This document shows, piece by piece, positions 1-64,000 of a DNA stretch of 64,000 nucleotides. Made by a program: the position numbers and the translations under genes. Positions within the stretch are counted from its first letter, which is position 1, and every line of letters begins with the position of its first letter. The notes below the pieces were generated by a model, which did not search any database, was not told the DNA's origin, and saw only the letters and a list, made by a program, of their open reading frames with translations. The DNA comes from Paenibacillus riograndensis SBR5 (lineage in GTDB: Bacteria; Bacillota; Bacilli; Paenibacillales; Paenibacillaceae). The DNA is taken from positions 7,073,216 to 7,137,215 of the forward strand of contig NZ_LN831776.1 of assembly GCF_000981585.1 (NCBI RefSeq), read 5' to 3'.

Positions 1-102
1 GTTATCCACCAGGATTTCTTTTACGCCAGCTTTCAATATTGCTGGAACTTCAGCGAACTTGGTTTTCCCCAAGATTACACGCTGTGCGAAAAACATAGTC
101 AT
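1..102 (-). CDS. Small phage tail-cluster protein, 3' end outside window (partial)
   Basis: The first 34 codons of a short minus-strand gene are visible, starting MTMFFAQRVILG; the frame is still open at the window edge. A GAAGGTGA ribosome binding site lies six bases before the ATG. It follows the XkdW-like gene, the place where PBSX-type clusters carry XkdX and other small proteins just before the lysis genes. The sequence does not look like the XkdX at 31565-31699. Function unknown; I infer a small protein of the tail cluster. Confidence 0.65.
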   Translation of the reverse strand, partial: MTMFFAQRVILGKTKFAEVPAILKAGVKEILVDN

Positions 103-156
103 TAAAAATCACCTTCTTCCCATTTTGACCTTCAACCATATAGAGCAGGCTGGTTA

Positions 157-633
157 TTACTGATAGACCCTCATCGCCATCTCTGCAATGATATCTTCAA
201 TAAAGTCAGCCCTCTCAGACAGAGCATTGTTTTGCGACTTCAGCAGAAGATTTTCCTTTTGGAGCTGTTCAAGCCCAGTAAGTTCCGGCGGCTTGTTGGC
301 TTCGGCTTCCTGGTAGGCTTCCCAAGCGGCTTGCAGCTCGGCTTCTGTCGGCTGGGGCTTATCCAGGTTCCAGACTGCGATATAGGGTCCACGCTCTACG
401 ATATCGTAATCCTCACCCTCAGTGAGTAGGTTGTAGTCGATACCGTAGCGATAATGGACGTCCTCTGCTGGTTTCTCGCCTTCTTTCGGCGGCTTGATCT
501 CGTAGCGGACTCGGCCTTTTTCCTCGGCTCCGGGCCGCAGGATGGGTTCCGGGCCGTTGTCCCATACTTCAAAATCTTTATTCGGTTCCGCCGTTGGAAA
601 CAACTGTTCTATAGCAAGCGATAAAATCATTTC
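157..633 (-). CDS. XkdW-like tail-cluster protein
   Basis: A 158-residue acidic protein. I chose the ATG at 633 because GGAG lies eight bases upstream and the fibre gene ends at 650; an in-frame upstream ATG at 693 would overlap that gene. The middle has the pattern GPYIAVWNLDKPQPTEAELQ followed by a helical stretch, and the last 50 residues are predicted coiled coil. The gene at 31700-32038 has the same layout (GPYIGVWETDTPKPTTEELQ), so the two tail clusters share this family. In PBSX the family sits after the fibre genes. Its exact role is not established; a fibre-associated or assembly role is inferred from position. Confidence 0.7.
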   Translation of the reverse strand, partial: EMILSLAIEQLFPTAEPNKDFEVWDNGPEPILRPGAEEKGRVRYEIKPPKEGEKPAEDVHYRYGIDYNLLTEGEDYDIVERGPYIAVWNLDKPQPTEAELQAAWEAYQEAEANKPPELTGLEQLQKENLLLKSQNNALSERADFIEDIIAEMAMRVYQ

Positions 634-649
634 ATCATCTCCATTCTTT

Positions 650-2230
650 TTATGCAACTCGCACAATTTCAAGGTGGGTTGTATCCATGCCATTTACTAT
701 GGCAACGGAATACATGTCTGTGTATAGCTGTATGGCAGCAGTCTGTCCAGCTGGGAGATACAGGAATATGTCTCCTGATAAGAAAGTATGTGTGGTCACA
801 GTCGTTGTTAAAACATCCGCAATCCATCTGCTAGAACCATTTTGCAGTATACCGAGTTGATAAGTGGCAGCCGGGGCACTCTGTAACTGGACAGCCGCTT
901 TGATTTTATACCAACCTGTTTGTGGACTAGTGAATACTCCCGTAGTGGTGTTGTACCCGCTTTGTTGATTGGTGGAAATTACATATCTAAGCAAATTCCA
1001 CGCGGACGCGGTGGTTGTTAAACCTGAAGCCAGCCCGCCGCACCACACTATTGCTCTGATGTCATGTGTATTATCTCCCCATGGGTTAATAACACCGCCG
1101 TAGGTTAAAATTCCGTTATCACTTGAATCTCCGCTAGTACCTGTTACACGAGTTCCTGCCGCTGTGACTACAGAACCGAGAACACTTCTATTTCCCCAAG
1201 TGTTTCCTGAACCTGTGAAATTCTCGATATACGCAACGCTGGCATTAACGGCATTAACTGCAATGAATTTGTTGGAAAAATTACATGACGTTGCTCTAAT
1301 ATTGCTTAAATTCACATCTAAACCGGCACCTGTTCCTGCGGCGACAGTACTGTTTATATTATTGATCAAGGCACCGACGCTTGATATTACTGAAACAGCA
1401 TTAGTACCACTAGGGGGCAAACAGTTGAACCCATTTACTGTAACAAAACATGAGTTGCTGTACATTTTAATTGCATCTACCGTTCTGCTCGTAGATACAA
1501 CACTGTCACCCATCACAGCTATTTGACCAGATCCTGAATATCCAGATAGACTAATAATCTCTGCATACGTACCAGCCGCAACATTTACTGCCACAAAATG
1601 GTTGACGGTATCAGGAATCATACTAACTGCCTTTTGAATCGTCCTAAACGCCCCACCCGCCGTATTCGCCAATCCATTATTACCGTCGTTCCCATCCGTA
1701 CGCACATAATAGGTAATATCCGCTGTCGTCTGCTGCGGGGTGGTCGCCAAAGGCGCTTTACTGTTGAGTTGTCCTTGTATCCCGCTGGTCACTCCATCCA
1801 AATACCCAAACTCCGCATTCGATACAACGCCAGTGCCGATCTTGGTTGCATCGATTGCCGCAGCCGCGTTAATATCCGCGTTTACAATAACCCCGGGAGC
1901 AATCGCGGTAACCCCATCCCCTGTGCTGGTCACATCCCCGGTATGATTGGGATGTACATATTTATTGGCTCCGGCCGCTACTCCGTCCAGCTTCGCCTTA
2001 TCCGCTGCGGCCATCAGTCCGGCAGCGCTAGCAGTGGCTGCAGCTGTGGAAGCCTTAGCATTCCAAGCGGTGCGTTCCGCCGCTGTAATATGCTTTACCG
2101 TATCCACGGCATGATCCTGCACATTTTTAACGGCAGTATCCAAAACATCCATATTACCGTTCAAATCGGCGATATCGACTATATCTGTGCCATCCGGCTT
2201 TTTCAGCCCCAAATTGCCCGTAGTCTGCAT
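650..2230 (-). CDS. Tail fibre / receptor-binding protein
   Basis: A 526-residue fibre, the likely host-binding tip of the PBSX-type particle. The N-terminal 60 residues include HITAAERTAWNAKA (about 47-60), a module also found in the fibre at 32054-35572. Residues 60-160 are low-complexity Ala/Gly/Thr repeats typical of fibre shafts. From about 174 the segment YYVRTDGNDGNNGLANTAGG starts a probable right-handed beta-helix, as in phage tail spikes. The last 110 residues (TGVFTSPQTGWYKIKAAVQ onward) resemble a C1q/TNF-like jelly-roll head, a common receptor-binding fold. AGGAG precedes the ATG. It is flanked by the DUF2313 baseplate gene and the XkdW-like gene. The domain calls are by pattern only. 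Confidence 0.8.
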   Translation of the reverse strand: MQTTGNLGLKKPDGTDIVDIADLNGNMDVLDTAVKNVQDHAVDTVKHITAAERTAWNAKASTAAATASAAGLMAAADKAKLDGVAAGANKYVHPNHTGDVTSTGDGVTAIAPGVIVNADINAAAAIDATKIGTGVVSNAEFGYLDGVTSGIQGQLNSKAPLATTPQQTTADITYYVRTDGNDGNNGLANTAGGAFRTIQKAVSMIPDTVNHFVAVNVAAGTYAEIISLSGYSGSGQIAVMGDSVVSTSRTVDAIKMYSNSCFVTVNGFNCLPPSGTNAVSVISSVGALINNINSTVAAGTGAGLDVNLSNIRATSCNFSNKFIAVNAVNASVAYIENFTGSGNTWGNRSVLGSVVTAAGTRVTGTSGDSSDNGILTYGGVINPWGDNTHDIRAIVWCGGLASGLTTTASAWNLLRYVISTNQQSGYNTTTGVFTSPQTGWYKIKAAVQLQSAPAATYQLGILQNGSSRWIADVLTTTVTTHTFLSGDIFLYLPAGQTAAIQLYTDMYSVAIVNGMDTTHLEIVRVA

Positions 2231-2241
2231 AGTTCACACTC

Positions 2242-2853
2242 CTATTCGTATACTCTTAATTCATTCCATGTTCTGGCGTGCGCAGCATTCCAGGTGAGTG
2301 ACTTCAGCGAATTCCACCAGGTATAGCTGTACACAAACTTATAATCCAGATGTGCAGGCTTAATCTCTTCTATGATTTGGATTAACCCTGCCATGTTCTC
2401 CGGGATGCCCAGCGTCCCTACAAAACGCACCTCAAAGCTGTATGCTCCCGGCACCTCCACAACCTGAACATCCCCTCCGGAAAAAGCGGACGCCGTCCGC
2501 CGGATCATCTCCGGCGTAGTGGTCCCGCTTCCGCGCAGCTTGGCCTTGATCATTTCCCGGCGGGCGGCATAGGATTTGGTATTGTCCGTGGTCAGGGCCA
2601 GCACCTTCTCCCAGCGCGCAAGCCCCCAGGTTGCCGACTCCACATTCGTCTGCAATGCTGAATCCTCTATCGAATAGGCCAGCTGTCCGCATTCCGCAGC
2701 ATGGCTATCCTGGATCTGCTCCATCTCAAGTACACCCTGATAATACTCCGGCAGGTATTTCATCAGGTCAGGCTTGCTAAATTCCGGCCCGTCTTGTGTC
2801 GCGGGACTGGAAGAATAGCTTATGGTCCCGTATAAATTCTCGCCATAGGTCAT
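2242..2853 (-). CDS. XkdU-like baseplate protein (DUF2313/YmfQ family)
   Basis: A 203-residue protein with the family hallmarks: an early MKYLPEYY motif, the central AARREMIKAKLRGSGTTTPEMI segment, and a C-terminal IIEEIKPAHLDYKFVY motif. The family corresponds to PBSX XkdU and Mu gp48, the baseplate component that links baseplate wedges to fibres. It is separated here from the gpJ-like gene by three genes (4228-4641, 3204-4226, 2856-3191), whereas in PBSX XkdU follows XkdT directly. This suggests that fibre-like genes were inserted between them. Confidence 0.85.
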   Translation of the reverse strand: MTYGENLYGTISYSSSPATQDGPEFSKPDLMKYLPEYYQGVLEMEQIQDSHAAECGQLAYSIEDSALQTNVESATWGLARWEKVLALTTDNTKSYAARREMIKAKLRGSGTTTPEMIRRTASAFSGGDVQVVEVPGAYSFEVRFVGTLGIPENMAGLIQIIEEIKPAHLDYKFVYSYTWWNSLKSLTWNAAHARTWNELRVYE

Positions 2854-2855
2854 AG

Positions 2856-3191
2856 TTACACCCCTTTAAGCTGATTCCAGCTCAGCGGGCCTTTAGGCAT
2901 GTACTCATGCGTATGAGCCGCTGGCGGATACACCGCCGGCTTCCCGTCTACCCCTGACCAAGGTACGGTATCCGCCGCCTGCGCGTAATCCACTTTGCCG
3001 TTGTTGTTGGTGTCATAGATGCTTTTCAGCATATCACCGGTGCTTTGTGAGGCTACGAGCAGTTTGTTGACAGTGCCCGTACCGATGTAGAGCTTGCCTG
3101 TATCGGTGCAGAACCCGAGTTCGCCAACAGCAAGAGTTCCCAGTGCGCTTTCTTGGCCGCGGCGGATTTGAATTAAAGTCTTCAGAGCCAT
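2856..3191 (-). CDS. Short Mtd-N-like tail protein
   Basis: A 111-residue protein that begins with a fibre-attachment-like motif, GELGFCTDTGKLYIGTGT (about residues 24-41). This matches the N-terminal half of the larger protein at 3204-4226 and resembles the major-tropism-determinant N-terminal domain that ties receptor-binding proteins to a baseplate. The rest is a calcium-loop-like DTNNNGKVD and a short tail. I chose ATG at 3191, eight bases after GGGGG; the ATG at 3197 is too close to that site. It is probably a partial duplicate of its upstream neighbour. Confidence 0.7.
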   Translation of the reverse strand: MALKTLIQIRRGQESALGTLAVGELGFCTDTGKLYIGTGTVNKLLVASQSTGDMLKSIYDTNNNGKVDYAQAADTVPWSGVDGKPAVYPPAAHTHEYMPKGPLSWNQLKGV

Positions 3192-3203
3192 TATCATCGC
3201 CCC

Positions 3204-4226
3204 CTAGAATGTGCCGCCGTCAATAGCACCCACCATCAGCCGGTTGCCATTAACTGTGTCGTATACGATGCTGCTTCCATCTACATTGGCCGCTACACCG
3301 TTCGCATCGACGGTGATCCCTTTGCCGGCGGTCACTGCAATCGCATCGGCCGTCACACCAATCCCGTAGCCTGCCCCAATGTTCAGTGTTACTGAATCGG
3401 CTTGTCCGCCCCCGGTAAGGCCATTGCCGGCTGTAATCGTCTGTAATGCTCCACCCGTACGAACCCAGGCACTGCCGTTCCAGCTGTAGATTTTCTGCTC
3501 ATCGTCAACATAAGCCGTCCAGCCCACAGCCGGTGTATAATACACCCATGCCGCAGATTGATACTCGGCAATTTGACTGGTTTTGCCCGCCCAGACGCCT
3601 GTTGCCGCCGCAGGAATAATGTAACGGTCGCCCTCCGCAGGACTCGCCGGGGGAACGGCCAGATTCTGGTCCTTCACTGAACTCTGCGGCTCGATGTTAT
3701 GCTTGGCCAGCTCGATCTCATTCCTGATTTTTTGTGCTGACCACAGATCGGTAATAGCCGTTCCCGCATCATTGATTACACGGTGCTTGGACGCATCGTC
3801 GATATGGGTTTTGATCTCAGCTGCAGTTTTGATATTTGTACCGTCAGAGATCTTATTTATATGTCCTGCCGTGATGTCTGCCTTCAGTACCTTGGCATAG
3901 GTTGCCCCATCGGCAACCTCGTCCACTGACCCTGTCAGATCACTCAGCTTCTGCACATTGATCCGGCGCCAGGCCGCGCCATCGTCAAAATACAAATAGC
4001 CGCTGTTCGTTCCGCTGGTTACAATGTATACCCGCCCCGCAGAAGCGGCTGCCGGACGTGAAGCCTCCGGACCGGACATCGCCCGGCCCACCATGGAGTT
4101 GGAGGTGCCGTCACCAATATAGACTTCCTTGGTATCTGTGCAGAAGCCCATCTCGCCCGCCTGCAGAACTCCATAAGCAGCAAGCTCCGCCCGGGTGCCG
4201 CGTTTTACTTGAATGGTTTGTGCCAT
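3204..4226 (-). CDS. Tail fibre protein with Mtd-N-like and DUF2793-like domains
   Basis: A 340-residue protein. Residues 1-50 hold VKRGTRAELAAYGVLQAGEM and FCTDTKEVYIGDGTSNSM, resembling the Mtd N-terminal baseplate-binding domain. Around 190-260 the run SPAEGDRYIIPAAATGVWAG to YSWNGSAW fits DUF2793, a domain found in phage and gene-transfer-agent tail proteins. The C-terminal 80 residues are Gly/Ala-rich beta repeats. AGAGGTG precedes the ATG. No reverse transcriptase or template repeat was seen nearby, so this is not evidence of a diversity-generating retroelement. Likely an adhesive fibre or baseplate decoration. Confidence 0.75.
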   Translation of the reverse strand: MAQTIQVKRGTRAELAAYGVLQAGEMGFCTDTKEVYIGDGTSNSMVGRAMSGPEASRPAAASAGRVYIVTSGTNSGYLYFDDGAAWRRINVQKLSDLTGSVDEVADGATYAKVLKADITAGHINKISDGTNIKTAAEIKTHIDDASKHRVINDAGTAITDLWSAQKIRNEIELAKHNIEPQSSVKDQNLAVPPASPAEGDRYIIPAAATGVWAGKTSQIAEYQSAAWVYYTPAVGWTAYVDDEQKIYSWNGSAWVRTGGALQTITAGNGLTGGGQADSVTLNIGAGYGIGVTADAIAVTAGKGITVDANGVAANVDGSSIVYDTVNGNRLMVGAIDGGTF

Positions 4227-4227
4227 T

Positions 4228-4641
4228 TTACACCTCTCTTCTAAAAGATCCTCCGTCTATGCGTCCCGTTGCCTTGTAGCGTTCAAGCTCCCTTTGGGCA
4301 GCAGTCAGCCCCCACTGCAGGACATTGATGTCATCGGCTTCCACAGTATCGCCCGGTGTCTCATAAGTGACATAGACTTCAGGAACCTCGGCAAAAATCT
4401 TAATCATCCTCCGCCAAGGCGTTTCATCCGGAAAAGAAACTGAGAAATTCCGCAGCTCCACTCCGCTGTAACGGGAACCTGTGTACACCGCAATGCTCTG
4501 GTTGTTAATGTTGTCATGTGCGAGCAGACCGCTGTAAACCCCATCTGTAAGGAACAGTTTCTCCTCAACAACATAGCTGCCGCCGTTTGCTTTTTTGTTC
4601 AGCTTGTCCGTAAATTCATCAATCTGCTGCGGGTATCCCAT
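4228..4641 (-). CDS. Unrecognised baseplate-region protein
   Basis: A 137-residue protein I cannot assign. It starts MGYPQQIDEFTDKLNKKANG and has the segments VVEEKLFLTDGVYSGLLAHD and PDETPWRRMIKIFAEVPEVYV, then a helical C-terminus ending in DGGSFRREV. The closing DGG.F pattern is also seen at the end of the next protein (AIDGGTF). It starts just after the gpJ-like gene stops, with GGAGG inside that gene's end, so the two are probably translationally coupled. The position suggests a baseplate-to-fibre adaptor; that is inference only. Confidence 0.6.
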   Translation of the reverse strand: MGYPQQIDEFTDKLNKKANGGSYVVEEKLFLTDGVYSGLLAHDNINNQSIAVYTGSRYSGVELRNFSVSFPDETPWRRMIKIFAEVPEVYVTYETPGDTVEADDINVLQWGLTAAQRELERYKATGRIDGGSFRREV

Positions 4642-4645
4642 CACC

Positions 4646-5710
4646 CTACACCTCCAGCACGACGCTGCTGAACAGCGGCACTTCAGTTTCGCTTAGAGTG
4701 ACATTGCCCGTTACGCCGTTCAACTTCAGCCCGCTATAGTCCACAACGCCTTCTGTATCCAGCAGCAGTGAACCTATTACAGATTGGCTGATATAGGACG
4801 CAGTAAAGGCCTTTTCCTTGCGGTATTTCTCCAGGATCTCCTTAAAAGCATCGATTACCTCCTGCAGACTATAACCGGAAGCAAGTGTAACCTTGGCGCT
4901 CACGCTGATGCTTTTCCCGGCTGCAGCCGCCACAGTCACTACCGCACCCACCGGCGCTTGGCCTTCACCCTGTCCAGAGACAGGATCGATATATTGCTGC
5001 ACCTGCGACACCAGCAGTTCTGAGGCAGGCCGCTTCGCGGCATCCACAATGACCACTTTCACCGTCTTCGGTCCATTCCATAACGGAAAAACCCGCGCTC
5101 CCCCTACGCCGTCTATTTGCAGCGCCCATTCCATATAATGATATTTGTTGCCGCTCGTTGACGGGCGTCTGACCGACTCCAGATAACGCTGGCGCAGCGC
5201 CTCGTCATCCTCGGCATTTTCACCGGGAATCAGCAGGGCTGTTATCTCTCCGCGTGCCAGAACAGGAATATAATCAATAGGCAGCAAGGAGCCAAAATAC
5301 CGGTTGCCTTCCTCCCCCGCTGTTTCGCTCTCCAGCCTGTAGGTTCCCGGAGCCAGCTTCTCCACCGCCGTATAATGCAGCAAATCGAGCGAAAAACGGC
5401 TGCCCAGCGGAACATCCAGCAGTCCACTCGCGCTATTATAGAACATTGCTTTGAGCTCGGCCTTGCTTGCGGCACGTCTGGTTATTCCCGACCAGGCAAT
5501 GCTGCGTTCCAAATATTCACCAGTAGCCGTATCCGCGAAAAACAGATTGCTGTTTACATCCAGCTCAATATACATCTGAGCCATTTCGGCGGCCGCCGGA
5601 GCCAGCGCATCATAAATGATGCTGCCTTCACGTTTATCCAGGCTGGATGGCACACGGTCCAGCATCCGCCCAAGCAGAGCCTCGAACGTCTGATCTTCAT
5701 ACACCCTCAC
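4646..5710 (-). CDS. Baseplate J-like wedge protein (XkdT type)
   Basis: A 354-residue baseplate wedge protein of the gpJ/gp47/XkdT family. The start has MLDRVPSSLDKREGSIIYDA, the common N-terminal motif; the middle (about 175-260) carries DDEALRQRYLESVRRPSTSG and the GNKYHYMEWALQIDGVGGAR element typical of the family. Translation probably starts at GTG 5710, which overlaps the end of the DUF2634 gene by 14 bases. In contractile particles this protein forms the hexagonal wedge around the hub together with the gp25-like and XkdU-like proteins. Confidence 0.9.
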   Translation of the reverse strand: MRVYEDQTFEALLGRMLDRVPSSLDKREGSIIYDALAPAAAEMAQMYIELDVNSNLFFADTATGEYLERSIAWSGITRRAASKAELKAMFYNSASGLLDVPLGSRFSLDLLHYTAVEKLAPGTYRLESETAGEEGNRYFGSLLPIDYIPVLARGEITALLIPGENAEDDEALRQRYLESVRRPSTSGNKYHYMEWALQIDGVGGARVFPLWNGPKTVKVVIVDAAKRPASELLVSQVQQYIDPVSGQGEGQAPVGAVVTVAAAAGKSISVSAKVTLASGYSLQEVIDAFKEILEKYRKEKAFTASYISQSVIGSLLLDTEGVVDYSGLKLNGVTGNVTLSETEVPLFSSVVLEV

Positions 5711-6128
5711 TCATCTCCTTTCTTAGCTCGAAATTTCCGTACTGGGTAATCACCTTGCAGCTAAAGCTCAGATTATCTCCGTTAAAAGAAACCTTAGTGT
5801 CCTCCAGCCCGATAATCCGCTCATCCTGAAGCAATGCTTCACTAACAATACGCCTGATTTCAGCTCTCACCAGCAGCCTGTCTTTTCCCAGCACAAGACT
5901 CCACTCAGTCCCGTAATCAGAACTGTAGATCAGATGCTCATAACGGTCTGTCCGCAGCATTTTGGCCACTGCCTGCTGCACTGCTTCAAGGCCGTCCAAC
6001 CGGCTCGTAATTCGTTTTTTGTCCCAATCCATTCTGTAGGTCAGACTGGACATTTCAGTGTTCCCCAAGGAGGTGTCTCCTTCAAGAGGTGCGGTGATCG
6101 GGCCTGCATTTCCAATTACGGGTATCAT
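5697..6128 (-). CDS. XkdS-like baseplate protein (DUF2634, gp25-related)
   Basis: A 143-residue protein that sits where PBSX has XkdS. Key stretches are YRMDWDKKRITSRLDGLEAV, YSSDYGTEW and EALLQDERIIGLEDTKV, the layout of gp25/gpW-type wedge proteins that fasten the sheath to the baseplate. Its ATG overlaps the stop of the preceding gene as ATGA, pointing to coupled translation. The C-terminus overlaps the start of the gpJ-like gene. Family knowledge supports a baseplate wedge role. Confidence 0.85.
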   Translation of the reverse strand: MIPVIGNAGPITAPLEGDTSLGNTEMSSLTYRMDWDKKRITSRLDGLEAVQQAVAKMLRTDRYEHLIYSSDYGTEWSLVLGKDRLLVRAEIRRIVSEALLQDERIIGLEDTKVSFNGDNLSFSCKVITQYGNFELRKEMSEGV

Positions 6129-6421
6129 ATCGGATCCACCAGCCTGTCCAGTACAACGTAACTCTGCCCGCCCTGCATCCGGACCATCAGGACACGGTCC
6201 CCCTTCTCAAGCCCCCGGCGCAGAACAATTTCCCTTCCATCCCATTCGAGCTTGCTCTCCATGACGGATTCGGGAAGAACCAGAGCGGCTCCTGACAAAA
6301 TAAACCGCTGGTCCACCTGAATCTGCAGCGGTGCTGCCACGGTTACCGTCCCATACGAAAAAGCCACAGGGTTGGTACTCCCTACGGCGCCGAGACTTGC
6401 TTTTTTTATAATATCGAGCAT
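6125..6421 (-). CDS. XkdR-like protein (DUF2577)
   Basis: A 98-residue protein matching the small DUF2577/XkdR family: N-terminal LDIIKKASLGAVGSTNPVAF, then GTVTVAAPLQIQVDQRF and C-terminal KGDRVLMVRMQGGQSYVVLD. It lies between the hub protein and the DUF2634 protein, as in PBSX. The GDRV-type beta-rich end resembles oligonucleotide-binding folds of small spike or hub proteins, which would fit a central needle, but this is inference. Confidence 0.85.
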   Translation of the reverse strand: MLDIIKKASLGAVGSTNPVAFSYGTVTVAAPLQIQVDQRFILSGAALVLPESVMESKLEWDGREIVLRRGLEKGDRVLMVRMQGGQSYVVLDRLVDPI

Positions 6422-6426
6422 TATTT

Positions 6427-7389
6427 CTACACCACCTTTATATCCAGGGACATGGTATGCTCCCCGCCAGAAATCTTATGGCTGCATTGCTCCACCAAAA
6501 ACAGTCTGGTGTCCAGCGCATCCAACAGCACATAAATCAGGTTGCCTGCACGAACCCGCAGATCGCCTATGGCCTGTACGGAAAGACTTGTTTTTTCCCG
6601 GTTATGCAGCTTCAGCAGGTTGTCTGCGTTCTCTTGAATCTGTGCGGCGTTCGCCTTGTCATCGGCTTTTTTGTAGAGATGCAGAATACCCCAGCGTTTC
6701 ACATTCTCCGGGTCGCTGACCGGGTAGAACTCCCGCTTGCCGCTCTCTTTGTTGTCCTTATAGAGATAGATCGTATTGTAGGTATCGTCATCAATGCTTT
6801 TTTTGAGCGAATAGTCATAAAGATAATGTCCTGCTCCCAGCACCAGATCAAGCTTCATCGAGTCCATTCCCCGCAGCGTCAGCTGGCCGAAGTCATCATA
6901 AAAAGCCATTAGCCGCCCCTTCTTCTCCAGCTCACCGCCAATAGCCCTCATAATAATATCCAGCAGCTTCTTATCATCTTCTATTAAAGAAGGCATGCGG
7001 TATGTGGTTTCTTCAAGCACTCCGGTCTTCAATCCGTAGTCCTTGGCAATTTTTGAAATGAGCTCACTGGCTGTAACATCCTGAAGCACGTAGCTTCCGT
7101 TGCCGAGCAGATAGCGGATCTGGTCATAGGCCGTCAGCTTGATCTGCTGATCACTCCCGGTATCAATGCTGAACACGAACCCGTAGAATACATTGATGCC
7201 ATCTTTGCGGAACTGGACAATATCCCCGTTGCTGATCTTAAATTTGGGGTGCTGATAGATGCCGCTGTCGATAATAGTCATGTCCAGCGTTGCCGGCTTG
7301 CCTGCCCGGGACGTCTTCCAGGAAAGATCTGAGACAATCCCGGCAATATCCCACAGGAGCCCTTCTTTATTTTTCAACAGCAGTTCCAT
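6427..7389 (-). CDS. Baseplate hub protein (XkdQ-like, gpD-related)
   Basis: A 320-residue hub protein. The N-terminus (residues 15-75: LSWKTSRAGKPATLDMTIID, then GDIVQFRKDGINVFYGFVFS) is the beta-barrel start common to XkdQ and P2 gpD. The middle has TAYDQIRYLLGNGSYVLQ and ELISKIAKDYGL. The C-terminus has LRVRAGNLIYVLLDALDTR, the hub barrel. In the particle it forms the ring beneath the tube. It is the counterpart of 38482-39513 in the other cluster, but the two sequences are clearly diverged. Confidence 0.85.
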   Translation of the reverse strand: MELLLKNKEGLLWDIAGIVSDLSWKTSRAGKPATLDMTIIDSGIYQHPKFKISNGDIVQFRKDGINVFYGFVFSIDTGSDQQIKLTAYDQIRYLLGNGSYVLQDVTASELISKIAKDYGLKTGVLEETTYRMPSLIEDDKKLLDIIMRAIGGELEKKGRLMAFYDDFGQLTLRGMDSMKLDLVLGAGHYLYDYSLKKSIDDDTYNTIYLYKDNKESGKREFYPVSDPENVKRWGILHLYKKADDKANAAQIQENADNLLKLHNREKTSLSVQAIGDLRVRAGNLIYVLLDALDTRLFLVEQCSHKISGGEHTMSLDIKVV

Positions 7390-7401
7390 ACGCTTTCCCT
7401 C

Positions 7402-8103
7402 CTACGGCAGCTTAAGGACTTTGCCGATGGGGAGCTTTTTCAGCTCACTGTCCTTGATGCCGTTAAGCTTCTGTATCACCTTATATTTCTGACCATCACC
7501 GAGAATCTTCTTGGCAATGCTCCACAGACTGTCGCCCGCTTTCATCGTGTACGTTTTGGGGACCGCTTTATCACTCGCCCGCTTTGGCTCTGCCTTAACT
7601 TGGCCCTTGACGATCTTTACAGGACTGGCCTGGTAGAACACGTACTTTTTGAGGGATAGTGAATACTCCACGTCACCGGAGGTGCCCGCGCTAAGCTTCC
7701 AAGTAAAGCTCTCGATACTCATGGCCATATTCAAGGCCAAATCATTCGGTACGGCTGAGTGATCCTGCTCCCCCTTCAAGTTCACCCCGGACAACACAAA
7801 CCGGATCGGCCTGCGGCTCTTCATCCATTTCTGGATCATCTCCACATATTCAAAAGGCCGCAGCAGCCGGTTAGGCCCCTCACTGCGCACCAGCACAAAA
7901 GGATAATGCTGCGCCGGGAAGATACTCTCAATCGTGATCTCCGTCAGCTTCGGGTAGGCAATGGCATTGATTTCACCCAGATCGACTATGGTATAGCTTT
8001 TGCTGTCTCCCGACTCTTTGATTTCCAGCGTCTCCGGATTCACAGGCAACCGGAAGAGATCCTCCAGCTCATTAAAACTCAAGAAAAAACCGTATTCTTC
8101 CAC
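7402..8103 (-). CDS. LysM-domain hub adaptor (XkdP-like)
   Basis: A 233-residue protein with a C-terminal LysM domain (about 183-233: YTMKAGDSLWSIAKKILGDG and the WSIA/VIQKLNGI pattern). The first 170 residues form the XkdP-type part. I chose GTG at 8103, since the tape-measure gene stops at 8105 and GGGGG lies about 12 bases upstream; the longer frame to 8145 would run back into that gene. In contractile tails this adaptor sits between tube and hub. The P2-type cluster uses the much shorter gpX-like protein (39521-39721) instead. Confidence 0.85.
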   Translation of the reverse strand: MEEYGFFLSFNELEDLFRLPVNPETLEIKESGDSKSYTIVDLGEINAIAYPKLTEITIESIFPAQHYPFVLVRSEGPNRLLRPFEYVEMIQKWMKSRRPIRFVLSGVNLKGEQDHSAVPNDLALNMAMSIESFTWKLSAGTSGDVEYSLSLKKYVFYQASPVKIVKGQVKAEPKRASDKAVPKTYTMKAGDSLWSIAKKILGDGQKYKVIQKLNGIKDSELKKLPIGKVLKLP

Positions 8104-8104
8104 G

Positions 8105-10054
8105 TTACGTATACACCCCCTGGGCCGTAGAGACAAATTCCTCATTCAGCTTTTGCCCGATCTTGTTGATGATCGTATCGATGTCACCGGCATTGTTGAT
8201 GTTCCCGGTAGTCACCTGCACTGTAGGCGTCAGCTCCACAAAGTTCTGAATGGCCTGAATCTCCGCCAGCTCGCGCATCATTTCAAGATCCTCACTGGAG
8301 ATGTCTACGGTGTCGTTGATGGAGCCGACCTCATTTACCCTGTTCACATTGTTCAGGTTGCCGCCCTGATTGGCAAAAAGACCGGCAGTGTTCTGAATCT
8401 GTTGCCCGCTTGCTGGCGGTTTTGTTAATTTCTTGGCATCGCGCCCTTTATCAGAAAATGCACTCGAAATACTTTCGACCTTGTTGTCTGTCCATTCTTT
8501 AGCCTGTGTATAGCTGGAGTTAAAAGCATCTTTCGTATCCACATACTCTTTATGCTTCGTTTCCTGCTTAGTGATATCCTCAGGAGGCTCCAGTGTTTTG
8601 AATTCTTTACGGTACTTATCCACCAGCTCGCTGGCGGCATGGGGAACCTTCAGCCCATCCAGGTCAAGCTTGATCGTGCCGATCCCCATCTTATCGAAGA
8701 AAGGAATTTTGCTTAACGCTTCAGCCATGCCGTTGAACTTGTCAACCACCCAACGGATCGCCTCTACCATAACCTTCACAAAACCATCAGCAAAGCTCTC
8801 AACACCAACCGCCATATTATAGAGGACATCCAGCGTACCCATACCTAAGCCATATAACAATTGCTTCACAAAAAGAACAGCAGTATTAAATCCATTAACA
8901 ATGCCATCCCAAACCACATAAAATCCATTTTGCAGGCCTATCCAAATATTTTGGAAAACCGCCATCAACCAGCTGAACGCCCCCGCGATAGCCCCTACAA
9001 CCTGCCCCGCCGATATCCCCAGGTTCTGAAAAATTAAGATCAGACCCGCGATTACCGCAATCACGATTAGAATCGGCCAGTTCGCAGCCAGCCAGGCTGC
9101 AGCAAGCAAATATACCTGAACGATCATTGCCGCCAGATAGACAACCGCTATCGCGATAAGAATCGGCTCAATAATCGCCCAATTCTCCTGCACTACACCA
9201 ACCAGCCATAATAATCCATCCACAATCATCCCGATTACATTGGCTATCACCAAAAAGCCATTTGCCAATGCGTCAATCGTTGGGGCCAGTTGGCCGGAGG
9301 TGAGCGCTTGATTCAGTGTATCCATTACAGGCCGCAGGGCCCCCAGCGCCTTTACACCGATTTTGCCCATTGCCGCATCCACATTATCATTCAGCTTGTT
9401 CCAGTCTGCAATATCTCCTGGTTTTACAGCAGCCTTGACTGCCTTCTCCCCGAAAGACTTAATCTTGTTGAACGGGGTAACCCAGTCCGCAGTCTTCAAA
9501 AAATTCAGTATCTTGGAATCTGGCTGTGGCGGCGTTGGAGGGACCGGTGGAACCGGAGGCTCTTTTTTCAAATTGATCTTGGGTGTAGGTAAGGGTTCAA
9601 CTTTAATTTCAGGCTTCTTTTCTTCTTCCTTTTCCTCCTTTTTTTCTTTCTTTTCGAACCCTTTCCACCATTCCACCTCTTTGGCCTTTTCTTCTTCCTT
9701 CTTAGCCGCCTGTACGGTTGGAGAAGCATTCAGCATACGCACCCCAAGCTGCTGGGACTGACTGGCCTGCTGACTTTGTCCGACAACAATGTCTCTGGTG
9801 ACCAGAATCTGCGGCGGCATTCGCTTGAAGCCTTCCAGCAGCGTATCATTAATATCCAGCAAAGATTGGTTAACTTTGTCCAAAGTGCGGTTTAATTCAT
9901 CGCTGGAGCGTGTAAGTGCGGCTTGCATTCCCTTAATCGAACGATTGGCAAGATCCAGCTTGACACCAATGCGCTGGGACTGTTTATTTAACACTTTCCA
10001 GATCGCAAGCGACTTGACCGGAAGCATCACGGCTTTAGAAACATCTATTCTCAT
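8105..10054 (-). CDS. Tail tape measure protein, short (XkdO position)
   Basis: A 649-residue protein occupying the tape-measure slot between chaperone and LysM protein. Residues 1-95 are helical. About 105-185 is a highly charged Lys/Glu stretch followed by a Pro-rich run (PPVPPVPPTPPQP). About 245-360 has several strongly hydrophobic segments, the expected membrane-active part. The C-terminus (PTVQVTTGNINNAGDIDTII) resembles ends of other tape measures. It is half the size expected for PBSX XkdO, so the tail should be short. GGGGGTGG precedes the ATG. Confidence 0.85.
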   Translation of the reverse strand: MRIDVSKAVMLPVKSLAIWKVLNKQSQRIGVKLDLANRSIKGMQAALTRSSDELNRTLDKVNQSLLDINDTLLEGFKRMPPQILVTRDIVVGQSQQASQSQQLGVRMLNASPTVQAAKKEEEKAKEVEWWKGFEKKEKKEEKEEEKKPEIKVEPLPTPKINLKKEPPVPPVPPTPPQPDSKILNFLKTADWVTPFNKIKSFGEKAVKAAVKPGDIADWNKLNDNVDAAMGKIGVKALGALRPVMDTLNQALTSGQLAPTIDALANGFLVIANVIGMIVDGLLWLVGVVQENWAIIEPILIAIAVVYLAAMIVQVYLLAAAWLAANWPILIVIAVIAGLILIFQNLGISAGQVVGAIAGAFSWLMAVFQNIWIGLQNGFYVVWDGIVNGFNTAVLFVKQLLYGLGMGTLDVLYNMAVGVESFADGFVKVMVEAIRWVVDKFNGMAEALSKIPFFDKMGIGTIKLDLDGLKVPHAASELVDKYRKEFKTLEPPEDITKQETKHKEYVDTKDAFNSSYTQAKEWTDNKVESISSAFSDKGRDAKKLTKPPASGQQIQNTAGLFANQGGNLNNVNRVNEVGSINDTVDISSEDLEMMRELAEIQAIQNFVELTPTVQVTTGNINNAGDIDTIINKIGQKLNEEFVSTAQGVYT

Positions 10055-10074
10055 TCTTCCACCCCCTTCATCGC

Positions 10075-10676
10075 CTATCTCCTCTTCCCCTTGCTCCGCG
10101 ACTGCTCCCGCTTCTCCTTCTCCACCCGGACAGCGATCATCGCATAGATGGCAGCCCGTTCGCGTGCGGACAGCTTCATCAGTTCATGCGGTAAAATATG
10201 CAGCTCATGGAGGGCGTAGTAGGCCAGGTTGGCCTCACCGTCGCCTCCGTTAATTAGTTTTTTACTTCTTCCACCAATTCGTTCATATCGGTGGCGAAGC
10301 CGTTGAGCGCCTGAACCCGTTCACCAAGCGCAGCGAATTCGCCGGGCAGCAGCATTTTACGCAGCAAGGCCTCTGCACCAAGCACATTATAGGAACGCTG
10401 CAGTTCCGCATTTTTCAGATCGGGGTGCACTACGCTCGAAGTCATCAACTTGGCCATGTAGTCATTGGGATCAATCTCAGAGGTATACACCCCACTTTTC
10501 CCTTTAACCTTGCGGGTAGCCGCCTTGCGGCATTCCTGGTTCTCATCCTCGGTCATGCTGCGCAGCTTCCAGGCCACGGGTTGGCCCTCTTTATCCTTAA
10601 AGCGCTGGGAAACCACAAATTCCTCCGTTGTATCACAAGCCACATTTTGCGCAAAAAACATACTTAATTCACTCAT
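10075..10676 (-). CDS. Tail assembly chaperone, -1 frameshift fusion product
   Basis: Alternative long product of the chaperone gene. In the zero frame the protein ends VKN then TAA at 10254-10256. The last codons read GTA AAA AAC, giving the canonical slippery heptamer A AAA AAC at 10263-10257. After a -1 slip the frame is open for 60 more codons to a TAG at 10075. It encodes NGGDGEANLAYYALHELHIL and then LMKLSARERAAIYAMIAV plus a basic end, for a fusion of about 200 residues. This mirrors lambda G/GT and P2 E/E+E'. The extension has no good start of its own. Seen in sequence; use of the shift is inferred. Confidence 0.75.
10254..10676 (-). CDS. Tail assembly chaperone, short form (XkdN-like)
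   Basis: A 140-residue protein between tube and tape measure, the position of PBSX XkdN. It opens with SELSMFFAQNVACDTTEEFV and has a mid-section EDENQECRKAATRKVKGKSG and a helical C-terminal half (GAEALLRKMLLPGEFAALGE). Proteins in this slot coat the tape measure during tail assembly and are not in the finished tail. GGAGG precedes the ATG by about seven bases. The end of the gene carries the slippery heptamer described for the long form. Confidence 0.85.
   Translation of the reverse strand: MSELSMFFAQNVACDTTEEFVVSQRFKDKEGQPVAWKLRSMTEDENQECRKAATRKVKGKSGVYTSEIDPNDYMAKLMTSSVVHPDLKNAELQRSYNVLGAEALLRKMLLPGEFAALGERVQALNGFATDMNELVEEVKN
10257..10263 (-). promoter_or_regulatory. Slippery heptamer A AAA AAC
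   Basis: Minus-strand A AAA AAC in the zero frame of the chaperone gene, one codon before its TAA. It fits the X XXY YYZ rule for -1 frameshifting, and the -1 frame continues open for 60 codons. Confidence 0.8.
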
Positions 10677-10784
10677 GATGATCCTCCTATAAGTTTATGG
10701 GTTTAAGTTTTACCGTACAGACAGAGAAGAGACCCGCCGCCTGCCGCGTCCGGGCCGTTCTTCCTCAGATCTGTATTTCTCTTA

Positions 10785-11249
10785 TTACTGAAGTGCAGGG
10801 CTGCCAAAGGCCTGGGCAATCTGTACATCCTCAAAGGTAAAGCTGACTTCTTCCTCCAGAGCATCCGACTCCGTATCCAGTGAAGCCATAATCACGCTGT
10901 CCAGGTTAACACCTTTCAGAATGATCCGCTGTGCCCCGACACTCGATGAAGGATCATCATTGGTAACCTCGATATCGAAGTACTGATCCACACCTGTATG
11001 CATGTAGTCAAGCATCATTTGACGGAAACGGCTGGTCATATAAAAAATCGTCATCGTGCCGCTGCCCGACCATCCGGTCGCTTTATGCTGCACCCCCCGG
11101 CGTCCAAGTGTTTTCACTTCCGCTTTTGTTTTCTCTACGGTAGCTTCAAGTGTTTTTACATAGAACATCTCTTCTGTTTGTGTGCCAATCACAGCATAAG
11201 CCCGGCCTTCCTGGCCGGAAAGAGTATCGCTAGCCTTCAAAAATGCCAT
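10785..11249 (-). CDS. Tail tube protein (XkdM-like)
   Basis: A 154-residue tail tube protein. Typical features are the start MAFLKASDTLSGQEGRAYA, the KTLGRRGVQHKATGWSGSGT beta-hairpin segment shared by XkdM-type tubes, and the C-terminal EEVSFTFEDVQIAQAF. Tube hexamers stack inside the sheath and are pushed through the target envelope. It directly follows the sheath gene by one base. A gap of about 108 bases to the chaperone gene contains a GC-rich imperfect hairpin, which might lower downstream expression. Confidence 0.9.
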   Translation of the reverse strand: MAFLKASDTLSGQEGRAYAVIGTQTEEMFYVKTLEATVEKTKAEVKTLGRRGVQHKATGWSGSGTMTIFYMTSRFRQMMLDYMHTGVDQYFDIEVTNDDPSSSVGAQRIILKGVNLDSVIMASLDTESDALEEEVSFTFEDVQIAQAFGSPALQ

Positions 11250-11250
11250 C

Positions 11251-12573
11251 TTAGACCACCTTCACTTTCATATATACTTTTTCTACGGAATCGACCGGTT
11301 TTACAGCCACATCCACAACGATGCTGTCACTGTCCGTACCGGCAGCAACCACAACATCCGTCTGGGCCTTAAAATCTTCAATCGCCCCGATATTCTGCAG
11401 ATCATTCATATAAGTCGCACATTGCGACCAGAACATTGTCCGGCCATCTTCATTATTGGCAACCTTGCCAATGTAGTACTTTTCAAAGATAGACTTCAGA
11501 TCATTTGCAATTCCATCCAGCACACGGAGTACACGGTTTTTGGAGAAGGCTCTGCCTTTATCCGGAGCATATGCCGTAAAAGTGTTGATATCCTGCTCTA
11601 CCACAGCCCGGCCGCCGCTGTAAGTGAAGAGGAATTCACCGTTCAGCAGGGCATCTGTTGTCTCAGAATGGCTGAGGCGCACATCGGCGTCTACGGCATC
11701 ATCATAGGCTTGATAAGTTAGAGACTCGTTTACGGCAGCAGCAGCCGAGGCACCGGCTACCCAGGCAACCGCATGCTCACCATCAATTGTAGTCCCATCG
11801 CTGAGTACTACCCCATTTTTCACACTAATAATGCCCTCATGGCCGGCAGCAGCATAATCAGACACTACAGCCTGTACCTTTTTGCCTTCCATATCCCGGA
11901 GCCGTTTCACAAAAGCGCTATACAGCGCCTTCAGTGAATTGTCCTTGGACAGCAGCCCGACGGTCTGAAACTCTTGAACTTCAAGGGCACCCAGGAAATC
12001 ACTATGCGCAGCGTTCGTTACTGTACCGCCCGCTCCACCCGCAAGACGTATACCTGCCGTCAGGGTCAAGCCCTCAGTCCCGTTCTTCTGGAACGTAACA
12101 TAATCGTTAGCTGCGAGTTCATCGGCGTCGCCGACAGTTTGTTTGTCCAGCTCTGTTCCAGCCAAGAGTGTTTTTACATCGAACAAAACATTATTTTCAA
12201 TATTTTTTTCAATGATTACAGAGATATCATTCCCGCGCTCGCCGCCGTACTTGGCCGTAACCTGCAGACCATTATTCGTTACCGTTGCTTTCACGCCTTC
12301 ATTCAATCGGTATAGCAGCACAGTGCTGGCCCGCTTCAGTGCTTCACGTACCGGCAGCAGGGTGGGATGTCCCAAATCGTAGCCAAGCAGCTTTTCAAAA
12401 TCCTCCTGGGCCGTAATCTTTGTAATGACTCCCGGTGCTCCCCACGAAAGAGAAAGCGCGAGCGCTGTAATGCCGCGTGTCCCCATTTTTCCAATTGCAC
12501 TCTGATTTGATGCTACATTCACGTACACCCCAGGGCGCACCTTATTTTGCGTTGTCCATGTTCCACCAGCCAT
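11251..12573 (-). CDS. Contractile tail sheath protein (XkdK-like)
   Basis: A 440-residue sheath protein of the XkdK family. The N-terminus MAGGTWTTQNKVRPGVYVNV is the usual start, with the RPGVY motif that begins the handshake arm. Further on are GTRGITALALSLSWGAPGVI and the C-terminal domain with VLRVLDGIANDLKSIFEKYY and a closing VEKVYMKVKVV strand. The sheath contracts to drive the tube. Its ATG overlaps the stop of the small gene upstream (TAATG), so they are probably coupled. Presence of a sheath shows a myovirus-type, contractile particle. Confidence 0.93.
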   Translation of the reverse strand: MAGGTWTTQNKVRPGVYVNVASNQSAIGKMGTRGITALALSLSWGAPGVITKITAQEDFEKLLGYDLGHPTLLPVREALKRASTVLLYRLNEGVKATVTNNGLQVTAKYGGERGNDISVIIEKNIENNVLFDVKTLLAGTELDKQTVGDADELAANDYVTFQKNGTEGLTLTAGIRLAGGAGGTVTNAAHSDFLGALEVQEFQTVGLLSKDNSLKALYSAFVKRLRDMEGKKVQAVVSDYAAAGHEGIISVKNGVVLSDGTTIDGEHAVAWVAGASAAAAVNESLTYQAYDDAVDADVRLSHSETTDALLNGEFLFTYSGGRAVVEQDINTFTAYAPDKGRAFSKNRVLRVLDGIANDLKSIFEKYYIGKVANNEDGRTMFWSQCATYMNDLQNIGAIEDFKAQTDVVVAAGTDSDSIVVDVAVKPVDSVEKVYMKVKVV

Positions 12574-12749
12574 TAGATAACCTCCTTATTTAAAAAGCTC
12601 TTCAGTTGCTCTCTTGCTTCTTCCAGCGTGTAGCTCTGATCCTCCAGCAAAATAACATTCAACACATCTTTTTCCCCCGGGGAAAAGTGCAGCGAGTTTA
12701 CAATCTGCTTTGTGCTGAAGGCTGTATCACTAACTTCATTTGTATTCAT
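12573..12749 (-). CDS. Small protein before the sheath gene
   Basis: A 58-codon gene starting MNTNEVSDTAFSTKQIVNSL and ending SFLNKEVI. It overlaps the upstream gene by ATGA and the sheath start by TAATG, so it is wedged into a translationally coupled chain, strong evidence that it is real. The protein is acidic and helical (LEEAREQLKSFL). Similar short genes sit before the sheath gene in other PBSX-type clusters. Function unknown. Confidence 0.8.
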   Translation of the reverse strand: MNTNEVSDTAFSTKQIVNSLHFSPGEKDVLNVILLEDQSYTLEEAREQLKSFLNKEVI

Positions 12750-13159
12750 TTCAGCCTTTCTCCTCCCGTCATATGCCTCATAGGCACCCTCTCCACTGCT
12801 GCAGTTTGCAGATAGATCATGAAATCAGCCGTAAACAACGGCCCTTTCCCTTCTGTGCCTGCCTCCCAAGCCTGTCTGATTACGCGAAAAGCCTCGCCTT
12901 CACGCTCCATTGAAGCCAAAGCTTCACTTAATCCATCAGCCATATTCTCCGCATTTAAGCGGCTGCCTTGTTCATAACGGATACCAAAACGATAGACCGC
13001 CAGATATCTGCCTTCCCGCTGCCTGTCCAGAGTTGCCGAGATTAATCCAGGCTCAAAATAAGCACCCCGCGGCTTTTCCCCGCTGACATATACCGGTAAG
13101 TCCGGAAAGTAGCGGCCAAGAGCAGCGTTGATCTGATTCCGTAATTGTTGTACAGACAT
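12746..13159 (-). CDS. Tail terminator-like protein (XkdJ position)
   Basis: A 137-residue protein just before the sheath. It starts MSVQQLRNQINAALGRYFPD and contains YVSGEKPRGAYFEPGLISAT and YLAVYRFGIRYEQG, the alpha/beta layout of tail terminator proteins that cap the tube and sheath. I prefer ATG 13159 because AGGA lies at the right distance; ATG 13168 lies too close to it. In a head-less particle the terminator would close the tail instead of joining a capsid. Assigned from fold pattern and position. Confidence 0.7.
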   Translation of the reverse strand: MSVQQLRNQINAALGRYFPDLPVYVSGEKPRGAYFEPGLISATLDRQREGRYLAVYRFGIRYEQGSRLNAENMADGLSEALASMEREGEAFRVIRQAWEAGTEGKGPLFTADFMIYLQTAAVERVPMRHMTGGERLK

Positions 13160-13160
13160 A

Positions 13161-13340
13161 TTAAGCATCCTTTCCTGACCCTGCTGGCACGGTCACCCGA
13201 TGCCATTTACCTTTAAGTCCATTAATAATTAGCCCTGTATCCCCCCTTAAATTAAAAACGGATATATCCCCCTCTGCAGGAGTAATATCCGCTTTGTATT
13301 GTGGCAGGTGCCAGAAGAAGCTTTCACCGCAAAAAATCAA
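13161..13340 (-). pseudogene. 59-codon open frame, possible remnant of a head-tail gene
   Basis: An open frame beginning TTG and ending at TAA 13161, giving FFWHLPQYKADITPAEGDIS and a C-terminal KGKWHRVTVPAGSGKDA. No credible ribosome binding site precedes it. The end is placed exactly before the terminator-like gene, as expected for a true neighbouring gene. I read it as the surviving 3' end of a phage gene whose front was lost when head genes were deleted, but it could also be a small intact gene with a TTG start. Not recognised. Confidence 0.35.
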
Positions 13341-13558
13341 TCATTCGTTTTTTAACGAGGCTGAATCCTCGGAGCATTCATGCTCCTGCGGTGTCCTTCT
13401 GCTTTATTTGCCATGCTAACATCATACCCCCTTTATTTCCGCATGGAGCCGGTATTAGGACGAGATTAGAGAGAACATTGAGAGGATTCCGGGCGGTTTT
13501 TAGGCGGTGATAACTTAAGTCCCTTTCGGTGGCGGCCAAGGGTATCTACCTCCCCAAC
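13341..13558 (-). other. Gene-free stretch with two adjacent hairpins
   Basis: Between the ArpU terminator and the tail genes no convincing gene is seen. Two perfect inverted repeats lie side by side: GGAGCATgaATGCTCC and CGAGGattcagCCTCG (about 13359-13390). Upstream, a strong GGGGG site precedes a 15-codon frame (MMLAWQIKQKDTAGA) that overlaps a 20-codon frame. Neither looks like a protein gene. The stretch may be a structured mobile repeat or a regulatory leader of the tail operon. Confidence 0.4.
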
Positions 13559-13595
13559 AAAAAAGCTGCATCATCCCCTCGGACAATACAGCCTT
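13559..13595 (-). terminator. Rho-independent terminator after the ArpU-type gene
   Basis: Minus strand: stem AAGGCTGTAT pairs with ATGCAGCTTT (ten pairs including two G-U), an inner TCC/GGA pairing, then six T. It lies about 50 bases after the ArpU-type gene and before the tail genes, so late genes need their own promoter or antitermination. Confidence 0.7.
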
Positions 13596-13645
13596 CGCTT
13601 TTTATTTTGAACTTCAGTGTTCTATTTATTTTACCCTCCGCTTCC

Positions 13646-14167
13646 TTAATATACGCTGGGCAGTCTCCTGCTCTTCAGCTCCTCTTGCTTCATGGATGAT
13701 CCGTTTTTCATTAGTGAATCGAGCGATAACAACCCCAGGTCCGTCAGCGCAAGCGCCATCTTGTAGAATGCCTTTGACCGTATTTTAACATAGGTATCCT
13801 TGCTGACCGGCGGATCAAACACATGATTGTACACGGTGTAATCATATACCTCATCTCTACGCATATAGCGTTCCCGCACGAGCTGCTGCTCCCGCTTGTC
13901 CAGCCTGTCCACTACAGAATCCAATGCAGCACAGTAGGCTCTTCTTGCGGCAGGAACATCTACGTTATGAGCGGCGATGGTCGCAGTCTGGTCAGTAATG
14001 GTATGGGTCGGACCGTGAAATCTCTCGGAGTAAGAATACGTTATCCCCGCTTCCTTCGCTTCAAAAGTAACCGTCTTAAAAATACGGTACTTCTCCAACA
14101 TGCTCTCTATAGTGGTTTGAGTACGGCGGCGGTCCAGTTCAGGTAAAGAAGATAAATTCATCATCAT
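13646..14167 (-). CDS. ArpU-type phage late regulator
   Basis: A 173-residue regulator resembling the ArpU/late-transcription family. Key parts: SMLEKYRIFKTVTFEAKEAG near the start, DSVVDRLDKREQQLVRERYM in the middle, and C-terminal VYNHVFDPPVSKDTYVKIRS, AFYKMALALTDLGLL, a sigma-region-4-like helix-turn-helix. I chose ATG 14167, with GGAG seven bases upstream; a longer frame to 14272 has no site. It is the first gene of the minus-strand side and diverges from the Xre gene. A terminator follows it. I infer that it switches on the tail operon. Confidence 0.8.
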   Translation of the reverse strand: MMMNLSSLPELDRRRTQTTIESMLEKYRIFKTVTFEAKEAGITYSYSERFHGPTHTITDQTATIAAHNVDVPAARRAYCAALDSVVDRLDKREQQLVRERYMRRDEVYDYTVYNHVFDPPVSKDTYVKIRSKAFYKMALALTDLGLLSLDSLMKNGSSMKQEELKSRRLPSVY

Positions 14168-14411
14168 ATATACACTCCTTTGCATTTGGGCTGGTTTCGG
14201 ATGATTATTGCAGAAGTTTCCTGTGAGATGTGGTAAAATTCTTCTTGTTCGTATATTGTTCGCCTTTTTCAATAATATACCACCTGATTACCAATTCCGT
14301 AAAATCCCATATAAGGCCGTTTGGAAGGAGAAATTAGCTATTATCACGATTTATCTTAGATAAACGACTTGTATTACCTTTTGGCATAATTGTTCACTTT
14401 ATGTTTACCTA

Positions 14412-14440
14412 TTGACAATAATAGCTTATATTATTATTAA
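14412..14440 (+). promoter_or_regulatory. Promoter of the Xre gene with internal palindrome
   Basis: TTGACA, 17 bases, TATTAA, about 30 bases before the Xre start. The spacer holds the perfect inverted repeat AATAATA-GCTTA-TATTATT (14417-14435), a likely Xre operator giving autorepression. A second palindrome TTATCT-T-AGATAA lies near 14351-14363. Confidence 0.65.
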
Positions 14441-14471
14441 TAGAGCAATAGGCGATAAGGAGTGATCAACG

Positions 14472-14921
14472 ATGGCAGAAGAATTCGGCAATTATCTGAG
14501 ACAGCTTCGGGAACAAAAAGGGCTGACAATCAATCAACTGGCCTCTCTTGCGGGCATCAGCGGTGCGCAGATCTCCCGGATCGAAAACGGACGGAGAGGG
14601 GTGCCGAAACCAGCTACCTTGCGCAAGATCGCAGAGGCTGCTGATGTCCCCTATGAGGAGCTAATGGAACATGCAGGCTATTTATCCGAGGATATGCAGA
14701 GCGGTGCTGAGGATAAGGTTCCCGAATGGGCCACAAGTAAGGATAAGCGGGATTTCCGCAAAATGCTGGAGGATGACGGGGAGCTTATGTTTGACGGGAT
14801 TCCCTTGAATAAAGAAGACAAACAGCGGATTAAAGATGTGCTGACCGGCCTTTTCTGGGATGCCAAGCAGATGAACAAAAGAACTATACCCAAGCACGAT
14901 TCAAGCGGCGGCAAGAGTTGA
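14472..14921 (+). CDS. Xre-family repressor of the PBSX-type cluster
   Basis: A 149-residue protein with an N-terminal helix-turn-helix (residues 6-65: LRQLREQKGLTINQLASLAG, ISGAQISRIENGRRGVPKP). The rest is a charged linker and a helical C-terminal part. It is divergent from the ArpU-type gene and followed by an ImmA-type protease gene, the order seen in PBSX (xre, xkdA) and ICEBs1 (immR, immA). By family knowledge it represses the lytic genes until the protease removes it. AAGGAG lies nine bases before the ATG. Confidence 0.9.
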   Translation: MAEEFGNYLRQLREQKGLTINQLASLAGISGAQISRIENGRRGVPKPATLRKIAEAADVPYEELMEHAGYLSEDMQSGAEDKVPEWATSKDKRDFRKMLEDDGELMFDGIPLNKEDKQRIKDVLTGLFWDAKQMNKRTIPKHDSSGGKS

Positions 14922-14949
14922 ATAACATCACATACATTATTATGCGCGG

Positions 14950-15372
14950 GTGAAGAATATGGATGAGATCATCAATAAGTTGATCAAAAAATATAAAACG
15001 AACAGCCCCTTCGAGCTCTCCAAAGCACTGGGCATTCATATTCGGTTCATGAACCTTGGACAGAGTACGAAAGGCTTGTATTACCGGAAGCTTAGACGAA
15101 GATTTATCGTGATTCATAATGAGCTTCCTTTGGAGTGGCAGCGTTTTGTTTGTGCGCATGAGCTCGGCCATGACCGCCTGCATAAAGGAATCAACCGGTT
15201 CTTTCTGGAGGAAAATTCTTATTTTTCACCTGGCAAGCTGGAACGCCAAGCTAATTTATTTGCCATCAAGCTTTTGTCATCGGGGAGTTCACCCGAACAA
15301 GAGGAGCCTTTATTGCGCTATTACCTGCGGATTGGCATCCCACCGGAAGTCATCTTTTTTTTAGATGAGTAG
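14950..15372 (+). CDS. ImmA/IrrE-type metalloprotease of the PBSX-type cluster
   Basis: A 140-residue M78 peptidase with the zinc motif HELGH (about 71-75) and the downstream helix KLERQANLFAIKLL, whose Glu would be the third ligand. A GTG at 14950 and an in-frame ATG at 14959 are both possible starts; GGGTGAAG suits the ATG. It follows Xre by about 28 bases on the same strand. In ICEBs1 this kind of enzyme cleaves the repressor after DNA damage; that it does so here is inference. Confidence 0.88.
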   Translation: MKNMDEIINKLIKKYKTNSPFELSKALGIHIRFMNLGQSTKGLYYRKLRRRFIVIHNELPLEWQRFVCAHELGHDRLHKGINRFFLEENSYFSPGKLERQANLFAIKLLSSGSSPEQEEPLLRYYLRIGIPPEVIFFLDE

Positions 15373-15386
15373 AGAACGTATGTTCC
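15373..15386 (+). promoter_or_regulatory. SOS-box-like sequence after the ImmA gene
   Basis: AGAACGTATGTTCC matches the Bacillus LexA consensus CGAACRNRYGTTYC at all but the first position. It starts directly after the stop codon of the protease gene and has no gene just downstream, so a regulatory role is uncertain. Confidence 0.4.
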
Positions 15387-15663
15387 TCCACTCCACATGA
15401 CAATCAGACTGAGATTCCGCTATTTGTCCTATCTCCCCTTATTTTAGGGCTCAAACGAACAATATAACGGCCCCTGAGTCCAAATCGGCCAGGAAAGCAG
15501 GCTTTTTCGCAAAATAAGGTCTCTGCTCAGTCCGCTTCATTCCACTGATAGCACGTAATCCTCCTACATCGTCTATATCATCTGAAGCTTCCAAGAACCC
15601 TCATGGTTTAGCATTACATAATTTCCGAACCCACAAGAAAAGGAAAGCATAATTTCCCAATAC
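15387..15663. other. Intergenic stretch without a recognised gene
   Basis: Between the ImmA gene and the tRNA terminator I see no open frame with a ribosome binding site, no repeat and no clear promoter. It forms the boundary between the tail cluster and the rRNA/tRNA operon. No integrase attachment repeat was noticed. Confidence 0.5.
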
Positions 15664-15690
15664 AAAAAAACTCTTACAAAAGTAAGAGTT
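15664..15690 (-). terminator. Terminator of the rRNA-tRNA operon
   Basis: Minus strand: CTCTTAC-TTTT-GTAAGAG hairpin followed by seven T, about 25 bases after the last tRNA-Pro gene. Confidence 0.85.
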
Positions 15691-15715
15691 CATTGTCAGC
15701 TCACAAGCTGAGTTA

Positions 15716-15789
15716 TCGGGATGACACGATTTGAACATGCGACCCCCTGGTCCCAAACCAGGTGCTCTACCAAGCTGAGCTACATCCCG
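15716..15789 (-). tRNA. tRNA-Pro (TGG), copy 2
   Basis: A 74-base cloverleaf with acceptor CGGGATG/CATCCCG and loop TTTGGGA giving anticodon TGG. It is identical to the gene at 15891-15964. No CCA is encoded. It is the last tRNA of the cluster. Confidence 0.95.
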
Positions 15790-15804
15790 AAGCGTATAAA
15801 ATTA

Positions 15805-15878
15805 TGGAGCGGGTGATGGGAATCGAACCCACGCTATCAGCTTGGAAGGCTGAAGTTCTACCATTGAACTACACCCGC
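15805..15878 (-). tRNA. tRNA-Gly (TCC)
   Basis: Acceptor GCGGGTG pairs with CACCCGC, and the anticodon loop has TCC. CCA is encoded. It lies between the two identical tRNA-Pro genes. Confidence 0.95.
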
Positions 15879-15890
15879 ACAGGTGTAAAA

Positions 15891-15964
15891 TCGGGATGAC
15901 ACGATTTGAACATGCGACCCCCTGGTCCCAAACCAGGTGCTCTACCAAGCTGAGCTACATCCCG
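15891..15964 (-). tRNA. tRNA-Pro (TGG), copy 1
   Basis: Same 74 bases as 15716-15789, including the absence of encoded CCA. The pair probably arose by a recent tandem duplication or gene conversion that also spans tRNA-Gly. Confidence 0.95.
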
Positions 15965-15990
15965 TTAATATATTCCTCATAAATAAAAAA

Positions 15991-16067
15991 TGGCGCGCCC
16001 TGAGAGATTCGAACTCCCGACCTTTTGATTCGTAGTCAAACGCTCTATCCAGCTGAGCTAAGGGCGC
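15991..16067 (-). tRNA. tRNA-Arg (ACG)
   Basis: Cloverleaf with acceptor GCGCCCT, anticodon loop CTACGAA (ACG) and encoded CCA, 77 bases. Confidence 0.95.
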
Positions 16068-16080
16068 AAAATCAAAATTA

Positions 16081-16155
16081 TGGAGCGGACGACGGGAATC
16101 GAACCCGCGACCCTCGCCTTGGCAAGGCGATGCTCTACCGCTGAGCCACGTCCGC
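16081..16155 (-). tRNA. tRNA-Gly (GCC)
   Basis: Acceptor GCGGACG, anticodon loop TTGCCAA (GCC), encoded CCA. The second glycine isoacceptor of the cluster. Confidence 0.95.
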
Positions 16156-16162
16156 AAATAAA

Positions 16163-16246
16163 TGGTGCGCGTGAAGGGACTTGAACCCCCACGTCGTAAG
16201 ACGCCAGATCCTAAGTCTGGTGCGTCTGCCATTCCGCCACACGCGC
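16163..16246 (-). tRNA. tRNA-Leu (TAG)
   Basis: 84 bases with the long variable arm of leucine tRNAs, acceptor GCGCGTG, loop CTTAGGA (TAG) and encoded CCA. Confidence 0.95.
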
Positions 16247-16262
16247 ATGATACTGATAAAAG

Positions 16263-16335
16263 TGAGCCATGAAGGACTCGAACCTTCGACACCCTGATTA
16301 AAAGTCAGGTGCTCTACCAACTGAGCTAATGGCTC
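16263..16335 (-). tRNA. tRNA-Lys (TTT)
   Basis: Acceptor GAGCCAT/ATGGCTC, loop CTTTTAA (TTT). CCA is not encoded. Confidence 0.95.
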
Positions 16336-16340
16336 CCATT

Positions 16341-16414
16341 TGGCAGGGGATATAGGATTCGAACCTATGATGACGGAGTCAGAGTCCGTTGCCTTACCGC
16401 TTGGCTAATCCCCT
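16341..16414 (-). tRNA. tRNA-Gln (CTG)
   Basis: Acceptor AGGGGAT/ATCCCCT, anticodon stem ACGGA/TCCGT and loop CTCTGAC, giving CTG. CCA is encoded. The D arm AGCCAAGCGGTAAGG is typical of tRNA-Gln. Confidence 0.9.
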
Positions 16415-16466
16415 ATGATGGATACCTATAGTATGCCCACAATCACTTTCAATATGAGAACGATTA

Positions 16467-16542
16467 TGGTGGAGGCTGAGGGGTTCGAACCCCCGACCCT
16501 CTGCTTGTAAGGCAGATGCTCTCCCAGCTGAGCTAAGCCTCC
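16467..16542 (-). tRNA. tRNA-Val (TAC)
   Basis: Acceptor GGAGGCT/AGCCTCC, loop CTTACAA (TAC), encoded CCA, 76 bases. Confidence 0.95.
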
Positions 16543-16570
16543 ATATGTATGGTTGTCCTCAAGGGAAAAT

Positions 16571-16591
16571 AATTGGTGACCTGTATGGGAT
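16571..16591 (-). repeat. tRNA-Glu 3'-end remnant
   Basis: Twenty-one bases here match 20 of 21 bases of the 3' end of the tRNA-Glu at 16689-16763, including the CCA. No matching 5' half exists: the roughly 95 bases between the two are not tRNA-like. It is either a decayed tRNA copy or a footprint of integration at the tRNA 3' end. Confidence 0.6.
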
Positions 16592-16688
16592 ACTCTCCAC
16601 TCCGTTACGAGATTGCGAAGTATTCCTTACGAAGCCGGTGCTTCAACGAACCCCATGGATTCTCATCCCAGAATTCGAAGATGTAAAT

Positions 16689-16763
16689 TGGTGACCCGTA
16701 TGGGATTCGAACCCATGTTACCTCCGTGAAAGGGAGGTGTCTTAACCCCTTGACCAACGGGCC
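16689..16763 (-). tRNA. tRNA-Glu (TTC)
   Basis: Acceptor GGCCCGT/ACGGGTC (with a G-U pair), loop CTTTCAC (TTC), encoded CCA, 75 bases. Its 3' end is duplicated downstream at 16571-16591. Confidence 0.95.
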
Positions 16764-16774
16764 GCAAAAATTTG

Positions 16775-16850
16775 TGGAGCTCTCAACCGGATTCGAACCG
16801 GTGACCTCTTCCTTACCATGGAAGCACTCTACCTACTGAGCTATGAGAGC
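16775..16850 (-). tRNA. tRNA-Thr (GGT)
   Basis: Acceptor GCTCTCA, anticodon stem CTTCC/GGAAG with loop ATGGTAA (GGT), encoded CCA, 76 bases. Confidence 0.95.
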
Positions 16851-16851
16851 A

Positions 16852-16927
16852 TGGCTCCCCGAACAGGACTCGAACCTGTGACAACTCGATTAACAGTCGA
16901 GTGCTCTACCAACTGAGCTATCAGGGA
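16852..16927 (-). tRNA. tRNA-Asn (GTT)
   Basis: Acceptor TCCCTGA with TCGGGGA, loop CTGTTAA (GTT), encoded CCA. It starts only six bases after the 5S gene. Confidence 0.95.
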
Positions 16928-16933
16928 ATATAT

Positions 16934-17050
16934 GCTTGGCGGCGTCCTACTCTCCCAGGACCCTTCGGTCCAAGTACCATCGGCGCTGGAGGGCTTAACG
17001 GTCGTGTTCGGGATGGGTACGCGTGGAACCCCTCCGCTATCGCCACCAAA
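16934..17050 (-). rRNA. rrf: 5S rRNA, distal copy
   Basis: About 117 bases with the usual 5S core (GGATGGGTAC on the plus strand and the ACCATCGGCGCTGGAGG region). It lies after 23S in the normal position. It differs from the copy at 20589-20705 by one base (GTACGCG against GTACGTG on the plus strand). Confidence 0.95.
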
Positions 17051-17081
17051 CGGGCACTTGCGGTGCAAATGCTTCAGGAAT

Positions 17082-17125
17082 TTGATCGCCTGAAAACTGA
17101 ATCCGAAACGAAAACTGCATTTTAG
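17082..17125 (-). other. 23S processing stalk, 3' arm
   Basis: This stretch is complementary over most of its 44 bases to 20232-20274 on the 5' side of 23S. The two would close the long duplex cut by RNase III during 23S maturation. Confidence 0.7.
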
Positions 17126-17130
17126 TTATT

Positions 17131-20058
<2,928 letters not shown>

Positions 20059-20231
20059 TCGCGTAGATCGTTTCGCTTGTTCGCTCCGCTTGGACTCCGA
20101 TCCTGTTCATGATTTACATCATTCACAAAGGGATCTCCGCCCAAAAGTCGCTGGACAATCGAAAATCTTCGCTTTCAGCATACTAATAACTATTTAAAAC
20201 TTGTTCACACAAGTTTTAGCTAAAAGATGTT

Positions 20232-20274
20232 CTAAAACGCATTTTCGTTTCGGTATCCAGTTTTCAAGGATCAA
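20232..20274 (-). other. 23S processing stalk, 5' arm
   Basis: Contains the conserved CTTGAAAACTGGATAC block before 23S and pairs with 17082-17125. The leader-like spacer to tRNA-Ala shows nothing else. Confidence 0.7.
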
Positions 20275-20303
20275 GTTCTTGCATATACTTTTTGAAACAA
20301 GTT

Positions 20304-20379
20304 TGGTGGAGCCAAGCGGGATCGAACCGCTGACCTCCTGCTTGCAAGGCAGGCGCTCTCCCAGCTGAGCTATGGCCCC
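20304..20379 (-). tRNA. tRNA-Ala (TGC)
   Basis: Spacer tRNA with acceptor GGGGCCA, loop CTTGCAA (TGC) and encoded CCA. Confidence 0.95.
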
Positions 20380-20464
20380 ATACATTCACCCCAAAAAGTG
20401 AGGTGCAGCTTCGAGGTTGATTCCGAGTACTTTTCGGGGACCCCTACTTACTTATGTTGTTATA

Positions 20465-20541
20465 TGGTGGGCCTTGGTGGACTCGAACCACCGACCTCAC
20501 CCTTATCAGAGGTGCGCTCTAACCAACTGAGCTAAAAGCCC
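20465..20541 (-). tRNA. tRNA-Ile (GAT)
   Basis: Spacer tRNA with acceptor GGGCTTT, loop CTGATAA (GAT) and encoded CCA. Confidence 0.95.
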
Positions 20542-20588
20542 ATATAACATATATAACATAAGGAAATCAATCAAAGGATTGATTGTCC

Positions 20589-20705
20589 GCTTGGCGGCGT
20601 CCTACTCTCCCAGGACCCTTCGGTCCAAGTACCATCGGCGCTGGAGGGCTTAACGGTCGTGTTCGGGATGGGTACGTGTGGAACCCCTCCGCTATCGCCA
20701 CCAAA
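20589..20705 (-). rRNA. rrf: 5S rRNA, extra copy between 16S and tRNA-Ile
   Basis: A complete 5S gene of about 117 bases inside the 16S-23S spacer, differing from the distal copy by a single base. It begins about 20 bases after the 3' arm of the 16S stalk. The operon order 16S-5S-Ile-Ala-23S-5S is unusual compared with the standard 16S-23S-5S. Confidence 0.95.
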
Positions 20706-20726
20706 CGTATACGAAAGAGACTTGCT

Positions 20727-20752
20727 CTTTCAAAACTGAACACGAGTGAGTG
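20727..20752 (-). other. 16S processing stalk, 3' arm
   Basis: Near-perfect complement of 22505-22531 (shared blocks ACTCACTCG and GTTCAGTTTT), so the two flanks of 16S can form the RNase III stalk. The extra 5S lies outside this stalk. Confidence 0.75.
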
Positions 20753-20825
20753 TTCGAACCCGAGGGTTCTAATGGAAGCTTACACTTCCGATTTGAATGT
20801 TCTCATTGCAGAGAACAATTCTCCA

Positions 20826-22378
<1,553 letters not shown>

Positions 22379-22504
22379 GGTATTGAAAAGAGCGATAGCT
22401 CATTTTGAAACATCTGACGAGAATTTGCATTCTCTGATGAAATTTCTAAAGCGTGAAACACGCTGTGAAACTCATCTGTTTTGGATTTCACTTGTGTGAA
22501 ATCC

Positions 22505-22531
22505 CACTCACTCGTTGTTCAGTTTTCAAAG
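22505..22531 (-). other. 16S processing stalk, 5' arm, with boxA-like block
   Basis: Holds CTTTGAAAACTGAAC, similar to the boxA/processing block of Bacillales rRNA leaders, and pairs with 20727-20752. The leader from 22379 to 22575 contains no gene. Confidence 0.7.
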
Positions 22532-22578
22532 ATCAATGTCTTTTTCTTTCATCGTCGCTTGTCAGCGGCGACCTTTAT

Positions 22579-22608
22579 AATATATCACAGCGCCTATGCA
22601 TTTGGCAA
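22579..22608 (-). promoter_or_regulatory. rRNA promoter P2
   Basis: Minus strand: TTGCCA, 18 bases, TATATT. The bases before the -10 (CGCTGTGATATATTATA) nearly repeat those of P1. Confidence 0.65.
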
Positions 22609-22689
22609 GCGTTTTTTTCGAAAAAAGTTTTTTTCATCTTTGCCTGCCATTTGCCGCTCTCCAAAACATTGAAAAGGAGCGCGAGATAT

Positions 22690-22719
22690 AATGTATCACA
22701 GCGGCTCCCTTTTAGTCAA
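22690..22719 (-). promoter_or_regulatory. rRNA promoter P1
   Basis: Minus strand: TTGACT, 18 bases, TACATT, followed by ATAT. Paired with P2 about 110 bases downstream, the common tandem arrangement for rRNA operons. Confidence 0.65.
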
Positions 22720-22743
22720 CCTATTTAATTAAAATCAAAGGTT

Positions 22744-22974
22744 CTAATGTTTAGACTGGGAATAACGTCCTCCCCATGCATACTTGGACAGCTCCTTCTG
22801 CGGTGCAAACCGTGCATACATCCGAAATACAGTCTTATATCGATTGGCAATAGCATGCCTGATATTGTGGTCCAAGCGCTGATCACTTAAATCAAGGAGC
22901 ATTTCATCAAGCTCTTTACGCAAAACATAGTCCAGCTCCTTGCATTCCTTCTCGTTGAACAACATTCCCAACAT
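22744..22974 (-). CDS. Conserved small protein of unknown function
   Basis: A 76-residue helical protein: MLGMLFNEKECKELDYVLRK at the start, a central DEMLLDLSDQRLDHNIRHAI, and a Tyr/Arg-rich end. I chose ATG 22974, eight bases after GGAGG, over ATG 22992, which precedes that site. It lies upstream of the rRNA promoters, so readthrough could add to rRNA transcription. No function is suggested; no catalytic motif is visible. Confidence 0.75.
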   Translation of the reverse strand: MLGMLFNEKECKELDYVLRKELDEMLLDLSDQRLDHNIRHAIANRYKTVFRMYARFAPQKELSKYAWGGRYSQSKH

Positions 22975-23226
22975 ATGCTTGGCCTCCTTCATGAAATTAA
23001 GTCCAACAAAATCCGTAAGCGCCGTTGCTTGTGCAATTGAAGATAGTCCATTGGAGGGGAAGAGAGGGTTATATATCCACTTAAACTAGATTAACCGGAG
23101 CGTCGTGTCTGTAACCATAATTATAAAAAAATTCCTTATGGCTTTCTCCGAAAACCCCGCATGCGTTCCTCCCCGGCAAAACCCAAAATCGGATGCCTTT
23201 AATGTTATGCTCATTTCTGTGGAATT

Positions 23227-23838
23227 TTATGATAAAAGTGAAAATGTAATTGTGCTCTCAATGATGGCCGCTACGAATAACAGGATCACTATCCATATGG
23301 AGGCTCTTAAGGTTTGGCGCATAAAGGCCGGCCACGCCCCGCTTCTCTTTTCTCTTGCCGCAGCTGAACTGAATAGATCGGAGATTACATTCCAGCCAAA
23401 CTGCAAACCAAAGGCACAGGCGATGATGATGGCCGGAATTTCAATAATCCCGTGGGGGAGCAGCCCTTTGACAATAAGGTCAAACAAATCCATGCCTTGC
23501 ATGGCCGAGATATGAATCAGATAGCCGATTACGCCGCCATTAATCAATAAAAACAATGCAGGCAGGATACCAAAAATAGCACCCAGGAAGATTATGAGCA
23601 CGCCTTTGATGCTGTTGTTCAGAAATATAAATTGAAAAAAGCTCCACTGCGGATGTGCGGATTCCTTGAGGCTGCCGCTGATTTTACTTAAACCCTCCAA
23701 CTGGCCGGAAAGCAGCTTTTGCAGACTGCCGGTGCCAATCCAGCCTATAACTCCTCCCGCCACAAATAATAAAAGTGCGAACAATAAGGCCTTGCGGATG
23801 GTAGATAAATCTCTGGCGAAAGCGGGAAAAGATAGCAT
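23227..23838 (-). CDS. SpoIIM/DUF95-family membrane protein
   Basis: A 203-residue membrane protein with about five hydrophobic helices. It carries the family pattern FLNNSIKGVLIIFLGAIFGI (about 71-90), followed by LPALFLLINGGVIGYLIH and LLPHGIIEIPAIIIACAFGL. Stage II sporulation protein M works with SpoIID and SpoIIP in septal wall remodelling during engulfment. This is a SpoIIM-like paralogue, and the exact role is uncertain. GGAGG precedes the ATG. It is divergent from pdaB. Confidence 0.8.
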   Translation of the reverse strand: MLSFPAFARDLSTIRKALLFALLLFVAGGVIGWIGTGSLQKLLSGQLEGLSKISGSLKESAHPQWSFFQFIFLNNSIKGVLIIFLGAIFGILPALFLLINGGVIGYLIHISAMQGMDLFDLIVKGLLPHGIIEIPAIIIACAFGLQFGWNVISDLFSSAAAREKRSGAWPAFMRQTLRASIWIVILLFVAAIIESTITFSLLS

Positions 23839-23945
23839 AATTACCTCCTGAAAGTATGTTGGACATATCTAAGGTCATAAGCGCCCTGTACGAGCATACA
23901 TTTAGAACAAACAAGCATTTCGCATGGGAGAGGAGCGCTGACATT

Positions 23946-24749
23946 ATGAATTCTTTTTATGTATTCAGCGGCAAAAAGATAAAACGGTTCATTTATATCT
24001 TTGCCGCTGCGCTTCTTGCTGCCGGTGTCGTCTATGTCGAGAGAGGGAATATTACCGTTTTTTCGGAAACGGCCCCTTCCGCCATTTACAGTGTGCCGAC
24101 GGAAAAGAAGCTCATCGCCTTAACGTTTGACATCAGCTGGGGAGAGAAACGGCCCGGACCGATTCTGAAGGTGCTCGAAGATAAAAAGGTAGATAAAGCG
24201 ACCTTCTTCCTCTCTTCCCCCTGGAGCAAGACGCATCAGGAAATCGTTACAAGCATTAAAGACGCAGGCTACGAAATCGGCAGCCACGGCCACAAGCATG
24301 TGAACTACAGTGCCTTAAGCAATGAAGAAATAAAAAACCAAATCACCACAGCCCATACTGTATTGACGGAGCTAACCGGGAAAGAGCCAAATTTGATCCG
24401 GATGCCGAATGGTGATTTTGACAAAAGAGTGCTTCAGGTGGCAACCGATCTGGGCTACAAGGTCATTCAGTGGGATACTGACTCGCTGGATTGGAAAAAC
24501 ATCGGCGTGGACAATATCGTGAGACGAGTGACCAGCAAGGCGCATCCCGGTGATATTGTGCTTTTGCATGCCAGTGATTCCTGCAAGCAGACCCATGAGG
24601 CCCTTCCTCAGATTATCGATAATCTGCGCAGCCAAGGTTATGAATTTGTCACTGTCTCCGAACTAATCAGCCAGGGCAGTGCTGAAGGTAAAGAAGTCCG
24701 GGATTCCGCCATGTTAAATGATGGTTTGGAGGATGCCGCCGGGATGTAG
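23946..24749 (+). CDS. pdaB: Sporulation polysaccharide deacetylase PdaB
   Basis: A 267-residue deacetylase of the NodB fold. The N-terminal membrane anchor (residues 15-32) is followed by the catalytic TFDISWG motif (60-66, catalytic Asp) and the metal site SHGHKH (113-118). RMPNGDF and DTDSLDW correspond to later NodB motifs. In Bacillus PdaB is needed for long-term spore cortex stability. I chose ATG 23946 with GAGGAG upstream, aligned with MNSFYV; the frame back to 23856 has no site. Unlike most neighbours it is on the plus strand. Confidence 0.9.
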   Translation: MNSFYVFSGKKIKRFIYIFAAALLAAGVVYVERGNITVFSETAPSAIYSVPTEKKLIALTFDISWGEKRPGPILKVLEDKKVDKATFFLSSPWSKTHQEIVTSIKDAGYEIGSHGHKHVNYSALSNEEIKNQITTAHTVLTELTGKEPNLIRMPNGDFDKRVLQVATDLGYKVIQWDTDSLDWKNIGVDNIVRRVTSKAHPGDIVLLHASDSCKQTHEALPQIIDNLRSQGYEFVTVSELISQGSAEGKEVRDSAMLNDGLEDAAGM

Positions 24750-24800
24750 AAATCAAGGTGGTATCGCAGTGCTCCTGGTGCAGATGCGGGCCAACAGTTA

Positions 24801-25622
24801 TTAATGTCTTGGAGAGATGAGCTGCGAAATATCGGGTGTGGGGGTATCCAGTTTCGGGTAGCTCAGATCCAAGCCCTCCAGGGTTTTGACAACAATGGCT
24901 AAAGCCAGGTAATTGCGGTACCACCGGTGATTGGCCGGAATCCAGTACCAGGGTGCGGTATCTGTACTGGTTTCCTTGAAGACATCATCATAGGCTGCCT
25001 GATAATCATCCCAATACTGCCGCTCCTGCAGATCACTGGCATCAAATTTCCAATGTTTGGCCGGGTCCTGCAGCCGTTCCTGGATCTTTTCAAGCTGCTT
25101 ATCTTTGGAAATATGCAAAAAGAGCTTGATGATGGTTGTGCCTTCTTCAGCCAGCATAGCTTCAAACTCGCGAATGTAGCGGAAGCGGCGCTTCCTTTCT
25201 TCTTTTTTCAAAGTTCCATGCACGCGCGGCACCAGAACATCCTCATAATGCGACCGGTTGAACGCGGCGATGTATCCCTTGGGCGGCGTCTTCATATGCA
25301 CTCTCCATAGAAAGTCATGCGCCTCTTCCTCCAGAGAAGGTTTCTTAAAGCTGGTGACCATGAACCCCTGAGGATTAATGCCGGAGAAAATGTGCTTGAC
25401 CGTGCCATCCTTTCCGCTGGAGTCCATTCCTTGAAGAATGACCAGCAGGGAATGCTTTTTCTGGGCAAAAAGGATATCCTGGAGTTCGGCTAGACGCTCT
25501 TTGAGCTTTGCCGTTTTGGCTTCCGCCTCTTCCTTGGATTTAAAGTCCCCGCTCTCGTCGGGGTCGAGTTTTTTCAGGACAGATTCATTTGTGTCTTTTA
25601 TCATATAGCGCTTGATGTTCAT
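24801..25622 (-). CDS. ppk2: Polyphosphate kinase 2 family protein
   Basis: A 273-residue PPK2 kinase. Walker A is GMDSSGKDG (65-73). The family motif FNRSHYEDVLVPRVH (about 120-134) and a lid region rich in Arg/Lys (KKEERKRRFRYIREFE) follow. WKFDASDLQERQYWDDYQ and WYWIPANHRWYRN are also typical. PPK2 enzymes use polyphosphate to phosphorylate nucleotides (or the reverse); which substrate is preferred cannot be read here. GGAGG precedes the ATG. It converges with pdaB. Confidence 0.88.
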   Translation of the reverse strand: MNIKRYMIKDTNESVLKKLDPDESGDFKSKEEAEAKTAKLKERLAELQDILFAQKKHSLLVILQGMDSSGKDGTVKHIFSGINPQGFMVTSFKKPSLEEEAHDFLWRVHMKTPPKGYIAAFNRSHYEDVLVPRVHGTLKKEERKRRFRYIREFEAMLAEEGTTIIKLFLHISKDKQLEKIQERLQDPAKHWKFDASDLQERQYWDDYQAAYDDVFKETSTDTAPWYWIPANHRWYRNYLALAIVVKTLEGLDLSYPKLDTPTPDISQLISPRH

Positions 25623-25748
25623 ATATTCCCTCCTAGTCGTCTCAACCGTTTTTTAGTTATGTAACTGTTCTTAAAGATTAACCTGATGCTTCCGATTTTA
25701 ATCGGATTAAGTTCGGACACCAACGCCGTCCTGCTTATATTTTCAACA

Positions 25749-25783
25749 AAACCCCGACTTCTCATGACTGAGGACCGGGGTTT
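25749..25783 (-). terminator. Terminator after kbaA
   Basis: Minus strand: AAACCCCG with CGGGGTTT, an inner CTCA-GTCA-TGAG hairpin, then T residues, 13 bases after the kbaA stop. Confidence 0.8.
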
Positions 25784-25795
25784 ATGGGCTGCAGC

Positions 25796-26386
25796 TTATG
25801 CGGATATCGGCTTCAGGATACGGTGCAGCATCAGAATTTGGAATGCATTGCAGGCAACCAGCGGAATCACAATAAATACAGTAGCACTGTCCACCCCAAT
25901 CTGAAGTACGCCAATGATCTCAACGATGGTGATGGCTGTCATAAAGAAAAATGTCGGAATCCAGGCTGTGAGGTTCGTGCTCCGCACTTTGAAATAAGCA
26001 ACAATAAGGGCAGTAAGCAGAATGCCGATGCCTAAAATCCAATCGGAAGAAACATCCCGTCCGCTCCCTACAAAGGTACGCAGAAAAATCAGCTCAAGCA
26101 GTGCAAGTACCGCCAAAACTACCTGAACGTATTGCCAAACCCTCCGCGGGAACACCCCGATTCCCATGTAGTTCAGAATCAGATACGCAAAAAACCCCAG
26201 TTGGGCGTAAACGCTCACAAGCATACCGTAGCCAAGGAGAATCAAAGGGTAGATCAAAGTATCGGCTGTGCTTTTAAAATGAATGGTGCCGTTTACGGTC
26301 TGCAGTGCCAATCCGGCAATGACTGCCCCTCCAGCCCCGATCAGGAGCGTCGTCCAGAATAAAAAAAACCATTTCTTTATATTCAG
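25796..26386 (-). CDS. kbaA: KinB-signalling pathway activation protein KbaA
   Basis: About 196 residues with six hydrophobic helices (WFFLFWTTLLIGAGGAVIAG first), matching KbaA, which supports KinB-dependent phosphorelay input to sporulation. The ATG at 26404 has no upstream site; a strong GGGAGGTGA instead lies eight bases before a CTG at 26386, in frame and next to NIKKWFF. I therefore place the start at this rare CTG, though ATG 26404 remains possible. Its neighbour gerD is divergent. Confidence 0.85.
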   Translation of the reverse strand: MNIKKWFFLFWTTLLIGAGGAVIAGLALQTVNGTIHFKSTADTLIYPLILLGYGMLVSVYAQLGFFAYLILNYMGIGVFPRRVWQYVQVVLAVLALLELIFLRTFVGSGRDVSSDWILGIGILLTALIVAYFKVRSTNLTAWIPTFFFMTAITIVEIIGVLQIGVDSATVFIVIPLVACNAFQILMLHRILKPISA

Positions 26387-26514
26387 CCTGTTCACCTCCC
26401 ACATGTCAGATTTATTTTACCAAGCTTACCGACAAAAAACCATTGCCAGGCAACATAAAAGCTTGTCTCTGCGGCATACTACATGCAGGAATCCTATAAA
26501 GGAGGGCAGCGCCA

Positions 26515-27210
26515 ATGAAGTGGAGGACTTTGTGGACTGGAAGCTTGGTGCTTAGCATGGTTATGGCCTTAACGGCATGTGGAAGCGAACAGAGCGGTTC
26601 CTCTTCCGGACAAGTCAGTTACAAGGAAATGAAGACCATGGTTGTAGATATATTGAAAAGCGAAGAGGGAAAAAAAGCCGTCGAGGAAGCGATGTCCACT
26701 CCAAGCTCCGGCACCGAAGGAACCAGCACCAGCGGATTAAGCATGAAAATGATGCCGCTGCAAACCACTGAACAAATCCGGGTCGCGGTAAAGGACACCA
26801 TTACAGCACCGGAGTACCAGAAGGAAATTGAAAAAATCATGACCGATCCGAAGTTCGCAGGTGACTTTGCCAAAGCGGTCAACTCACAAAGCAAGGAGCT
26901 TCACCTTCAGCTAATCAAAGATCCAACATACCAAAAGTCAGTCGCCGAAATCATGAAATCACCTGAAATGATGAAGATGTTCCTTGATCTTACCAAAACC
27001 TCCGATTACCGCAAGCAATCCATGACCATCATGCAGGAAGCCATGCAAAATCCATTGTTCCGCATGGAGGTGCTCGATCTTCTAAAGACGGTGGTGCAGG
27101 ACGAGCTGCAGCCTAAGGTAGAAAAAGGCGGGGAAGGTAAAGAAGGACAGGGAAAGGGGCAGGGGCAGGGCGGAAAAAGTAAACAAGGCGGCGATGATTC
27201 AGGCTCCTAA
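26515..27210 (+). CDS. gerD: Spore germination lipoprotein GerD
   Basis: A 231-residue lipoprotein. The signal peptide ends in the lipobox LTAC (Cys 22). A core of helical repeats follows, with DPKFAGDFAKAV and DPTYQKSVAEIMKSPEM; the C-terminal 30 residues are Gly/Lys/Gln-rich. GerD clusters germinant receptors in the spore inner membrane. It reads on the plus strand between two minus-strand sporulation genes, whereas in Bacillus these genes are collinear. AAAGGAGG precedes the start. Confidence 0.92.
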   Translation: MKWRTLWTGSLVLSMVMALTACGSEQSGSSSGQVSYKEMKTMVVDILKSEEGKKAVEEAMSTPSSGTEGTSTSGLSMKMMPLQTTEQIRVAVKDTITAPEYQKEIEKIMTDPKFAGDFAKAVNSQSKELHLQLIKDPTYQKSVAEIMKSPEMMKMFLDLTKTSDYRKQSMTIMQEAMQNPLFRMEVLDLLKTVVQDELQPKVEKGGEGKEGQGKGQGQGGKSKQGGDDSGS

Positions 27211-27213
27211 GAC

Positions 27214-27250
27214 AAAAGAGGCCCTCCCGGTAAAGGGAACGGCCTCTTTT
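27214..27250. terminator. Bidirectional terminator between gerD and mrp
   Basis: AAAAGAGGCC pairs with GGCCTCTTTT across a short loop, with A and T runs on both sides, between converging genes. Confidence 0.9.
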
Positions 27251-27253
27251 GGT

Positions 27254-28363
27254 TTACTGCTCATTGTTGGCGATCAGCTTGTCAGCAATTTCAGCGAACA
27301 GCTGCGCCGTTGCGGTCTCCGCCTTATATACAGACGGTGAGAAGTCCGGTTCTGAAATGTGATTATCCGGTGCACCCAGAGGTATTTGGGCCAGCAGCTC
27401 CGTATGCAGGGTTTCCGCAAGTCTTGCTCCGCCTCCCCGGCCGAAGATATAATCCTTCTTTCCGCAGGACGAACATTCGTAATAAGCCATATTCTCAATG
27501 ACTCCAAGGATCTCATGATCGGTCTGCAGAGCCATTGAACCCGCTCGGGCCGCTACAAAGGCTGCTGTCGCATGAGGGGTGGTAACGATGATCTCCTTAC
27601 TGTGCGGAAGCATCTGATGGACATCCAGTGCCACATCGCCTGTACCTGGCGGCAGATCGAGGAGCATATAGTCAAGCTCGCCCCAGCCGACATCGCTGAA
27701 GAACTGGCGGAGCATTTTGCCAAGCATTGGCCCTCTCCAGATCACGGGGCTATTCTCGCGGATAAAAAAGCCCATAGACATAACTTTTACTCCGAAACGT
27801 TCTACAGGAATAATCGTTCCTTCTTCCACGATCGGTCCTTCTTCAATTCCCATCATATCCGGAATGCTAAAGCCGTAGATATCCGCATCAATCAGTCCGA
27901 CTTTTTTGCCTTTCCGGGCCAGTGCGACCGCCAGATTAACGGTTACAGTAGACTTGCCTACTCCGCCTTTGCCGCTGGCAATCGCGATGAAGTTCACTCC
28001 TGAATCCTTATTGATCAGCTCGTGCCCCTCAAGGCCCGCTGCGTGGCCTTTTAGCGCCCCGCCCTGTTCCGGCTCCGGCTTGTCCTCCGTGCTCTCTCCG
28101 CGAAGGATAGAGCGCTCATAATCGGTTGCATCACGCAGCCGGATATGAATATTGCCCGCGCCTCCTTCTGTCAGCAGATCACGAACCTTCTGCTCGAGCT
28201 CCATACGGCTTTTCTCATCGGTATCCAGACATACGAGCGATAGGGAGATCCGGTCTTCTTTGACCATGATATCGCGAATCAGCTGCAATTCAATAAGGCT
28301 TTTTCCGGATTCCGGGTCAGTAAGCGGCTGCAATAGTTCCTGAATTTGTTCCCTGGTCAGCAT
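27254..28363 (-). CDS. mrp: Mrp/ApbC-family iron-sulfur carrier ATPase (SalA type)
   Basis: A 369-residue P-loop ATPase. The N-terminal 80 residues are a DUF59-type domain. The deviant Walker A GKGGVGKST starts near 131, with DADIYGFSIPDMMG next and the Fe-S related CxxC (CSSCGKK) near residue 300. Mrp proteins bind and transfer Fe-S clusters; the B. subtilis homologue SalA also acts as a regulator. I chose ATG 28363, with GAGG eight bases upstream, over GTG 28372. It lies between cwlD and gerD, the Bacillus order. Confidence 0.9.
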   Translation of the reverse strand: MLTREQIQELLQPLTDPESGKSLIELQLIRDIMVKEDRISLSLVCLDTDEKSRMELEQKVRDLLTEGGAGNIHIRLRDATDYERSILRGESTEDKPEPEQGGALKGHAAGLEGHELINKDSGVNFIAIASGKGGVGKSTVTVNLAVALARKGKKVGLIDADIYGFSIPDMMGIEEGPIVEEGTIIPVERFGVKVMSMGFFIRENSPVIWRGPMLGKMLRQFFSDVGWGELDYMLLDLPPGTGDVALDVHQMLPHSKEIIVTTPHATAAFVAARAGSMALQTDHEILGVIENMAYYECSSCGKKDYIFGRGGGARLAETLHTELLAQIPLGAPDNHISEPDFSPSVYKAETATAQLFAEIADKLIANNEQ

Positions 28364-28453
28364 GGAAAGCACCTCAATTTTCTCTCCGGACGGGTAAGGC
28401 TCCGGTATTTTGGATCTATTATAACATTACCCTTCCGCAAAACGTAGTAACGG

Positions 28454-29200
28454 CTAAGGCTGTTCCGAGGCGTACCGCAAAATCCCGCGGTAGATGCTGG
28501 TGGCCACCTTCCGCTGGTAGACATCGTCTCCAAGCAGCGCCGACTCCTGTGGATGGGACAGGAAGCCAACCTCCACAAGCACAGCAGGCATTTTCAAAGC
28601 TTTCAGCAAATATACAGTATTTACAGTCTTGGCTATCCGGTCGGTATTCTCAAGTGTTGCTTTCAGCTCAGCCTGCACAAAACCCGCTAAAGCTTTGTTG
28701 CCTGTGTGATTCGGGTAATAGAAGGTCTGGGCACCGCTCCAGCGTCCTGAAGGCACACTGTTCATATGCACACTTACAAACAAATCTGCCCTCTTCTCTT
28801 CAATGCTTCTTACCCGTTGCTTCAGGTCTTCTGTTTTCCGTTTGGCGTACCCCTTCGTATCCTGCCGGGCCAGGTCGTAATCCCCTTCACGGGTCATAAC
28901 CACTATCGCTCCCGCCTGCTGCAGGTAATCCCGCAAATATAGAGAAACCGAAAGGTTGATATCCTTCTCAATCAGGCCCTCCCGGCTGACCGCTCCCCCA
29001 TCAGGGCCTCCATGCCCGGCATCAATGGCAATGACTTTGCCCGACAGCGGCAGACTCCAGTAATTCAGTGTTTTGGCGGTTGGCATATCATAGGCAATAA
29101 TACCGATCATCACCGCCAGCAGGACAGCACCAAGCATGCCTTTTTTAATGCTGCTCCACGAGATCCAGACCGAGACTTTCCCCTGCTTTCGGCCAGACAT
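28454..29200 (-). CDS. cwlD: N-acetylmuramoyl-L-alanine amidase CwlD
   Basis: A 248-residue amidase_3 enzyme. After a membrane anchor (about 22-38), the zinc motif DAGHGGPDGGA starts at 60; EKDINLSVSLYLRD follows, then the second histidine SVHMNS and the catalytic VEVGFLS. CwlD removes side chains from muramic acid during cortex synthesis, needed for the muramic-lactam that germination enzymes recognise. ATG 29200 was preferred, with AGGGGGT upstream. It precedes mrp, as in B. subtilis. Confidence 0.92.
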   Translation of the reverse strand: MSGRKQGKVSVWISWSSIKKGMLGAVLLAVMIGIIAYDMPTAKTLNYWSLPLSGKVIAIDAGHGGPDGGAVSREGLIEKDINLSVSLYLRDYLQQAGAIVVMTREGDYDLARQDTKGYAKRKTEDLKQRVRSIEEKRADLFVSVHMNSVPSGRWSGAQTFYYPNHTGNKALAGFVQAELKATLENTDRIAKTVNTVYLLKALKMPAVLVEVGFLSHPQESALLGDDVYQRKVATSIYRGILRYASEQP

Positions 29201-29272
29201 AACAAAGACCCCCTCGTCCCGATAGATTCTACTCATCTATATGGGACAAGAGGGCCAAATAGTACTGGCTAT

Positions 29273-30448
29273 TTAGGATTGGGCGGTGACTTCCACAGAC
29301 ATTCCCTCGATGAGAATCTCTGCTACTTCAGGACGCGTAAACTCCGGAGGCGGACACTTGCCTTCCCGCAGAAGTCCCCGGACCTTGGTGCCTGAAAGCG
29401 TCAAATGCTGATCCCCCGGATGCGGACAGGTTTTGCTGGAAGCCATGTTTCCGCATTTTACACAGAAGAAGCTGTGTTCAAAAAATAGAGGAGTGATTCC
29501 CAGCTCTTCCGCCGTGAAATTCGAGAAAATCTCTTGAGCTTCGTAGGTGCCATAGTAGTCACCCACCCCCGCATGATCGCGGCCGACAATAAAATGGGTG
29601 CAGCCGTAATTTTTACGCACCATCGCATGAAAGATCGCTTCCCGCGGTCCGGCATAGCGCATGGCAGCGGGGAACACGCCTAGAAAGGTGCGGTCCTTTG
29701 GATAATAGTTCTCCAGCAAAGCAAGATAGCTCTTCATGCGCACATTCGCCGGCACATCGTCAGACTTGGTCTCCCCCACCAAAGGATTAAGGAATAACGC
29801 ATCCACAACCTCCATAGCACATTTCTGAATGTACTCATGAGCGCGGTGCACCGGATTGCGGGTCTGAAAGCCTACAACGGTTCTCCAGCCTTTGTCAGCA
29901 AAGATTTGCCGTGTCTGTGCGGGATCGAAGTAAAACTCTTTGAACTTCTCAGGCGCAGGACGGTTCAGAACGGTAATAGGCCCTCCAACATAGGTTGACG
30001 CTCTAGCCAGTAATTTGCTCACACCAGGATGCGCAGGGTCCGTCGTTTTGAACACATTCTGCGCCTCAAACTGCTGATCCGCCTCATAAATACTCTCAAT
30101 ATCGAGCAGTCCATAAATAACCCCGTCTTCCTCACCGATCAGCGACACTCTTTCGCCCACGGCAAGCCCGGAAGCCGCTTCATCCTCGACAGACAACGTA
30201 ACCGGGATGCTCCATACCGTGCCGTCAGCGAGACGCATGCTTTTGACAACGGAGTGGTAGTCTTCTTCATTCAGAAAGCCCGTAAGCGGCGAAAATGCAC
30301 CGACCCCGATCAAATCCAAATCCGATAAAGTCCAGGTATTCACAGGTATTGATTTGTAACCTGAAGCCTGCTGAAGCAGTTCTTCTCTGTGTGCGCCTTC
30401 AGCTACACGTCTAATCAGTGTTCCTCCATGAGGAAGTATCGAAGTCAT
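29273..30448 (-). CDS. sat: Sulfate adenylyltransferase (ATP sulfurylase)
   Basis: A 391-residue enzyme that makes APS from sulfate and ATP. Active-site motifs are [11 protein letters not shown] (about 194-204) and [12 protein letters not shown] (about 288). A CxxC...C-x-H element ([15 protein letters not shown]) may bind zinc, as in other bacterial single-chain enzymes. It follows cysH with about 40 bases between, so the two form an operon for sulfate assimilation. GAAGGAG precedes the ATG. Confidence 0.95.
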
Positions 30449-30487
30449 TTATGCGCTCTCTCCTTCTGTGCAATTCAAATTCTGTTC

Positions 30488-31180
30488 TTATTTATGCAGT
30501 CCGCATTCTGTTTTATCTGAACCTGACCATCTGCCCGCACGCGGATCTTCACCCGGCATAACCGCCCGTGTACATTGTTCGCACCCAATACTCGGGAAAT
30601 TGCGATCATGCAGCGGGTTATAAACGACATCGTTCTCACGGATATAACTCCAGACATCCTCGGAAGTCCAGTTGGCAATCGGATTAAACTTAACAAGACC
30701 GAACTTATTGTCGTATTCGACTTTTTTGGCATTGGCCCGGGTGGGTGCCTGGTCACGGCGGATTCCTGTAATCCAGGCATCATACTGCGACAAAATCCGG
30801 GTAAGCGGCTCTACCTTGCGGATTGCACAGCATTGATTGGGGTCGGTGCTCCACAGCGCCTCGCCATATTGAACGGCTTGCTCTGCCGGCGTAATCTGCG
30901 GCGATACACGGACAAATTCCATACCGTATTTATCGGCCATTATATCTCTGGTCTCATACGTTTCTTTAAAATGAAAATCCGTATCCAGATAAAAAACATC
31001 TGTGGACGGACTGACCTTCTGAAGCATGTCTACCAGCACTACATCTTCGGCACCGAAGCTGCAGGCAAAGGTTATATTAGGAAAAGTCTCTACAGCCCAG
31101 CGGATGATTTCCTCCGGTGTTGCATGTTCCAATTCTTCGGCTTTGACTCTGATTAAATCTTCTTTCTCCAATAAGTTCAT
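30488..31180 (-). CDS. cysH: Assimilatory (phospho)adenylyl-sulfate reductase CysH
   Basis: A 230-residue reductase of the CysH family. It has the adenine nucleotide region FACSFGAEDVVLVDML and the conserved Cys pairs of Fe-S APS reductases: CCAIRK (about 120), CEQC near 206, and the catalytic C-terminal ECGLHK. The four cluster cysteines imply use of APS, possibly also PAPS. The product is sulfite. ATG 31180 has GGGGG nine bases upstream. Promoter and palindrome lie at 31229-31280. Confidence 0.93.
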   Translation of the reverse strand: MNLLEKEDLIRVKAEELEHATPEEIIRWAVETFPNITFACSFGAEDVVLVDMLQKVSPSTDVFYLDTDFHFKETYETRDIMADKYGMEFVRVSPQITPAEQAVQYGEALWSTDPNQCCAIRKVEPLTRILSQYDAWITGIRRDQAPTRANAKKVEYDNKFGLVKFNPIANWTSEDVWSYIRENDVVYNPLHDRNFPSIGCEQCTRAVMPGEDPRAGRWSGSDKTECGLHK

Positions 31181-31228
31181 TATTATATTCCCCCATCCTG
31201 GTATTCCGCATAACAAACAAATCCGCTA

Positions 31229-31252
31229 ATTCCAACTAATCTTATATGGAAT
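31229..31252 (-). promoter_or_regulatory. Palindrome next to the cysH promoter
   Basis: ATTCCA, 12 bases, TGGAAT, sitting on and just after the -10. Placement suits a repressor such as CymR, which controls sulfur genes in Bacillus; assignment is inferred. Confidence 0.45.
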
Positions 31253-31280
31253 AGTATAAGACATTCAGGGCTGAAGTCAA
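31253..31280 (-). promoter_or_regulatory. cysH-sat promoter
   Basis: Minus strand: TTGACT, 16 bases, TATACT (or TACTAT with 18 bases), about 75 bases before the cysH start. Confidence 0.65.
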
Positions 31281-31491
31281 TAGTTTTATCCATTTTGGGT
31301 GAAAGTTGTGTACAGAGTTTGAGCGCTACTGCTTCCAGGTGTTTCTGAACAAAAAAGTACCCCGCCGGCAATCCGGCAGGGCCAATGTAGACATGAATGA
31401 TTATGATACATACTAACTCGGGATATCTGTAGTATAAGGGAGAAATGTTTTTGGAGTATTTTGGGGAATGGGTGGTTTCTTAAAAATCCCT
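31281..31491. other. Intergenic stretch upstream of cysH
   Basis: Between the cysH promoter and the terminator at 31492 no gene with a ribosome binding site is seen. It separates the core genes from the P2-type tail cluster. Confidence 0.5.
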
Positions 31492-31516
31492 CCACCCGCA
31501 TAGCGGGTGGTTTTTT
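31492..31516 (+). terminator. Strong hairpin terminator between cysH and the P2-type cluster
   Basis: CCACCCGC-ATA-GCGGGTGG followed by TTTTTT on the plus strand. On the minus strand the hairpin is followed by AGGGATTTTT, so it may also stop the tail operon. No plus-strand gene ends here. Confidence 0.7.
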
Positions 31517-31564
31517 GTTTGCACGCTTCGCGTACTCAACTCGCTGAGGCCCTCATAAAAACGC

Positions 31565-31699
31565 CTATACGGCGGTTGCTTTTGTAATCTCTTTAGCTTG
31601 TTTATCTGTGATCTTTTTGGTGGTTACAAATACCTGCAGTTGCTCCCCTGTATACAACCCCGCGTCAAAGTAACGCTTAACCAATGCGTACCAGTTCAT
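31565..31699 (-). CDS. XkdX-family protein
   Basis: A 44-residue protein matching the short XkdX family: MNWYALVKRYFDAGLYTGEQ then VTTKKITDKQAKEIT. Its ATG follows the stop of the XkdW-like gene directly. In PBSX it is the last structural gene before the lysis cassette; here nothing phage-like follows. Role unknown. Confidence 0.85.
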   Translation of the reverse strand: MNWYALVKRYFDAGLYTGEQLQVFVTTKKITDKQAKEITKATAV

Positions 31700-32038
31700 T
31701 TACAGCACACCTCCTTCCACGAGACTCAGGAGTAAAGCAGCCTGATCCTTCTCCACTTGATTTTGCCTTGTTTGTGTCTGCACAAGCTCCAGTAATAAAG
31801 TTGCGTTTTCCGCCTCTAAACGAGCCATTCTTTCAGCGTCAGTCTCTGGTAACTCCGGTACTGGTTGTGCTTGTAATTCCTCCCATGCCCTTTGTAACTC
31901 TTCGGTTGTAGGTTTCGGGGTATCCGTCTCCCACACTCCGATGTATGGTCCTTTTCCGTCACTGTCATCCCATATTTGAAAGTCTTTTTTAGGCTCTAAA
32001 TCTGGATACAGGTACACCATCGCGTCAAACATATTCAT
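31700..32038 (-). CDS. XkdW-like protein of the P2-type cluster
   Basis: A 112-residue acidic protein: MNMFDAMVYLYPDLEPKKDF, then GPYIGVWETDTPKPTTEELQ, then a coiled-coil C-terminus. It is a shorter relative of 157-633 in the other tail cluster. The shared XkdW/XkdX pair at the end of a P2-type cluster shows gene exchange with PBSX-type elements. Function unknown. Confidence 0.75.
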   Translation of the reverse strand: MNMFDAMVYLYPDLEPKKDFQIWDDSDGKGPYIGVWETDTPKPTTEELQRAWEELQAQPVPELPETDAERMARLEAENATLLLELVQTQTRQNQVEKDQAALLLSLVEGGVL

Positions 32039-32053
32039 GATAATTGCCCTCCT

Positions 32054-35000
32054 TTAGTCCGCTAGTTTCGTAATGTGCAAGTATCCGGCATCTGTACTTG
32101 AACCCCACAAATTCGTTCCGCCGAAAACTTCGACTCTAATGTCCAATGCCCAACCAGCAGTCAACCATATCATAGCTGTGCCATTTAATGACAGCGTGTT
32201 ACCATTGCCTGCAAGTGTCGCAAGGCTCTTATGGAACGCATTATTAACAAAAATCTTTAAATTAGCACTTGCATTTGTATTTATTAAGCCTTTTACAAAA
32301 GAGGAAACGAAATACCAACCATTTGTCTGCGCGGTGTATGTCCCGTTTGAAAATTCCCCCCTGGCATCCCCTTCTTTTGTCGAAAAAAGCAACTTCGTCA
32401 TGACGTTTGAAGCGATAGGAGTATCAGCCGACAAACGCGCGGATACTAGCGGTTTATAACGATATGCATTCCAAAAATGGGGCAGCGACACCATTCCATC
32501 AGAAGTGGTTTTGAAATACGCGTCCCCATTCAATTGGAAAGGAAGCTGACCATTCGAATAAAAATCAAGTCGTCCATCGGTAACCCAATTGATCCCGGTA
32601 TCGCTGTCGCCAATAGGTAACGTAAGTGAACTAGATGCACCGTATGCGGTATTTTGGGCAACCCATAATTGTGTGTTGGTAACGATGCGTCCGCCTTGAA
32701 GTGATAGAGTACCGTTCCCCGTTCCGTTTCCACCATCTGCTATGATTCTTGCGTCGAAGTCACCGGCACCTGAAGTATGAAAGTCAATGTATGACACGCC
32801 CCCTGAGCCTCTGTTTGCTCCAAGCTCTAAGAAAATGGAGTTACTTCCATCTGCTAGAAGAAAGTCGCCGGAATGGTGCCCGTCCAGCAAGTCAGCATCT
32901 AACTTGCTGCCTGCACCATCTACAGTCAATAGCTTGGCAAGTACATCACTAGCTGTATAGGAACTAAGCGGAAGTGGGACAAACCCCAAAGACGCGCCCA
33001 TAACAGGATTTTTGTGGACACCTACACCTACACCGCCCAAAACAACTACAGGCAGCGCAATCTGAACGACATCGCCAGCGGTGGCGTGTATATAAGGCGC
33101 ACCATTACTGTAACCGCTGCCTGCGCCAATTACATTTTCGATGTGCATCCATCCATCGGCGCTAGTTAGCTGTACAGGCGCGGACTGGATCACTCCGTTC
33201 TTCCGAAGCCTGAAGTCCTTATCTATTACTACACGTGTCCCCGTTTTTAATCTAATCCAAAAAGATACCGTGAAACGACTAGCGACTCCACCCGCAGGCA
33301 TGCTACTACAAGCGGTCATCAAATAGGCTGTAGGAACGGTTGCATTAGGACCATATGTTCCAGGCCCCATTGTGTATGAGGCGATATGATACTCTGGGCC
33401 ATATCGAGTACTTCCACCAATCGCGGTCACTAGACTGGCTACATCGCTGTTTAGTGAACCTGCTGCACCACCGTAGGTTGAGTTGTCATATATAAATTTC
33501 CCGCCATCCGCTACAGACGTTCCGTTCCATGATGAGAAAAAGGTGCTATTCGCAAAAGCGTCGGAACATTTGTAGTCCTTTGGGTCATTTTCAGGGCCTA
33601 CGAATCGTCCGGAATCTCCTAACATGTTTATGACTCCACCGTAGGTCAGTGTATCGGCTAGGGTTGATTTTAATGCATACTGCGTGTGCGGGTCTCCTGT
33701 GGAGTTATGCGTATCTGCGTGCCAATACTCACTCCAGGCGCTCCAGGCAGCATTGTTTATCTTGCTTCTTCTGAACTCTCGTGTCGTCCCAGCGCTTGAA
33801 CTTGCCACCCGGGCAACTTGAAATATCCAATTTGACCCGTTATAGGTGCCGCCATCACTCACAGTAACATCCAAAGTGCCCCACAGACCAGCGACAGGTG
33901 AGTTAGCGACGGAATCTGAGTAAATATATTTTCCATGTACAAGCGCTGCACCAGCGTTTAGGTCAGCAGATATCGTACCTGCTGCTTTGCGCTCAAGTTC
34001 ACTTACTTTGAATCCACCATGAAGCTCTGTGTTTAGCCCTGGAACCATTGTGTTAGATGCGACTACAAACGGGGCTGACCCACTGGGTGCACTTGATACG
34101 AATTGTACGCCAGTTAGGTTTCCACTTCCATTTCTCACAGCTACCGTATTGGCAATTGCGGAGAATGATATACCATACCCGCCAACATACTCAGCATTTA
34201 AGTTAGGGACTAATGCGGTGGTAGATGGTCCACTGGAGTCGATGACTTCCGCCCAATTTCCCCACACATCGTTAGGATAGTAAGCCATCCTGCACTTTAC
34301 AGGAGCTTTGACATTATACGGATAAAAGTATTGAATTGCGGACACTCCGCTATCGTATCCCCTAATGGTATGAATTGTGCCATAGGTGCTCGGCCATCCA
34401 TTACCACTTGCATTTAGGGCAAAGAATATACTCGAACCCACCGGATATGTTGACGGTAGAGCGGCGGCTGTTTTGTAATCATTCGGGTACGTCGCTGGGT
34501 GCAGATGATCTTCTCGCGCATACTTTTTCGATGTGCCGACTAGCCCAGAATTGTTGAAGTCACGCCCCGGCGCAGCGGTTCCGGCCTGATTCAGCACAAA
34601 TTCTGCTGTAGCTAATTGTTTAGTGCTTGTATCAGCCGCAGGTGTTGGGCCTGTCGGTGTCCCAGTCAGAGTAGGAGAGTCTAAAGGCGCCTTGGCGTTC
34701 CATGTGGTTCGTTCTGCTGCCGTAATGTGCCGGATGGAATCATCCGCGTGGACCTTGGCAGCCTCCAGCGTTGTGGCTGGTGCTGTCCGCCAGGAGGATT
34801 TACCTGTAATGGATTTGATCATATTTGCCAGCAAGCCCAGCAGAGTAGTCGGCGTACCAGTGTCTCCAGTTGGGGCTGCGGCGTCTGATATGGTCCGATT
34901 ACCAATTATCGTATCTGTAGCCGCACCATCCATAAGCTGACCGGCTCCCACTGCCTTATCCCCAATCTTTGCTTGCGTGACTACCTTCGCTCCTAGCTGC

Positions 35001-35572
35001 GCCGTACCCACCGATGAGTCAGCTAATCCTGAAGCTGTTATCTTTGGTCCATCCCCAGCTACTCCAGTATGTTTATGACCAGTCGATACATTAAACTTTG
35101 CCGTGACCTCGGACTCCCGAGCGAAAACAAGCGAATCATCAAGAGTTGCTGTAATATTCGATGCTGTTCCCACAACAACAATACAGTCAAACACCTTTTC
35201 AATAATGTCCGTTCCACCGCCGGGGGCGATATAATCCGCCGTTACCCCTGCATTAGCATAAGCATATAGAATTTCCCCAGCGTCCGGATCCTGCGCGAAA
35301 ACCCCAACCTCCCGGAAATAAAATCCGGTTGTGATATCGGCATTTGAAAGAGAGGCACCTATTACCGCTTTATTCGGTGGTTGCGTCTGAAGACGGGTGA
35401 TAGATAGGCTCTTTTTTTGTGATATCAGAGCATTCATCGCGGGGATGGACTGCCCGCTCAGTACCCCATCTCCGATGGCTATGCGAGTATATTTGAGCTG
35501 CGCCCCCGCCTGCGCCTTGCCTTGTAGCACGAGGCCTTTATTTGTTAATGTCATGCCGCCAAATACTGCCAC
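32054..35572 (-). CDS. Large tail fibre protein (P2 gpH-like N-terminus)
   Basis: A 1172-residue fibre. Residues 1-160 are the tail-collar attachment domain (FGGMTLTNKGLVLQGKAQAG, GFYFREVGVFAQDP). Around 280-300 the RHITAAERTTWNAKA module recurs from the other fibre. Later come two knob-like repeats (about 360-450 and 535-625) resembling pyocin fibre knobs. TLTYGGVIN near 645 is also shared with the other fibre. A C-terminal jelly-roll-like head of about 110 residues starts near FSNGTYTAQTNGWY. It should determine target range. It lies after the gpI-like gene, as in P2. Confidence 0.85.
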   Translation of the reverse strand: MAVFGGMTLTNKGLVLQGKAQAGAQLKYTRIAIGDGVLSGQSIPAMNALISQKKSLSITRLQTQPPNKAVIGASLSNADITTGFYFREVGVFAQDPDAGEILYAYANAGVTADYIAPGGGTDIIEKVFDCIVVVGTASNITATLDDSLVFARESEVTAKFNVSTGHKHTGVAGDGPKITASGLADSSVGTAQLGAKVVTQAKIGDKAVGAGQLMDGAATDTIIGNRTISDAAAPTGDTGTPTTLLGLLANMIKSITGKSSWRTAPATTLEAAKVHADDSIRHITAAERTTWNAKAPLDSPTLTGTPTGPTPAADTSTKQLATAEFVLNQAGTAAPGRDFNNSGLVGTSKKYAREDHLHPATYPNDYKTAAALPSTYPVGSSIFFALNASGNGWPSTYGTIHTIRGYDSGVSAIQYFYPYNVKAPVKCRMAYYPNDVWGNWAEVIDSSGPSTTALVPNLNAEYVGGYGISFSAIANTVAVRNGSGNLTGVQFVSSAPSGSAPFVVASNTMVPGLNTELHGGFKVSELERKAAGTISADLNAGAALVHGKYIYSDSVANSPVAGLWGTLDVTVSDGGTYNGSNWIFQVARVASSSAGTTREFRRSKINNAAWSAWSEYWHADTHNSTGDPHTQYALKSTLADTLTYGGVINMLGDSGRFVGPENDPKDYKCSDAFANSTFFSSWNGTSVADGGKFIYDNSTYGGAAGSLNSDVASLVTAIGGSTRYGPEYHIASYTMGPGTYGPNATVPTAYLMTACSSMPAGGVASRFTVSFWIRLKTGTRVVIDKDFRLRKNGVIQSAPVQLTSADGWMHIENVIGAGSGYSNGAPYIHATAGDVVQIALPVVVLGGVGVGVHKNPVMGASLGFVPLPLSSYTASDVLAKLLTVDGAGSKLDADLLDGHHSGDFLLADGSNSIFLELGANRGSGGVSYIDFHTSGAGDFDARIIADGGNGTGNGTLSLQGGRIVTNTQLWVAQNTAYGASSSLTLPIGDSDTGINWVTDGRLDFYSNGQLPFQLNGDAYFKTTSDGMVSLPHFWNAYRYKPLVSARLSADTPIASNVMTKLLFSTKEGDARGEFSNGTYTAQTNGWYFVSSFVKGLINTNASANLKIFVNNAFHKSLATLAGNGNTLSLNGTAMIWLTAGWALDIRVEVFGGTNLWGSSTDAGYLHITKLAD

Positions 35573-35584
35573 ATGTACCCCTCC

Positions 35585-36136
35585 TTAAATCGTAATCGTT
35601 TCTCCAAAATGCAAAAAACCGCCGAAGTATAACGGCAGCTCTTCTGCTTGTGATATTGTGACGCTATCCAGGACGGCGGACAGTCGTTTGACTGCATCCA
35701 CCGCCGAGACAAACTCCTGCGCCCGGATGGTGGTTACATCGGCGTTGTTGGTCACAACCCGGAAATGATACGGGTCGCCACCGTACTGCCACCACTCCTC
35801 CACCGCGCCCTCACCAAAAAGTATTGCAATCAGATCCTCGACTGCTCCCGCCGTACCTTTATGCCGATGGAATGCAATCGCATTTTTGATCAGTAACCGC
35901 TTTTGATCCAATGGTAAATCCGGATCATAATAAGGTGGGTTGTATTGCCATGCCAGTTCATCCGTTTCCGCATCTGTCCACTCCGCTGACCGTCCGAAGA
36001 TATCCAGGGCTGCAATCATGTTGGTTATCCCCTGCAACTGTGTATCCAGTGCGATCGCTGCAGCAGCCATAGCAGAATCATTGCGAATGGATGGCGGCAT
36101 CAGATCAAGCAGGCTTACTGTCTGTATATTAATCAT
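35585..36136 (-). CDS. Baseplate protein I-like (P2 gpI family)
   Basis: A 183-residue wedge protein of the gpI family: LMPPSIRNDSAMAAAAIALD near the start, DELAWQYNPPYYDPDLP, and the conserved HRHKGTAGAVEDLIAILFGE. ATG 36136 overlaps the end of the gpJ-like gene; GGAGGG lies upstream. In P2, gpJ and gpI form baseplate wedges that hold the fibres. Confidence 0.9.
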   Translation of the reverse strand: MINIQTVSLLDLMPPSIRNDSAMAAAAIALDTQLQGITNMIAALDIFGRSAEWTDAETDELAWQYNPPYYDPDLPLDQKRLLIKNAIAFHRHKGTAGAVEDLIAILFGEGAVEEWWQYGGDPYHFRVVTNNADVTTIRAQEFVSAVDAVKRLSAVLDSVTISQAEELPLYFGGFLHFGETITI

Positions 36137-37256
36137 CAACCAACCCTCCAAAGGTGATTGTCGTAGTGCCTGTCTGGGCAACCTGGGTTGCGGTCAAGAT
36201 CGTATATACCGGCGCTGTTGGCACTACCCGTTGCGCTCCGGCAGCCATGATGCGGCTGATCAGCTCCGATGGATTAACATGCCGCCCAAGCTTGACCTTT
36301 TGCCACCGTTGATATGCAGTGACTGCCGCAGAAATCTTCTCTTGGATGCTTGAAACCTCCGAAGCCCGACTGCGGCTGATGTAATAAGTCACAATCGTGT
36401 TATAGCTTACCGGTTGCGGCGCACTCACTGTAACCAAATCTGTTAATGGCCGGATGCCCCTATCTTCCAATGTCTCGGAAATGGAATCCAACACATCCTG
36501 ACTAGGTACCTCACCATCTGCAAGTAAAGGAACGACGGTTACGCGTCCTTCTGCTGGTGAGTAAGCATGTACATCTATGATTGCGGACGAAGCTGACTTT
36601 GCCCAAAACTCATATGCTCCCTGTGGGCCAGCTGTTGAATAAGATTCAGGCGCATTTCGAATACGTTCTTTAAAAGCTTCATCCGTTTCTGCAGCCGCTC
36701 CACCGGAACTAATCGTCAGATTGCTCACAGACTGGACAAAAGGAAGCGGATCCATTAGAACATTAATCTGTCCAGGCAAAAATCCATTCCCTATAGCTCC
36801 TGGATCGGAGCATACTGCTGTTGCTATACCGGCCGTCTCACCCGCTGGGATCTCTACATACTCAGTAGTTGAAAAAAATATCGAACCGTTACCACCTTGC
36901 GCTCCAACACGTGTTCCTGTAGGGATTGAGGTAGCCGAGGCCAGCGGAATGGATAAAACGAACTGTAGTGTGACAATTGCCGCTGATGCATTCAGCCGCT
37001 CCGAACCCTGAAAAGCCCCCATGTGATCAAGGACAGCTCCAGAAGCGTAGCGCAGCAAATTCCCTTTAGCCGTCTGGTTGATAAGCACCTTCTGCTGGAC
37101 AATGATCGCTGCAAGAGAAGACAAAAAAAGCCGCACCGGATCGGCGGGCTGCAATGAGCGTCCAGCAAGGCCTTCATATACAGTGATCACATCTTGCTGG
37201 ATGGCAGCGGCGTCCTCTTCAGAAAAGAGGATATCCGGTAGTTCAGCATATTCCAA
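36129..37256 (-). CDS. Baseplate protein J-like (P2 gpJ family)
   Basis: A 375-residue gpJ/baseplate wedge protein: N-terminal LPDILFSEEDAAAIQQDVIT, then ASGAVLDHMGAFQGSERLNA, TSIPTGTRVGAQGG and DEAFKERIRNAPESYSTAGP, the family core. It follows gpW and overlaps gpI. It is unrelated in sequence to the XkdT-type protein of the other cluster apart from the general gpJ fold. Confidence 0.93.
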   Translation of the reverse strand: MEYAELPDILFSEEDAAAIQQDVITVYEGLAGRSLQPADPVRLFLSSLAAIIVQQKVLINQTAKGNLLRYASGAVLDHMGAFQGSERLNASAAIVTLQFVLSIPLASATSIPTGTRVGAQGGNGSIFFSTTEYVEIPAGETAGIATAVCSDPGAIGNGFLPGQINVLMDPLPFVQSVSNLTISSGGAAAETDEAFKERIRNAPESYSTAGPQGAYEFWAKSASSAIIDVHAYSPAEGRVTVVPLLADGEVPSQDVLDSISETLEDRGIRPLTDLVTVSAPQPVSYNTIVTYYISRSRASEVSSIQEKISAAVTAYQRWQKVKLGRHVNPSELISRIMAAGAQRVVPTAPVYTILTATQVAQTGTTTITFGGLVDD

Positions 37257-37259
37257 TTA

Positions 37260-37589
37260 CTATTCCTCCTCTACCAGTGTATATTTCACCACAACTGCCA
37301 GGCAGCCGTTCAGAGAATCTTTTATATCATCCTTAAAAGAAATCTCTGATACCGAGGCGCGTGGCTCTTGTTCTGTAATAGCAGTGATAACCTCTGCGAT
37401 CAAGCGTGATTCGGCGATGGATGCCGGCTCATCAATAATAGTGTAGTCCAAGCCAATTCCCCGGGCCAATGGTGCGCACCCCCGTGGAGTAGTGAGAATA
37501 GTTCGAATATTCTGAGAAACTTCTTCTTCCACCGTTTCCGGTGTGAAATTGATATGTGTAGGCTGCGTCATATCCACGGTATATATCAT
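37260..37589 (-). CDS. GPW/gp25-family baseplate protein
   Basis: A 109-residue gp25-like wedge protein with EEEVSQNIRTILTTPRGCAP and LARGIGLDYTIIDEP, the hallmark RG.P(L)...G..Y pattern, followed by IAEVITAITEQEPRASVSEI. The family nucleates the sheath at the baseplate. Its ATG overlaps the stop of the gpU-like gene by four bases. Confidence 0.9.
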   Translation of the reverse strand: MIYTVDMTQPTHINFTPETVEEEVSQNIRTILTTPRGCAPLARGIGLDYTIIDEPASIAESRLIAEVITAITEQEPRASVSEISFKDDIKDSLNGCLAVVVKYTLVEEE

Positions 37590-38068
37590 TTTACATACTC
37601 CTCAAGTGAAATCGTGACCTGTGCGTCCAAAACATTACCAATGCTGTCCAAGGTATTCCAATCCTGAGACAAACCAGTAATGACCCAAAGCCCTACGCCC
37701 ACATATTTGCGCCCGATGATCAAGGGCAGAGCTTTACCGGCACGGTCCAATTCCGTGAGCTTATCGAGCTCCTTGCGGGGATTAAGACCGAGGGCAGCGG
37801 AAAAACGGACTGAGAACGAGACCGAATCCGATCCAGGACCAATGAATTCCTTTTTGGGCTTCTTTCCAATAATGTCATGCTGTGCCCACCGGCTAGAACT
37901 GCTGCGCTTAAACTCATCAATGGTTCGAATCGCTCCTTCCGCGACAACAAAAATGACAGGCCCCAGGCTGCCGATCTTGTTCATCCTATAGTCAATATTA
38001 TTATCCGGCTTGCTTTGGAGATGGTTTAGCTGATCCACACCCTCCATTATCATGCCAATCATGTTCAT
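37586..38068 (-). CDS. P2 gpU-like tail protein
   Basis: A 160-residue protein. The core from about residue 29 (MNKIGSLGPVIFVVAEGAIR) through RWAQHDIIGKKPKKEFIGPG and LGLNPRKELDKLTELDRAGK fits P2 gpU. The first 28 residues are less typical, so translation could start later, but GGGGTG and GAGG support the region of ATG 38068. GpU is needed late in tail assembly. Here it stands between V and W rather than next to X. Confidence 0.78.
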   Translation of the reverse strand: MNMIGMIMEGVDQLNHLQSKPDNNIDYRMNKIGSLGPVIFVVAEGAIRTIDEFKRSSSSRWAQHDIIGKKPKKEFIGPGSDSVSFSVRFSAALGLNPRKELDKLTELDRAGKALPLIIGRKYVGVGLWVITGLSQDWNTLDSIGNVLDAQVTISLEEYVK

Positions 38069-38072
38069 CCTC

Positions 38073-38480
38073 TTACACCCCGCCCTTCGTGTTGAATACG
38101 TCGGCCGATACTATGCCTGTTACAGTCAAATCACCTTCGATCTTCATCCCGCCGGTCCCTTTGATATTCAGTCTTTTCGCCGTCCGGTCATAATAGACAT
38201 AGCTGCCGTCTTCAAACCACACCCCGCGCTGATCTTTTGTACCGGAAGGCGGGTCATCTTCTGCAAAATAAGTCCCCAGACAAAATCCGGCCGAACGCCC
38301 GTTATCCAAAAAAACACACAGTACTCTCTCGCCAGGCAGCGGGATGGCATTGCCACGCCCCCAACCGCCCGGCGTAATGACCGGCAGCTCTCCTGAAACC
38401 ATATCGTCACGATCTGCAAAAGTAACCCTGACACTTCCCGCCACCGCATCTGATGTTGATACCCGTCCAATTAGGATCAT
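38073..38480 (-). CDS. Baseplate spike protein V-like
   Basis: A 135-residue spike protein of the gpV/gp45 family. Features: MILIGRVSTSDAVAGSVRVT, VITPGGWGRGNAIPLPGERV (OB-fold) and a beta-helical C-terminus DLTVTGIVSADVFNTKGGV. The trimer forms the puncturing tip. ATG 38480 has GGGGTGG upstream; the longer frame to 38576 is not supported. No terminal HxH iron motif is visible. Confidence 0.85.
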   Translation of the reverse strand: MILIGRVSTSDAVAGSVRVTFADRDDMVSGELPVITPGGWGRGNAIPLPGERVLCVFLDNGRSAGFCLGTYFAEDDPPSGTKDQRGVWFEDGSYVYYDRTAKRLNIKGTGGMKIEGDLTVTGIVSADVFNTKGGV

Positions 38481-38481
38481 C

Positions 38482-39513
38482 TTACCACCCCAATACTTTG
38501 CGAATTTCCAAATTAGTTGTATAACCACTACTTCCAATTGAGTGCTTTGCGGATTCAATAATATATTTCCCATCAAACCGCTGCCATCCCTTGATATTGA
38601 TAGTTAGTCCTGTGACCATCCGAATATCTCCCATCAGAGAAAGGGTCCCTTTCCCCCCTTCTTTATTTCGCTCCCGCAGCCTTTTACGGGCTAATCGCAA
38701 TGCATCAGCCTTAGTATCAACTTGCTCGTTGATCTTAAGTACAGGTCCATTCTTTGGTGCACCGTTAGGTGTGTAAGTTGCTTTGAGAGGTTCTTTGCTC
38801 GTAGGAGGAGTATAGGTAACCGTACATGCCCGGAAAGCTGCATATGCAGTGTTCAACGCAAAGCTATAACCCGTAACATTATCATCTCCCCGTACAATCG
38901 TTGTAATTGCTTCTTTTTGTTCATACACCATTTCATCAAAGAGAATCAGACTTCCTCCAGATACTTTGATTGCTATGCCTTCTTGAGTAGCTGTGTTCAA
39001 CAAAAAGGCCAAATCCGACATTTCCGACTGCTCCAGACGTTCATAAGAAGGATTGTCCTGAGCCTCATATATTAATTTCAGGTTAGCACGCTTAGCAACT
39101 TGAGCGGCTACCGTTTTTAAATTGGTTTTTTCCCAACTGCGTGAACTGCGCTGCATCCGAATTTCTGAACTGATAGGAAGTGAGACCGCCTTAATGGATA
39201 TAGTGTCAGGGGGACCATTAAAATCAATACTGTCTATCTCAAATGTTCCAAGTGGCAACTTTTTGTTTTCTCCTGGCTTATCCCAATTGATGGTTCGAAT
39301 TGAAGCATTAATCTGATCACCTTCAACCGGTACCCAAGGGCCTTGCCAATTTCGTTCCCTATCCTCAAGCGAAACAGTAAGATCATCTAGAGAGCCGGAT
39401 ACAGCATCATTATATTGAAAGTCGGTCAGAGACTTTGCGATGTCCATCGTGATGTCCTTTCCGTTATACTTAAGCTCCAGCACCGCCCTGCGTGCGTCTT
39501 GCATCCATTCCAA
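38482..39513 (-). CDS. Baseplate hub protein D-like
   Basis: A 343-residue gpD-type hub. The N-terminus VLELKYNGKDITMDIAKSLT, then DAVSGSLDDLTVSLEDRERN and EGDQINASI, is a typical hub barrel. IIESAKHSIGSSGYTTNLEI near the end is the conserved C-terminal signature. It lies between gpX and the spike gene and links tube to baseplate. Confidence 0.9.
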   Translation of the reverse strand: MEWMQDARRAVLELKYNGKDITMDIAKSLTDFQYNDAVSGSLDDLTVSLEDRERNWQGPWVPVEGDQINASIRTINWDKPGENKKLPLGTFEIDSIDFNGPPDTISIKAVSLPISSEIRMQRSSRSWEKTNLKTVAAQVAKRANLKLIYEAQDNPSYERLEQSEMSDLAFLLNTATQEGIAIKVSGGSLILFDEMVYEQKEAITTIVRGDDNVTGYSFALNTAYAAFRACTVTYTPPTSKEPLKATYTPNGAPKNGPVLKINEQVDTKADALRLARKRLRERNKEGGKGTLSLMGDIRMVTGLTINIKGWQRFDGKYIIESAKHSIGSSGYTTNLEIRKVLGW

Positions 39514-39520
39514 CTTACTC

Positions 39521-39721
39521 TCACTCCCTTCGCCAAGGAGGCAATGAGTTGGTTAATTCAGAAGGTAAATTTGGCACTTTAAGAACGATATTTCCAGAAA
39601 AAATACTGACGTCAGCTTGTGTAGGGTTAGCATTTAAGAGCAATGTCATGAATTGAACATCTCCATATAACTTGAACGCGATTCCGTCCCAAGTATCACC
39701 TTGCACGGTTCTATAGATCAT
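39521..39721 (-). CDS. Tail protein X-like (LysM)
   Basis: A 66-residue LysM-like protein: YRTVQGDTWDGIAFKLYGDV and ILNPxQ-like NANPTQADVSIFSG. It matches P2 gpX. Its start overlaps the tape-measure stop by four bases. It probably seals the connection between hub and tube. Confidence 0.9.
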   Translation of the reverse strand: MIYRTVQGDTWDGIAFKLYGDVQFMTLLLNANPTQADVSIFSGNIVLKVPNLPSELTNSLPPWRRE

Positions 39722-42717
39722 TGGAAGCTCACCCGCCTTTGTTGTTGGACCATGGCTTTGAAGCGGCGTTCAAAGCTATCCTCCGTCTGCTTCAAGGCCT
39801 CACGCAATTGTTCGACCATAGATTTATCACCGCCCTGCAGTGATACATTCGGTGCCCAGGTTACATGAATATCCCCTTTACCGCTGAACCCGTCACCGTA
39901 GCCCATCAAATCATTCGCCTTTTCTAATAGAGAGCGTGATCGCTGTTTACCATTCAAAGGAATGGCAATTTCGGGACCCGCTTCGCCAAATATAGATGGG
40001 ACGTTAGCAATTCCTCCTTCAGCATACCCCTCAAAATCCGGATCATGCAGTGCCCAATAAATTGCCTTCTGACCGGCTTTAGTTTGCGAATCGGGTTTGC
40101 CTTTGGTTTTAATCATCGCTTGGACATCGTTCCACTCATCATCCGAAAGCCTGAAATTCGGAATCTGCCCAGTCTGCTCCCATATGAGCTGCAAATTCAC
40201 TTTCTTTTCAGCAGGTAGTTTATCCACCTCCGCATTAAGATTAACCATGTAACTCATAGCTTGATTAAATTGCTTTTGCTGGGCAGCGGACATATCCTTG
40301 TATTTCTTGGCTTGTTGCTCCAGAGTGCCTCCCAGGTCAAGCTCGATCATTCGTTTTTGTAGATCGTAATAGGAGGAAAAGCTATTTTCAGCCTCGGTCA
40401 TCTCACTTTGGGTTTTCTTAATCTTGGTATAATACTTATCAAATGAACCTTGTATTTTTTCGTAGTCTTGTCTAACTGTTGCAACAGCAATACCAGCATA
40501 TCCACCATAATCTGTACCTTGAGCCTTATTGAGATTCTGCAGCACCTCATCTACTTGTTGCTGCTTCTGCTCATCATTTCCCTGACCGCCCATAATCTCA
40601 TCCAGTTGATTCATGTATAAATGATAGTCACGAAATGATACTTTAGACTTCTCATAATCAGAATTTTGTGTGCTGAGGTTTTTGGTCAATTCTGAATACC
40701 GGCTTTCCAAATCAGGCAATTTCGCTTGTGCTGAAAGTGCGTCATGTTCCATCTCGCGACGGCTCATTTGCTCATGGGCTTTTTTAATATCCCCGACTAA
40801 CCCCAACTGCTCGCGGAATTTACTATTCTTAGAGCCTTCTGCAGACAAAATATCCGGATTCATTTCGATAAGCTCTTGTTCTACAAGCTGTTGTTTCCTT
40901 CTAGCCTCAGCCAATTCGTCCGCAGGAGTTTTGGCATTTTTAATTTTTTGGGTCAGACGGTCATATTCCGTAATGAGATTCTGAGTCCGTTTGCTTGCAT
41001 GGTCGATTTCTGCATAATTAGAGTAAGCTTTGTCCAATACGTCCCCCATATTCAAAAGCTCACGCCGTGCATCTTCCTGGTGCTTCTTATAAGCAATAAC
41101 TCCGGCAGTGAGTAAGCCTACACCTGCTACGGCGATACCAACTGGATTCGTGAGCAACCCCAGCGCACTGGCGATTCCTCCGGCTGCTCCACTAGCCCCT
41201 CTGGCCGCAGTAACGATTTTAGAAAATTCTTGGACAATCTTCACTGTTTTTGTAGCCAGCACCGCAGCAGGAACTGTAAGACCGATTACCATCAGCGACT
41301 CCTTATTGTTGGAAACCCAACTGGTCAATCCCTGAAGTGCAGGCATTAAGCTTTCCGTTAAGGGAATTACAAGGTTTGCCTGCAGTTCCCGTCCCATTGC
41401 AGCAAACTGCTCCGAAAGAGTACTATCTTTTATCTCAGCTGCTTCTTCCAGGGTTTGCCTGGTCATATCAAACTCATTTCGGGTTTGACCAAGCGCCAAT
41501 ACTGCCTTGTTGCCCATGTCTTCGAACTGAGATCCGAACAAGGAACCGGCAAGCTTCGCCTGATGAATCGGCTCCTTGATCCCCTTTAATTTAAGAATAA
41601 CCTGCTCCATCGCTTCCTTGCCGGTCATAGATCCGTCTGCCAATCCTTTAAAGATTGTATCACCGGTGCCCAGCGTCTTTTGCAATTGAAGCATAGCCTT
41701 GTTTGCGGAATCCCCGCCCGACTTAAGATCTCCAACAAGTGCAGCTGCGCTTGCCTTCCCTGCAACTTTTACAAGTTGAGCGAATTCTTTCGATTTCGTT
41801 CCACCACTAACAAGTGCTGCGCTGAATTTTTTCAGTTGCTCAGGTGCAAACAGCTCATAAATTGCAGCCTTTGTGGAATCCGAGCCGTTTTTAATTGTTG
41901 TTCCGAATACTTTCACAGTATCGGCAACACCATCAAGCGAGCTCGCTCCATTCTCCATGCCTGCACTCAATAATTCGAACATCTCGTCGGCAGAATACCC
42001 CATTTTCTTGAAATCAACACTGTATTTCTCTATTGCATTCAAGAGGCCGCCGGATGTGTTCAGCCCCTTTTGAGCGCCTTGGGCCATAAGATTATACGCT
42101 TGTTCAGAGGAGATACCGAATTTTTGCATCATTGAATCAACTGCTTGCAGAGAGCCAGTTATGTCCTCTTTAAAGACATCACGATACGTCATGGCTGTCT
42201 GTGTTGTCTTCTCCAATTCATCCCCTGTTTGCTGCAAAACTTGCTTCACAGCTCCTACGGCGTTACCAATATCCTCAAAGTTTTTACCGTAATTCTGACT
42301 GTACAGGTTATTGGAGATTTCCTTCATTTCTTTCATTTCCTTCGAGGACATTCCGGTTTCAGCCTGTAGCTGCGCCATCGCCTCGGAAGATTCATTCACA
42401 GCAGTCCATACCGCCTTCAGCGGTTCCACTGCTTTATTAAGCATTGAGAAATCAATTTCTTTTACTGCATTTTTAAGTTTGTCGCCGAATCCTTCGACAT
42501 TTCCACCTGCATCCGCGATGCTGTCATCTGCCTGTTCAACCTCTCTTCGAAGCGTATCAAAATAACCGCGCCTGACCATCTCCTGCAGCGCCTGATCTAA
42601 ACCTTGAACCTGGTGTTCGGCCTCCTCGACCGACTGACGAAAAGCAGGAGTCACGAGCGCATTCAAACGGAAAACAATCTCATAAATGCTGCTGCTCAAG
42701 CTGCTTGTCCCTGCCAT
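39718..42717 (-). CDS. Tail tape measure protein, long (P2 gpT position)
   Basis: A 999-residue tape measure. The first 110 residues form a coiled coil. About 120-330 is the PhageMin_Tail-like core (AETGMSSKEMKEMKEISNNL, YSADEMFELLSAGMENGASS). About 470-560 has hydrophobic segments such as LTNPVGIAVAGVGLLTAGVI. 560-870 is a long charged helical region, and a Gly-rich segment GYAEGGIANVPSIFGEAGPE near 920 is a common tape-measure end. GGAGGTGA precedes the ATG. It is about 1.5 times longer than the tape measure of the PBSX-type cluster. Confidence 0.9.
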   Translation of the reverse strand: MAGTSSLSSSIYEIVFRLNALVTPAFRQSVEEAEHQVQGLDQALQEMVRRGYFDTLRREVEQADDSIADAGGNVEGFGDKLKNAVKEIDFSMLNKAVEPLKAVWTAVNESSEAMAQLQAETGMSSKEMKEMKEISNNLYSQNYGKNFEDIGNAVGAVKQVLQQTGDELEKTTQTAMTYRDVFKEDITGSLQAVDSMMQKFGISSEQAYNLMAQGAQKGLNTSGGLLNAIEKYSVDFKKMGYSADEMFELLSAGMENGASSLDGVADTVKVFGTTIKNGSDSTKAAIYELFAPEQLKKFSAALVSGGTKSKEFAQLVKVAGKASAAALVGDLKSGGDSANKAMLQLQKTLGTGDTIFKGLADGSMTGKEAMEQVILKLKGIKEPIHQAKLAGSLFGSQFEDMGNKAVLALGQTRNEFDMTRQTLEEAAEIKDSTLSEQFAAMGRELQANLVIPLTESLMPALQGLTSWVSNNKESLMVIGLTVPAAVLATKTVKIVQEFSKIVTAARGASGAAGGIASALGLLTNPVGIAVAGVGLLTAGVIAYKKHQEDARRELLNMGDVLDKAYSNYAEIDHASKRTQNLITEYDRLTQKIKNAKTPADELAEARRKQQLVEQELIEMNPDILSAEGSKNSKFREQLGLVGDIKKAHEQMSRREMEHDALSAQAKLPDLESRYSELTKNLSTQNSDYEKSKVSFRDYHLYMNQLDEIMGGQGNDEQKQQQVDEVLQNLNKAQGTDYGGYAGIAVATVRQDYEKIQGSFDKYYTKIKKTQSEMTEAENSFSSYYDLQKRMIELDLGGTLEQQAKKYKDMSAAQQKQFNQAMSYMVNLNAEVDKLPAEKKVNLQLIWEQTGQIPNFRLSDDEWNDVQAMIKTKGKPDSQTKAGQKAIYWALHDPDFEGYAEGGIANVPSIFGEAGPEIAIPLNGKQRSRSLLEKANDLMGYGDGFSGKGDIHVTWAPNVSLQGGDKSMVEQLREALKQTEDSFERRFKAMVQQQRRVSFQ

Positions 42718-42720
42718 AGG

Positions 42721-43190
42721 TCACCTCCTTCCTTTAATCCGGGTCACCCTCTCGACCCAATCCCCCAGTTCCTCAAGAGGCAAGGCAAGGAAATAAGGAA
42801 TAGGGGTATGGGTGAGCATGGCTAAGGAGACAGCGATGTCTTTGATCCCATCGCCGTCCCCGCAGCCTACAGCAGCAAAAAACTTTGCGCCCGCAAGGTC
42901 AGTTTTGTAAAGTCCTTGGCTGAAAGTGCTCTTATCAATCCAACATGAACGCCTGCAGCCTTTGCTACAATATAAGCCTGATAGGCTTTATTGGTTTCCT
43001 TGATTAGTTCCCCGCTTGATTGCCGGGCTGCTTCAGCTTGATACTGCCTGTCACAGACAAGGATGTCCTCGCCAGTCAGTTTATCGAAATCAATATTCAG
43101 GCTCTCAATAGTATTGCCTTCAAATGTAACCGGTCGGGCAAAAGTATATAGTTCCGCCACAACCTCCCCTATACTGCTCTCTGTTTCCAT
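42721..43190 (-). CDS. Tail chaperone E+E'-like, -1 frameshift fusion product
   Basis: Alternative long product of the gpE-like gene. The zero frame reads AGT TTT TTG CTG CTG TAG, giving the heptamer T TTT TTG at 42882-42876. After a -1 slip the frame is open for 51 codons up to TGA at 42721, encoding AAVGCGDGDGIKDIAVSLAM and TPIPYFLALPLEELGDWVER. The fusion is about 156 residues. P2 uses T TTT TTG for its E/E+E' shift. The extension ends six bases before the tape measure, and its end provides that gene's ribosome binding site. Confidence 0.8.
42867..43190 (-). CDS. Tail assembly chaperone E-like, short form
   Basis: A 107-residue protein of the phage tail assembly E/41/14 family: ARPVTFEGNTIESLNIDFDK, LTGEDILVCDRQYQAEAARQ and VHVGLIRALSAKDFTKLTLR. 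It lies between tube and tape measure. By analogy with P2 it keeps the tape measure in shape during tail assembly and is not in the mature particle. It ends at the slippery site described for the long form. Confidence 0.88.
   Translation of the reverse strand: METESSIGEVVAELYTFARPVTFEGNTIESLNIDFDKLTGEDILVCDRQYQAEAARQSSGELIKETNKAYQAYIVAKAAGVHVGLIRALSAKDFTKLTLRAQSFLLL
42876..42882 (-). promoter_or_regulatory. Slippery heptamer T TTT TTG
   Basis: Minus-strand T TTT TTG in the zero frame, three codons before the TAG of the gpE-like gene. It is the same heptamer known from the P2 E gene. Confidence 0.85.
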
Positions 43191-43203
43191 TGCTCATCTC
43201 TCC

Positions 43204-43722
43204 TTATAGGCCCAGATTGGCCTTGGTGGTAGCAAGATAGTCTACATCATTTACTTTATGAATATAGTTGTATTTATCGATTTCCAGCACTTCAATGCCA
43301 TCCAACGACACTTTCAAATAATTCACTGAAAAGTTATTGGTGGTATCCATCACTGCGGCGGTATCGAGGTTTCCGAGCGTTAAGCCAAGTGGTCTTGCAC
43401 GGACCGTAACCTTGAACGGTACCTCACGGTATTCACTCGTTGCCGTGTCAAATGTCTGAATCGAAGCCCGAAGGTCCAGCGTATGAACCTTTGGTGCTAA
43501 GAGCGCAGCTGCCGCCTTTTCAATCGTACGCCACTTAAGCGCCAAACTCATCGCTCCCGTATGGCCTGGGGAAGGGGCGGCCATTTCACCCGCGATTCCT
43601 CCCCCTTTAACTGTGTCCACCAGGTAAGTAATTTCCGGCAATGTGGCAGTTGCCGTACCCAAGTAATCTGTAGCGTTCAAGTACACCGAATAATCAATAA
43701 CTCTTTCTGATCTTTTAGTCAT
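43204..43722 (-). CDS. Tail tube protein (P2 FII-like)
   Basis: A 172-residue major tail tube protein: VYLNATDYLGTATATLPEIT at the start, the central GGGIAGEMAAPSPGHTGAMS, and a C-terminal YLKVSLDGIEVLEIDKYNYI that is highly typical of the FII family. It follows the sheath gene. It is unrelated to the XkdM-type tube at 10785-11249. Confidence 0.92.
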   Translation of the reverse strand: MTKRSERVIDYSVYLNATDYLGTATATLPEITYLVDTVKGGGIAGEMAAPSPGHTGAMSLALKWRTIEKAAAALLAPKVHTLDLRASIQTFDTATSEYREVPFKVTVRARPLGLTLGNLDTAAVMDTTNNFSVNYLKVSLDGIEVLEIDKYNYIHKVNDVDYLATTKANLGL

Positions 43723-43735
43723 ATTTCTCCTCCTT

Positions 43736-45181
43736 TTACGCTACCAGCGCAGCTAAGTATGTTGTGTCGTATTCAAGCAGGAATGAAATCTCTTGTGCCG
43801 GTCCAGGCGGTGTGATGTGTAAATGGAATGTAATCTTGCCGGCCATCAATTCCGTTACCGGATTTTCAGACTCATTAAAATCTACCCGTGCTCCCAACAG
43901 CGCACCGGATGCAACCAGGCCATTAAGCCAAATATTTACCGAATCCGTAACCGCTGCAATAAGTCGCTTATTCATTGGATCATCAACCTTTTGCATATAG
44001 GTCATAATCAGACTATTCCCGATCCAGTTAAACATGCGGCGAACCGGAATGAAGCTGTCTTTGGGGTCCGTTACCCCCGGATAAGCCCCTGTGTTGTTCC
44101 CCCAAGACTTCCAGCCGCTCGTTCCAAGATTAACTGCTGTTACAATCCCTGAACTGTTAAGGAAGCTTGCCTGGTCAATCCCTAAAAACAGACTTGTCCC
44201 GTCGGAAAGAGTGGTACCATCTGCTTGCAAAGTTTTGTTAGATGGCGATACAAAAGGAACTCCACCGTTATTGGCATCGGTTGCGGCGATAAGTCCTGCG
44301 AGTTGCGTAGAGAAATGGTATTGCTTATCCCCCAAGGTCAGCATAGGGTAAGCTGCAATCTGGAGAGGACTGGTATAGCTGTTATCCGACTTCCATGAGC
44401 CAGCCGCCGTATAAAGCTGAGCAGGATCAATATCTGTCAAAGCCATTGCCTTGAAGTTGCCATTGATATTTCCCGCTTTTGCCTTCATAACCGCAGCGAT
44501 TGCAGGTAAATGCGACCACCCCGGAGCCAACAGTATATCAGGAAGAACGCCAAAACGAGGGTAGGCTTGATTTACTAGTTCAAAACCGGTATATTCACCG
44601 GACTGCGTCACGCCTCCAATTACATCATCAGCCTCCACTGCATCCGGATCCAGTTTGTTATAACCAATGGACAACTGGCTCACATTTGCCGCTATAGCAC
44701 CAGTTGACTTCGTTGTTATAATGACATGCCCATTATCATCAAAAGCAGCAGTATAATCGGTGCCTGGCACATAAGCCGATGCTCCGTCTGAAGATTTGAC
44801 AAGGAGCGTTGACAGCAGAACCCCCTCTGCCTGCAGGATAGCCACTCGGTTACTGACAGCAACCACAGCAGGTGTGACTGTCGTCTTATGTGTAGCGGGG
44901 TCAAGCACATTCACCAGTATCAATGGAGCTTTTTCATACAAGGCAAAATGAGAGTAAATTAATTCGCTCAGCGTATAATGTGACCAGTCATCACTATACC
45001 CTAGTGCAGCCACCGCTTCCGCGTAAGTATATGCGAGTACTGGAGTGTTCACTGGCACGGCCGCAGTAGCCAAATTAACGGGGGATGTCCCTACTGCAAA
45101 AGGAATACCACTTGTTGCCTTTGTCGGTGCCAGAACCGATGTGGATTGTTCAATAATAGTTACACCATGTTTAGAAGCCAT
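43736..45181 (-). CDS. Contractile tail sheath protein (P2 FI-like)
   Basis: A 481-residue sheath. The N-terminus KHGVTIIEQSTSVLAPTKAT and YSDDWSHYTLSELIYSHFAL match P2-type sheaths; the C-terminal part has FNWIGNSLIMTYMQKVDDPM, AAVTDSVNIWLNGLVASGAL and the closing HLHITPPGPAQEISFLLEY. It forms the contracting cylinder. The unrelated XkdK-type sheath in the other cluster shows that this is a second particle, not a duplicate. Confidence 0.93.
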   Translation of the reverse strand: MASKHGVTIIEQSTSVLAPTKATSGIPFAVGTSPVNLATAAVPVNTPVLAYTYAEAVAALGYSDDWSHYTLSELIYSHFALYEKAPLILVNVLDPATHKTTVTPAVVAVSNRVAILQAEGVLLSTLLVKSSDGASAYVPGTDYTAAFDDNGHVIITTKSTGAIAANVSQLSIGYNKLDPDAVEADDVIGGVTQSGEYTGFELVNQAYPRFGVLPDILLAPGWSHLPAIAAVMKAKAGNINGNFKAMALTDIDPAQLYTAAGSWKSDNSYTSPLQIAAYPMLTLGDKQYHFSTQLAGLIAATDANNGGVPFVSPSNKTLQADGTTLSDGTSLFLGIDQASFLNSSGIVTAVNLGTSGWKSWGNNTGAYPGVTDPKDSFIPVRRMFNWIGNSLIMTYMQKVDDPMNKRLIAAVTDSVNIWLNGLVASGALLGARVDFNESENPVTELMAGKITFHLHITPPGPAQEISFLLEYDTTYLAALVA

Positions 45182-45184
45182 TGA

Positions 45185-45532
45185 TTAAATCCCCTTTCCT
45201 AAAAGCCTTTGATAAACTACATATTCAGCTGTTCCGGTTTGAACAATACGGTCTTGTACAGCCGTTATTTCTGCTATCGGTACAATCAACTCAGACACAT
45301 CCGGCTTTTCAGCCAACAGTGGCTGCAAATAAGATGGAATACCGGATCGGAAAACGGTGGATTGTAGCAGTTGTCCACCTGGCAGGTTTGGTCCCAGATA
45401 GATTAAGACCTGTTTTTGTTTCTCTTCTTCAAGACCAACCATAGTTTTCAAGGTTTGATTTGGAATCACCTGTACCATATCAGCTTCCACCTGCTCATTC
45501 TGATGCTTGTCCTTATTTATATTTCGGCTCAC
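45185..45532 (-). CDS. Unrecognised tail-cluster protein
   Basis: A 115-residue protein just before the sheath. The N-terminus is charged (MSRNINKDKHQNEQVEADMV); VLIYLGPNLPGGQLLQSTVF and IPSYLQPLLAEKPDVSELIV follow. The gene overlaps the one upstream by four bases. In similar clusters this slot carries a small conserved protein of unknown role; no motif allows a call. Confidence 0.65.
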   Translation of the reverse strand: MSRNINKDKHQNEQVEADMVQVIPNQTLKTMVGLEEEKQKQVLIYLGPNLPGGQLLQSTVFRSGIPSYLQPLLAEKPDVSELIVPIAEITAVQDRIVQTGTAEYVVYQRLLGKGI

Positions 45533-45951
45533 AATTGTACCTCCTGTCTAATTTGGGGCAATGCCCAGGTAGTTGTTAGTTCTCCACCCCATTCGGATGA
45601 AGAATGCTCCTCGTTCATTTTCCATTTCCAGCTACCATCCATAGCAAATTTCTGCTCAAGGACTCGCTGACGTAAAAGTAATATGCGTACCCGATCCATC
45701 AAATTAAGCAGATCGATTAAACCTGTACTATCCTCGGACTGTGTTCCAAAAAACAGCTTGACTTGAATCTCATCTTTGCTGGTGGCTCCTTCGCCTTCCG
45801 CTGGCAGAATCATAATTACTGGGTACCCCGCGCTACTGGCAGTACTCTGATTCAAATAACCCAGAAGCACTGTTGGTATAGGCAGCATGTCATCAGCTAA
45901 TTCCTTCTCCAGGAATTTTTTTATAGCCATGATCAATAAAGTAATTGTCAC
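45529..45951 (-). CDS. Probable tail terminator/completion protein
   Basis: A 140-residue protein near the front of the tail operon. The layout VTITLLIMAIKKFLEKELAD, PVIMILPAEGEGATSKDEIQ, VKLFFGTQSEDSTGLIDLLN and LTTTWALPQIRQEVQL fits tail-completion proteins. Start is GTG 45951, six bases after GGAGG; an internal ATG (residue 8) lacks a site. The role is inferred from position and fold pattern. Confidence 0.65.
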   Translation of the reverse strand: MTITLLIMAIKKFLEKELADDMLPIPTVLLGYLNQSTASSAGYPVIMILPAEGEGATSKDEIQVKLFFGTQSEDSTGLIDLLNLMDRVRILLLRQRVLEQKFAMDGSWKWKMNEEHSSSEWGGELTTTWALPQIRQEVQL

Positions 45952-45968
45952 ATTTCCCCTCCTAGCAG

Positions 45969-46016
45969 TTAGAATCTTTTTTCAAAACAGCAGAACACAA
46001 TTTTCCATTTTATCAT
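45969..46016 (-). CDS. 15-codon open frame with strong ribosome binding site
   Basis: AAAGGAGGTG lies eight bases before ATG; the frame reads MIKWKIVFCCFEKRF and stops. The next gene starts 17 bases later, with its own GGAGG. It is either a leader peptide or the leftover of a gene removed by deletion. It is too short for a family call. Confidence 0.35.
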   Translation of the reverse strand: MIKWKIVFCCFEKRF

Positions 46017-46139
46017 CTTTTCTACACCTCCTTTGCTGGCGTTATTGTCAGCTCAAAGCTTTTATTTGTCTTTGCATCTATTGAGGGCTTTCACTAGACA
46101 ATTAATCCATTTTATATTAATAATTCCTTTTATGGCACA

Positions 46140-46658
46140 TTAATTCTTCCCGTTCATTATCGAGCAGATTTTTCTTTGCGCCCGCTGGATATATTCACTT
46201 ACACTGCCTGCCGAAATCGTGAGCATCTCAGCGATGGCAACATGCGAAAACCCCTCTCCGTTAGCCAGCATGTAGCACTCCCGTTCCCTTTTGCTTAACA
46301 GTGCCATTATATATTCCAGTCGTAACTGCTGATCCTCTGAGAGGCCTTCTGAGTTGACCGCATTAGTATGAGTATGTCTGGTGAAAATTTGCATACGCAT
46401 TGGTTCTAAAAGAATTTCCCGCTCGTAACCGGCTCTCCGTTCTATACCCCTCTTGTTCCCCGGCTGCCGACCAGTGCTCAGCCACTCTACAACATATTCG
46501 CAGTCACTGATCATACCAGCGATTACCTTTTTATCATCCGCATCAGCATGCCTATATAATTGTTCTGCTCCCCTCAAGGAAATTTGATAATCTGGAAGCA
46601 TGTCATCTACAAATTCCGAATATGAAAATAACGGCCGATCTACATACATATTGTTCAT
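46140..46658 (-). CDS. Sigma-region-4-like late regulator of the P2-type cluster
   Basis: A 172-residue protein. The last 55 residues (EYIMALLSKRERECYMLANG, HVAIAEMLTISAGSVSEYIQ) form a sigma-region-4-like helix-turn-helix. The N-terminal part has DMLPDYQISLRGAEQLYRHA and a second helical part. ATG 46658 has GGGGG upstream; earlier ATGs (46688, 46664) do not. It is the first gene after the promoter at 46720-46748. Such proteins (PBSX Xpf type) activate late phage genes; that role is inferred here. Confidence 0.8.
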   Translation of the reverse strand: MNNMYVDRPLFSYSEFVDDMLPDYQISLRGAEQLYRHADADDKKVIAGMISDCEYVVEWLSTGRQPGNKRGIERRAGYEREILLEPMRMQIFTRHTHTNAVNSEGLSEDQQLRLEYIMALLSKRERECYMLANGEGFSHVAIAEMLTISAGSVSEYIQRAQRKICSIMNGKN

Positions 46659-46693
46659 GCTCATTCCCCCAATAATTATGAAATACACTCAAT

Positions 46694-46711
46694 AATACGC
46701 AATTTCGTATT
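46694..46711. promoter_or_regulatory. Xre operator 1
   Basis: AATACG-CAATTT-CGTATT, an 18-base perfect palindrome downstream of the minus-strand promoter. Confidence 0.6.
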
Positions 46712-46719
46712 TTGAATTC

Positions 46720-46748
46720 ATGATATGCTCAATATCGTATATTGTCAA
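46720..46748 (-). promoter_or_regulatory. Promoter of the P2-type tail operon
   Basis: TTGACA, 17 bases, TATCAT, leading to the regulator at 46658. Operator 2 lies within the spacer and operator 1 just downstream, which suits repression. Confidence 0.7.
46730..46744. promoter_or_regulatory. Xre operator 2
   Basis: CAATAT-CGT-ATATTG palindrome inside the spacer of the minus-strand promoter. Confidence 0.5.
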
Positions 46749-46765
46749 CTCAAAATGCACTTAAT

Positions 46766-46783
46766 AATACGATAATGCATATT
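46766..46783. promoter_or_regulatory. Xre operator 3, imperfect
   Basis: AATACG, six bases, CATATT: same geometry as operator 1 with one mismatch in the right arm. Confidence 0.5.
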
Positions 46784-46787
46784 TACT

Positions 46788-46816
46788 TTGAGAACCAAAA
46801 GCACTAAAATGATATT
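46788..46816 (+). promoter_or_regulatory. Candidate promoter of the second Xre gene
   Basis: TTGAGA, 17 bases, GATATT, about 50 bases before the GTG start. Confidence 0.4.
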
Positions 46817-46819
46817 AAC

Positions 46820-46837
46820 AATACGAAGTAGCGTGTT
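46820..46837. promoter_or_regulatory. Xre operator 4, imperfect
   Basis: AATACG, six bases, CGTGTT, right after the plus-strand promoter; suggests autorepression. Confidence 0.5.
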
Positions 46838-46865
46838 ACTTTGATGTTTTTGAGGAGGAGTATTT

Positions 46866-47264
46866 GTGCAGAGGGCTGAAGTCTTAAAGAAGTTAATCGA
46901 GGAAACAGGCCTGAACACGAAAGCTTTTGCAGAAAAGGCGGGCCTTCCCTATACTACTCTTAGATCAATCTTAATGCGGGGAGTAGGGGGCGCATCTGTC
47001 GATAATGTAATTAAGGTTTGCCGTGCTTTGGGTATAACTGCCGAAGATATGGAGCGTTTGGCTTCCGGAACGAACCAAGAAGCTGTAACTCCAATGCTGT
47101 CTGAACTTTCTGAATTTGAGGCTTTCCTAAATAATCCGGAGCATGGGCTTTTTTTTAAAGATTATTTGGAGGCTCCTGAAGAACGCAAACGGGAAATGTT
47201 AACCTTTTGGCAATTCATCAAGGATTTAGAGAAGAAAAAATCGGAGTTTCCAGGTGAGAAATAA
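46866..47264 (+). CDS. Xre-family repressor of the P2-type cluster
   Basis: A 132-residue protein with an N-terminal helix-turn-helix (residues 5-60: LKKLIEETGLNTKAFAEKAG, LPYTTLRSILMRGVGGASVD). The C-terminal half is helical and acidic (LFFKDYLEAPEERKREML). Start is GTG, five bases after GGAGGAG. It is divergent from the tail operon and followed by an ImmA-type protease gene, the same module as at 14472-15372 though the proteins differ. Confidence 0.88.
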   Translation: MQRAEVLKKLIEETGLNTKAFAEKAGLPYTTLRSILMRGVGGASVDNVIKVCRALGITAEDMERLASGTNQEAVTPMLSELSEFEAFLNNPEHGLFFKDYLEAPEERKREMLTFWQFIKDLEKKKSEFPGEK

Positions 47265-47322
47265 ATTATTTTGCGTAAAATCGTGGTTTCAGCCAACGAG
47301 CTGATTCCTCATACCCAATATA

Positions 47323-47336
47323 CGAACATACATTCC
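47323..47336 (+). promoter_or_regulatory. SOS-box-like sequence before the second ImmA gene
   Basis: CGAACATACATTCC matches the LexA consensus CGAACRNRYGTTYC in all but one position, 17 bases before the protease start. Placement between Xre and ImmA would allow DNA-damage control of the protease; no -35/-10 was clear. Confidence 0.45.
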
Positions 47337-47353
47337 CATCATGGAGGTTTTTT

Positions 47354-48241
47354 ATGTTTATACATTATAAAAAAACACATCTGGAGCATTTTGTGGAACA
47401 AATTTACATAGACCATCACATTCAAATTCCGGAAGATATCACGATTGAAAAACTCTCTACAGAGCTGAATATCTACGTAGAGTACGCACCTATCAGGAGT
47501 AGAGCCTATGAATCCAATTCGGGTATACGCTGCATACTTTTGGATAATCGAATAACACCAATGAAGCAACGCTTCGAATTTTTGCATGAGCTCTGTCACA
47601 TACTGCGACACGCAGGCAATCAAATGGTCCTTCCTAGCCCCTTTATTAAAGCCCAGGAGGAAGATGCAGAGAAATTTCTTCTTTATGCAACTATGCCTTT
47701 TTTTATGATTCAACCAGGTGCATTATCTGATGAATATGACGTTGCTATCCATCAGCTTTCCAGTATCTTTGGTGTATCCAAAGATATGGCTAAAAAACGT
47801 TTCGATCAAATCCTGCGCCGCGAGTATGAAGGAGAACTTATACCTGATGCTGGTGGTCGACAATTATCAAGGAGAAAGAATGCTGAGCCTAATCAAGATA
47901 ATTATGAGACTAAAATATTTGCTTATTACGATCCTCACAGCACTTTAGATGGACCGGACCAACTTATCGTTTGTCTTGATCAGAAGACTCTGTTAAGCCA
48001 ACATGAATGGGTAGTCCCTGTCGAAGAACGGTTTCAAGAGATTGACCTCGAATCATTGAAGAATATTGAAATCGAGTCCGCAACAAGAGGCGATTTGATC
48101 TGCTTTGATGGACAATTAACCTTACAAATTCACCAGCTTGTCTACAAATATGGTTTATCAAAACGAAACTTTGTGCTGCAAATGAGGGATATTGAACAGA
48201 TCCTTGAGGCAGACCAGAGCTCCGTTAGAAAGTTTCTATGA
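47354..48241 (+). CDS. ImmA/IrrE-type metalloprotease of the P2-type cluster
   Basis: A 295-residue protein whose first 150 residues form the M78 domain with HELCHILRH (about 77-85), giving the zinc ligands and catalytic Glu, followed by EEDAEKFLLYATMPFF (third ligand region). The C-terminal 130 residues are a distinct domain absent from the 140-residue enzyme in the other cluster, possibly for sensing. GGAGG precedes the ATG. It likely relieves the Xre repressor. Confidence 0.87.
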   Translation: MFIHYKKTHLEHFVEQIYIDHHIQIPEDITIEKLSTELNIYVEYAPIRSRAYESNSGIRCILLDNRITPMKQRFEFLHELCHILRHAGNQMVLPSPFIKAQEEDAEKFLLYATMPFFMIQPGALSDEYDVAIHQLSSIFGVSKDMAKKRFDQILRREYEGELIPDAGGRQLSRRKNAEPNQDNYETKIFAYYDPHSTLDGPDQLIVCLDQKTLLSQHEWVVPVEERFQEIDLESLKNIEIESATRGDLICFDGQLTLQIHQLVYKYGLSKRNFVLQMRDIEQILEADQSSVRKFL

Positions 48242-48267
48242 TAAAAGATAGGACTACAAAATTAACA

Positions 48268-48295
48268 AAGCCTCTGGCCCTTTGGGCCAGAGGCT
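48268..48295 (-). terminator. Terminator after rpsI
   Basis: AAGCCTCTGGCCC-AAA-GGGCCAGAGGCTT, a perfect long stem, followed on the minus strand by TGTTAATTTT. It also separates the core ribosomal genes from the tail cluster. Confidence 0.8.
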
Positions 48296-48311
48296 TGATA
48301 TGCAAGAGATC

Positions 48312-48704
48312 TTAACGTTTCGAGAACTGAGGCGCACGACGTGCAGCCTTGAGGCCATATTTCTTACGTTCCTTCATGCGTGGGTCACGAGTCAGGAATC
48401 CGGCTTTCTTCAAAGATCCACGGTATTCAGGATCAACTTTCAGCAAAGCACGGGCGATCCCGTGACGGATTGCTCCGGCTTGACCCGAAATCCCGCCACC
48501 GTGAGCAAGAACGATTACATCGTAGTTGCCCAGTGTTTCAGTCAGGTTCAAAGGTTGTTTTACGATCATCTTCAATGTTTCCACACCGAAATATTCGTCC
48601 ATCTCACGTTTGTTAATGACAATGCGTCCTTCACCCGGTACAAGGCGAACACGTGCTACCGAATGTTTACGACGACCTGTCCCATAGTATTGTACTTGTG
48701 CCAT
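48312..48704 (-). CDS. rpsI: Ribosomal protein uS9
   Basis: 130 residues, full length. [20 protein letters not shown] opens the S9 fold, and the C-terminal [10 protein letters not shown] is the tail that contacts P-site tRNA. It follows rplM by about 20 bases, the conserved L13-S9 pair. Confidence 0.97.
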
Positions 48705-48724
48705 GAAACTGTCCTCCTCTATTC

Positions 48725-49162
48725 TTATCCGCGAAGTTCGTAAACTTCAGGTTTTTGTGCTGCATGTGGATGCTCGGCGCCTGCATATACTTTGAGTCTC
48801 AGCTTCATGTGATCCCCTTGGCGAGTCTTAGGAATCATGCCGTGTACGGCAGATTCAATGACACGTTCCGGTTTGGTCTTCAGCAGGTCCTCAGCAACAG
48901 TAACTTTCAAGCCGCCTGGGTGCATCGAGTGACGGTAGTATTTCTTATTTTGCAATTTCTTGCCGGTCAGGTGAATCTTCTCAGCGTTGATAACAATTAC
49001 GAAATCTCCCGTATCAACATGTGGAGTGAATTGCGGTTTGTGTTTGCCACGGATCAAAGCAGCGGCTTCGCTGGCCAAACGACCAAGTGTTTTGCCTTCG
49101 GCATCAATAATGTGCCAATTGCGTTCAACTTCGTTCGGCTTCGCCATATAGGTGGTACGCAT
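48725..49162 (-). CDS. rplM: Ribosomal protein uL13
   Basis: 145 residues beginning [20 protein letters not shown], with [20 protein letters not shown] and a conserved HPGGL region. First gene of the rplM-rpsI pair; about 230 bases of leader separate it from truA. Confidence 0.97.
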
Positions 49163-49241
49163 GAATGTTTCCTCCTTGTTCTCGTACGAAAATCATCTGT
49201 TTCGTATATCTAAGTTCTCATTAAATTACGATTATGTGAGT

Positions 49242-49297
49242 TAAAAAAAGCTTGGTTTTGGCATTTCCTTGATCGGGGCTGTGGGATAGCCATCAAG
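49242..49297 (-). promoter_or_regulatory. Candidate structured leader of rplM
   Basis: In the truA-rplM gap, CTTGAT pairs with ATCAAG around an inner GGCT/AGCC hairpin; seven T follow about 20 bases later. Autoregulatory L13 leaders are known in Firmicutes; the match is by position only. Confidence 0.3.
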
Positions 49298-49393
49298 AAA
49301 ACACAACTTTTATATTACAGCATAAACATAACAAGCGCAAGTGATTTCTAATTTTCAATGCATATTTTTTTATAAAAATAAATGCGTTGAACC

Positions 49394-50173
49394 CTATAGC
49401 CCTGCCTCGTCATATTCCACGCTCCACAGTGCCAATCCCTGAGCTACAGCCGTAGGCCCCGCTGCCGCACGGTCACAGGCTGCAAGAATATCCGCAACCG
49501 CCTCCGCACGGATTTTGCCTTCACCCACATGTATCAGCGTTCCCATTATAATGCGGACCATATGCTGCAGAAAGCCGCTGCCCGTAATATAAGTGTCAAT
49601 CACTCCCTGATCAGCAGTCCCGTTCCGGCACATACTACGGTCAACCTCCATATGAGCCTCAAAAATCGTCCGGACATGAGAAGTCTTTGTAGACTTTCTG
49701 GACGCGAACGACGTGAAATCATGGGTACCAATGATATGGGCCAAACCTTGCTGCATTGCCGGAAGGTCCAGCTTCACCGGATGATGATACTGCAGGCGCC
49801 GTTGAAAAGGGTCCGGGAACCGGTTGCCGTTAATCGTGTAACGGTAAGTTTTGCGCTTAGCCCCTCTGCGGGAGTGGAACTCAAGCGGGACCTCCCGTGC
49901 CTCAGTGACTACGATATCCTGCGGCAGCCGGGCATTAAGCGCCAGACACCACCGCTCAAGCGGGATTTTAGAAGCAGTCAGGAAATTGAACGGCTGGCCA
50001 TAGGCATGCACCCCTGCATCTGTCCGTCCTGAGCCCGTAATCTTAAGCGTCTCGCCGGTTAGATGGAGAATGGCATGTTCCAGATGGTCTTGAATCGTAT
50101 TGCCCTGAGGCTGGGTCTGAAAGCCATCATAGCGGGTGCCGTCATAATTGACCTTCATCAACAGATTACGCAT
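49394..50173 (-). CDS. truA: tRNA pseudouridine(38-40) synthase TruA
   Basis: 259 residues. The catalytic aspartate lies in GSGRTDAGVHAYGQ (about 47-60), the TruA motif. Later SFASRKSTKTSHVRT and GSGFLQHMVRIIMGTL are conserved. It modifies anticodon-stem uridines. It follows rplQ directly; the three ECF transporter genes found between rplQ and truA in B. subtilis are absent. Confidence 0.95.
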   Translation of the reverse strand: MRNLLMKVNYDGTRYDGFQTQPQGNTIQDHLEHAILHLTGETLKITGSGRTDAGVHAYGQPFNFLTASKIPLERWCLALNARLPQDIVVTEAREVPLEFHSRRGAKRKTYRYTINGNRFPDPFQRRLQYHHPVKLDLPAMQQGLAHIIGTHDFTSFASRKSTKTSHVRTIFEAHMEVDRSMCRNGTADQGVIDTYITGSGFLQHMVRIIMGTLIHVGEGKIRAEAVADILAACDRAAAGPTAVAQGLALWSVEYDEAGL

Positions 50174-50221
50174 TCCGTTCTTCCTTTCACCATTTCCATA
50201 CTGCAGCAGCTGTTCGACATT

Positions 50222-50246
50222 AAAAAAAGAGCCCCGGCGGGAGCTC
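50222..50246 (-). terminator. Terminator after rplQ
   Basis: GAGCTCCC-GCC-GGGGCTC hairpin followed by seven T on the minus strand, the end of the alpha-operon transcript. Confidence 0.85.
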
Positions 50247-50393
50247 CTTCTACTCTATACAAGGTGATTCCCGCGGATATTGCACAGCAGGGCTCAAATG
50301 CCCCTGCAGCACAATAACGTTAATACATCTCTGCCCATACTATTCACAAGTATGTGCGTTAAGGGGTACATCCGGAAATCATAACTTGTGATC

Positions 50394-50759
50394 CTACGCG
50401 CGGTCTACCAGTTCAAGATAAACCATAGGCGCAGCGTCGCCACGGCGAGGTCCCAGCTTCAGGATACGAGTGTATCCGCCTGGACGCTCTGTGTAACGAG
50501 GAGCAATATCAGCGAACAATTTCTGGATTGCATCCTGCTCACCATCTACAGTCTCGCGACGAACAAATGCAGCGACTTGACGGCGGGCATGAAGATCGCC
50601 TTTTTTCGCTTTGGTGATCAGCTTTTCAGCGATGGAACGGACTTCCTTCGCTTTAGCTTCTGTTGTCTGGATGCGCTCATAAAGAAACAGATCCGTTACC
50701 ATGTCGCGGAACAACGCTTTGCGCGCACTGGAATCACGGCCCAATTTTTGGTATGCCAT
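50394..50759 (-). CDS. rplQ: Ribosomal protein bL17
   Basis: 121 residues: [20 protein letters not shown] at the start and C-terminal [19 protein letters not shown]. It follows rpoA by about 34 bases, the standard order. Confidence 0.97.
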
Positions 50760-50793
50760 TTGTTTTCCCTCCTTTACTCAAGCAATCTGCCAG

Positions 50794-51738
50794 CTATTCT
50801 TCTGTACGGAGTCCCAGTCCCAGTTCCTCAAGCTTCTCTTGAACTTCTTCCAAAGATTTGCGGCCCAGGTTGCGGACCTTCATCATATCTTCTTCCGTTT
50901 TCGTAGTCAGCTCCTGTACGGTATTAATACCGGCACGTTTGAGGCAGTTGTAAGAACGAACAGAAAGATCCAGCTCTTCGATTGTCATCTCAAGCACTTT
51001 TTCTTTTTTGTCTTCTTCTTTTTCCACCATAATTTCGGCGTCTTTCGCTTCATCCGTAAGACCTACGAACAAAACGAGGTGCTCGTTCAAAATTTTGGCT
51101 CCCAGGCTTACAGCCTCTTCCGGTCTAATACTGCCATCCGTCCAAATTTCCATCGTCAGCTTGTCGTAGTTGGTCACTTGACCGACACGAGTGTTGTCGA
51201 TGCCGTAATTCACACGGGAGATAGGCGTATAGATGGAATCCACCGGAATAACGCCGATGGGCTGATCTTCGCGTTTGTTACGGTCCGCTTGGACGTAACC
51301 GCGGCCACGGCCTGCAAAAATTCGCATGTGAAGTCTCGCGCCAGGTCCCAGCGTTGCAATATGAAGATCCGGGTTCAGGATCTCAACATCGCTGTCCGCA
51401 CGGATATCACCTGCGGTAACGATGCCTTCACCTTCAGCATCAATCTCGAACACTTTCTCTTCATCTGAATGAATCTTCAGGGAAAGAGCTTTAAGGTTCA
51501 GAATGATCTCCGTCACATCTTCCATTACGCCAGGAACGGTCGAGAACTCATGCAGAACGCCGTCAATTTGGACCGAAGTCACTGCGGCTCCCGGCAGGGA
51601 GGAAAGCAGGATCCGGCGAAGCGAGTTCCCCAGAGTCGTGCCATATCCACGTTCCAGCGGTTCAACTACGAATTTCCCATAGGTTCCTTCATCATTGGCT
51701 TCTACGGTCTCAATCTTCGGCTTTTCGATTTCTATCAC
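50794..51738 (-). CDS. rpoA: RNA polymerase alpha subunit
   Basis: 314 residues. The N-terminal assembly domain ([20 protein letters not shown]) covers about 1-230, and the C-terminal domain ([20 protein letters not shown]) begins near 245 and ends in a short acidic tail. Normal length and position. Confidence 0.98.
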
Positions 51739-51869
51739 GAGTGTACCCCTCCTTCAAACGTCGCTCCTATATGAAACTGTCACCCCATCAGGTGCATCAT
51801 GTAGTATGCCTAAACACCTATTATTAGCAGATGCGTCAGAATTATACCACAATCACAATTCTGATTTCA

Positions 51870-52265
51870 TTATACGCGGCGACGTTTCGGCGGACGGCAT
51901 CCATTGTGAGGAACCGGAGTTACGTCTTTAATGAGGTTTACTTCAAGGCCAGCGGCCTGAAGGGAACGGATGGCTGCTTCGCGGCCCGCGCCCGGTCCTT
52001 TAACCATAACTTCAACGGACTTCATGCCGTGTTCCATAGCTGCTTTAGCAGCAGTTTCGGCTGCCATTTGCGCTGCAAATGGAGTCGACTTACGGGAACC
52101 TTTAAATCCTTGACCGCCGGAGCTTGCCCAGGAAATTGCATTTCCGTGAGGATCCGTGATCGTAACGATAGTGTTGTTGAACGTGGAACGAATATGTGCC
52201 ACGCCGCTCTCGATATTTTTACGGTCGCGACGTTTGGTACGTACGACTTTTTTCGGTTTAGCCAT
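51870..52265 (-). CDS. rpsK: Ribosomal protein uS11
   Basis: 131 residues with a basic N-terminus and the signature [18 protein letters not shown]; ends [11 protein letters not shown]. It is separated from rpoA by about 130 bases, a spacer longer than others in the operon. Confidence 0.97.
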
Positions 52266-52284
52266 TGTCTCTTATCACCCCTTC

Positions 52285-52653
52285 TTATTTCTTTTTGTTT
52301 GCTACCGTACGACGCGGGCCTTTCCGGGTACGGGCATTTGTTTTGGTACGTTGACCGCGAACAGGCAATCCACGACGGTGGCGAACACCGCGGTAGCAGC
52401 CGATCTCAGTAAGACGTTTAATATTCAAGGAAATTTCACGACGCAGGTCACCTTCAACCTTCACTGACTTGTCGATCATTTCACGCAATTTGCTGACTTC
52501 ATCTTCCGTCAAATCACGGACACGTGTGTTAACGTCAATGCCTGTTTCATTCAAAATTTTCTGGGAAGTCGTTTTACCGATTCCGAAAATATAAGTCAAG
52601 GCGATCTCAACGCGTTTATCACGTGGCAAATCCACTCCAGCTATACGAGCCAT
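52285..52653 (-). CDS. rpsM: Ribosomal protein uS13
   Basis: 122 residues: [20 protein letters not shown] and the basic C-terminal tail [16 protein letters not shown] that touches tRNA. Nineteen bases before rpsK. Confidence 0.97.
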
Positions 52654-52672
52654 TTTACGCTACACCCCCTTC

Positions 52673-53055
<383 letters not shown>

Positions 53056-53057
53056 AG

Positions 53058-53366
53058 TTAGTCTCCTTTCTCATTAGCACTTTTTCCAGCAGGCTTACCG
53101 TACTTCATGACTGCAAAACGCAGTTTTCCGTTCGTCACCCGGCCGGTTTCTTCCAAACTGTCTACAATCTCACTGCAGATGAAGGGTATGAGCTCCAAAT
53201 GCTGAATATTCTTCTTCTTCGGCGCATCAAACTTGCGTTTGTCCCCATCTGCAATATATACAAATCTGCTATCCACAACTGCGATAACAACGGCAGCCTC
53301 TCCGGCATCCTTGCCTTTGAGAATTCTCACGATTTGACCAATCTGCGGGCTGCTCCCAATATTCAT
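53058..53366 (-). CDS. KOW-domain RNA-binding protein (L14e-like)
   Basis: 102 residues. An N-terminal KOW motif, [20 protein letters not shown], and a C-terminal [11 protein letters not shown] gene of this type sits between map and infA in other Bacillales. Its function is not known, though a ribosome-associated role is likely. ATG 53366 has AGGTGA upstream. Confidence 0.85.
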
Positions 53367-53375
53367 GAAGATCAC

Positions 53376-54128
53376 CTACGCATTCAGTTTTGTGAAAATT
53401 TCCATGCCGTCCGGTGTAACAGCTACTGTATGTTCAAAGTGAGCACACAATGAACCGTCTACCGTAACGACCGTCCAGTTATCTTCCAGCGTTCTGACAT
53501 ATCTGTCCCCTGCGTTCACCATCGGCTCAATCGCGAGTACCATACCCGGCTTCAGACGTGGTCCGCGGTCCGCTATGCCATAATTCGGAATTTGCGGTTC
53601 TTCATGCAGTTCTGCCCCAATGCCATGGCCAACATACTCGCGCACGACGGAGAACCCGGCATCCTCGATGTATTGCTGAATGGCGTGGGAGATTGTAAAC
53701 AAGCGCACATCCGGTTTGACTAACGCCAGTCCTGCGTACAAGGAGCCTTCCGTGACGTCCAGCAAACGCTGGGCTTCTTCGGAAATGCTGCCCACACCGT
53801 AGGTCCAGGCGGAATCACCGTGATAACCGCGGTACTCTGCACCAATATCCAGCGTAACAATATCGCCTTCGATCAGTTTACGCTTACCCGGAAATCCGTG
53901 CACCAATTGTTCGTTGACTGAAGCGCAAATGCTGGCAGGAAAACCGTTGTAACCTTTGAAAGACGGCACAGCACCTTGACTGCGAATGTATTGATCGGCG
54001 ATTCTGTCGAGTTCTCCAGTCGTAATGCCTGGCTCAATAGCCTCAGCAATCAGCCGGTGACTCTCGGCAACAATTCGACCAGCTTCCCTCATAAAGGCAA
54101 GTTCCTGTTCGGATTTACAAATGATCAT
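53376..54128 (-). CDS. map: Methionine aminopeptidase
   Basis: 250 residues, type I enzyme. The metal ligands are seen in [14 protein letters not shown] (two Asp), [12 protein letters not shown] (His), IEPMVNAG (Glu) and FEHTVAVT (Glu). ATG 54128 has GGGG upstream; a longer frame to 54173 overlaps adk. Confidence 0.96.
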
Positions 54129-54132
54129 TACA

Positions 54133-54867
<735 letters not shown>

Positions 54868-54874
54868 CTATCGA

Positions 54875-56173
54875 CTATTTATTGATGAAGCCTTTGTAAT
54901 GGCGTTTGATCAGTTGGCTCTCGATCTGCTTCATCGTATCCAGTGCAACACCGACTACGATCAGCAGGGCTGTACCACCAATCTGTACCTGCCGAGGCAA
55001 CCCGGACAAAGAACCGAACAATACAGGCAGGATAGAGATTACAGCCAGAAACAGTGCACCGGACATCGTCAGGCGTGACATCACTCTGGTTAAATACTTC
55101 TCAGTTGCCTTACCTGGACGGATTCCTGGGATGTAACCACCATTCTTTTTCATGTTGTCAGCCATTTGCTGGGGATTCATCTGAACAAACGTATAGAAGA
55201 ACGTAAATCCGATGATCATGATCACATAAAGAACCATGCCTAGCGGCTTATCATGAGCAAGATTGTTGGTGACCCATTTAGCCCATTCATGAGTTGACCA
55301 AAAGCTCGAGATTACAATCGGAAATTGAAGTAGCGAAACGGCGAAGATAACCGGAATTACACCTGCCGCATTAATCTTAAGCGGGATATGTGTATTCTGT
55401 CCACCGTACATTTTGTTACCGACCACTCGTTTAGCGTATTGTACAGGGATTTTCCGGATACCTTGCTGTACAAAGATAACCCCTGTAATAATCGCTACAA
55501 TCACGATCAGTATAATAACGACTTTAAGAATATTCAGGAACACCTGATCCGGCTGAATAAAGCTTGACTGTGCCGTAGTGGTAATATATCCCGGGATGGC
55601 GGCGACGATGCCCGCAAAAATCAGGATCGAAATCCCGTTTCCTATTCCCTTTTCTGTTATCTGCTCACCCAGCCACATCAAGAACGATGTTCCCGCCGTC
55701 AATATGATCGCGATAAGCAGGTAATCCGCAAAGGTTGCATTTGGAATCATCTCAGTTCCATATATCCGGTTAAACCCGATCGATGTAGCAAAAGCTTGAA
55801 TCAGACCGAGTACTACGGTGCCGTAACGGGTAATTTGCGCCAGTTGCTTTTTCCCGTGCTCCCCTTGTTTAGCCCATTCGGCAAACTTAGGGACAACATC
55901 CATCGAGAGCAATTGCACGATGATGGATGCCGTAATGTACGGGTAAATACTGATCGCAAAGATTGAGAAGTTTTTGAGCGCTCCGCCCGAGAAGGTGTTC
56001 AAAAGACCCATCAAAGCTTCGCCGCCCTGATTTGTTGATTCCAGTACTTCTTTGTTCACACCAGGAACCGGTACAAAAGAACCGATGCGGTAAATGATCA
56101 GAACGAACAGGGTAAACAGGATCTTTTTGCGCAAATCTTCAATATGCCATATATTCTTAAGCGTCTTGAACAT
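54875..56173 (-). CDS. secY: Preprotein translocase subunit SecY
   Basis: 432 residues with ten hydrophobic helices. The plug-region and lateral-gate segments are typical (IGSFVPVPGVNKEVLESTNQ, FALSILILAxx-like start). It is in the spc operon between rplO and adk; its start overlaps the rplO stop by one base. Confidence 0.97.
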   Translation of the reverse strand: MFKTLKNIWHIEDLRKKILFTLFVLIIYRIGSFVPVPGVNKEVLESTNQGGEALMGLLNTFSGGALKNFSIFAISIYPYITASIIVQLLSMDVVPKFAEWAKQGEHGKKQLAQITRYGTVVLGLIQAFATSIGFNRIYGTEMIPNATFADYLLIAIILTAGTSFLMWLGEQITEKGIGNGISILIFAGIVAAIPGYITTTAQSSFIQPDQVFLNILKVVIILIVIVAIITGVIFVQQGIRKIPVQYAKRVVGNKMYGGQNTHIPLKINAAGVIPVIFAVSLLQFPIVISSFWSTHEWAKWVTNNLAHDKPLGMVLYVIMIIGFTFFYTFVQMNPQQMADNMKKNGGYIPGIRPGKATEKYLTRVMSRLTMSGALFLAVISILPVLFGSLSGLPRQVQIGGTALLIVVGVALDTMKQIESQLIKRHYKGFINK

Positions 56174-56613
56174 TAGATCACCTCGGTTTTACCGCCGGCA
56201 GCCTCGATTTTCTCTACCGCAGATTGAGAGAACTTATTTGCTTGTACAGTCAATTTAACGGCCAGTTCGCCATTACCGAGAATCTTAATGCCGCTTTTGG
56301 AATTCTTAACAACACCAGTTTCAATCAGCAACTGTGGAGTCACTTCTGTTCCTTCAGCAAAGCTGTTCAGATCTTCCAGGTTCACAATCGCATACTCTTT
56401 ACGGGTAGGATTGATGAAACCACGTTTAGGCAGACGACGATAGAGTGGATTCTGTCCACCCTCGAAGCCCGGACGAACACCGCCGCCGGAACGGGAGTTT
56501 TGCCCTTTATGACCGCGGCCGGAAGTTTTACCGTTCCCGCTACTTGGACCACGGCCAACGCGGTTGCGTTCTTTGCGTGAGCCAGGAGCTGGAGCAAGTT
56601 CATGTAACTTCAT
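56173..56613 (-). CDS. rplO: Ribosomal protein uL15
   Basis: 146 residues beginning [20 protein letters not shown], with the Gly-rich [23 protein letters not shown] 56613 after GGAGGTG was preferred over 56622. Confidence 0.97.
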
Positions 56614-56653
56614 CGTTTGCACCTCCTTATTTTTGTTAATTTATGAGAGGCGT

Positions 56654-56839
56654 TTAGCCTTCAATTTCAGTAACGGATAACAAGTGGCTCACTTTGTTGA
56701 TCATCCCGCGAATTGCAGGAGTATCATTGTGAACTACGGACGAGTTGGTTTTACGCAGGCCGAGCGTCTTAACAGTAACACGTTGTGTTTCCGGACGTCC
56801 AATCACGCTGCGTACGAGGGTGATTTGCAATTTTGCCAT
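56654..56839 (-). CDS. rpmD: Ribosomal protein uL30
   Basis: 61 residues, [20 protein letters not shown] and [20 protein letters not shown]. The usual small L30 between rpsE and rplO. Confidence 0.96.
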
Positions 56840-56853
56840 TGACGTTCCCCTCC

Positions 56854-57351
56854 TTAACCGCGCAATTCTTCGACAGATTTGCCGCGAAGCTTCGCGACCT
56901 CTTCAATGCGTTTCAGGCGGGAAAGTCCCTCCAGAGTTGCATTGACCATGTTCATGGAATTCGAAGAACCCAAAGATTTTGTCAAAATGTCGCCAACGCC
57001 TGCCAATTCCAATACCGCACGAACAGGACCGCCGGCAATAACGCCAGTACCTTCCGATGCTGGTTTCAGCAGCACGCGTCCTGCGCCGAAATGTCCAGTA
57101 ACCAGATGGGGAATCGAAGTTCCTACGATTGGAATGTGGATCAGGTTTTTCTTGGCGTCTTCAATGCCTTTACGGATGGCATCCGGAACTTCGCCGGCTT
57201 TACCGATACCTGCACCGACATAGCCGTTGCCGTCGCCCACAACAACAAGTGCGCTAAAGCTGAAACGGCGTCCGCCTTTTACAACTTTTGCTACACGGTT
57301 GATGTGTACAACTCTTTCTGTCAGCTCTAAACTGTTCGGATCTATACGCAA
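56854..57351 (-). CDS. rpsE: Ribosomal protein uS5
   Basis: 165 residues: [20 protein letters not shown] and [20 protein letters not shown], the S5 core with fidelity-related loop. Normal length. Confidence 0.97.
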
Positions 57352-57377
57352 GTCGTTAACCTCCTTTTAGAAATATT

Positions 57378-57746
57378 CTAGAATTCAAGACCAGCTTCGC
57401 GAGCTGCGTCAGCCAAAGCCTGAATCCGTCCATGGTACAAATACCCTCCGCGGTCAAATACAACCACAGTATGTCCTTTTTCTTTGGCGCGCTCAGCGAT
57501 CAATTGACCCACTTTGCCTGCAGCTTCAACGCTGCCGCCATTCCCGATAGTAGCGCTCAGATCTTTATCCAGTGTCGAGGCAGATACGATTGTAACACCT
57601 GTCACGTCATCGATCAGTTGAGCGTAGATGTGTTTCGAAGAACGGAACACGTTCAAACGCGGACGCTCAGCAGTTCCCTGAATTTTCTTGCGAACACGCA
57701 GGTGTCTTTTGAGACGAGCCTTGTTTTTATCCTCTTTTGTAATCAT
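57378..57746 (-). CDS. rplR: Ribosomal protein uL18
   Basis: 122 residues with a basic N-terminus ([20 protein letters not shown]) and the C-terminal [19 protein letters not shown]. It binds 5S rRNA. Confidence 0.97.
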
Positions 57747-57830
57747 GACTTCCCTTTCACTCCCTTCAGTTTGCCGTAAACAGCTTCACTTTAAGATGCA
57801 CGGGGTATCTTACAATTAAGGCTCAGCCGA

Positions 57831-58373
57831 TTATTTCTTCTTACCGGCTTTACCTTCCTTGCGGATGATACGCTCGCCTTCATATTTGATACCTTTACCT
57901 TTATACGGCTCAGGTTCGCGTACGGAACGGATCTTGGCAGCATATGCGCCAACACGTTCTTTGTCGATCCCTTTAACGATGATCTTGGTGTTCGCAGGAA
58001 CTTCGAACTCGATGCCTGCTTCCGGTGTAATTTCTACCGGATGGGAGTAGCCAACGTTCAGTACGATTTTATCTCCGGATTTGCTTGCACGATATCCGAC
58101 CCCAACCAGCTCCAGAGATTTCGAGAAACCTTCAGTCACACCGCTAACCATGTTGTTGACAACGGAGCGGGTTGTGCCGTGAAGTGAACGATGCAATTTG
58201 TTGTCCGACGGGCGAACAACGGTGATTTCGTTATTTTCAACTGTAACCTTCATGTCTTTATGAAGCTCACGAGTCAAAGTGCCTTTAGGACCTTTTACTG
58301 TAATAACGGCGTTGTTCAAAGTGACATCTACACCGCTAGGTACTGCGATTGGTTTGCGACCAATACGAGACAT
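57831..58373 (-). CDS. rplF: Ribosomal protein uL6
   Basis: 180 residues starting [20 protein letters not shown], with two repeats and C-terminal [23 protein letters not shown] 58373 lies eight bases after GGAGG. Confidence 0.97.
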
Positions 58374-58403
58374 GTGTTGCACCTCCTTATCTTGTGACGT
58401 TTA

Positions 58404-58802
58404 TTACCAAATGTAGCAGACAACTTCTCCGCCCGATTTAGACTGACGAGCTTCCTTGTCGGTCATAACTCCCTTAGATGTGGAGATAATCGCGATTCCA
58501 AGACCGCCGAGTACACGAGGCACTTCATTGCTCTTCGTGTAAACGCGAAGGCCTGGTTTACTGATTCTTTTAAGACCGGAGATAACGCGCTCCTGGTTCG
58601 GGCCGTATTTCAAGAAGATACGGATAATCCCTTGTTTGCTGTCTTCAACGAATTCAGCATCACGGATGAAACCTTCACGCTTCAGAATGTCCGCGATTTG
58701 TTTCTTCATTGTCGAAGCAGGCATTTCTACTGTCTCGTGACGCACAGTGTTGGCGTTACGAATACGAGTAAGCATATCTGCGATAGGATCAGACATAGTC
58801 AT
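58404..58802 (-). CDS. rpsH: Ribosomal protein uS8
   Basis: 132 residues: [20 protein letters not shown] and C-terminal [17 protein letters not shown]. The first ATG fits GGAGG nine bases upstream. Confidence 0.97.
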
Positions 58803-58834
58803 TTGTGTAAACCTCCTTCCCGTTTATAAACTTC

Positions 58835-59020
58835 TTACCAACTTGCTTTTTTCACGCCAGGAATCTGGCCTTTATAAGCTAACTCACGGAAACAAATTCT
58901 GCAAATTTTGAACTTTTGCAGTACCGAATGTGGACGACCGCAACGCTCGCAACGTGTATATGCACGTACTTTGAACTTTGGTTCGCGTTGTTGTTTAACT
59001 TTCATTGAAGTTTTTGCCAC
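58835..59020 (-). CDS. rpsN: Ribosomal protein uS14, zinc form
   Basis: 61 residues with CxxC (CERC) and CxxC (CRIC), the short zinc-ribbon type common in Bacillales. Confidence 0.97.
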
Positions 59021-59068
59021 TTAGCCTGACACCTCCTAAACATTTTCGGAGAAATGGATGAACCGTCC

Positions 59069-59611
59069 TTATTTTGTGAAAGGCATTCCCAGCTGAGTCA
59101 GAAGCTCGCGGGATTCCTCATCCGTCTTAGCAGTTGTTACGATAACGATGTCCATACCGCGTGCTTTGTCTACTTTATCATATTCGATTTCGGGAAAAAT
59201 CAGTTGATCCTTAAGACCAAGTGTATAGTTACCGCGACCGTCAAATGATTTAGACGAAACCCCACGGAAGTCACGTACGCGTGGAAGAGTTACGTTAAGC
59301 AATTTGTCCAGGAAGTAATACATGCGGTCTCCGCGCAGTGTTACTTTAACCCCGATCGGCATATTTTCGCGCAGTTTGAAACCGGCGATGGATTTTTTTG
59401 CTTTGGTGATTACCGGCTTTTGACCAGCGATCAGTTGCATATCGTTTACTGCAGCATCAAGTACCTTGGAGTTTTGAACAGCATCACCCACACCCATGTT
59501 GATGACGATCTTCTCGATCTTAGGCACTTGCATAACAGTTGTATAGTTGAACTTCTGCATCAAAGCAGGTGTAATTTCATTCAGAAAACGTTCTTTCATT
59601 CTTGCCGCCAT
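59069..59611 (-). CDS. rplE: Ribosomal protein uL5
   Basis: 180 residues: [20 protein letters not shown] and [20 protein letters not shown]. It binds 5S rRNA. Full length. Confidence 0.97.
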
Positions 59612-59641
59612 GAAGCTTTACCTCCTTTCTTTGGGACTGTA

Positions 59642-59995
59642 TTAGTCGATAATCTCTCCGGATCTCTTAGCTACCCGAACCTTCTTACCGTTATCGAGCA
59701 CTTTGTAACCAATACGTGTAACCTTACCGCTCTTCGGATCAATGTGCATTACGTTAGACACATGAATCGAAGCTTCCTGCTCGATGATTCCACCTTGTGG
59801 ATTCAGCTGGTTCGGCTTCTGGTGTTTTTTCACCATGTTCACGCCTTCTACCAGGACGCGGTTTTCACGAGGATAAGCAGCGATGACACGGCCTTTTTTA
59901 CCTTTGTCTTTCCCGCTGATCACAAGCACCACATCATCTTTTTTCACGTGCAGTTTATTGTTATGGGATTCCAGAACTTTTTTCACTCTAGGCAT
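59642..59995 (-). CDS. rplX: Ribosomal protein uL24
   Basis: 117 residues with the KOW motif [20 protein letters not shown] near the start and [20 protein letters not shown]. Normal position. Confidence 0.97.
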
Positions 59996-60033
59996 TTATT
60001 ACACCTCCTATGACGCTTTTTGGGACATTCCCT

Positions 60034-60402
60034 TTAGATTACTTCCGGTGCCAAGGAAACGATCTTCATGTAGTCTTTATCGCGAAGTTCGCGAGCAACT
60101 GGTCCGAAGATACGTGTTCCGCGCGGGCTTCTGTCGTCTTTAACAACAACAGCTGCGTTTTCATCGAATGAAATGTAAGATCCATCTTTACGGCGAACCG
60201 AACGTTTGGTACGTACAACTACCGCTTTAACAACATCACCCTTTTTGACAACGCCGCCTGGTGTTGCTTGTTTAACGGAACAAACGATCAGATCACCGAT
60301 TGCTGCTGTACGGCGTCCAGTACCACCCAGTACGCGGATACACATCAGTTCCTTCGCACCAGAGTTGTCAGCCACATGCAAACGTGTAAATGGTTGAATC
60401 AT
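60034..60402 (-). CDS. rplN: Ribosomal protein uL14
   Basis: 122 residues beginning [20 protein letters not shown], ending in [16 protein letters not shown] [16 protein letters not shown] 60402 after GGAGG was preferred. Confidence 0.97.
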
Positions 60403-60441
60403 TATTAATTTCCTCCTTCCGATCAAGCTTCATAGGTCGTC

Positions 60442-60708
60442 TTAGATGATAACCGCTGCTTCTACCACTTCAACCAGTCTCCAGCGTTTGTCCTTGGACA
60501 ATGGACGAGTTTCCATGACTTTCACGATATCACCGATTTTTGCAACATTTTCTTCATCATGTGCCTTGAATTTCTTCGTGGACTTGATGCGTTTGTGGTA
60601 CAAATTGTGCTTTTTATAGGTTTCAACAGCAATTACGATGGTTTTATCCATTTTGTCGCTGACTACTTTACCGATCAGCACTTTACGTGCATTACGTTCT
60701 TCGCTCAT
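60442..60708 (-). CDS. rpsQ: Ribosomal protein uS17
   Basis: 88 residues: [20 protein letters not shown] and [20 protein letters not shown]. Usual length. Confidence 0.97.
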
Positions 60709-60751
60709 AGTTAGCCTCCTTCCTGATTACGGATTAAGAATCCGCCGTCAC

Positions 60752-60949
60752 TTAACTGATCCCAAGTACTCTTTGATGGATAACGGTTTTAGCACGAGCT
60801 ATTTCCTTGCGCACATCACGAATCCGAGTCGGGTTATCCAGTTGGCCAGTTGCCAATTGAAAACGGAGATTGAAGAGCTCTTCTTTGAAACCAGCGATCT
60901 TCTGTTCAATCTCGGCAGTGGTTAAGTTGCGAAGTTCATTAGCTTTCAT
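60752..60949 (-). CDS. rpmC: Ribosomal protein uL29
   Basis: 65 residues: [20 protein letters not shown] and [23 protein letters not shown] 60949 overlaps the rplP end by about ten bases. Confidence 0.96.
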
Positions 60950-61373
60950 TTGCTTCACCACCCAATTCTTCACGTTTCACAAACTTAGTCTTTACAGGCA
61001 GCTTGTGAGCGGCAAGACGCATCGCTTCACGAGCGATTTCTTCCGACACGCCTCCGAGTTCGAACATAATCTTGCCCGGTTTTACTACAGCTACCCATTT
61101 CTCAACGTTACCTTTACCACTACCCATACGAACCTCAAGAGGCTTCTGAGTAATAGGCTTATCTGGGAAAATCTTGATCCAAACCTGACCGCCACGTTTG
61201 ATGTAACGTGTCATTGCAATACGTGCAGCTTCGATCTGACGGTTAGTAATCCAAGAAGGCTCCAGAGCCTGCAGACCGAATTCACCGAAGTTGAGTTCAG
61301 TACCGCCTTTTGCCATACCCTTCATGTGACCGCGTTGTTGCTTGCGGTGTTTAACGCGTTTTGGTACCAACAT
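60939..61373 (-). CDS. rplP: Ribosomal protein uL16
   Basis: 144 residues: [20 protein letters not shown], and the Arg/Lys-rich [20 protein letters not shown]. It lies three bases after rpsC. Confidence 0.97.
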
Positions 61374-61375
61374 GA

Positions 61376-62041
61376 TTAGTTGCCTCCTTCCTGAGCAGCT
61401 TGTTTCTTAGCTGGGGGAAGAACTTCTCCACGGTAGATCCATACTTTTACACCGATACGGCCGTAAGTTGTATGTGCTTCAGCCGTTCCGTAGTCGATAT
61501 CGGCACGAAGCGTATGAAGTGGAACTGTTCCTTCGCTATAACCTTCTGAACGGGCAATCTCAGCGCCGCCAAGACGTCCGCCGACTTGAGTTTTAATTCC
61601 CTTTGCGCCGGAACGCATAGTTCTTTGAATTGCTTGTTTCAGTGCACGACGGAACGATACGCGACGTTCCAATTGTTGTGCAATACTTTCAGCAACCAGA
61701 ATTGCATCCAGTTCAGGGTGTTTGATTTCATTGATGTTGATGTGCACTTTTTTGCCGCCAGCGATAGTTGTAACTGCGCTGCGAAGTACTTCTACTTCTG
61801 CTCCGCCTTTACCAATTACCATACCTGGTTTAGCAGTGTGAATTGTAACATTCACCCGGCTTGCCGCTCTTTCAATCTCGATGCGGGAAACAGAGGAATC
61901 CTTCAACTTGCCTTTAAGGTATTCCCGGATTTTGACGTCTTCCATTAAAAGAGTACCGAAATCTTTGCCTGCATACCATTTAGATTCCCAATCGCGAATA
62001 ATACCGATTCGGAGTCCGACTGGATTTACCTTTTGACCCAC
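61376..62041 (-). CDS. rpsC: Ribosomal protein uS3
   Basis: 221 residues. The KH domain includes [20 protein letters not shown] (about 74-93), and the C-terminal domain [17 protein letters not shown]. Confidence 0.97.
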
Positions 62042-62054
62042 GTGTTATCCCTCC

Positions 62055-62390
62055 TTATTTCTCAGATACCACCAAAGTAATGTGGCTGGTACGTTTATTG
62101 ATCCGGCTTGCACGGCCCATGGCGCGCGGACGGAAACGTTTCATAGTAGGACCCTGGTTAACGAAAACTTCGCTAACGAACAAACTGTTCACGTCCATAG
62201 AATAGTTATGCTCAGCATTGGCAATTGCCGAGTTAAGCAGTTTCTCCACTACTGGAGAAGCGGATTTTGGAGTGTGGCGAAGAATTGCAATTGCTTCCCC
62301 CACTTGCTTGCCGCGAATCAAGTCAACAACCAGTTTCGCTTTGCGAGCGGAAATCCGCACCGATCTTGCATGTGCTTTTGCTTCCATTGT
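62055..62390 (-). CDS. rplV: Ribosomal protein uL22
   Basis: 111 residues starting [20 protein letters not shown]; the exit-tunnel loop [20 protein letters not shown] is intact, so no obvious macrolide-type deletion. ATG 62390 after GGAGGG. Confidence 0.97.
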
Positions 62391-62418
62391 TGTCCCTCCT
62401 CTCAAACGAAGACCTTAA

Positions 62419-62697
62419 TTATCTTCTGGTTTTCTTATCGTCACCCGCATGGCCTTTGTAAGTACGTGTTGGCGCGAACTCGCCCAACTTGTGCCCTACC
62501 ATATCTTCCGTTACGTATACAGGCACGTGTTTGCGGCCGTCATATACACCAAACGTATGTCCGATAAACTGAGGGAAAATAGTTGAGCGACGGGACCAGG
62601 TTTTAACAACGACCTTCTTATCTGCCGCGTTCAATTCCTCAACTTTTTTCAGCAGGTAGCCATCGATAAACGGCCCCTTCTTTAAACTGCGACCCAT
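62419..62697 (-). CDS. rpsS: Ribosomal protein uS19
   Basis: 92 residues: [20 protein letters not shown] and [20 protein letters not shown]. Normal length. Confidence 0.97.
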
Positions 62698-62774
62698 GTA
62701 TGAATCCTCCCTTCATCCGGTTCTTCAAAACCGCGAATCGACGCTTCGCGCTAAGCTAACTTACCAGAAGCGTC

Positions 62775-63605
62775 TTATTTTGTGCGGCGGCGAACGATAT
62801 ATTTATCAGATGCCTTGTTTTTCTTACGCGTTTTGTAGCCGAGGGTTGGTTTGCCCCAAGGAGACATAGGCGATTTCCGTCCGATTGGAGCGCGGCCTTC
62901 ACCACCACCGTGTGGGTGATCGTTCGGGTTCATGACAACACCGCGCACTTCTGGACGTTGGCCAAGCCAGCGACTGCGTCCGGCTTTACCGATTTTGATC
63001 AATTCATGATCTTCGTTACCTACGGAACCGATCGTTGCGCGGCATACGCTGAGGATTCTGCGTACTTCACCGGAGTTCAGGCGAACGGAAACGTATTTTT
63101 CTTCTTTACCGAGCAGTTGAGCTTCTGTACCAGCAGCGCGAACCAGCTGTCCGCCTTTGCCTGGCTTCAGCTCGATATTGTGGATAACTGTACCTACCGG
63201 AATGTTTTCCAGAGGAAGGCTGTTACCAATTTTGATATCGGCTGCAGGGCCCGACTCTACTTTATCCCCAACTTTAAGGCCTTTAGGAGCAATGATATAA
63301 CGTTTCTCTCCATCAGCATAGTGGATCAAAGCAATGTTCGATGTACGGTTCGGGTCATACTCGATTGTAGCAACGCTACCTGGTATGCCGTCTTTAGTCC
63401 GTTTGAAATCGATAATACGGTATTTACGCTTATGTCCGCCGCCATGGTGACGAACCGTAATTTTACCTTGGTTGTTGCGTCCTGCCTTTTTGCTCAGAGG
63501 CGCAAGCAACGATTTCTCTGGCTGGTTTGTTGTGATTTCTTCAAACGTAGACACGGACATTGCGCGTCTTGCCGGAGAGGTCGGTTTGTACTTTTTGATT
63601 GGCAC
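62775..63605 (-). CDS. rplB: Ribosomal protein uL2
   Basis: 276 residues. [20 protein letters not shown] and the C-terminal [20 protein letters not shown] with the conserved His. Needed for peptidyl-transferase assembly. Confidence 0.98.
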
Positions 63606-63632
63606 TATATTTCCCTCCTTACTTCACAGAAT

Positions 63633-63926
63633 TTATTCTACCGCTTCAAAAAACTCAAGCGGCTTGCTGTCCTGGCTAAGCTTAACGATGGCTTTTTTCC
63701 ACTCCGGAGTGTAACCGGAATATTTGCCGTAACGTTTCAGCTTGCCGGGTACGCGCATTGTGTTCACACTAACTACTTTTACTTTAAAAATAGCCTCAAC
63801 AGCTTTTTTGATTTCGGTCTTGTTAGCACGGATATCCACTTCAAAAGCGTACTTCAATTCGCTCATATATTCGGATGTGCGTTCCGTAATCACCGGACGT
63901 TTGATAATATCACGAGGATCTTTCAT
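63633..63926 (-). CDS. rplW: Ribosomal protein uL23
   Basis: 97 residues: [20 protein letters not shown] and [20 protein letters not shown]. Its ATG overlaps the rplD stop (TAATG). Confidence 0.97.
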
Positions 63927-64000
63927 TACGCGAACACCTCCTCTACCTTCTGAACTGCTTCTTTAGTGATAATCAGTTTGTCGTACGTCAGTACGTCAAG
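63926..64000 (-). CDS. rplD: Ribosomal protein uL4, 3' end (partial)
   Basis: The last 24 codons, ending [13 protein letters not shown], are the typical uL4 C-terminus. The gene continues beyond the right edge, in line with the S10 operon order. Confidence 0.9.

Follow-up and report, generated by a model that had tools for sequence, protein, structure and literature searches.

Two different contractile tailocins, here termed A and B, very probably lie on either side of one rRNA operon in the genome of Paenibacillus riograndensis SBR5, as judged from their genes. The genes with which B could burst the cell by itself seem to have been lost, and the combined reading of two tailocins released jointly through the lysis genes of A is somewhat favoured. 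The window analysed covers 64,000 nt (GCF_000981585.1, NZ_LN831776.1, positions 7,073,216 to 7,137,215, forward strand) and was compared with relatives in a survey of 100 genomes of the genus, SBR5 included. What the sequences show directly is which genes are there, that these are intact, conserved and under purifying selection, that fibres have been exchanged, and that the lysis genes of B are absent or decayed in genomes with A.

Family matches for sheath, tube, tape measure, baseplate and fibre place both clusters where a preliminary description of this DNA had located them. Cluster A, of the PBSX/diffocin type, was given there as 1-14167 and does lie at that position, but continues for ~2.3 kb past the left window edge, including a holin and an M15 endolysin just outside. 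It is flanked by ppc on one side and the tRNA/rRNA operon on the other. Its features, by window position, are:

157 to 693, minus strand: XkdW-like protein (tail fibre assembly); PF09636 at 65 bits, phrog_8746
650 to 2230, minus strand: tail fibre of 526 aa with a C1q-like tip (C1q match)
2242 to 7389, minus strand: baseplate block of Gp48, two Mtd_N proteins, a 138-aa protein (matching phrog_18608), J, sheath initiator, DUF2577 and XkdQ-like hub
7402 to 8145, minus strand: LysM protein at the XkdP position; LysM, phrog_380 (labelled endolysin)
8105 to 10054, minus strand: tape measure, 649 aa; phrog_1068
10254 to 10676, minus strand: tail assembly chaperone; PF08890
10785 to 11249, minus strand: tail tube; PF09393, PBSX XkdM 2guj (E 2.4e-38), diffocin tube
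11251 to 12573, minus strand: tail sheath; PF04984, 3hxl, 3lml, diffocin 8v3t
12746 to 13168, minus strand: tail terminator; PF20765
13646 to 14164, minus strand: transcriptional activator at the PBSX Xpf position, open frame starting at 14272; phrog_248
14472 to 14921, plus strand: Xre repressor; HTH families
14950 to 15372, plus strand: ImmA/IrrE-type protease; PF06114
15374 to 15385: LexA-like palindrome directly behind A immA; GAAC-RTAY-GTTC there in 13 of 17 aligned A clusters
15715 to 22379, minus strand: tRNA cluster and rRNA operon separating A and B

Cluster B, of the P2/R-pyocin type, is located between cysH and rpsI, and includes:

31217 to 31565: interval from cysH to the B operon, without lysis genes; the lysis-gene site in B of relatives without A
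31567 to 31699, minus strand: putative XkdX-like small protein; 44-codon frame MNWYALVKRYFD..
31700 to 32038, minus strand: XkdW-like protein; PF09636
32054 to 35572, minus strand: tail fibre, 1172 aa; PF12571
35585 to 39721, minus strand: baseplate block of I, J, gp25, U, baseplate assembly protein, D hub and X
39718 to 42717, minus strand: tape measure, 999 aa; PF10145
42867 to 43190, minus strand: tail assembly chaperone; phrog_3140
43204 to 43722, minus strand: tail tube, FII family; PF04985, R2 pyocin tube (E 1.7e-4)
43736 to 45181, minus strand: tail sheath; phrog_23, R pyocin sheath PA0622 (E 3.5e-20)
45185 to 45951, minus strand: two small proteins, 115 and 140 aa; phrog_4089, phrog_2581
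46085 to 46102, minus strand: candidate late promoter read by the B sigma factor; GTCTAG the same in all 13 clusters aligned
46140 to 46688, minus strand: sigma factor; Sigma70_r4_2, phrog_1190
46866 to 47264, plus strand: Xre repressor; HTH_26, HTH_3
47324 to 47335: LexA-like palindrome before B immA; GAACATAYATTC in 13 of 13 aligned
47354 to 48241, plus strand: ImmA/IrrE-type protease; PF06114

The two tails belong to different families, as had been proposed: the sheaths of A and B, and likewise their tubes, align no better than chance, and the B hub matches that of the R2 pyocin (6u5h, E 3e-12). The single rRNA operon between them is also borne out, and 14 tRNA genes accompany it. In both clusters the contractile tail is complete, and genes for heads, packaging or integration are absent. 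The earlier statement that no capsid, portal or terminase precedes either sheath holds: in A, ~480 bp separate the activator from the tail terminator, and in B just two small genes stand between sigma factor and sheath. The scanned proteins of A and B gave no match to capsid, portal, terminase or integrase, and there is no room for them between the regulators and the tail. A is thus a tail-only element, akin to PBSX yet no PBSX element: head genes of the kind that package host DNA are not found in it, nor are the head, packaging and integration genes of a complete prophage present for B in the window. For one of the two small B genes (45529-45951) the matching PHROG carries the label 'head and packaging, virion structural protein'; since all 13 headless B clusters in the comparison retain this gene, its product is perhaps a tail-completion protein.

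Heads might nevertheless be supplied from elsewhere, the tails then serving a helper or satellite phage. Head genes do exist in the SBR5 genome, in a prophage at 0.21-0.23 Mb, but this is a separate siphophage-type element with tail genes of its own and no sheath found there; A and B, moreover, are without packaging and integration genes. The explanation was rejected as extremely improbable. Six genome searches with three terminase and three portal families returned nothing, a weak result given that the same searches missed this prophage, which was found by reading frames.

Both headless clusters occur together in 10 of the 100 genomes, and the order ppc, A, rRNA, housekeeping genes, B, rpsI is the same in six complete relatives. 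All 17 A genes checked are present in each of the ten, as are 15 or 16 of the 16 B genes checked. The A sheath was found in 78/100 genomes (47 at >=72% identity; surroundings read in 17), and a B-type sheath in 59/394 genomes of a family-wide search, which was followed up within the genus. In other relatives the A or the B site is empty, or a prophage that has heads along with this tail occupies the B site. G053 and G037, for instance, have head genes together with this tail; on the favoured reading, B itself descends from a phage whose tail genes some relatives still carry alongside heads. Such a prophage sits on the cysH side, where relatives hold the tailocin.

One or both clusters could also be decaying prophage remnants without function, as B has lost its lysis genes and is missing in the close relatives G052 and G026. 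Against this, the genes are intact in ten genomes, dN/dS is mostly 0-0.3, an indication of purifying selection on both clusters, and the regulators and the promoter element are conserved; inactivating mutations were sought in both tail clusters of SBR5 and none was found. Decay is therefore improbable, and B as a mere remnant was rejected, its genes being intact and under selection. In G052 the A tube frame is split, and so is ppk2, which may reflect sequencing error.

The fibres vary most. The A fibre diverges far more than adjoining A genes between close relatives, and only the first ~290 aa of the B fibre are conserved, the remainder varying in length and sequence. Tip exchange between the A and the B fibre of one genome was looked for as well. 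Fibres of the two clusters are often alike when they come from different genomes: among the ten genomes with both clusters, matches of at least 250 aa were seen in 19 of 90 cross-genome comparisons versus 0 of 10 within a genome, a difference within the reach of chance (probability of none ~0.09). Complete, intact and headless tails, purifying selection, exchanged fibres and their joint occurrence all support the earlier proposal of two tailocins, and two domesticated tailocins are the best reading. DNA-free particles killing related bacteria are predicted for both, and one soil bacterium would gain two contractile weapons with separate targets.

A third possibility is that A and B are effector-delivering extracellular injection systems (Afp/PVC-like) and not killing tails. 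A separate cluster of that appearance does exist at 4.96 Mb and has an AAA+ ATPase, but the scanned proteins of the two clusters include neither an AAA+ ATPase nor a cargo candidate, the regulators are of phage type and A has a lysis cassette. This very improbable reading was rejected.

The preliminary description was silent on an asymmetry between the two tailocins: lysis genes are located in A only, and none was found in cluster B of SBR5, the cysH interval included. A lysis cassette is usual in R-type tailocins but was not taken as defining each tail, because published dual clusters have one per pair. An endolysin is found at B in four of the four tailocins without A, in three different families, versus none of the ten with A beside, while all ten keep the A endolysin. 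By counting this has a probability of ~0.001 (1 in 1001), for genomes that are not independent; three of the four tailocins without A form one clade (G025 is outside the trees), and the contrast does not represent many independent events. Set aside from these counts were 13 genomes with B-type sheaths of <67% identity (in one of them, G077, the match spans just 42 residues) and four head-bearing clusters of B type; the head-bearing prophages of G053 and G037 retain their endolysin despite the presence of A. Among the ten genomes with both clusters, G008 and G041 retain only the first ~36 codons of the lost B endolysin, and the fibre-to-cysH distance is down to 232 bp in G083 and 220 bp in G085. 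G064 has a 304-aa gene at the endolysin position.

These counts and remnants are the reason why B probably depends on the lysis genes of A, in a genome that also has other lysis modules. The fuller proposal, that B is a lysis-less tailocin which shed its endolysin stepwise in this Paenibacillus clade while the A lysis genes, under the same DNA-damage signal, serve both, stands at about even chances. If it is true, the stages displayed by relatives would be a vacant site, a prophage with heads, a tailocin with lysis genes of its own, one with a truncated endolysin gene and one without any lysis gene. Alternatively, two working tailocins may be present in which B leaves the cell through the 0.23 Mb prophage lysis genes, host autolysins or another element, its endolysin loss being unrelated to A. 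Further M15 relatives are found at 0.23 Mb (the prophage, with a small putative holin gene), 3.40 Mb (a remnant) and 5.91 Mb (a stop inside). The distribution of the A and B endolysins speaks for dependence on A, in counts made at the A and B loci of the relatives, and exit by other means is considered unlikely, though it keeps an appreciable share of the probability.

Each cluster has its own regulators, namely a divergent Xre and M78/ImmA pair, as previously described and here matched by family, plus an activator in A or a sigma factor in B. The LexA-like palindromes beside both immA genes are a possible common SOS trigger; GAACNNNNGTTC occurs 3 times in the window versus 0.90 expected, and the A site sits behind immA, not before it. 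The operator-like repeats differ between A and B, so that joint induction remains a proposal. The putative B promoter element has one site in the whole genome at <=2 mismatches (control 0). The search for a promoter element shared by the two clusters was negative, that of B occurring once in the window and once in the genome.

SOS induction, killing and joint release are steps that we infer. Upon DNA damage each ImmA-type protease would remove its own Xre repressor, and the LexA-like sites could time A and B together. Each tail operon would be switched on by its own activator, of phage type in A and a dedicated one-promoter sigma factor in B. Two kinds of particles, differing in length and fibre tips, would then assemble and, because B is without endolysin, would most likely both be released by the A holin and M15 endolysin. 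At 0.15 nm per residue, the tape measures of 649 and 999 aa predict particle lengths of very roughly 95 and 150 nm.

Among known systems, the Paenibacillus larvae phages phiERICV and Lily have a sheath ~50% identical to that of B, and both are complete phages. Diffocin (PMC11329794) and the PBSX-type particles of Brevibacillus laterosporus (PMC9406221) and Bacillus pumilus (PMC8347963) share the sheath/tube family, regulation and gene order of A, but are described as single elements, unlike the pair in SBR5; heads that package host DNA occur in PBSX and in the B. pumilus particle, whereas A is headless. In a table of the B. laterosporus paper, a sheath from Paenibacillus donghaensis appears only as a similarity match (PMC9406221). 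In Listeria, a monocin and a prophage are co-ordinated by the metalloprotease MpaR with synchronised lysis (PMC6872733). As in SBR5, two phage-derived elements and an ImmA-like protease meet in a Gram-positive host, but the Listeria pair is one F-type tailocin and one prophage with redundant lysis modules in both.

Paired tailocins with one common lysis cassette are already published for Pseudomonas (PMC12090994); a literature search found no report of them in Paenibacillus. The R/F pyocins of Pseudomonas aeruginosa combine two tail types with a common lysis cassette (PMC9810705), with common regulators, adjacent genes and a non-contractile F-type, whereas A and B are both contractile and separately regulated. 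For Pseudomonas protegens CHA0, two R-tailocins of two prophage origins and one lysis gene set are described (PMC7815802), in one cluster of a Gram-negative host, unlike SBR5. In the published account of Pseudomonas chlororaphis, a dual cluster holds two divergent tailocins of separate origin with one lysis cassette and a broader killing range, and the review, treating how several tailocins are kept per cell without interference, names this species as a possible solution (PMC12090994). SBR5 likewise has two divergent tailocins, a lysis cassette for both being here a proposal from genes. On the other hand, P. chlororaphis is Gram-negative with one cluster, whereas in SBR5 ~32 kb, with housekeeping and rRNA genes, separate the sheath of A from that of B, and each of the two clusters has a repressor and an activator to itself. 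The Paenibacillus clade is a Gram-positive, apparently independent case whose stages of lysis-gene loss, unlike in P. chlororaphis, are still visible in living relatives, which makes dependence on the lysis genes of another tailocin testable by single gene deletions.

The genome of Paenibacillus riograndensis SBR5 (G000; 7.92 Mb in a single contig, of which the window is a part) carries two contractile tail clusters, the PBSX/diffocin-type cluster A and the P2/R-pyocin-type cluster B, and gene family scans showed both to be real and complete. Cluster A has ppc to its left and the tRNA/rRNA operon to its right, and cluster B lies between cysH and rpsI. The scanned proteins of A and B include no head, packaging or integration gene, in agreement with the preliminary description, which had reported two tail clusters without head genes. 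Its assignment of the two sheaths and the two tubes to different families was also confirmed, as neither pair aligns beyond chance, and the divergent Xre repressor with an ImmA-type protease that it had placed at each cluster is present in both. Very likely, A and B are two tailocins. Among solved structures, the sheath (E 3.5e-20), tube (1.7e-4) and hub (3e-12) of B match the R-type pyocin. The sheath of A matches DSY3957, Lin1278 and diffocin CD1363, its tube PBSX XkdM and the diffocin tube, and its hub gave only a marginal diffocin match (E 0.0063). The nearest B sheaths among named genomes are all from Paenibacillus, with P. phytohabitans first (88%). Two further features were recorded at the locus:

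Window 2856-4226: two A proteins with the N-terminal domain of the major tropism determinant (Mtd_N)
Window 20589-20705: a 5S rRNA gene within the 16S-23S spacer, ahead of tRNA-Ile and tRNA-Ala; the usual 5S after the 23S is also present

Of 100 genomes sampled from the genus, each from a different species and G000 among them, 78 have the A sheath and 31 the B sheath. The surroundings were read in all 18 genomes with a B sheath of at least 67% identity. Ten hold a headless B adjoining cysH together with A (G000, G008, G041, G046, G049, G082, G083, G085, G086 and G094). Four hold a headless B without any A sheath match in the genome, adjoining cysH in G040, G055 and G087 and elsewhere in G025, and the last four have a B-type tail beside head genes, adjoining cysH in G053 and at other sites in G037, G043 and G064. 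Head genes were identified in G053 (GpA terminase, lambda-type portal, capsid protein) and G037 (capsid protein E), and those of G043 and G064 were recognised by reading-frame similarity only. The head-bearing prophage of G053 (stretches L093-L095 and L142) occupies, at cysH, the place of the headless B of its relatives.

The comparison of the locus across related genomes, proposed earlier, showed an identical order in six complete A+B relatives: ppc, lysis genes of A, tail A, tRNA/rRNA, nine housekeeping genes, tail B, rpsI (ppc and the endolysin of G046, outside the first stretch, were read in L131). In three of the ten (G041, G049, G094) the two clusters fall on separate contigs, whose ends near the tRNA and spoIIM sides are what a break at the rRNA operon would produce. 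Empty sites exist for both clusters. G052, G026, G078 and G057 have the rpsI/truA region next after cysH, which leaves no space for B, and the A proteins of G052 are mostly 97-100% identical to those of G000. In G040, G055 and G087, which are without A, tRNA genes lie within about 0.5 kb of ppc; the right border of B differs in G055, where B and truA are about 11 kb apart, with other genes between them. A and B are inserts gained or lost at fixed places.

All 17 A genes checked, a set that leaves out the fibre and XkdW, are present over 70% of their length in each of the ten A+B genomes. For B, 16 of 16 genes are present in five of these and 15 of 16 in the other five, the missing one always being a small 115-aa protein. 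Tail genes compared in four close pairs mostly have a dN/dS of 0-0.3, and the top values (0.61 and 0.71) belong to genes with dS of just 0.09 and 0.04. Fibre dN/dS is 0.30-0.48, at far higher divergence and saturated in one case. For the A fibre, the comparison of G000 with G052 gives dN 0.41 and dS 0.84, against dN of at most 0.015 and dS 0.02-0.19 in the other 15 A genes; a constant tail with a swapped tip would be the expectation for a tailocin with changing targets. In G052 the A tube frame is broken in two, and ppk2 is also split.

The lysis genes of A sit just outside the window:

Stretch L003: three small proteins without a Pfam match, an M15 peptidase and a Hol118-type holin

For B, the interval from cysH to the fibre was searched with the A lysis genes and with those of the B tailocins without A, and all operon-strand frames of at least 60 aa were listed; a domain scan of five unassigned frames found no lytic domain. 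By gene search and frame listing, an endolysin is present in this interval in 0 of the 10 genomes in which B stands beside A. Where B occurs without A, an endolysin is present in all four genomes, from three families:

G055 and G025: M15 endolysin (in G025 called from similarity alone: 52% across 241 of 244 residues)
G087: glucosaminidase
G040: Rv2525c-like hydrolase domain

The M15 endolysin of A is kept in all ten A+B genomes. At B, G008 and G041 have an M15 endolysin reduced to residues 2-36 beside small lysis genes, and G046 and G094 keep small lysis genes alone. The remaining six keep no B lysis genes, save a 33-residue match in G086 to a small unassigned protein, and the cysH-to-fibre distance is 232 bp in G083 and 220 bp in G085. 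G053 and G037 do not fit a simple rule, since their head-bearing B-type prophages carry an endolysin despite the presence of A; an element obliged to time its exit may be expected to have its own.

We lean slightly towards the view that B leaves the cell by means of the A lysis genes. Our confidence is modest mainly because G000 has other M15 lysis modules, at 0.23, 3.40 and 5.91 Mb, from which lysis for B could possibly come instead:

G000:C1:5910101-5910784 (L149): M15 relative with an internal stop codon
G000:C1:3402825-3403367 (L150): M15 relative in what looks like a phage remnant
G000:C1:205000-241999 (L151, L152): siphophage-type prophage whose M15 endolysin is the relative at 0.23 Mb; it also has a small putative holin gene, a terminase-like gene, a tape measure and tail genes

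A third contractile system of the genome, eCIS-like (G000:C1:4946000-4965999, L111), has a sheath, a VgrG-like OB-domain protein and a 767-aa AAA+ ATPase.

Trees were built of eight host proteins and of six B proteins (FastTree; G025 left out). In the B tree, G040, G055 and G087 form one clade and the ten A+B tailocins another, whose earliest branch is the B of G000; both splits have support 1.0, with the root placed by midpoint only. The host tree groups G055 with G040 and G087 with support 0.51. The whole B lysis cassette is gone in the G000 line and in the G049/G082/G083/G085/G086 group, and remnants persist in the G008/G041 and G046/G094 lines, a pattern which suggests that the small lysis genes were lost repeatedly. 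The loss of the B endolysin itself may have been a single event.

Each cluster has its own activator beside its own divergent Xre/ImmA pair, and the repeated motifs in the repressor regions differ between A and B. An element ahead of the first B structural gene contains GTCTAG, which does not vary among the 13 B tailocins aligned. With up to two mismatches allowed, the genome has a single site for the element (control 0), as would fit a promoter dedicated to the B sigma factor. GAAC-RTAY-GTTC immediately follows immA of A in 13 of the 17 genomes aligned (absent from G037, G053, G057 and G078), and all 13 B clusters aligned have GAACATAYATTC ahead of immA; both resemble the Bacillus LexA box. 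Sites of GAACNNNNGTTC in the window number 3 against 0.90 expected, so the evidence is their conservation in place and not their number. The position before immA suggests that at B the SOS response would free ImmA, which would then remove Xre. The LexA-like site of A stands behind immA, not before it as in B. Two conserved stretches were also seen:

Window 47265-47323, between xre and immA of B: conserved TCGTGGTTTCAGCCAACG-type stretch of inverted-repeat character
Window 13168-13646, between the A activator and the tail terminator: possible coding stretch for a short peptide (MANEAEGHRRSMNA..), strongly conserved in 15 genomes aligned

According to the respective papers, one lysis cassette goes with two divergent tailocins in Pseudomonas chlororaphis (PMC12090994), R and F pyocins have lysis and regulation in common (PMC9810705), P. 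protegens CHA0 makes two R-tailocins (PMC7815802), some eCIS loci are without a lysis cassette (PMC10598620) and two phage elements of Listeria are co-ordinated through a protease (PMC6872733). Titles and abstract openings among the matches listed, which cover few subscription journals, report no paired tailocins in Paenibacillus, weak evidence of novelty. The Paenibacillus pair of A and B is parallel to the paired tailocins of Pseudomonas, and its intermediate stages are unusually clear.
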